Of a stretch of 34,028 nucleotides of DNA, positions 1 through 34,028 are shown in pieces. Below the pieces are notes generated by a model. That model made no database searches. It was not told where the DNA came from and saw only the letters and a list, made by a program, of their open reading frames with translations. Each line of letters starts with the position of its first letter. Within the stretch, counting starts at the first letter, position 1. The stretch lies in assembly GCA_009602725.1 (NCBI GenBank), contig WELB01000108.1, forward strand, positions 341,590 to 375,617, in the 5' to 3' direction. The position numbers were made by a program, and so were the translations under genes. The DNA comes from Spirogloea muscicola (Eukaryota > Streptophyta > Zygnematophyceae > Spirogloeales > Spirogloeaceae).

Positions 1-267
1 GCCGCCGCCGCAGCCGCCGACGCCGCCGCCGGTCTCGGCGCCATGAGCCGCCCCTCCTGGCGCCCGCAGCGCCCGCCCGCCCTCCGGTGCCTGCGCGCCG
101 CCGTGCATGCGAGCCAGTGCCGCTCCCCGACTTTCTCCGCCGCTGCCTAGGTTGCACGACCAGCACCCCGCCGCTGCTGCCCGGGTTGCCCTCTGGGACC
201 TGGCGCCGGGCAGGCCCCGCTGCTGTGCCGTGGAAGCGGGCCAGTGGAAGTTGTTTCGGCACGGAGG
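1..267 (+). promoter_or_regulatory. GC-rich 5' island of the lipase gene with GCC triplet tract
   Basis: Strongly GC-rich leader before the lipase start codon. It opens with an interrupted GCC triplet run at 1-30 and stays GC-rich to about 240. I read it as promoter plus 5' untranslated region. The window edge cuts it, so its upstream limit is unknown. The same arrangement recurs at the other five gene starts. No TATA-like element is evident. Confidence 0.5.
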
Positions 268-3200
268 ATGATGCAGAGGCTCCTCGACAGCGTGCTCGGC
301 GTGGCCAAGGAGTGAGCCCTCTCACTTGAGCTCTGGTCGACAGCGATCCAGAGCCGGAGAAAGTACTGTGTTCCACCCGCGGGTCTTAAGTCCACTTACT
401 GGAACTTTAGTCCACGAGATCAAAGCACAGAGCGTGCTCCTCCCTGGCCTTTTCCTGGCCCAAGCAGCATCTTCATGCAATGGGCTTCGCATGGACAAGG
501 GCTTCACAGCTTGCTTCCGATGTTTGCCAAGCTCGTCTCTGCATGACGCTAGTGAGTCCATGAGGCAATTAATCTGAACAGACAAGCGAGACAGAGTTTT
601 GCAGTCCTCAGCCTCTACACGCACATGCAATGTGGCCTGTGACTCCTCTAGGGAATTGCAACACCATAGGCTGCTGCCAAAGAAGTAATTTCGTCTCCCT
701 GTCTGGCCTAAGGAGATCAATTAGTCTGTTTGATCTCTGTCGGACAGTGTCGACGACGGCTGGAGACAGATTGGTCTCTGTTGGACACTTATTACGGCGG
801 CCATGCTGCAATGGATTGTCCATGCAACCTGCTTGATTACTCTGTGTCAACCCCATCGCTCTGCTCTCAGGTCTGTGAAGACTTTCAGTCGGGAGACTTT
901 CAACAACACTATCAAGCTCGTCAATGGAGTTGCTGGAGTGGTTCTAGCTTTCGTGCCAGGTCAAGCAAACATTGTTGAAGGACTTCGAGGATGGGAGCTG
1001 CATCCTACTTTCAAAGCCCCTCGTTTGGCTCGATGGATGGAAGAGTAAGTTCTCTGAGTTTGCAAGAAACATCTCACAGGCTGTGCGAAGCACAATACCA
1101 GCAGCTCGATCTGTTCTACCTCAGCTGTGCAAGCCGAAGGTTTAGTGTGGGCTACATTTGGGTTGCCCAAAGAGAGGGTTTGAGCACTCAGTGTGGCACT
1201 CAGTGTTGCATATACTTGATGCTTCTTGTGCTTGCATCCTATGCCTTGTTGCTGATTGATTGAGGAGACTGGGACCGGCTGTGACAACAGCGGAGTGTCG
1301 TCTTTCAATCAATTCTTGTACGACTATGTGGACTCTGAGTCAGCATCCGGCTCAGAGTATGACACTGATGAAGAGAGTGAAGGAGGATCTGGGTTGCTAC
1401 CATCTACCCCAACGTCCAGGAGAACTTCATCAGGCCATCACTCTGGAAGCTCTAAGAGCTCTAGGGTTACTGAACGGCGTCATGGCTGGTGGTCAGGTGT
1501 GTTGGAGCTCTGACCAGTTCCTGCATTGTCAGAGACGAATAATAGCCTCCTGATGGCCAATTCTGCGTTTCCTTATGGTGGCAATCTCTGCCTTTCCACG
1601 TGTTCTGGGGGGCTCTCTCTGAGTCTCCCAGTGGGCCGTCACACTCTTCTCCAATCAGATTGACAGTCCTGCTTTGTGCCAATTGTGCAGTCTTCAAGCG
1701 CTGGTTTTGGTTGCTGTTCTGGCCTTTGGCTCTCATCTTTCGGCACAGGCGACCAACAAGGTACTATATTTGTGGATGTGGTCAGCATCTTGCCCATAAG
1801 TCGCAAAGCACGAGTTTAGAGGGCATCTAAGATTCCCGCCAACTGTTGGTTTTCAAATCACGCTGGCTTGAGGAGTCAGCTCAATGGAAAGCCGGGCTCG
1901 ATGTGGAGCATGTGCATCTTCGCAGGCACACAGTCAGGAGTCGCAGGAGCAGTGGCTTGAGGAGTGGTGTGGCTACTCCTGTGAGCAGGAGCAGTAGCTC
2001 CGGCAGTCTCGGCCGAGTGTATGAGCTTGCAGGCTCTGAGTTCAGTCGGAAGTTCAGTGACGTTGTTGAATACGTGACTCACCTCAATGACAATCGCCGG
2101 CGAGGTATTCTAGAGGTGAGCATGTGATATCAAGTACAAGCCCCTGCCCCTGCTGTCCTTATCTGCTTCAGAAGATGCAGGAAGTTGCAAATCTAAATGT
2201 ACCACACAAGGCCTGTCAGTATCTGAGTGGCCTAGACCTTGCATTCACGCTGAGACGGCTGAACCTCCTGACACTCTGACTGGACGCCTTTTGAAAGATT
2301 TTCACTCCAGAATTTTCTCAGATCAAGATGTCTCAACATTTCTCAGTACTTGTGTGCATCTTTCTCGGCTACACGGTCATGCCTGAAATGCACACATCAC
2401 CCCACACATGGACATCTGGCAGGACCTTGAAGTGATAATGGAGCTTGCGATTGAGAAGGTTTTTGAATGTGTTCGAGGTATTCTTTATCACACCTTCTCA
2501 CCATGGGAGAGCCTGAAGGTCATTGCAAGGGGAATCTTTGGAAGGCCCCGTCGGCAGAGACAGGAGCCAGGCACAGCCGTGATTGGGACTGAATCTGCAG
2601 CTGTGTTAGGAAGCTCAGATCCCAGCCCAAAACTGCTCCTTCAGCAGCAGTTAAATATGGACGCAAGGACCTGTGAAGACATTGTGACAGATGCAGGGTA
2701 CGATTATCCCTACAGCAGGAGTAGCCTTCTGTATGAGCCCACTTGCTTGCTTGTCTGGCTTGGATGGTCTTGTAAATAAGCTTCGGGAAGCATAGTTGCT
2801 TCAATCAGCATACTTAAGTTTATGTCTCACGAATCATTCAAGCGAGGGAGCGTGCAAGTAGTGATTTCAACGAGTTCAAGAGCATGTTCGATGGCAGGTA
2901 TCCATATGAGTCCATAAAGGTCACAACTGAGGACGGTTATGTGCTGCAGGTCGAGCGCATCCCAAGGTAGTCATCCTTGCATTAGTGCAAATTGATCCAT
3001 TACCACTTACACAAGCAGGCTTCAAACAGCATGCTGACACGATGCACTCTAAAGCAGGCACTTACAGTCACGATGATTGATGCTGTGGGACTGTCCCACT
3101 TACCATGCAGGCGAAATTCTCGCAAAGTGTTATACCTGCAGCATGGGATCTTGGACACATCGCTTGGGTAAGTGGCGCTGTTGGGGTTTTGCTCAAATGG

Positions 3201-6200
3201 ACAAAGCTTTATGCTACACTGTTAGCATCAGCAGTTTGCACTCATATCACTGCAACCCATGGCCCTAAGGCTAGGCTACCTACTTCATCCTGTGTATTCA
3301 ACGGCTTTTGTTATTGTTGGCAGGTGGGTGTCAAATGGTGTTGTGGGCTCTCCAGCATTTGCTGCCTTTGACCAAGGTTTGCCAAAGTTGGCTTCTTCCA
3401 CCTTCCTTGACACTCCCACCTGTTTGTCAGCTCTTTGCACACTTGTACCTGGCTTGGGCATCACTGTACGTGGTAGATATCAGAAGCTTTGTTCTGTCAG
3501 CCTGCAGCTTTCCTTTCCATGACCACATTGAGATGTCATGTCTATCTCTGTGGAGGTCAAGGATGTTCAATTAGCACCCTCCCTCTTCACAAGTGCTGTT
3601 TTTCTTTCCAATTTGGTGAGTCCAGGATATGATGTCTTCTTAGGCAACCTCCGCGGTTATGCATCCCGTGAGCATGTGGACAAACGAATTTCAGCACGCA
3701 GGTGAGCCTGTAGTACAGTCCACGCTGTAAGCAGATCTTGAGAACTTGAAAAGTTTTTCTGGGAGGAACTACTCATACAAACTGGACTTGTTATTTGTTT
3801 TCATTGATCTTGCTATACAGCTCTTTGCGGTTGTCTTGGCCATGCTGTAATGTTAAGGTTTGTGGTTGGTGTATTGTGTCTGATGTTGTAGGTACTGGCG
3901 GTATTCCATCAATGAGCATGGGATGCAGGATGTGCCGGCCATGATTGAGCGCATCCATGAGATGAAGGTGGCAGAGCTCAGCAGCTTGCCTGAGTCTCCC
4001 ATGTTTTCATCAGAGGCTGCCTCCCCTTGTGCATCCGCTTTTGATGCGAATGGTCCAGATGGGAGTAGCTCCCTTTCACCATCTGTGAGCAACGAGGAGG
4101 CTCAACCATATAGCATGTCAACAGTAAGCCACAGTCTTGGTGGGGCCGCAATGCTGGTCTACATTGTGACAAGGCGCATACTTGGAAAGCCCCATCGTCT
4201 GTCAAGAATGATACTCCTTTCTCCTGCTGGTGAGCTCCTGTCATTGGTCGCTCTTGCTGCCTGCCGTGTCATGCAGGTTGCTATCAATAGCTTGCTTGAA
4301 ATAGTAGATCTAACGTGAATATATTGTTGATATCCATATGATTATCCAATATGGATAACCAATGTTTTCTTTCTTTCATATTGACCTGATGCTCATGCAG
4401 CTCATGCGGGGTTTACTGCTTACTCAGGAGCTAGTTGTCCTGAATGTTGCCCAGGTTTTCATCAGCAGACTCCATTCCTCTTTGACCTCTTAATGTGGGG
4501 AGTTGTTGGCCCTTTTCCCTTCCTGGACTCTATCATGACTCGGTACATCCCTGGCTTCTACATACCCACCAGAGGGCTCCGATTACTTTTCAACAAGTTG
4601 GCTCAGGACTTCCAGAATCTACCAGCCTTAAGAGCTCTTGTTCAGGTCTTCTTGACAGCTTGCAACCATAAAGCACGTGCATGTGGCATCCATTTGTGCT
4701 TTGAAGCACTAGCCCTCTCAAATGTCCTCTAAGCTTACTTGGAGTTTCCATGCATGTATTGCCTATGGTTGTCATTGTCCTGTGATGCATTCTTACTGCA
4801 ATAGCCGACCTTTGTATGTATGTCATGTGTTCTGATTGCTTCTCTGGCTTATCACAACATGTAGTAAGTAACTGTGGATGTTGCATACTCGTGATTGGAT
4901 CGCAAATTGAGGCTGGCTAGTCTAGCCTGTTTTCACATCCGTTCTCTCATTTCAAGACAGCATTGGCCCTCCAGGTACTTATGAGCAGCTTGCTTGTTGG
5001 CGGCGACAGTTCTGATTGGGTTGGATCCCTTAGGCAACCACATTACAACATGTTTGACATGCCTGGGTTGGCATATAGAGTTGCCAAGCACATGGCTCAA
5101 ATGAAGCATGCTCGTAAATTCGTCTTGTATGACTACCATCACTCCAGCATCAACATGCAGGTGAGTGTTTTCCTTTCAGTATGTTCACGCTTGAGTATAT
5201 GCTTCCCTCTTTATTGTGCTGTTGGCCTTGATGATTTTACGCTGTACTTGACTTGATCGTCCAACATTGCAGTAACTTATACTTCCCACTCCGACTCTGA
5301 GTTGTAACTAGACCTAAATGAACACTCTTAAGAATCTACTGACTTGGTGATATGGTTGGCAGGCATATGGGCAACCGACTCCGCTTGACATTGGTGCTCG
5401 TTACGGACTCATAAATATTCCTGTTGATGTTGTAGTGGGGGGAAAAGATCGTTTGATACCCCCTGCAATGGTCCTTAAGCATTATGAAGCTATGAAGTCC
5501 GCCAATGTTAAGGTGAATGAATGGCTCATTATCTTGTCATGCAACCCTACCGTGCAGTCTTAATAGATATCTGAAGCGTTCTTGCTAATATATAAGCAGA
5601 ATTGTCATGTTGCTGCGTAGTAATATGTGAGTTCCAAAGAATGGCCTATGACAAATTTATACTACGATGCCATCTGTAGATCTAGCCGTCATTTAACGAA
5701 CAAGCTATAAAGAGTACAATTGCTTGGTATGTTGCCCCATAGATTTCCTTCTCATGTGTAGGTTTCAGTCAAGGAATTTGACTATGCACATCTGGACTTC
5801 ACCGTTGCTCACAAAGAGGAGCTCCTTGCATACATCATGGCAAGACTACTGTTGCCATCAAACTCGCACAAAGTGAGGCGAACCCGAAGGTGAGCTGCGG
5901 ACGTGCTTGACTAGCACATGTCAAGAGCATTATCCTGCTTGCTTTGCCGTCTCACCCAGCAGTAGCAATACTCATTCGCTCAATCTCCATTTTGTCAGTG
6001 CCAAGAATACCTTTGGCTCAAAGGCAGGTACAACGACTGGCAATATCGGCTCAGATAAAGTGTACGTATACACCAACTTCCTTGTTGGACTCGAAGTACT
6101 GTAGCAGCCCTCATATGCCATCTCAGATGAGGTTGTTTGTTTGACTCAAAAGGACAGCACAATGATACTTGCGTGGCTTGGCTCAGTGTGATGGAAATGT

Positions 6201-7603
6201 TGGTATGTTTGCAGCCTGAGGAATGGCCTGGATGCTCGCGTTCAAAGTATACTGGGCAAAGCAGCAGAGAGGGGTGCTGTGACGGGCTCTGGTGGCAATG
6301 CCGCTTCCATCCCTCAGGTGAAAGCGGAGGGCAACAGTTTGTCTGCAGATGGGCACCAGACTACCAGTGGAAGTTCGAGAAGGTGGAACATAGAGCACAC
6401 AGCAGGGCATGTGAATGATGAGGACAGAGGTTCAAATGATGGTGTGTCCTCCTCGCTTGTCGAGCACCACTTGCCAGCAAGGTTCATGAGGAAGTCAGCC
6501 CCCAGTGGCAACCGCAAGAAGAGTGCCACTGCTGGTAGCAAAGCTCTTGGCTTTAGCAGCTCCTATGATGACAGACCTGGGCAGTTCGCTACCCGAGCTT
6601 CGCAAGCTCAAGAAGAAAGGCGACAATCAACTTTGACGTTCCAAGGACTTCCCAGCAGCAAAAGGAGGGATCATGAGGCCGGCGTTGAGGGCTCTCAGCT
6701 CAGTGAGGCGTCCATGGATAGTGCTGCATCGGCCTTTGCTGCTGCGCAAGAGGCTGGAGCTGCTGTGAACTCGCCCGCTGCTAGCATTGGGGGTAGAGGA
6801 CGGAGGACAACAGAATCGACAACAGAGTCTTACAACAGGTTATGCTTTACCCCTCCTCACTATACCAGCTGACCTAACTGCACTAGCAGGCGTTTAGGTG
6901 TAGTGCAAGTTATGTATGTCTTGGTGTTCATTTGCTTGCTGGACATACTCTCTTGATATTCAGCTTATAGTTTCTAGCAACTGTCGTGTATCTCTTGCAG
7001 CATGTTGAATACAGCGGAGCTCACAGATGATGGAAGCGTGCCTGCGAAGCCTCTACAAGCGAAATTAGATCAGTGTATAGATTCAGCTGCAACAAATGGG
7101 AGAAGGTAAAGTATGTGAAAGGCATAGCCACCTTCTCATATCAAGCTTATGTTGTGCATTCCTTTCGGGAGACAACAATTGAAAACGCGTGTAATGGGCG
7201 ACCCTTATGTGGCAATACAGATGCTAATATGTTGGCGTGTATGGGGTCCTCAGGACACCCTATGAACGAGAGGCTACTGGCAAAGTAGCGAGAATAGTGG
7301 AGGAGATGTCTATTCCAGCCACCTTCAGGTAATGGCCTGTAAAGCCATGCCAAGGTAGATGCATGCGTTCCAGTCTGCAAGTATCCACGCAACACCTCAT
7401 GAGGGCTTGGTAGCTTGTACTTTGAATGGTTAAGTAAGAAGGCAGCATGCTTAGTGCACCTTACAGCACATTCCCCCACATTGAGTTACCTCAATGTCAT
7501 GGGCAGGTCGCTCAGCCAGCAGCACAGACTTGGTGTAGCTGGCCAAGAAATACAGGACGTGTGGGAGCACATTGAGCATGACACTAATCTAGCAAGGAGT
7601 TGA
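268..7603 (+). CDS. Plant-type alpha/beta-hydrolase lipase, 18 exons, about 1010 aa
   Basis: Exons: 268-311, 871-1044, 1291-1496, 1691-1760, 1926-2115, 2423-2697, 2898-2966, 3111-3167, 3324-3376, 3626-3701, 3892-4229, 4455-4645, 4975-5160, 5363-5512, 5762-5889, 6215-6838, 7001-7105, 7507-7603. All phases agree. The product resembles Arabidopsis At1g73920/At1g18460 lipases along its length: an N-terminal SVKTF...RWMED-GVSSFNQF block, a Trp-rich hydrophobic segment (about 143-160), the lipase lid/N-domain from about 321 (YPYESIKVTTEDGYVL) with YLQHG, then the hydrolase core. Likely triad: Ser486 in SHSLGG, Asp672 in GGKD, His703 in YAHLDF. Expected role is hydrolysis of triacylglycerol or another acyl ester at membranes or lipid droplets. 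Oddities: a Ser-rich insertion of about 40 residues just before the nucleophile and a Ser/Ala-rich, probably disordered tail of about 270 residues. The start is an ATG pair; I chose the first. Confidence 0.9.
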
Positions 7604-8322
7604 CCCAAGCAAGCCACGGTGGTTCGTTTTGAACTTAAGAGTTCATGGGTTGATGTGCAGTACCCTTCTTGCGACTGCAATTATTTTGGTAATCACAGCA
7701 GTGTTGACTCGCAGCTGCATTATTGAGTTGAGCATATGACTTCGTGCATTGAGACAATGTTTAGACATACAGTTGCACATTTTGCAACTGCAAATTGAAC
7801 AGTGTAGCTTTTTGCTGCTGCTATCAGCGCCCAATTTTGTTATATTAGACAGTGATACAACTCTGTACAGCATCACCCAGAAATTCACGAGGTGTCATCT
7901 TCATATGGCCGTTGGTCTTGTTGTGCATCCCACCTGCTTGCTGTCCGAATGTGCCAGGTCAATCGCACTCATTCCACTGTACTCCTGTTGATCTGGCCAC
8001 TACTTGTTATATGAGGCGAAGTGAGATATACTTATCTGTGTGCACCCACACAAGGATGAGAAGATTCTGTATGGACTTCTTTGTGCAAATGGCAATCATA
8101 TCCACTGTGTTGTAGTGTGAAATGTCAGAATCTCTGAGCTTGCTCACAACATTTCTACCCTGTCATGCTACCTACATGTGCCAATGAATGTGAAGACTGA
8201 AGCTGGGTTCAAGATCTAGGGTTCCAGCTGTGGTCCAGTCTCATAAAAAGCCAGGTCATGTGCCAGCTCTAGAAGGAGTTTCACAGCAGGGTTGGAGATG
8301 ACTAAGCGCCTGAAGCTTGTCT
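7604..8322. other. Convergent intergenic gap between lipase and DPE1
   Basis: AT-richer stretch between two convergent stop codons, presumably holding both 3' untranslated regions. I see no convincing coding region, RNA gene or repeat. The canonical chlorophycean TGTAA polyadenylation signal was not evident by eye. Confidence 0.5.
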
Positions 8323-11300
8323 CTAAGAAGCTGCTAAACTTGCGACAGGGGGGGCTCTATTATATGTTTTCAACATGTTTGCAAGCTTCTTGGCGTGTTC
8401 CTCAAGGGCATCAAAAGAATCCGCAGTACTCTGACAACCTAGTCTCCATCCCCAGTTACCAGCCTTCATGACAAGAGAAAGGACAGATGTTAGTGAGCCA
8501 GAGCACATAGGACCAAGGATAAAATTGGTCAGTCAGTCATTGTTTCGTCTTTCACTGCAATGCACTGACCTTCACTGCTGGTGTATTCATGCGAGCAGAG
8601 TTGTCAAGGCTCATGATGTCTTGCAAGGAGAAGATGGCAGTCCTTGGCGCGGACTGCACTGCCGCCTTGATAAATTCCCAGCTGATGTCAGCACCCTCCG
8701 CTGCTCTCAAATACTCCAATGTCTGTGGACAAGTGTTGCTCAGACAAGATGTCAATCCATTGGAGCGCAAGACGCTCTTCTCTCCAAGCATCAGTTTTGT
8801 AAAGAAGCAGTTCATGAGCACTGAGCGTCAGGTGCTCGCATTGAGCATACCTGCTTTTTCTCATCTTGCGGAGCCTTCTTCCACCAGCCCAGGACCTGCA
8901 AGTGCAGTGCCATTCATGTCATTGAGTTGTATATGTGACCTTGCCTGAGTGATTGCTTACAAGAAGCTAAATCCAGCTTGTAAGGATAACATTATGCTGA
9001 TCTATTTTGTTCTTGCGCATTGAAGGCCAGTCATGTTCCTCTCACAGCCCCCTTCATGCATAAATTAGAAAGCTAGACCTTGACTTGTGGCTGACTGATT
9101 GTTGAGGGAGGATCACCGTGTCATTGTCGTGTGTCCCTGGGTACACCACCTGGTTTACCTCGTGGTTGTGGGGAATGTGCGGGTTGGAGGGGTCTCCGCC
9201 GAAAGCTGGACAAGCACGTCTATACAAATCAAATACCATTTGTACAGACTGTCTACGCATGTCAACATCCACTTGCTGTTGACAAAAAGGTTTGGCGTGC
9301 GAATTTAATTGTACTATTCTTATTAGGGTTTGATTTTTCTATACTAGGTAACTCTGCAGGCAGTGTGTAAGCAGAGGAGGTGTAAGCCTAGAGGTAGAGT
9401 TACTTACCAAACAGGAGTACAGCCATGCCGGGAGCACCAATGGCCTCCCTGAGCCGCGTGACGTCTTTTGTGATGACGCCCTTCACATGGCAAAAACATG
9501 GTCTAGCTCAGGCGCAGCTTGGGGCGATGCCATGTCTAGACCTACATTGCAGACACAGCTATCCCTCGGGCGTTTCAGATCAGGTGACAGCAACAATCAA
9601 GAGTCATGGCACATCGATGCGTAATCGAAGCAGGCCTGCAGGAGCAGCTGCTTAGAAACAAAGCTCACAAGATCTTCGGCAATGATGTCAACTTTGCCGA
9701 CGGCATCCTTGATTGCAGCAAAGAAGTCCTCCCTTGGGCCAACCTGCGGGTCACAGAGCAGATGACAAGCACCATAAGCATTGCCAGATCCTGCACGCCA
9801 TCAGCATGAGGAGTGAAGTAGTGTCAAGAACCCCCACCACGAGAGACCCACTTATCTTGGCGGTGCTTTACCTTCCATACCCCTGACATAGCTGTCTCAG
9901 CATCTGCAAGCGCCAATGCGATGAGCCACGTCGATTAGCAGCACTCAGCCAGTGGAGTAGCATGAGATAGCAACATTGTTTGAAATGTAGGGGCAGCTAG
10001 TGTGGTACTATGTCCAGCAGATTCAAGCCTAGTGTTTGATTCAGCGGTTACCTGCTGGAATCGACCAGTAGCCCGCCAAGCCGCGGAAGTGGTCAATGCG
10101 GAACTCGTCGTACAGCGTGAAGGCGCGCTTCATGCGCTGCACCCACCACTTGTACCCGTCCTCCTTCATCACCTTCCAATTGTAAAGGGGACTGCCACAT
10201 TGGGGAGCATAAAGCAAGTCCATACTTGTCAAGACAACCGAGAAAGTGACACAGGTGCCATGATACTTGGGTCAAACGAGGGCAGTCAGGCACGCATCTA
10301 AGCTGCAAAAATGCTGGTCTTCTTCAAAGTAGTATCTATGCATAGGGTTGCCCAAGTCCATAAATCCTCAAGAGTAACAGACAATGAAGCGGTAAGGTAT
10401 AATTGATAAAGCTGCGCAGTGGCATGCCACGCCAATTTAGGCGTTGGGACTTGGAAGTTCCTAGTTCCTAGAACTTGCTTTGCAGGGCAAGGCCAGTCCA
10501 ACAGTACATAGCATTGGTATGTCTAGGAACGGAGAAGCTGGAGGAGGCCAGGCCAACCTGCCCCACAGTTGTCCTGTCTCGCTGAAAGCATCTGGAGGGA
10601 CACCGCTTACAAAGGCTGGTGCACCAGTTGCTTCATCCTGGTTCGCAACCAAAAGAGAGACAGCAATCAGAAGCCACATGTGTGATGCGTTGAGCAGACC
10701 CTCTTCATCAGTCCAGATATCTGTGACCACAGATGTCACGACCTTGCTGCTCATGTTTCAATGGGGGCAGGTGATGCCTACAAGCATAAATTGGTCTCGG
10801 TTGGCCCACACGTCCGCACTGTGTCCGCCCACGTAGATGGGCATGTCACCGACAATGCGAATCCCACGCGAATTTGCGTACTTGTGCAGCGACTCCCACT
10901 GTCTCTGGAAGATATATTGCTGCGCCACAAATTCTGTGATCTGCCCAGCACGCACATGAGCTGTTAGCCATTTAGCCAGCAGACAGCAACATGGGCAGGC
11001 ACATGCTGCGCAGCGTATGGAGCCAAATGCTTACAAAGGCAGTGTGGTCCTCCCGGGCCTTCTTGAGGGCCTCAGGCTTGCGGTCACGTAGTTCCTCAGG
11101 CCACTCCCACCAGCAGACGGCGTCGTGAGCGCTGTCGATCGCAGCAAAGAGTGCGGCCTCCTCCAGCCACCCTGCGACATGGAAGGCACGATGCGGAGTG
11201 ACCACCCTGCTAATTAAATGGTCCTCCACAACCCCCTCGATTACGCGTTCAGCTAGGCTTGCAGACATGCAGCACAGTGGTAGCAGAATGAAGAAGTTCC

Positions 11301-12915
11301 AAAAGCATTGGACTATGGCAGCATCCGCCAAGCAGCGGGCCCTTGGCCAGAGAACAATGATGTAGGATACAAGCAGAAATGTGTCAAAGTGTGGAAGATG
11401 AGAACAAGGATGACCATGCAGGCTCAGAATGGCTGTGTAGGGTAGCAAGCATGCACCCGAGATGCTGGGCCTCTTGCGGAAGTCCAGAAAATCCTCCTTG
11501 AGGGGCCCCTCGCTAGACACCAGCTTCTTGGCAGCCTAACCGGCAGCAAGCACACATGTCAAGTGCCATCCCTCTTGCCGGAGGCTGCCGACTTCATCAT
11601 CGATTGCTCCTTATGCTGCGGCACTTGTCGCTGCCGCAAGCAGCTCATGACAACTTCAGCTGGTCCAGTGTTGGCCTGGTATAAGAGCCTCACCTTGGCA
11701 ACAAGGGCGTCCTTGACCTTGGCCACATTGTCGTAGTCCACCCGCTCCACTGCTCTGGACTCACAGTGAGTGCTCATCCCGAATCAGTGCTAGCCTGGCA
11801 ATGCCAACAATTGCAGGTAGCCTCTCAATGACGTCTGGCGAAGCAGCAACGGCAAGCAGTGTTGACAGCTGCGAACCCCATATTGAGATCTTTTACTTTC
11901 GTACTGAAGCAGGCAGAGGGAGATGGGAACACAGGGGTGCCCCACATTGGCGCTGGCAAGTCGGACTCGCTGAGGAGGCCATCCTCCACCAGGAGATCTG
12001 GTGAGATGAGTAGCGTGTTGCCGCAGTTGGCATCCTGGCAAAGCCGCCACAAGAGGTGAGCTGCAGGTGTATGTCTATGCTTGCCAGCACCAGCAAAAGC
12101 GCCCATATGACATGCCAGTCAAGCAGCCTGCTCAGTCTGCCACCTTGGTCGGCTCTCACTTGGCCAGCATATGGCGAGCCATCCTCGCCGGACTTGCGCC
12201 CTGGCGGTACAAGCGGAAGCACCTGCAGCACCCAGCCCAGATTGTTGCTGCACAATCAGCACGCTGCATGCCATGTCCAGCAGTCCCTCGATGAGGGAGC
12301 AAGAGATTGGTATAAGCGAGTCCCCGTGTGCGGCAGCGGTGCGACACCGCTACCCGGTGGCAGTTGCCGCAGCTCAATAGACAGCAACAGCGGTGTGCAC
12401 CAAGGACTCTGTCCTTTGCAGGCTATCAGAGCTACTTCGCATTGCTCGCGGCCTGCTCCTCTGTTGACATCGGGTGCACGTACTGAGCAACATCGACGTT
12501 TGCTCCTCAGATCGAGCATCTGACCACCTCAACCCTGAACCCCGGCAACTGGTAAGCAGCTGGCAGCTGGTAAGGCAGAGCCTTGACGGACCTGCCACAC
12601 ACAGCATTTGGTCGACTGGAGCCAGTCGATGAACTTGAACGCCTCGGGGCCGAGGTCGCCGATCCCGTAAGGCCCGGGGAACGACGTCGGGTGCAGCAGG
12701 ACGCCTGCATTGCGGGCGCGTTGCAGGTGATCAGAGCGGCAGCAGGCTGCGCTAAAGGAGAGCCAGCCGGGTTGCCTCGAGGCAGGCGTACTGGAGCTGC
12801 GAGGCAGCAGAAGGGGCGAACCTGCTCGGCGGCGCGGGAGCACCGGGGCGTCGTCGACGTACTCGGGCCCCAGGTCGTCGCCGACGGTGGGCATGGGCGT
12901 CGCAGCAGCCATCAT
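8323..12915 (-). CDS. DPE1: 4-alpha-glucanotransferase (D-enzyme, GH77), plastid type, 17 exons, about 540 aa
   Basis: Exons in coding order (high to low): 12915-12822, 12704-12592, 12222-12160, 12034-11946, 11754-11694, 11535-11457, 11171-11035, 10940-10782, 10637-10558, 10191-10052, 9903-9872, 9743-9669, 9480-9408, 9205-9117, 8895-8851, 8722-8570, 8463-8323. It transfers glucan segments between maltooligosaccharides and releases glucose; in plants it acts in plastid starch turnover. Family blocks in order: AGVLLHPTSFPGPYGIGDLG, PLVPPGRKSGEDGSPYAG, RIVGDMPIYVG, SGVPPDAFSETGQLWG, FRIDHFRGLAGYW, DIIAEDL, GVITKDV, HNHEVNQVVYPGTHDND, SARMNTPA, GNWGWR. Catalytic residues: nucleophile Asp325 (RIDHFRG), acid/base Glu372 (AEDL), Asp425 (HDND). 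The start is the first of two adjacent ATGs. The N-terminus is acidic and short, so a transit peptide may lie in an unrecognised upstream exon. Confidence 0.92.
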
Positions 12916-13260
12916 CTTGCGGCCGCCGCGGTGGCCCCAGGGCCTGGCTGGGCCCGATCTGCGGCGCAGACTGACGTATGGGGCCGCGGCACAGAGCCGC
13001 CGCTGCGCGGAGCGGCTCGGAGGCGGCGGCGGCGGCGGCGGCGGCGGCGGGCGCGGCGGGTGCTGGCGAGGAGTTCAGGATCGGAATGGCGGCTGGGTGG
13101 CAGGAGAGTGACGGGGGCCACCACCTGGAGGAATGGGCTACGCCGCCCTGCCCCCAGGCCAGGCGCCACGCGGCAGCGCCTCGGCGAAGACGCCGGCCGA
13201 CGCCCCGCCAACGCTCTTGACAGCCCGTTGCCGTCGCGTCGCCGTTGCTTGTGATGGTAC
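12600..13260 (-). promoter_or_regulatory. GC island at the 5' end of DPE1
   Basis: GC-rich block covering DPE1 exons 1 and 2 and about 340 bases upstream. A (GGC)n tract at 13022-13050 reads (GCC)n on the DPE1 coding strand, about 110 bases before the chosen start. Several long overlapping reading frames here are composition artefacts. It probably holds promoter, leader and possibly an unrecognised first exon. Confidence 0.5.
13022..13050. repeat. (GGC)n trinucleotide tract
   Basis: About nine uninterrupted GGC units upstream of the DPE1 start. All three frames are open through it, giving artificial poly-Gly, poly-Ala or poly-Arg frames. Confidence 0.95.
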
Positions 13261-13339
13261 TTGGCCACTCAGGCCCCTCCGTCACTCCATTCACACTCCA
13301 TTTGTTTTTGCCTTCGATTGCCCAAGGTTAAAGAGTGAT

Positions 13340-13610
13340 CCTCCTGAAGAAACAGCGCTTCCAATGGAGGGCGATGGCTGTGCTCCCTGAGCTCCACTGG
13401 AGCCGGCTGTCAACAAACAGCCCTTACAAAGTAAAGCGATGATGGCCGCGGGAGGCCAGCCCAAACGAAAATGGATCTTCCTTAGGGGGCAAGGGCTGTG
13501 AGGGCCAGTCCAGAAGAACAGCGCTTCCAAATTGACTGGTGGCTTTGAGAGGCCAGCCCAAAAGAATGGACAAGGGCCAGTCCAGAAGCAAACAAACGTC
13601 GTCCGAATGG
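13340..13610 (-). mobile_element. Fragments of the retroelement 3' region (hairpin repeat)
   Basis: Contains the hairpin motif at 13541-13575: on the plus strand GGCT..., then GGCCAGCCCAAAAGAATGG, then ACAAGG. The flanking bases ACTGGTGGCT are shared with the copy at 18631-18671, so homology extends beyond the hairpin. Weaker related units lie at 13345-13375, 13440-13475 and 13495-13530, with a shared CAGCGCTTCCAA segment at two of them. Orientation follows the family's LTRG-stop reading frame elsewhere in the window, which lies on the minus strand next to the same motif. Confidence 0.5.
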
Positions 13611-14224
13611 GCTGGAAGGTGCAGCGTTGTAGTCGCTGGGGCAATGTATGCTATCACCATTGCTTCATCTGCTGTGGATTGGATTGACGGTATATTCGCG
13701 TCTTTCAAGACCCCCTCCCCCCCACCTTCCCCCTTGGGACCAGAAAGCTGGGCGAACTGTGGCTGGTGGCAGGGCAGAAATCTGGCATCGGCCATAAGGG
13801 ATCGAGGGCCTCAGCCACTTATCAATGGCTCGGGTCGTCGGTGAGTCGTCAGCCGTTATTCAGTGGGCCTGCAAGACCATCATCACGCTTCTCCTGCCTG
13901 TACATGCCCAGGTCCTGCCCTGCTCAGCTGTGTGCCGTCTTGACCGACCTCTCTCAGCACCACAATAAGGCAGATGTACGCAACTCACATGTAGAGGGCA
14001 CCGTCATGAAGCTGAGTTGCAGCGGCCAGCTGCGCCACCAGCCCCCTTCTGCAGCTACTAGCTTTGCTCTGAGTCCTCGAGTTGCTGCTGCTGGTCAGCA
14101 AGTACAGGCTGCACTCAGGTGCTCAGGCCCCTGCAGCATGTCGTGTCAATCTAGCAGGATTGGTACCTCCTATGCTGCTCAGCAACAGGTGATGAGCTTC
14201 TCTGCCCTCCTCAGGCAGCACTTG
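13611..14224. other. 3' flank of GT31 copy A, no gene recognised
   Basis: Stretch between the retroelement fragments and the stop codon of GT31 copy A, probably including that gene's 3' untranslated region. A plus-strand frame of 204 codons (13766-14380) overlaps the copy A terminal exon antisense and has no family features, so I do not call it. Confidence 0.4.
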
Positions 14225-17200
14225 TCATCCGCAGGACTCGTGCACCAGCAACATGCGTTGAACGGAGTTGCAGATGCCACTGCATCGCCAGTCAAAAACA
14301 GCGATGCAGGGGTTGTCTTCCTGCTTACGGTTCTGGCAGTCTCCTGCGAGGCAGGCAAGCGTGGAAGCACACGAACATAAAAGTGTAAGGCCGTAGCTCA
14401 GGGAAACTCTTTCTTAGCAGGTCATTGTCTACAAGCTGGAGGGAGGAGAGTCTCCTTCAAGCCAGAGTCCTGGTCTGATTTGCAGGCCAGTCAGTAGCAG
14501 TGATATACCAAGTAGGAACAGGAGGGCAGATGTGTTAGCTACTTACCCTCGGGAGGGCTGCCACAGCAAAGTCTTCGCTCATCCACGTGCTCAACATTAA
14601 GGCCAAGCATCCAAGAGCCCAAGGAAACATCTTCATTCCTGTACTCGTGCAGCATGGGCCTGCCATACAGGGTCGAAATTAAGACTGAGGAAAGACAGGT
14701 CCTTCTTACATGATCATGCCAACTATTGCTCAATGCCTACCTGACTATGACATGTGTTGACAAAGATCATGCAGTTGACTAAGGGAGATTTTCCCTTTTA
14801 TTGGTTAGACTAATAAGTGATAGAGTCTGCAAAATGGCACACTTGAAACTTGAGCCGCGAGCTTGGCATGCTTGTAATCAATCACAAATGACATTATGAT
14901 AGAAGACGAAGCTGTGGCATGCACACATGTGAGTGCTTACCTATTGATTGCTACATAGTAGGCCAGAGCCTTTGAGAGGCCATAGACCTGACCAGTGGCA
15001 TGCCTGAAGTAGCTGCAGTTGATGTACAGGCAAACATGCAAACGATCGTGAACATGTATACACAGACTAGATTTCTGGAGTAATGGCAAAGGTGACCTCT
15101 TTGAACAAAAGCCCACATGTACTGAACTCTGCTTCTTCTGATTTGACACTGATGAGCGCTTAACATACTGCCAACCTTTTTGCGTCCCCGAATTTCCACC
15201 ATTCAGGCTCATGCCAACGCTGCGTTCTGTAACAGAAGGTTCATCGTGTAAATAATGTTGAAAATTTTGACTTCAACTGCGTACATGGAACATTACATGA
15301 AAGGCCCTTGCTTGATGTCTTCTCTTCATCCGAATATGTGAAACTTACAGAACTAAGTGCTGAATCACTGGGAAGACTCACGATTCTGAGTAGACTTCTC
15401 CTGACTTCATGCAGCCAACATAAACATGAGATTTTTCTCGATGTGTACGTAGCATCTGAGCCATTTTACCTGCAGAACGACAAGCTGAGGCACATTAATA
15501 TGACTTACATCTTGCTAACATCTTGCTAAGCTCGTGCTCTCCGCAGGATGCAAACAGCCCATGAGAGGAGAGCTGAGACAGGAAACAAACAGCATAGAAT
15601 GTTGATCTCAAAGTCTACTAGATGCTTCAATCCATCTAGCTGTTAAGAGCTCGATCTCCTGCTACAGTTCCATAGTCAAACTTCCACTGATTACCACATC
15701 AAGCAATATCTAGGGAATACTGACCGACGTTGATGTAGACATCATCATCCACTTTGAGGTAGAAGTCGGCATCCCAATGCTTGATGACTGTCGCAAAGTA
15801 TATCTTCGTCTTTTTGGGAAGCTCGTCATAGCCCTCTACATGGTCATCCTGGAACATCTCATCAACATTGCTTCAAAGATGCTGTTGCACCTGCATGTGG
15901 AGTGATATCTGAAGTGCTTTCATGAACAGAGCATTGTGCTTTGAGGGCCACAGTCAATCGAGTGCAATGAGCAAGGCCACCAAAGGCACCTCACCAAGAC
16001 AAGAAAGTCCTTGGTCTGTCCACTCTCCTCCTCTATCTGTTTGTCGGAGCTGTCCCCCCTATTAGCACTGTTCTCACAGAAATAGACACTCAGTAAAGCT
16101 GTCCCCCCTCTCAGACTTATTGTAGCACCCTTTCGAGGAAAAAGACATCAAAAATGTGAAGAACATGTAAGTAGCAGACATTTGATATAAGATTAGAATC
16201 TAAGTAGCAGACTTAGACGACAATTCAGTTGACATGTGGCTTTCAATTCGTGAGGTTCTTGCTCAAGACAGCCAAGCAGAATGAGCACAACAGCTTGTGG
16301 AATGGTGATGCCTTGGTTCATTTGTCTATATCTTATCTCAAGGGTCTGCTACTGCTGTCTCACCTCCTGCCTATACAAAATCGAAGGACAACTTTATCAC
16401 CAGCATCTATTTTGGATATGGCATCTGCATGCAAGGCATGCGGAAAGTACTTGGAGTGAGAGCCAGTATAGCTTTGACACAAGAATTGAGGCCCAGATTA
16501 CTGGCTGCATCTCATGGGTTGTCAATTAGATGCCAGTCCTGCTCGACTGTACACCTAGATACACTCTGCTCGGAGAACATTGCAGCTCAAAAACAGAGGC
16601 GCCACCCAAGCAGACAGGCACACTTGACAACACTTCATTGTCATGTTATACCTTTACTCATCCAGGTGTGTCGAATTGAGTCCCTCCTGGCTTTCTGACC
16701 AAAGCCTGTGTTGATGCCAATAACTGCTAGCAGCTTAGTACCGCCTGACGCTGTACTGTTTATAGTGACATCTGAAATGTAGCCCTTCAATTTTGCTGCT
16801 GCCAGATCCATTTCCAATATGGATATCTGCTTGGCCTGCTCTCTGCAGAACACAATTAAGGAGGATCAGACCTTTCAAAATATCACATGCACCATCTGCT
16901 ATTTGTGACATGAAATAAGTAGCAGCCTACAACCATCAACGAGACCACGCCGACGAGGTTGGGGGCTTCCTTCATGGGCTTACTCGCTATCTGATATAAG
17001 AAGCATTTAGAGTCGAGATGAAAGTTCAGCCGCAACATATTACCTCAGTTTAAGCAGCTTAAGGCTGTCCTCAGTTGACAACGCTCCTCCAGACTGTTAG
17101 GTTACCAGGGAAGGCAGTCACTGTCTGGTACTTCCCAACATGTATTGTACATAGTGCTAGTGCCTCCTGGCAGTCAGAGCAACACAGGCACTTTGCCTAT

Positions 17201-17709
17201 CATCCACATCCCTACTGCTGATTGAGCAGCAAAACCTAAGAGTGGTTGCTGTACCAGGGTTTTGTGGGCCTACGACTCACCGATGCTCGTCTCTGAGCTA
17301 GTGTGACAAGATCCTGGCGGATCTTGGCATCCTGCCATAACCTGTGAGATCTTCACAGGTAAGCGTTACAATAGCCCATAGATTCACCTAATGGCATCTG
17401 GGAAGCTGGATTCAATTTCCCAGAAAGCTGCAGCCTGCAGCTTGCCAATGTGCACCTCGAATGCAGTTGCATGGGACCCTGCTCTCGTCATTCTCTGTGA
17501 TAGACGCTCCTACAGCAGAACATGCACCCTGCGCTCTCGCTCTCAGGACGTGCGCTAGCAACCATTGGCAGCTCCATGGTAACGGGGCGGTGGTGAAGCG
17601 GAGCGTGAGTCACCAACCGGCCAGCCGTGTAGACGCATGCGAGACTGGAGAGCATGAGCATAATGATGCCGGAGCTCCTGCCGCGCAGCACGGGCCCCCG
17701 GTTCCTCAT
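14225..17709 (-). CDS. GT31 galactosyltransferase, copy A, 12 exons, about 394 aa
   Basis: Exons in coding order: 17709-17528, 17341-17281, 17093-17044, 16842-16652, 16424-16364, 16067-15995, 15848-15725, 15469-15382, 15226-15176, 15012-14941, 14659-14547, 14343-14225. Predicted type II Golgi protein: short basic N-terminus ([11 protein letters not shown]), signal anchor about residues 13-31 ([19 protein letters not shown]), coiled stem with [12 protein letters not shown] (the DUF4094-type stem of plant GT31), then [11 protein letters not shown]...[12 protein letters not shown]-type metal site VDDDV (240-242), [20 protein letters not shown] and NEDVSLGSW. It should transfer galactose from UDP-Gal in beta linkage, in plants onto arabinogalactan or N-glycans. 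Compared with copy B the middle ([14 protein letters not shown]) and C-terminus diverge; it ends VHESCG without the GEGNDALW tail. The start could be an in-frame ATG 14 codons earlier. Confidence 0.88.
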
Positions 17710-18130
17710 TGCCGGCCTCACGCCCGTTCCGCATGGGCTGCCGCTCATGGCCTGGCCATGGACCAGGCCGCCTGCGGCCGCAGTCTGAGCTGCGAATTCG
17801 CCGCTCTGTGGTCCGACGCACAGCGCAAGCGCGTCTGGAGGTCCATGCACGGTGTGAGAGGCCTCTCCCCAGGCTGCGGCGAGCAGCCAGGAGGACCCCC
17901 CTGTGAGGCCCGAGGATCCGCCACAGGCCAATGGCAGCAATGGGAAGGAGGGTCCGCCTTCCACCCAGCGCCGAGAGAGATGGCAGGCCAAGCTGATAGC
18001 CAGCGGCGGCGTCGAGCGACGGCAGCGGCGGGCGGCGGCGGCGGCGGCGGCGGCGGCGCGGCCGCGTGCGGCTGTCTCGAACACACTGGCTCTCGGGCGG
18101 AGTGGCCAGAGGAGAATGCGGCTGCAGAGC
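17560..18130 (-). promoter_or_regulatory. GC island at the 5' end of GT31 copy A
   Basis: GC-rich block over exon 1 and about 400 bases upstream. It includes a pure (GGC)n tract at 18031-18058, which is (GCC)n on the coding strand, about 320 bases before the start. Long antisense and alternative frames across it are shadows of base composition. Confidence 0.5.
18031..18058. repeat. (GGC)n trinucleotide tract
   Basis: Uninterrupted GGC triplets in the leader of GT31 copy A, nearly the same length as the tract upstream of DPE1. Confidence 0.95.
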
Positions 18131-18148
18131 ACCAGCTTGTCCAATGTA

Positions 18149-18358
18149 AGGCCAGCCGAAAGGAATGTACAAGGTCCAATATGAGCTGATTCCTTCCGTG
18201 GTGAGCAGGAAGGTGCAGGAAGCTCTCCCCATCACTTCGGTGAGTGGAGACGAAAGTGCTCGCCCATTGAGAATAGGGGCTGGAACAACCAGCCCGAAAA
18301 AGAATGAACACTTCGGTGAGTGGGGCTCTCAATCACCTCTTGTCAGCAAGTGCAAATC
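18149..18358 (-). mobile_element. Truncated retroelement 3' end with ORF terminus
   Basis: On the minus strand a short frame ends DLHLLTRGD-stop (18358-18329), matching the ORF terminus of other copies. About 20 bases later comes the hairpin motif (18277-18310): a perfect 7-bp GGGCTGG/CCAGCCC stem with a 5-base loop, followed by the CCTATTCTCAATGG segment shared with 23551-23570. A second weaker hairpin-tail copy lies at 18149-18174. This is a 5'-truncated fragment. Confidence 0.5.
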
Positions 18359-18392
18359 AGGTTTAGTCGAGGGTGAGACTGTCAGAGGAGAA

Positions 18393-18572
18393 CGGCTGCT
18401 GATATTAAAGAATCGGCTGTAAACTGCCAGCCAGATGCATACAGGTGTTCATGACGGAGCCAGAGGCTAGGCAGACAGGGCGCCCTCAATACCCCCGTGT
18501 CAGCAGTAGGAAGTCAGATGAGCTGAGGGGAGGAAGAGCAACCCCGCTGCGCAAGCCAGAGGCTGCTGCAAG
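18393..18572 (-). mobile_element. 180-bp retroelement fragment, near-identical to 33547-33726
   Basis: Aligns without indels to 33547-33726. I count seven differences, all transitions. On the minus strand it reads the family C-terminus (SGVALPPLSSSDFLLLTRGY) and then a TGA stop; the other copy has CGA at that stop. It begins exactly at the ambiguous base at 18573, so the 5' boundary may be an assembly join rather than a natural truncation. Confidence 0.75.
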
Positions 18573-18573
18573 N
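18573..18573. other. Ambiguous base N
   Basis: The only N in the window. It falls where the repeat at 18393-18572 stops matching its copy at 33547-33726, which suggests a consensus or assembly junction inside repeats. Confidence 0.95.
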
Positions 18574-18620
18574 CCGTAATACCCATGGATGTCAATGGCC
18601 AGGGGGTAAACAAGAAGCGC

Positions 18621-18770
18621 GGCCAGCTTGACTGGTGGCTGGGAAAGGCCAGCCCAAAGGAATGGACAAGGTCTGAAGGAGCCGGAGTATAAAGGACTAG
18701 GACTAAGACATCAGCCAGGGAACGCTCAGTAACCTCTGGTCAGGAGATGCAAGTCTGAGTAGCTAGCCGG
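18621..18770 (-). mobile_element. Truncated retroelement 3' end
   Basis: On the minus strand SDLHLLTRGY-stop (18758-18726) is followed by the hairpin motif (18671-18637) with CCTTGTCCATTC and GGGCTGGCC, then CCCAGCCACCAGTCAA shared with 13531-13550. This is the clearest demonstration that the hairpin lies downstream of the family's ORF end. Confidence 0.55.
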
Positions 18771-18820
18771 CGGAAAGACGTCGCCCTGACGGGTAAGACA
18801 AGCTCGATCTAGCTGCTCAT

Positions 18821-19640
18821 ATGCTGAGATGTGTTGAGGGGGGTGAGCGCATTGCCTCCCACGACTTACTCAGGGACACTATGTTTGGATTTGTGCGAGA
18901 GGCGGGGTATCATTCGGCGATGGAGGTGTCCGGCATCATGCCAATCTCCTCAAGGCGCGGCAAGCCATACATGCGGCGTCTGGACGTGGTCGCCACCCCG
19001 GGGCGGTGGGCCTCGTCTGCTCCTGGTGTGGTACTGATCGACGCGTAAAAGGCTGGCGCACCCACGTCAACCGTGTCTGGCTGGGCGACGTCCAGCGCGG
19101 AGCGCAAAAAGGAGCGGCACTCTTTGGACCATCCCCGAGGGGACCATCTTTATCCGTGTGCCATGGATATATGCGGAGGCTACGGCGTGGAATGGTCCTC
19201 CCTGATCCAGCATCTGGCCCGGCTGGTTGATGTGCGTCGTCGAAGTCGGGGGGTGCAGCTTGGGCCACTCCAGCATTCCTCAGGCCTTAGTTGCATACTA
19301 TAGAATGCGGCTCTCACTTAATTTGCAGCGCTCGCAAGCATTGGCCCTTCATCAACGTGTAGGGCGCGCTTTAAGTCATTATGGGCGAGCACCTTCTTTC
19401 TTCTTTAAGTCAGGCCTCCGGCTTTCGTGGCGGCGCTCCAGCTCCCCAAGTTAGCTTGTCGGATTTGTTTGTGCTCACCCGTGGATGCTGATGTCACCTT
19501 AGGCACCTTGCTTTCGGTTTCCGTATTATGTAGCCCTGTTTAAGAAGAAGAGTTTAGTATGCCCTAGACTCTGCCTGAACGATCTGTCGGCTTAAATTGG
19601 CCTCCATTTTCATTTCATGCGACCCGCGCGCCTTCTCTCT
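18821..19640 (+). pseudogene. Largest retroelement copy: degenerate ORF C-terminus plus 3' tail
   Basis: Frame 18821-19048 contains HDLLRDTMFGFVREAGYHS and a Pro/Arg-rich segment ending VVLIDA-stop. The same frame resumes at 19073 with YPCAMDICGGYGVEW. After a frame change, YYRMRLSLNLQRSQ lies near 19300-19345 and LSDLFVLTRGC-stop ends at 19491. This order (HxxLRD, a Val/Asp-rich block, a Phe/Tyr-Gly-Gly block, RLSxxLQR) is what I know from C-terminal parts of algal non-LTR retrotransposon polyproteins, so I assign it there with moderate confidence. Stops and shifts make it a pseudogene. The tail at 19590-19633 (ATTGGCCTCCATTTTCATTT) recurs inverted near 29600. It is the only copy in plus orientation. 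Confidence 0.55.
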
Positions 19641-19849
19641 TGTGCAACTTCTTCTGTACGGCCACCTTCACGGCATAGCCGGTCTCAGAAGTAATTCGTC
19701 CGGAAGCTGTCGGTTAGGACGACGTCCATGAGGAGCCGCTTGCCACCTCCAGAAACAGCTCTTCCAAATTGATAGGAAGCGCTCCAGAGGACTGGGAGAA
19801 AGAACGCCGGGAAAGGGACTGGGACTGGGACATGGTGTAATTCAATTTC
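19641..19849. other. Short gap before the PIG-A island
   Basis: Contains AGCTCTTCCAAATTGA near 19757-19772, similar to the repeat segment near 13520-13535. This hints at one more small family fragment. No gene is visible. Confidence 0.3.
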
Positions 19850-20170
19850 TGTACGTAGTAGTCCTTTCGGCCGAGAAGGCTGGCAAGGATCCCGCCGTCG
19901 CCCGTCGCAAGTCTGCGGCCCGCCGACGCGCAGTTGTGGGACGGCGGGCCGCCGCGCACGATGCCGCGGCGCTGAGCGATGGCGCCGTGGCGCGCCTGCG
20001 GCGAATGGCGGCCGCGGCTGCGGCGGCGGCGGCGGCCCGCCGCCCCGGCCGACTGCGGCACCGCGTCCTTATGGTGTCCGACTTCTTCTACCCCAACTTT
20101 GGCGGTGTCGAGAACCACATCTACTACCTCTCGCAGTGCCTCCTGCAGCGCGGCCACAAGGTGAGCAGGC
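19850..20170 (+). promoter_or_regulatory. GC island at the 5' end of PIG-A
   Basis: GC-rich block over the leader and first exon of PIG-A. Its triplet tract lies in the coding region itself (20005-20042), where GCG-type codons encode an N-terminal Ala run. Confidence 0.5.
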
Positions 20171-22833
20171 TGTCGCGCCTGCGTGAGCCGAGCGCCGCTC
20201 TGAGCTCGACTTCCCGTCCTCCTTCGACCTTCCTGAGGTGCTTACTGGCGCTGTCTTCGCCAGGTGGTGGTTCTCACCCACGCGTACGGCAACCGCGCCG
20301 GCGTCCGGTACATGACCAATGGCCTGAAGGTGTACTACGTGCCGAGGCTGCCCTTCTACCTGCAGAGCACGCTGCCGACGCTCTTTGGTAGCCTGCCGAT
20401 CGTCCGGGCGGTGCTGGTGCGCGAGAGGATCACACTCCTCCATGGCCACCAGGCCTTCTCTGCCCTGTGCCATGAGGCTATTCTGCACGCCCGCACCATG
20501 GGCTGCGGCGTCACCTTCACGGATCACTCGCTGTACGGCTTCTCCGACCTTGGTAGCATACACATGAACAAGGTTGGTGCCATTTAGGTGCATCACTTCA
20601 CATTCAGCTGCAGTTGCTGGCAGTGCATGAAGCTTGTCAAGGCAGGTGCAGCATCTTAGCGGTTTGTACGGGAGGGGCCACCGACCTCTGGTTCGTGCTG
20701 AATTGGTACTTGAGAAGGTGGCCAGTGCCGAAAGAAAGCACAGAGAGCGATTGAAGCCCTTCTCAGTCTCCCAGATCATCTTGCTCCCATTATCTACTTA
20801 CTGTACCCAAGTCTCTGCAAGAGAGACCTCATACTCCATGACAACTTCAGTGGATATCAATTTCTTTGTTTTGCAGATACTGCAGTTTACTATGTCAGAC
20901 TGTCAGCATGCTATCTGTGTATCTCACACCAGCAAGGAGAATACATCACTCCGCTCTGGCATACCGCCACATAGAGTGTCAGTCATCCCCAATGCTGTTG
21001 ACACAAGCATGTTCCAACCTGATCCGGGACGACAAGATCCTGGTGGCATCACCATCGTCATCATTAGTCGCTTGGTCTACAGGAAGGGGGCCGATTTGCT
21101 GGTTGAGGTCATACCTGAAGTGTGTCGCAGACATGAAGAGGTACAACTCCAAGGTATCAGCTCAATTCACAAGCGGAAATCTTGTTGTCCAGTATTTACA
21201 GCATGTTTTATTGCTCAATAGCTTGATTGTTGATGCAGATAGCTGAGAGGTGGACAACAAGTATGACGTCAACAGTCTAGAAGCCTCCACTCGGCTGGGC
21301 TTGTACCTTTATTGATGAACCAATGGATCGGTACCTGCTTTAAGATGTCTATTTGCAACTTGCAGTTACTCTCATTTTGATAGAATCTTTGGACTTGCAG
21401 ATTCGTTTTGTGGTTGGTGGTGACGGGCCAAAAAGAGTTCGTCTAGAGGAGATGAGAGAGAAGCATGCTTTACAGGAGAAGGTGGAAATGCTGGGAGCGG
21501 TCCCTCACAAAGATGTGCAGGGTGTGCTCACACGCGGCCAGATCTTTCTGAACAGGTGACCTTGGCGTTCATGAGCTCAACCATTAGTGAAACTATGGCC
21601 TTACTGACCAGCAAATACCAGTACATTGATTCTAAAGTAGATTGAGTCTTGATTGCAGCTCTTTGACTGAGGCATTCTGCATAGCTCTCCTTGAGGCAGC
21701 AAGCTGCGGCCTCCTCTGCGTCAGCACACGAGTAGGTGGTGTCCCAGAGGTGAGCTGCACAGCTTCCGCATGCTCACCTGGAGATTTACATTCAACTTGG
21801 CATGTCCATGCTACCAAAGGATCTACAATCTGGACACAGAATGCTTTGCCATCTTATGTGCATTATTGACTGATGACAGGTATTGCCACCGGATATGCTT
21901 GTCCTGGCGGAACCAGCTCCTGCTGACATTGTGCAGGCAATTGAACGCGCAATTGAGCTTTTACCAACCATTGACCCGTGCGCATTGCACAGACGAGTAT
22001 GATGAACTCGTGACTTCTGCTTCTGTTCCGAACACACAAGGACTGTATGGAAGTTGAAGTTGAAGCACTCTCTTTTCTGTATAATATTGTCATTGGAATA
22101 TCAGCATGTACAAGGTCAGCTGCTTTTCATGTTAGCATCAAATCAAACTTGTTGACCACTTCTTGTCATTCGTTTTTGGCAGGTGACAGACATGTACAGC
22201 TGGCAAGACATTGCTGAGAGGACAGAGCTTGTGTACAATCGCATAGCCACTGCACCCTCTGACAATCTGTTGACGCGCTTGTCAAGGTGACTGAAGAAAT
22301 CTTGATCTTGTTTGCTTGGGGTCATGATGGTACCTGTATCCGGAGATCCTCAAGGATGTCTTACAGGGTGGAGAGTGTCGGCACTTTGACGTGCTGTGGT
22401 AAACCTCACTGGACTGGACTCATATTAGCTTGTCTAACACCTGATGGCTATTGCCGTGATCATCAGATACTACTCCTGCGGACCTTGGGCTGGGAAACTC
22501 TTCTGCCTTGTGGTCACCATCAATCACCTTCTATGGCATTTCTTGGAATGGTGGCAGGTACATCTGCAAGGAGTACTTCATGCATTTTATGCAGCTGAAG
22601 TCGATGCTTCACTAACGTATGTGTGTTTGGTCATCAGTCTATGTCTCAGTATATGCTTGGTAAGCACGACATTCCGGGGTGTCTGTGTGGCACACCCTTA
22701 TCGGGATTATCTTCTTGGTCAAGCTTAAGATGCTCTTGGTGGTTAACAGGCTCTGTGTTTGCGCCTGCAGCCTGCTCAATTGATGGACATCTGTCCAGAT
22801 TTTCCGCAAATGACCTGTGGAGTTAGAGCATGA
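20005..22833 (+). CDS. PIGA: GPI-anchor N-acetylglucosaminyltransferase catalytic subunit (PIG-A, GT4), 9 exons, 449 aa
   Basis: Exons: 20005-20160, 20264-20572, 20877-21140, 21401-21555, 21659-21749, 21880-21996, 22183-22286, 22467-22557, 22771-22833; all phases agree. It catalyses the first step of GPI synthesis, UDP-GlcNAc to phosphatidylinositol on the cytosolic ER face, within the GPI-GnT complex. Family marks: [20 protein letters not shown] at the N-terminus, [66 protein letters not shown], and the GT4 E-x7-E site Glu299/Glu307 in [17 protein letters not shown], then [13 protein letters not shown]-terminal membrane helix is predicted near 408-428 ([19 protein letters not shown]). Length matches PIG-A elsewhere. 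I chose the first in-frame ATG; residues 2-10 are an Ala run from a GCG repeat. Divergent from GT31 copy A. Confidence 0.95.
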
Positions 22834-23039
22834 GGCTCGATGGCCTCGATTGCACCGTCTGGGTGTCTGCCATGGCAGCTCGCCAGCTGCATGATCCATA
22901 TAGGATCGCACCCGGCAGCATGCAGGCATTGCTGCAAATGGCCTGGAGGGTCTTCATTTGATGTTTGTGTGCAATGGTCGTGGGAGCACATGAAGATGGC
23001 CGCGAGGAGAAGATGCTAGCCCAATTGCATACAAGGAGG
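22834..23039. other. 3' flank of PIG-A
   Basis: Sequence after the PIG-A stop, probably its 3' untranslated region. An antisense open frame (22823-23587) crosses it into repeat DNA and shows no family features. Confidence 0.4.
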
Positions 23040-23610
23040 TTGCCCAGCTGGTGCTTCCTTTCAGTAGAGGGCGAGGCGATGGCCGTGAGTGGCCAGCCCT
23101 GAGATAAGAATAACAAAGTTCGAAGCGGCCAGAAAGTTAGGCGCGGAGCTCCTCCGGCAGCCAGCAGCGCGAGCTTCCGCGCCGTCGGCGGGCGCCCCCA
23201 GTCGGCCGCCCAGCCTGCAGCGCGGCGAGGAGAGAGCACGCACGGTGCGCATGGTCTGGTTTGAAAGGGGGTCCAATCCGAGCCAATACACCGTTCCACG
23301 GAAACCATGGGGCTACACAAAGCGAAAGCCCGGCAGGAAGAGGAGAGAAGGCGCGCAATGCGCACGAAACGGTAGGGTGGCCTGAAACAAGCCGATACAC
23401 TGTTCTGGCAAAAGCTATTGCTAGGCAGGGGTACCCGCGCCGCCGGCCGGGCGGCGCGGCCCCCTGCCCGGCGCTCCGCCTCCCCCGGGCGCTGACGTTC
23501 GCCGCCCGCTTCTCCCCCCTCGCCAAAGAGAAAAAAGAGAAGAAGGTGCTCGTCCATTGAGAATAGGCGCTGGAAAAGCCAGCCCAAAAATTATCAACAA
23601 AGGACGAGAA
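23040..23610 (-). mobile_element. Cluster of retroelement 3'-tail fragments
   Basis: Carries two copies of the tail segment near 23236-23297 and 23343-23412 (minus strand: TATTGGCT or TATCGGCTTG followed by GGCC or GGACC and a TGCGCA-rich stretch). A full hairpin copy lies at 23541-23603, sharing CATTGAGAATAGG and the stem with 18252-18310. A weaker GGGCTGGCCACTC copy lies at 23080-23100. The whole block sits directly before the GC island of GT31 copy B. Confidence 0.5.
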
Positions 23611-23662
23611 AGGGTCCTCGAGTGGCTACCCGCCTTGGCCACGTGGTGTGCCGCAAGACCCT

Positions 23663-23729
23663 GCCGTCGTCAGGCGCCGACGGCCCGCTCGCCGTCGTCA
23701 GGCGCCGACGGCCCGCTCGCCGTCGTCAG
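23663..23729. repeat. 28-bp tandem repeat, about 2.4 units
   Basis: Two perfect units (23663-23690 and 23691-23718) and a partial third. Each unit begins GCCGTCGTCAGGCGCCGACG and contains the palindrome GGCGCC. The copies are identical, which suggests recent expansion. Confidence 0.95.
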
Positions 23730-23929
23730 CAGCTGCTCCGGTCGCCCAGTCGACCGGGCGGTTGCCCGCGCCCCCCCTCCCCCGCTCATCACCCCCCCAC
23801 CACACTCGCGGTATGCACTTTTCCAGCCGCTCTTCCGTTATCAGCAGCCGCCTTCAGCACTGGAAGCGCCGTCGGTCCACTGAGGTCATCCTCTCGATTA
23901 CCCATTGCCGGCCACCCCGGCCGCCGCGG

Positions 23930-23953
23930 CCGCCGCCGCCGCCGCCGCCGCCG
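23930..23953. repeat. (GCC)n trinucleotide tract
   Basis: Uninterrupted GCC triplets in the leader island of GT31 copy B. Confidence 0.95.
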
Positions 23954-24222
23954 GCCGCGCTCGCCAGAGCCAGGCCGAGGCTGAGCGACCATCTTCCATA
24001 GCCCGACAGCGTCTCCTGCAGCGGGCGAGCGAGCTGCCGGGCCAGCTTGGTGGCCCCCGTCCGGCCCCCGGCTGCAGGCCTGGCTCCGACACCGGCGCGC
24101 GGGAGGCCGGCGCCGGCCCGGCGCGCCCGCCGCATGAGGCGCACTCCCGGCCTGGACACCATGTACGACCCAGGGCGTGGCGGCAGCTGAGGCGGTAGAC
24201 GGCGTGCCGGGGGGGGAGAGGG

Positions 24223-27200
24223 ATGCCGGCCCGGAGCAAGGGAGCGGTGCGATCCATTGGCAAAGTAGCCATCTGGCTGGCCACCGTCTTCGGCGCCACC
24301 TACGTCTGCGGGAGGTGCGGCTCGTGTGCCAGGCCCACATGCACGCCGAGCTCCACCCCAGGGACGGCTTCACTGAGGTCAAGCAGGCTCGGGTCCATCG
24401 ATCGAGTTTTGAGCATTGAGCTTGCAGCAAGCTGAGGGAGCTCCAATGGGTACTCTACAAAGAAAGCCTGAACGCAGCGGAGCCAGAGAGTGAGGATGAG
24501 AATCAGAAGGGTTTGGAAAACAGCTTGCAACCGTCTTGCAACCGTTTGAGGAGCCAGGATGATGCTGGACCGCAGTTCAGCAGGGTTCCTTTCCTCCTAA
24601 GGAGATCTGCAGTGTGCAAGGCTTCAACATCTGATGCTAGACTCGACAAGTTTCAGTCGCTTTCTGTGCTGCTGACATTGACCTACTGCTGACTCTTCCA
24701 AGACTCCACAGACTCCATCGTTCCTGGTCTGGGCCTGGCTAACACTGACCACTTCATCAAACATCAAACTTCTCTGCTCCCAGAGGCTAGGCAATGCTTG
24801 GAGGGAGAAGTCTGCACAAGCAATAGTTGGGTGACAATGCTGCAGTGCATTGCACTCCTGACCGGACTGCGTCTGAAGGTGCAGGATCTGGCACAGCACA
24901 AACCTACAGCCACGTGCCAAGAGCGACTTTGAAGGGCTTGTGGACCACCCTATGAGATCGATCTCCCTTAGAGAAATCCAGGAGCCAGCTGAAAGGAGAT
25001 TAGTATGTATTTTGGCCCTGACTTGCTGGCCGTAGACAAATGGCAATCATCAACTAGTGTCATGTATGCAAGGCTCCTGCAACTCTCAGGCACAGGGCGA
25101 GCATTATGGTTGAGCTGCCTCCTGCTCTGTGCATGGACACAGACACCTTCACATCGAGATCGAAACATTCTCGAGGAGGTTACAGCCACCCACCAAGCCA
25201 TCAGGTTAGGCTTCGGCATCGAAGGTTCTAATTGATGCCAAAGATGGTGACATGCCTCAGGCAGCGAGCATCTGCACACCTTATATCTACTCGTTGACGG
25301 TTGTTCAGTCATTCAGTGATCGACACTGCTCATAGTTCCTTGTAAGAGAGAAGAGAAGGATTGGTCCTGTGGATGACTTGTCAGAGGTTCTTAGGTTCTT
25401 GGCAAGCTTGATCCATCAAACCTGACAGGGCACTTGACAAGAGCATATCATCCCTGGAGATGGAACTTGCGGCTGCTCGTGCTGCTGGGACCAAGGACGG
25501 CACACCCAACAATGCTTTTCTGGGAGGGGCCAGCTTGGGCGGCTCATCAGAGCCTCGACCGAAAGTCCTTGCAGTTATTGGTGTCAACACGGCTTTTAGT
25601 AGTCGGAGGCGAAGAGACTCCCTCCGAGAAACCTGGATGCCAAGAGGTGAGAGGCACTGTTTTCGCAAGTAACCCACCAGTCTTGACGTGCATTTAAGTT
25701 TGAAAGTGTGCAATTTGGCCTCTAGGAGCGATAACACAGGCGAGGTTCTCGTTGTGCTGGGCATGACATGCAGGGGCATGCATGCTTATCTGCTGCTTAA
25801 GCTCTCCTTGAACACTACCATAATGATTCCATCAGGAGAAAGACTGTCGAAACTGGAGAAGGAGAAGGGCATGGTCGTCCGATTCGTCATCGGCCACAGG
25901 TGTGAGCGCAGCCTGCTCTCTAGCAGTGAAGGCCAAATGCTGCAGCTTGTTGTATGTGTGTGAGGTAGAATGCTTCTGTGTATTTTGAAAGCTGCAGCTC
26001 TGACAGCTGGTAACCAATATTTAGATTCTCCGCCTTTAATTCCTGACAAGCTTCTCTCTCACAAGCTGCAGCGCCACGCCTGGCAGCGTGTATGATCAAG
26101 CAATTGACGATGAGGATGCAGAGTATCACGACTTTCTGAGAGTGGTATGCAATCAGGCCAGATGCTGCTACCTTGCACGTTGTAGCAATCTACTAATGGC
26201 ACTGCAGCTTCAATCACACATGGCATGCTCTGCTATCCTACCATTGCTCTGTTTCTGCAGTGCCTTGCATTGGTCGTCAGCTCCGTTGACTACGTATGCG
26301 CTATATTTTGTCCATATTTAGCAATGAACACCATTTGTAGGTCCACGAGGAGAAGTACCTCACACTATCAGCCAAGACAAAGATATATTTTGCTACAGCT
26401 GTCCTCAAGTGGGAGGCTGATTTTTATGTTAAGGTTGACGATGATGTGCACGTTAATCTGGGTGAGTACTGCTGTGATTGTATTCGAGCACACTTGGACC
26501 CAAGATCCAACTCTGTAAATGGTGACTGATAGCACTTCATTGATTGACCAATAAAAACCTGGTCCTGTTGCACCTTACCTTAGCATCAACTCACAAGGTC
26601 ATTGACTTGGCAGTGAGCTACCGCTGCAGAGCTTCTACGCTTCTTCTAGTCACATAAGTACATTTAGCACCTATCACCATCATTAGTCATGGGCTGTATG
26701 CACAATGCGTCTCATGACAGGCATCCTGGGCTCTACACTTGTCAAGCATCGAACAAAGCCACGTGTGTACCTGGGCTGTATGAAGTCAGGACCTGTTCTG
26801 GCTCAGAAGTGAGGCAATCAGACCTATCTAGCTTGATAATGCGTCTTAGAACAACTGACTGTATCTTTTTGCTTATGTTTTGCTTAACCTTATTCATTTC
26901 TCATTATGACGCAATATTTTACTGCCCTCATATTTAGAAGGCATGTGATGTGGTGCTGTGGACCTGCAGAGGAGTAAAGTATGCTGAGCCTGAGTACTGG
27001 AAATTCGGAGAAGAAGGAAACAAGTAAGTCCGTGCTGCGCACATTGCAGACACCATTGACTCACCTTAAACGACGTTCTATTTTGTCTGCAACAGCCCTT
27101 TCCTAAAAATATTGGCATGATGTGTCCCAGGTATTTTCGTCATGCTACTGGACAGATTTATGCAATATCGAAGGACCTTGCGACGTACATCTCCATCAAC

Positions 27201-27928
27201 CAGTAAATTGACTTGCCCCGTCTGTCTGTCCAACACAGGCTTGTCATGCCGCTAGAGTCGCTTGATAAAATGTAGCAAAGAAAGTATGCTTCTTCCTTCA
27301 GCTGTATCACTGTTTTACCTCCTCACTGCAACGTTGCCTCAGCCACAGTTTGCTCAGGTCATATTGTTCCCTTCTGCACCAAGCGAGGTCCGCAGCAATT
27401 ATGGTCCTCTTAGCAGTCCGCCGTTGTTCTCGAATAATTGTGTGTTGTTGTTCACTTCTGTTGTGCAGGGCCATCTTGCACACATACACCAATGAGGATG
27501 TCTCGCTTGGATCATGGCTTATAGGGCTTGATGTGGATCACGTGGATGACCGAGCCATGTGCTGCGGGACTCCCCCTGGTACAACACCTTGACTTGCCTA
27601 CCTACTATTGTATTGGTATGCAAAGTTGCACAAGCACCTTGCCTTTACAAGCTACTCTCACGCGCACGTGACATGCATGCATTCCTTGTGCCTTCGTCAA
27701 GGCATCTAGTTGCGAGTTTGTCTGGTCATTGAAGAGCCATTCAAAGAAGACCTCACGAGTACTATGTGGATCTTCTCAGATTGTGAGTGGAAGGCGCAAG
27801 CAGGAAACATGTGCCTTGCATCTTTCGATTGGCCTTGCAGTGGTGTGTGCAAGTCTGTGGAGCGCATGAAGGAGGTGCACACCCGATGCGGTGAGGGCAA
27901 TGACGCTCTGTGGGCAACAGCGTTCTGA
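24223..27928 (+). CDS. GT31 galactosyltransferase, copy B, 12 exons, about 419 aa
   Basis: Exons: 24223-24314, 24428-24584, 25143-25204, 25429-25646, 25836-25899, 26072-26144, 26341-26461, 26721-26808, 26970-27023, 27131-27202, 27469-27578, 27780-27928. The end of exon 2 is the least certain. Predicted type II Golgi enzyme: basic N-terminus, signal anchor about 14-29 ([16 protein letters not shown]), an acidic stem, the stem signature [16 protein letters not shown] (DUF4094 type), [33 protein letters not shown], the metal site VDDDV (255-257), [43 protein letters not shown], and the plant-type tail [12 protein letters not shown]...[10 protein letters not shown]. It is closer to the land-plant consensus than copy A. 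Expected substrate UDP-galactose; likely arabinogalactan-protein or N-glycan galactosylation. Same strand as PIG-A, 1.4 kb downstream. Confidence 0.92.
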
Positions 27929-28640
27929 CTGATATGTTGACTGAACACTCGATGAGCCCAGCTTGACCGTCCACAAAGTGTGACGGCGACGCACATAAAG
28001 CCGAGCTTGGGTGGATACTTTAGGACTGTCTTTATTATTGGTCGTTGACCCACTTAGAATTTGTTTATTCCCAGTGAGGAGACACCCTTTCTACTTAGTC
28101 TTTGCACCTCTTATACCACCTCTTTTGAGCCAGGCTTCACCAACCTTGATGGCTGAACAGAGGCACCTAATTTGACACTAAGAAGGTGGTGAAATAATTG
28201 TGTCAATGAATGCAATCTTGAGAGAAGTGATGTGACGGCTTAATGATGGCCCAAGTCTCGTGTTTCTTCCTCTAACTGCCCCGCTGTCGAATTGCCCTCA
28301 CATCTTGCAGGCTAGCCTGTAGCACTTCGTAAGCTGGGCAGCTCTTGCCTGTACCTACAGACTGGTCACATCTTAGCTGATGCCTTGAGCTTTTGCGGTT
28401 TGCTTTGGTTGCCATGATCCAGTCTGTCTGACATCCAGGTACTGTAGTGAGGTTGCTGAGCTCGCGTGCTTTCCTGGTCGCTGTTGCTTCGTCTGCTGCA
28501 TCAGCCTCCTTCGCAGATGCCGACCTGCCTGAGCAGTTCTCTTGGCGCGTCTTGGAGCGTCTTTCTTCTTGGGCTTGCCCTCCTCTGCTCAAGCTCCTCG
28601 AGGGCATCCAGCCTGACTTCGCTGACACAAGTAACCATGG
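27929..28640. other. Gap after GT31 copy B with an unassigned charged open frame
   Basis: The first part is probably the 3' untranslated region of copy B. At 28272-28685 the minus strand is open for 137 codons, giving a Lys/Arg/Ser-rich product, and the plus strand is open from 28447 to 28779 with a signal-peptide-like start (MRLLSSRAFLVAVASSAASA). Neither matches a family I know. A buried exon or retroelement piece is possible. Confidence 0.3.
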
Positions 28641-29480
28641 AATAGAGAAGGCGCGCAGTGCGCGTGAAGATGAAAGGGAGGCCAATGCTAGTCTTACATG
28701 TCCTTGTAACGGGGTAATGAGCTGGCTAAGGGGGACACAAAATATCCTCGAGGGCGCACATACATATCTGACAAGCTAAGCTGAGGAGGTAACGTCTTCT
28801 CGGATTCTGTTGGCTGCTTGTGTCACTCCAACTCGAACGAGCTCTTGCAGGAGTAGCTGGTGGCTGTGAAAGAGAGATGGCGCGCCCATAGAAAAAGAGG
28901 GGCTAGCAGAGCCAGCCCAGACAAGAATGGGTAGCCCAAAAGATGGACAAGGTCAAGGGGGAAGCTTCAAAAGACAGTGCAGATCAGTCAACGAAATAAC
29001 GGGTACTAAAGATAGTCACCCAGTACTCCATATTGACAGCCGCAAGTCGGGAATACCCAGCGGCAGCGAAATGAGTCGGCCCGTAGAAGTGGCACTCCCC
29101 ATGGGGCCAAGGCTGTGAAAAGCCAGCCCGAAAAGAATTGACAAAGGTTGGAAGGGGCCAGAATCGCTTAGCAGCTACGAAGGGGCCTGAAGAAGCTATG
29201 CCAGAACTCCGACAGACTAGCTGCCGGGAAACTATCCCCCTGACGAAAGCCGGAGGCCGCAGCGAGAGCACGGCCAGCACGCAGATGCAAGGCTTGGGCC
29301 ATGGATCGCTGAAGGGAGAGCGACAGTCTCATAGAGAGCCGGCTGCAGCCGTCAGGGTCAGCAGGCAGATGATGCAGGCCAAAGGCCGGAGTTGCTGCAG
29401 CGAAGCGGAGCGGAGGGGCTGTGAATGGCCAGCCAGGCAGGATGGGCAAGGGCCGAAAGGCGCCAAACCCACGAAATGAA
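28640..29480 (-). mobile_element. Retroelement copy: degenerate ORF C-terminus, hairpins and tail
   Basis: The minus-strand frame 29449-29168 contains SMRLSLSLQRSM, then LRAGRALAAASG and SLSEF, matching the family C-terminus. Downstream on the same strand come hairpin motifs at 29147-29111 and 28952-28899 and the GGCCTCCCTTTCATCTTCA tail at 28690-28650. Another hairpin unit (29417-29450) precedes the frame. The block appears to be several nested or tandem 3' fragments. It lies just upstream of the island of the aminotransferase gene. Confidence 0.55.
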
Positions 29481-29574
29481 GAGGCTTTTAAGGCGGTGGC
29501 CGTTAGAGGCCGGCCGTTGGTGCCAACAAGAAATGGAGGAATGAATCAAAAGGGTGGTGTTCATGGGGGGGAAG

Positions 29575-29635
29575 GCACGCGGGGCGCATGAAATGAAATG
29601 GAGGCCAATTCAAGCCGACACATTGTTCATAAGGC
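29575..29635 (-). mobile_element. Retroelement 3'-tail fragment
   Basis: On the minus strand this reads TGTGTCGGCTTGAATTGGCC followed by TCCATTTCATTTCATGCGCC, nearly the same as the plus-strand tail at 19580-19633 after the largest copy. It directly abuts the next GC island. Confidence 0.55.
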
Positions 29636-29639
29636 GCAG

Positions 29640-29945
29640 GGAGGAGCTGCCGCCGTCTCCCGCGAGAGGCCGCCGCTGGCGCGCCGTGCCGCGCGGGATG
29701 CGGCTGTTCGTGCCGCTGGCGGAGGCGTTCGACGGCCGGCTGGGCCTCGCGCTCGGCTCCGCCATCCCCTTCCTCATCGCCTACGCGCTCCAGGCCCGCG
29801 GCCGCCGCGCCGTCCACGCCGCCGCCGCATCCACCTCCGCCGCCACCGCCGACGGCGGTGGCGCCGGCGCCGACCCGCGCGCGTACGTCGCTGCCTCTGC
29901 GGGAGCTCTGCGCGCCCGTGGCTCCAGCCGGCACTGTGGCTGAGC
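29640..29945 (+). promoter_or_regulatory. GC island at the 5' end of the aminotransferase gene
   Basis: GC-rich block around the first exon. Its interrupted GCC tract (29818-29862) is coding and gives an Ala/Ser/Thr-rich stretch after the hydrophobic N-terminal segment. Confidence 0.5.
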
Positions 29946-32439
29946 TGAGCCACCATCAGCCTGCGTGTCTGCCGTCTTATGGCAGCCTTCCTCTGTTTCG
30001 GCGGCCGGCAGCAGACGACCGGACGAGGAGGCTGGCCGACGCCCCGTCGCCAACGGATTCCCGGCGCACGCCGATAGGAGCGATGGTCTCGCCCCTGCAG
30101 CCACAGGGAAAGAGCCAGGTTCCGCTCTGGACAGCCACTCCGCTGGTTGGAAGGAGGTGGAGTGCAACAAGTATGACGCAGAAAGCAATCCGGACGGCTG
30201 CATTCAGCTCGGCATCGCTGACAACAAGGTATTGCTTACACACGATCACAGTATGATCGCCACTGAGAGGATTATAGTGGTTGTGTACCTCATGCTTCTC
30301 ATGTGCTGAGATGTGTGACCTTTGGTAGCTTGAGTTAGTGTGGACAGCAGAATGAGGCAGGCTGGGAGGTTGAGGAGGACTCAGCCCGCTGCCGATTTGC
30401 GAGGCAGAAAGGGCTGCTGGCTGCAATGACACTGCTGTCACTCCTCCCAGGTGTCGCTGGACTTGATTGAGAGCCGGTTGCTTGGTCCGTCCTCTGCCTC
30501 CGCCTGGGCTGCTGGGGAAGGCTGCATGAATCTAGCAGAGATGGCCAGCTATCCAACTGACTCTTTCGGAGGAACGGCAATCTTCCGCAAGGTGAATCAT
30601 GTTCACTTGTGCACACTTGCTCATTGGTGATTTCACAATTGTCAATTACCTGCAAGACAATCTTCAGAAGAGCTTTCATGGGTCATTGATATCGCTGCAA
30701 TGACATGATCCTGGTGTTGCTGCACACTCCATGTATACAAACGGCAGCTCCAGGAGTGAGGCAAATGCTAGCCCATCACGTACGTCCGTGTGACAGAGTC
30801 ACGATACTGAGTCCAGTATTTGGTTGCTGTCCTGTAGGCCTTGGCCAGCTTGCTTATGACCGTTGCAGAAGATAGATTCGATGTTGATCCAGAACACATT
30901 GTTGCGGCTTCAGGAGCATCAGCCATCCTTGAGGTCCTAGCCTTTATCCTCGGGCCTTCACCCACTGACGCATTCCTCGTTCCTGCACCCTATTACACCG
31001 GGTGCAGCTTTGCACCTTCTCAAAGAGTGCTTGCTGATTTTCCGTGCAAAGGGTTCCCAACTTTCTGCCATGCATGATCAAGCCCCTTTTGCACCACCCA
31101 CAGAGTGCGCCGATCAAGTCCTTTTTATAGTGCCTCCAGGATATCTTGTGCGATAAGAAAGAGCACAGGTTGCAGTGCAATAGCAAACCTGAGGGTTCCT
31201 GGAGCCCTTCTGTGCTTCAGTGCTTCTGAAATACATCATGAGTCGGAAGTTACGTTTTCTTACGTCTTTGTTAAATTTCCTCAGCTACATTCTGCATTGT
31301 ACACACTGCAGATTTGATCTTGATGTGGCTGGGAGGCCAGGAGTGAAACTTGTTCCAGCCTTCCTGCAAAGTGCTGATGGCTTTTGCATCACACAGCAAA
31401 GCCTTGAAGAGGCTTACAGGACAGCCAGGTTGAATGGCTCCACAGTGAAGGCCATTGCTGTGACATCTCCAGCAAACCCGATCGGAAGGGTGCTGACAGC
31501 AGGTGAGATCACAAATCAAATCACAGCTAATAGGCCTAGCTGCTGTACTGAATCTATTTCACCTGAACTAGTCACAATGTGATACTGCAAGTCTGACACA
31601 CCCACTGTTGTTGTAGATGAGCTCCAAACTCTCCTTGACTTTGCCGAGGACAGGGGGCTTCACATAATCTCAGATGAGATATATGCAGGTATGAAGCAGG
31701 TAGAAGAACATGTTGAAATCATTGTGATATTAGAGTCGTCTATTGCAAAGTAGTTGCAGACTTAGTTGGTGTGAGCATGAGCATGAGCATGACATCCTCT
31801 CAACAACACAGTTTGTACTAAGACAAGCTTGTGACCTATGCAGGCTCTTGCTTTGGCAAGCCCAGCTTTACAAGTGCAGCAGAGTTAGTGCCACCTGAAC
31901 ACCCTCATGCGCAGCATGTGCACATTGTCTATGGTCTTTCTAAGGATCTAGGCCTCCCTGGTTTCCGGGTCGGCGTCCTTTACAGCCGCAACAAGGAGGT
32001 GCTGGCTCGAGCAGCCAAGATGACAAGATTTTGCGCAGTTTCCTCTCCTTGTCAAGCCCTCCTTGCACCCCTTCTCCAGGACCAGACATTCTGGAACGAT
32101 TACTTGAAGGAGTACCATCAGCGACTGTTGGCGCGCTACCAGATCGTTGTTGAGGCCCTCAACAAGCTGGGAGTGGGTTACGTGGAGGCCAATGCAGGCT
32201 TCTTCGTCTTTGTCTATTTAAGACCATTCCTTGTGACAAGTGATCAGGCTGGTGAGGAGGCCTTTTTCGAGCGGTTACTCTATGATTTAGGCCTCTTCTT
32301 GAATCCAGGAGGGGCCTGGCATTGCAATGAGCCAGGTTGGTTCAGGCTGTGTTTTGCTGCTGTTGATGAGGCAACTCTCAAAGTTGCCATGCGTAGGCTG
32401 CAACAGCTTGTGGCGCACAGGAATGGCAGGCGCCGGTAG
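29698..32439 (+). CDS. ACC-synthase-like PLP aminotransferase, 7 exons, about 521 aa
   Basis: Exons: 29698-29882, 30012-30228, 30451-30591, 30838-31001, 31312-31502, 31617-31688, 31844-32439. The acceptor of exon 2 could be three bases later. Family marks: NKYDAESNPDGCIQLG, LDLIESRL, AASGASAILEVLAF, VPAPYYTGFDLD, VTSPANPIG, IISDEIYAG, the PLP-lysine signature YGLSKDLGLPGFRVG (Lys357), and EPGWFRLCFA with Arg491 for the substrate carboxylate. Plant ACC synthase turns S-adenosylmethionine into ACC, the ethylene precursor; relatives are plain transaminases. Here the position equal to the conserved Glu of the GLAEN motif is Asp132 (IADN), so ACC synthase activity is doubtful. The N-terminal 80 or so residues include a hydrophobic segment (GLALGSAIPFLIAYALQ) and are absent from typical plant enzymes, suggesting a membrane anchor or targeting signal. 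Confidence 0.9.
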
Positions 32440-32639
32440 TGTGTGGGTTGTGCAGTTGCAGCTGAGGCTGCTGTTAGGCATGTTGGGGCGTCCTGCCAGA
32501 GACCAGTGTTGAGGTTATTTTGTACTACTATCATGTATACTTGGGCAGCTGATTAGTGCTGTACCGATTATAAAATGCTATGCAGTGGCTCTTGTGATTA
32601 GACAGCTGAGAAAGGGTTGCGTAGATTAGAGTCCTCGGT
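32440..32639 (+). other. 3' flank of the aminotransferase gene
   Basis: Probable 3' untranslated region. An ATTATAAAAT stretch near 32567-32576 could contribute to 3' end formation. No other element is recognised. Confidence 0.35.
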
Positions 32640-32907
32640 TATCAAAATTTATGCAGAGGTTTGTTGCTGACACCGATTACACTGGCCGTCTTGATCCTGA
32701 TGGTGCTGCAATGTTCAAATCATCTCTGGTTGATTGTAGCTTTTTGGCAAACTGGTGGCTAACGAGCATTGGCCGCGCACCTATATCCACCATCACCGTA
32801 GCTGGCCTTGCCGATGTATCGCAGTAGCCATATTCACAACTATACTGGTATTGTTGATCATTGCAAGCGCAGCCAATTGTACAGTCCTCGCCATAGGAGG
32901 TCTGCAT
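32640..32907 (-). pseudogene. Degenerate retropepsin-like fragment of a retroelement
   Basis: The minus-strand frame 32907-32677 contains ATVMVDIGARPMLVSHQFAK, which fits the N-terminal lobe of an LTR-retrotransposon aspartic protease (VDTGAxPxxx...LAxxLxLTxDDL), with the catalytic D-T-G changed to D-I-G. A frame change near 32700 then restores a TIRIKTASVIGVSNKPL-like continuation that fits the usual second block. There is no intact ORF around it. I recognise the pattern from algal gag-pol-like genes; no alignment was possible. Confidence 0.5.
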
Positions 32908-33546
32908 TGGGCGATACAGTTGTCTGGAAGGCTGAGTGCTTATACAGCAATCATTTGGTCAGCGGAATTTCCACTTGCACACCAATGGCATCACCTACAC
33001 CACGATTGCCTATCGATTGAGTCATTTTGCTCAAACAAGCCAACGTCTCTCAGTGCAACGACTGAGGTAGCGTCCACATTTGCGAGAAGTGCACCACTCG
33101 GCACTGCAGAAGTGGAATGCGCCAGTGCTTTGACGTTGAAATTTGGAACCACACAATGAGGTGGTTCATTGCTTGGGACATCTTTCACCCATCGCTGGGT
33201 GTCTTAAAGTGCCAGACTTGCCGTTAATCCGCAACTCACTCTTACCACGCTTCAGCAGATTACAAGTGACTTCAGAATGAGGCGTTGCCGAATCCAGCAG
33301 TCACAAGCTCATAAGCTCATCTCAAGCTCAAGAGGTTCTCGTGTGTATATTCTGGTTCATGTACTGCTTATCACCTACTACTTGACTAGCCTTACTTCTC
33401 ACTTCAACCACTAGTCGGATCCCGTTTTGACGGCCACGTTGAGTCTGACACTTCACAATTTCTATTCCTGTACTAAATCTGGATGATCTACGTCATAGGC
33501 CAGCCAACACCATATATCGCGACACCCTCTTGGAGAAAAACAAATG
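32908..33546. other. Gap between retroelement fragments
   Basis: No gene recognised. On the minus strand a short Cys-rich frame near 33080-33140 (FCSAEWCTSRKCGRYLSRC) could be a decayed zinc-knuckle region upstream of the protease fragment, but this is weak. The plus-strand frame 32755-33159 is antisense to the protease remnant. Confidence 0.3.
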
Positions 33547-33915
33547 CGGCTGCTGATATTAAAGAATCGGCTGTAAACTGCCAGCCAGATGCGTACAGGT
33601 GTTCATGACGGAGCCAAAGGCTAGGCAGACAGGGCGCCCTCGATACCCTCGTGTCAGCAGTAGGAAGTCAGATGAGCTGAGGGGAGGAAGAGCAACCCCG
33701 CTGCGCAGACCAAAGGCTGCTGCAAGGGCGCGACCAGCCCGGCGATGCAAAGCAATCGCCTGGGACCGCTGTAGGCACATAGACAGACGCATTCGGTAGC
33801 AGGACACAAGACCCACAGGCACCGATCCACCGGGAAGGGCGCTTCTTGAAGTGGAGAGGCATCGTGTATTAGAAAGAAATGTAGGCCAAATGGCCAGGTA
33901 CAAAGGCAAGCACAT
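33547..33915 (-). mobile_element. Retroelement copy with the longest open C-terminal frame
   Basis: The minus-strand frame 33915-33559 reads CYRMRLSMCLQRSQ, then HRRAGRALAAAFGLRSG and LSSSDFLLLTRGY. At the expected stop the codon is CGA instead of TGA, so the frame runs on. The part 33547-33726 is the 180-bp match to 18393-18572. It lacks upstream domains, so it is 5'-truncated like the others. Confidence 0.6.
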
Positions 33916-34028
33916 CTAAAAATCTACATAACCTACAGCAGATTGACCCGCTCAATAACCACGGGTCAAAACATAAAGGTCACTACTCGATGCATGAATA
34001 CTAGATGCCAGGAACGGAGCCCTTCTGC
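33916..34028. other. Window end, nothing recognised
   Basis: AT-richer sequence after the last repeat; no coding or repeat signal seen. Confidence 0.4.

Follow-up and report, generated by a model that had tools for sequence, protein, structure and literature searches.

CCG triplet tracts in the GC-rich islands at gene starts of Spirogloea muscicola

In rice, CCG repeats occur at a density of 731 per Mb in 5′ UTRs, compared with 218 in exons, 74 in introns and 86 genome-wide, and the same survey gives AAG in place of CCG for Arabidopsis (Lawson and Zhang, 2006; PMC1431726). Near the transcription starts of plants and fungi, the coding strand holds more C than G (Fujimori, 2005; PMC555766). In the charophyte alga Klebsormidium nitens, CG methylation is described in the bodies of active genes, and promoters are described as lacking it (PMC5890265). 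A literature search for CCG repeats and GC content in streptophytes returned no report, which does not prove that none has been published.

Here we analyse CCG tracts at gene starts of the alga Spirogloea muscicola, beginning with a window, by which we mean the whole stretch of 34,028 nucleotides at positions 341590–375617 of contig C108 in a 153 Mb assembly. An initial annotation of its letters had proposed that every gene start in this stretch lies in a GC island carrying a GCC or GCG tract. On the evidence given below, we assign a probability of roughly 0.6 to the reading that these tracts are ordinary CCG microsatellites residing in CpG islands at gene starts, for which no function of the repeat is needed. 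The best-supported part of the analysis is that CpG has decayed outside the islands and hardly at all within them, a pattern that the initial annotation had overlooked. CCG enrichment and CpG-island-like starts occur together in a genome with three homeologous copies, which makes candidate causes separable by comparing the copies.

Triplet tracts and GC islands of the window

Pfam domains identify six genes in the window: a lipase (plus strand), a GH77 protein (minus), a galactosyltransferase (minus), PIG-A (plus), a second galactosyltransferase with DUF4094 (plus) and an aminotransferase (plus). In a 500-base profile, GC rises from a background of about 0.45–0.50 to 0.65–0.75 at each gene start, and the island bounds given below are approximations taken from this profile. 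All six tracts were found where the initial annotation had placed them; five reach four to nine perfect units, and the one at positions 1–30 is imperfect. The annotation's assignment of GCC to the coding strand at five genes and GCG at PIG-A agrees with the gene strands taken from Pfam.

Gene 1, an alpha/beta-hydrolase lipase, has an imperfect GCC tract at its 5′ end, at positions 1..31 on the plus strand, with longest perfect runs of 3 and 3 units. This tract lies directly 3′ of an assembly gap spanning 1,156 N or more, the opposite edge of which is a long (GGC)n run. The reading frame of gene 1 is open throughout the tract, and the gap obscures both the length of the tract and its place within the gene. 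Ahead of gene 2, which encodes a GH77 4-alpha-glucanotransferase, a (GCC)9 tract on the coding strand spans positions 13018..13059 (minus strand) within an island at 12500..13400. The start of this gene was taken as the ATG at 12915, the first to follow a stop, which places the perfect run of 9 units (at 13022) about 105 bases upstream. At gene 3 (Galactosyl_T), a (GCC)9 run on the coding strand and its interrupted neighbours lie at 18003..18072 of the minus strand, with the perfect run of 9 units at 18031 and an island at 17500..18500.

The start codon of PIG-A (ATG at 20005) and its alanine run of GCG, GCC and GCT codons occupy positions 20005..20042 of the plus strand, where the longest perfect run has 5 units (at 20020) and the island extends over 19750..20600. 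Near the start of gene 5 (Galactosyl_T with DUF4094), a (GCC)8 tract spans 23909..23958 on the plus strand (perfect run of 8 units at 23929), in an island at 23000..24500 that also holds a perfect 28-base tandem repeat of 2.4 copies at 23663–23729. The GCC tract of gene 6, a class I/II aminotransferase, is alanine-rich and probably coding; it lies in exon 1 at 29796..29862 (plus strand, ATG at 29698), has a longest perfect run of 4 units at 29817 and is surrounded by an island at 29250..30400. Of the proposal that four tracts are in leaders and two in coding sequence, the leader position held for gene 2 and the coding position for PIG-A and likely for gene 6. The gene 1 tract, with its open frame at a gap edge, fits either position, and the start codons of genes 3 and 5 could not be fixed.

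Two candidate promoter signals were rejected. A mirrored order of G-rich then C-rich tracts, considered as a mark of divergent promoters, is seen before gene 1 and in some samples centred on tracts, and the reverse order also occurs. Recurrent k-mers at gene starts, considered as a possible core promoter element, derive from a dispersed repeat that is present in both orientations. This repeat of about 65 bases has a perfect 7-bp hairpin (DNA fold z of −2.9) and often lies upstream of gene starts. It occurs in the window at 18248–18312 and 23537–23599, both on the minus strand, and, among other places, at sampled loci L021, L023, L026–L028, L047, L061, L064, L065, L082 and L083. Exact matches to a 19-base segment of it number 1,850 in the genome, compared with 0 for a reversed control. 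A search of the window against Rfam gave no match.

Abundance, location and length of the tracts

CCG is the only triplet class with a run of at least 4 perfect units anywhere in the window, and all five of its runs are inside GC islands. No CCG run of at least 4 units with GC-poor flanks was found in the 28,975 bases of the window outside islands or in 53,626 bases of its homeologs, and random loci yielded one in 37,691 bases. The islands of the window and sampled loci (64,592 bases, with homeologous copies counted apart) contain 95 such runs. An order-1 Markov model predicts 1.1 and an order-2 model 1.65; this excess of about 60-fold over order-2 composition excludes chance as the source of the runs. 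An order-5 model, in which the repeat words are already included, predicts 61.6 runs, few of them long. Four other kinds of 12-base GC-only repeat are present in islands 0 to 2 times each, versus 95 for CCG. Overlapping matches across the genome number 23,649 for (GCC)6, 1,716 for (GCA)6 and 170 for the reversed control (ACG)6, making CCG by far the most frequent of these three classes.

The link to gene starts was evaluated at 48 loci anchored on N-terminal Ras, UQ_con, proteasome and DnaJ domains, where the anchors are domain starts and not proven start codons. These comprise 17 of 19 Ras matches (model position ≤9, with those on contigs C51 and C197 left out), all 3 UQ_con matches (model position 1), all 8 proteasome matches (model position ≤4) and, by hand count, 20 of 46 DnaJ matches (model position ≤5, one per apparent copy set). 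The Ras match at L029 is weak, and L074 ends at a contig end. Forty of the 48 loci were readable, defined as having fewer than 300 N. Within 1.5 kb around the conserved N-terminal domain, with transcription starts unmapped, a 300-base stretch with GC of at least 0.60 is present in 40/40 readable loci and one with GC of at least 0.65 in 39/40. A CCG tract is present in 26/40, compared with 4 of 31 random 1.5-kb pieces, of which 17 reach GC of 0.60 and 14 reach 0.65. Of the 20 random loci, three consisted of N throughout; the analysis retained 31 of 40 half-pieces, some of which surely include gene starts.

When groups of similar sequence are scored by any copy, GC reaches 0.60 in 30/30 and 0.65 in 29/30 and a tract is present in 24/30. 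This count uses the best of several copies, to the advantage of the anchored set; when a single locus stands for each group, a tract is present in 18.3/26 on average. Among readable groups, 20/26 have a tract of at least 4 units in at least one copy between −1000 and +500 of the domain. Grouping by BLAST merged two unrelated pairs of sets via common repeats, and hand grouping gives 27/35 with a tract. Tracts are not equally common away from starts, and CCG dominance together with enrichment near gene starts is of the type known from grasses. The proposed link between tracts and starts extends genome-wide in this sampling, although as a tendency and not as a rule for every gene, as evident by the 14 of 40 readable loci and 6 of 30 groups that lack one.

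Sampling on the tracts themselves gave a matching picture: for 13 plus-strand tracts taken at intervals through the first part of contig C1, flank GC with repeats masked is at least 0.60 in 11, and the remaining two have values of 0.50 and 0.59. Random islands hold 4 tracts per 9,549 bases and start-anchored islands hold 35 per 23,625 bases. Because the random islands are poorer in tracts, the island state is not the whole explanation of the tracts.

At the anchored loci, 41 of 58 tracts fall between −750 and −125 of the conserved domain, mostly without an established reading frame. For tracts at least 125 bases upstream of the domain, 12 groups read C-rich on the coding strand, 1 reads G-rich and 2 are mixed (sign test, p = 0.003), and the tracts between −125 and 0, where coding runs begin, divide into 5 C-rich and 9 G-rich. 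Coding-strand GC skew upstream of the domains is −0.04 to −0.10 in bins from −750 to −125. With tracts removed, the mean upstream skew is −0.038 and is negative in 18/26 groups (Wilcoxon, p = 0.043). Around these domain-anchored starts, the coding strand carries more C than G, in the manner of plant transcription starts.

The homeologous stretches of the window lie on contigs C307 and C16 (roughly 87% identity among the three copies; 88–94% per aligned block). In copies A/B/C, the longest pure runs are 9/4/5 at gene 2, 9/10/5 at gene 3, 5/7/9 at PIG-A, 8/8/none at gene 5 and 4/no aligned copy/4 at gene 6, where the copy C values for genes 2 and 5 are doubtful owing to N joins at and beside the respective tracts, and gene 1 was excluded for its gap. 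Tract sites are mostly common to the copies and run lengths differ at three of five genes, which argues for drifting microsatellites rather than a fixed signal.

One alternative is that the tracts are selected promoter elements, acting in nucleosome exclusion or as a binding site. Their strong localisation and upstream strand preference are in its favour, and a kept element also fits the mostly common sites and the 8 units found in two copies of gene 5. However, the absence of a tract from 14 readable loci and the length variation among copies at genes 2, 3 and PIG-A argue against such a role, which we consider unlikely.

Run lengths must be read with the assembly in mind. Six of eight single-N joins are inside islands, which hold an 18% share of bases (p = 0.0007), at loci not picked for starts or tracts. 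A CCG run lies within 60 bases of 10 of 32 gap edges, a count covering all loci, some of them picked for tracts. Because gaps and CCG tracts coincide, the lengths given here carry uncertainty; in assemblies of this kind, neither repeat lengths nor gaps at gene starts can be relied upon, which affects gene models. Long poly-T or poly-A runs beside or nearly beside N gaps (L006 from 1393, L015 up to 672 and L050 from about 84) are probably assembly artefacts. In the C307 copy (L003), an insertion of about 4 kb, partly N, lies upstream of the gene 2 tract (10752 to 14772 of that stretch) and contains a repeat also present at 18388–18572 and 33536–33775 of the window. At the start of gene 6, about 108 bases (window 29695–29802) are identical to L009, including third codon positions, and the two gene copies otherwise differ by about 11–14%.

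CpG decay and substitution equilibrium

Islands, which were picked by GC and not by CpG, have GC of 0.68–0.69 and a CpG observed/expected ratio of 0.91–0.99, compared with a CpG ratio of 0.49–0.69 outside them; in the window the ratio is 0.97 in islands and 0.49 elsewhere. High GC and a high CpG ratio extend together across several hundred bases, as in CpG-island promoters.

Substitutions among the three copies were polarised by majority at one locus (four alignment blocks, 224 island CpGs), excluding columns near gaps, crowded columns and three-state sites. Ancestral CpG had changed to TpG or CpA in one copy at 117/412 sites outside islands and at 23/224 inside, and GpC control transitions number 96/1,254 outside and 19/298 inside. 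Relative to control sites, CpG loss is 1.3–1.6-fold in islands and 3–4-fold in the rest of the aligned sequence. By sequence context, C to T changes outside islands have frequencies of 0.172 for CG (105/612), 0.109 for CCG (11/101), 0.060 for CWG (85/1414) and 0.055 for CHH (233/4214), and those in islands 0.057 for CG (21/366), 6/170 for CWG and 0.043 for CHH (18/419). This decay pattern matches the footprint expected if methylation were mainly at CG outside islands and absent within them, and the islands appear to be CpG-unmethylated because CpG decay is far lower inside than outside.

The genome encodes cytosine methyltransferase domains, including matches with corresponding parts on contigs C256, C168 and C234. 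Fragments of PF00145 (Cytosine-5 methyltransferase) are present at 71 places on many contigs, mostly covering model positions 39–163, and look as if they were borne by mobile elements, as has been reported for charophyte retrotransposons (PMC5890265). The profile search of this assembly, which had no positive control, gave no match to the CXXC reader PF02008.

At non-CpG sites, the substitution equilibrium (GC*) derived from the three copies is 0.536 in islands (95% CI 0.435–0.622, a wide interval; 22 W>S and 55 S>W changes) and 0.561 outside (0.531–0.595), where the island value becomes 0.556 or 0.536 depending on slightly different filters. The present GC of islands at these sites is 0.742, far above GC*, and substitution alone would lower it.

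These values bear on biased repair at open promoters, a cause put forward in the initial annotation, or GC-biased gene conversion, either of which might drive island GC and the triplets. The islands are located at gene starts, where plant crossovers concentrate. The comparable GC peak of vertebrates has been shaped by recombination history (PMC11323403). However, because island GC* is no higher than that outside, ongoing GC-biased conversion is unsupported; there is no W>S excess relative to the surroundings, and parallel losses would inflate apparent W>S changes, so the real GC* may be lower still. We regard this explanation as rather improbable. A variant of it would place the conversion earlier, before the three copies separated.

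Indels were also considered as a source of island GC and rejected. The alignable islands have 14 insertions (35 bases, GC 0.66) and 11 deletions (45 bases, GC 0.78), which are too few to decide but give no sign of net GC gain and, if anything, speak against repeat-driven GC replacement. As a separate observation, copies B and C are about 0.92–0.95 identical at 3242–6150 and 21815–22800 of the window, where copy A is 0.84–0.91 identical, unlike in neighbouring stretches, which suggests patchy gene conversion or a mosaic history among the three copies.

Origin of the tracts and comparison with known systems

Selection on the protein, for alanine runs, or on codon usage is very unlikely to have made the tracts. 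The tract of PIG-A is coding and that of gene 6 probably so, and the PIG-A run aligns without gaps across all three copies, as expected within a protein. However, the gene 2 tract precedes its start codon, and the 41 tracts located well upstream of conserved domains mostly lack an established frame. Least probable of all is that the tracts mark R-loop-prone DNA, as the initial annotation also proposed and as in GC-skewed vertebrate islands, since the starts are indeed GC-rich and skewed but R-loops prefer a G-rich non-template strand downstream of the start, and here the coding strand is C-rich upstream of domains and 5/6 window tracts read GCC in the sense direction.

If the tracts are ordinary microsatellites, as we favour, their origin could be as follows. 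Judging from the mutations, gene bodies would be CG-methylated and islands unmethylated. The CCG unit contains a CpG, so that a run in methylated DNA would be broken by deamination, and a run in an unmethylated, GC-rich island could arise and lengthen by slippage. The plant-like C bias of the coding strand, a skew presumably linked to transcription, would accompany the upstream runs that read GCC. A run falling within a reading frame would become an alanine run, and the presence of one repeat class both ahead of and within coding sequence fits the earlier suggestion that the coding runs are side effects. Methylation alone does not account for the preference for period-3 repeats over other GC-only repeats in non-coding leaders; hairpin-assisted slippage is a possible cause of this preference.

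A broader picture can be drawn from the sequence patterns, though we think it unlikely to be correct as a whole. This alga, near the land plants, might have true CpG-island promoters at nearly all genes, with unmethylated islands set in CG-methylated gene space, where substitution erodes island GC and the birth and growth of CCG repeats partly replace what is lost.

The nearest counterparts differ in what they share with these islands. As in the 5′ UTRs of rice, CCG ranks first among the triplet classes and clusters at gene starts; unlike in the rice survey, the tracts here are confined almost wholly to sharply bounded islands in which CpG is not depleted, and a UTR position is inferred (PMC1431726). 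The skew has the same sign as that reported for plant and fungal transcription starts but is weaker, and is seen around domain-anchored starts instead of mapped ones (PMC555766). A methylome like that reported for Klebsormidium nitens, where methylation was measured, would leave the decay footprint that here points to methylation through mutations (PMC5890265). Vertebrate CpG-island promoters likewise have GC and CpG peaks at starts and CpG decay elsewhere, but their GC skew is opposite to that found here, and methylation in this alga is judged from mutations. Island GC here exceeds its equilibrium under substitution; a decay described for apes and rodents would imply the same there (PMC11323403). 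The survival of repeats in islands that apparently escape methylation would resemble what is already known from grasses and vertebrates.
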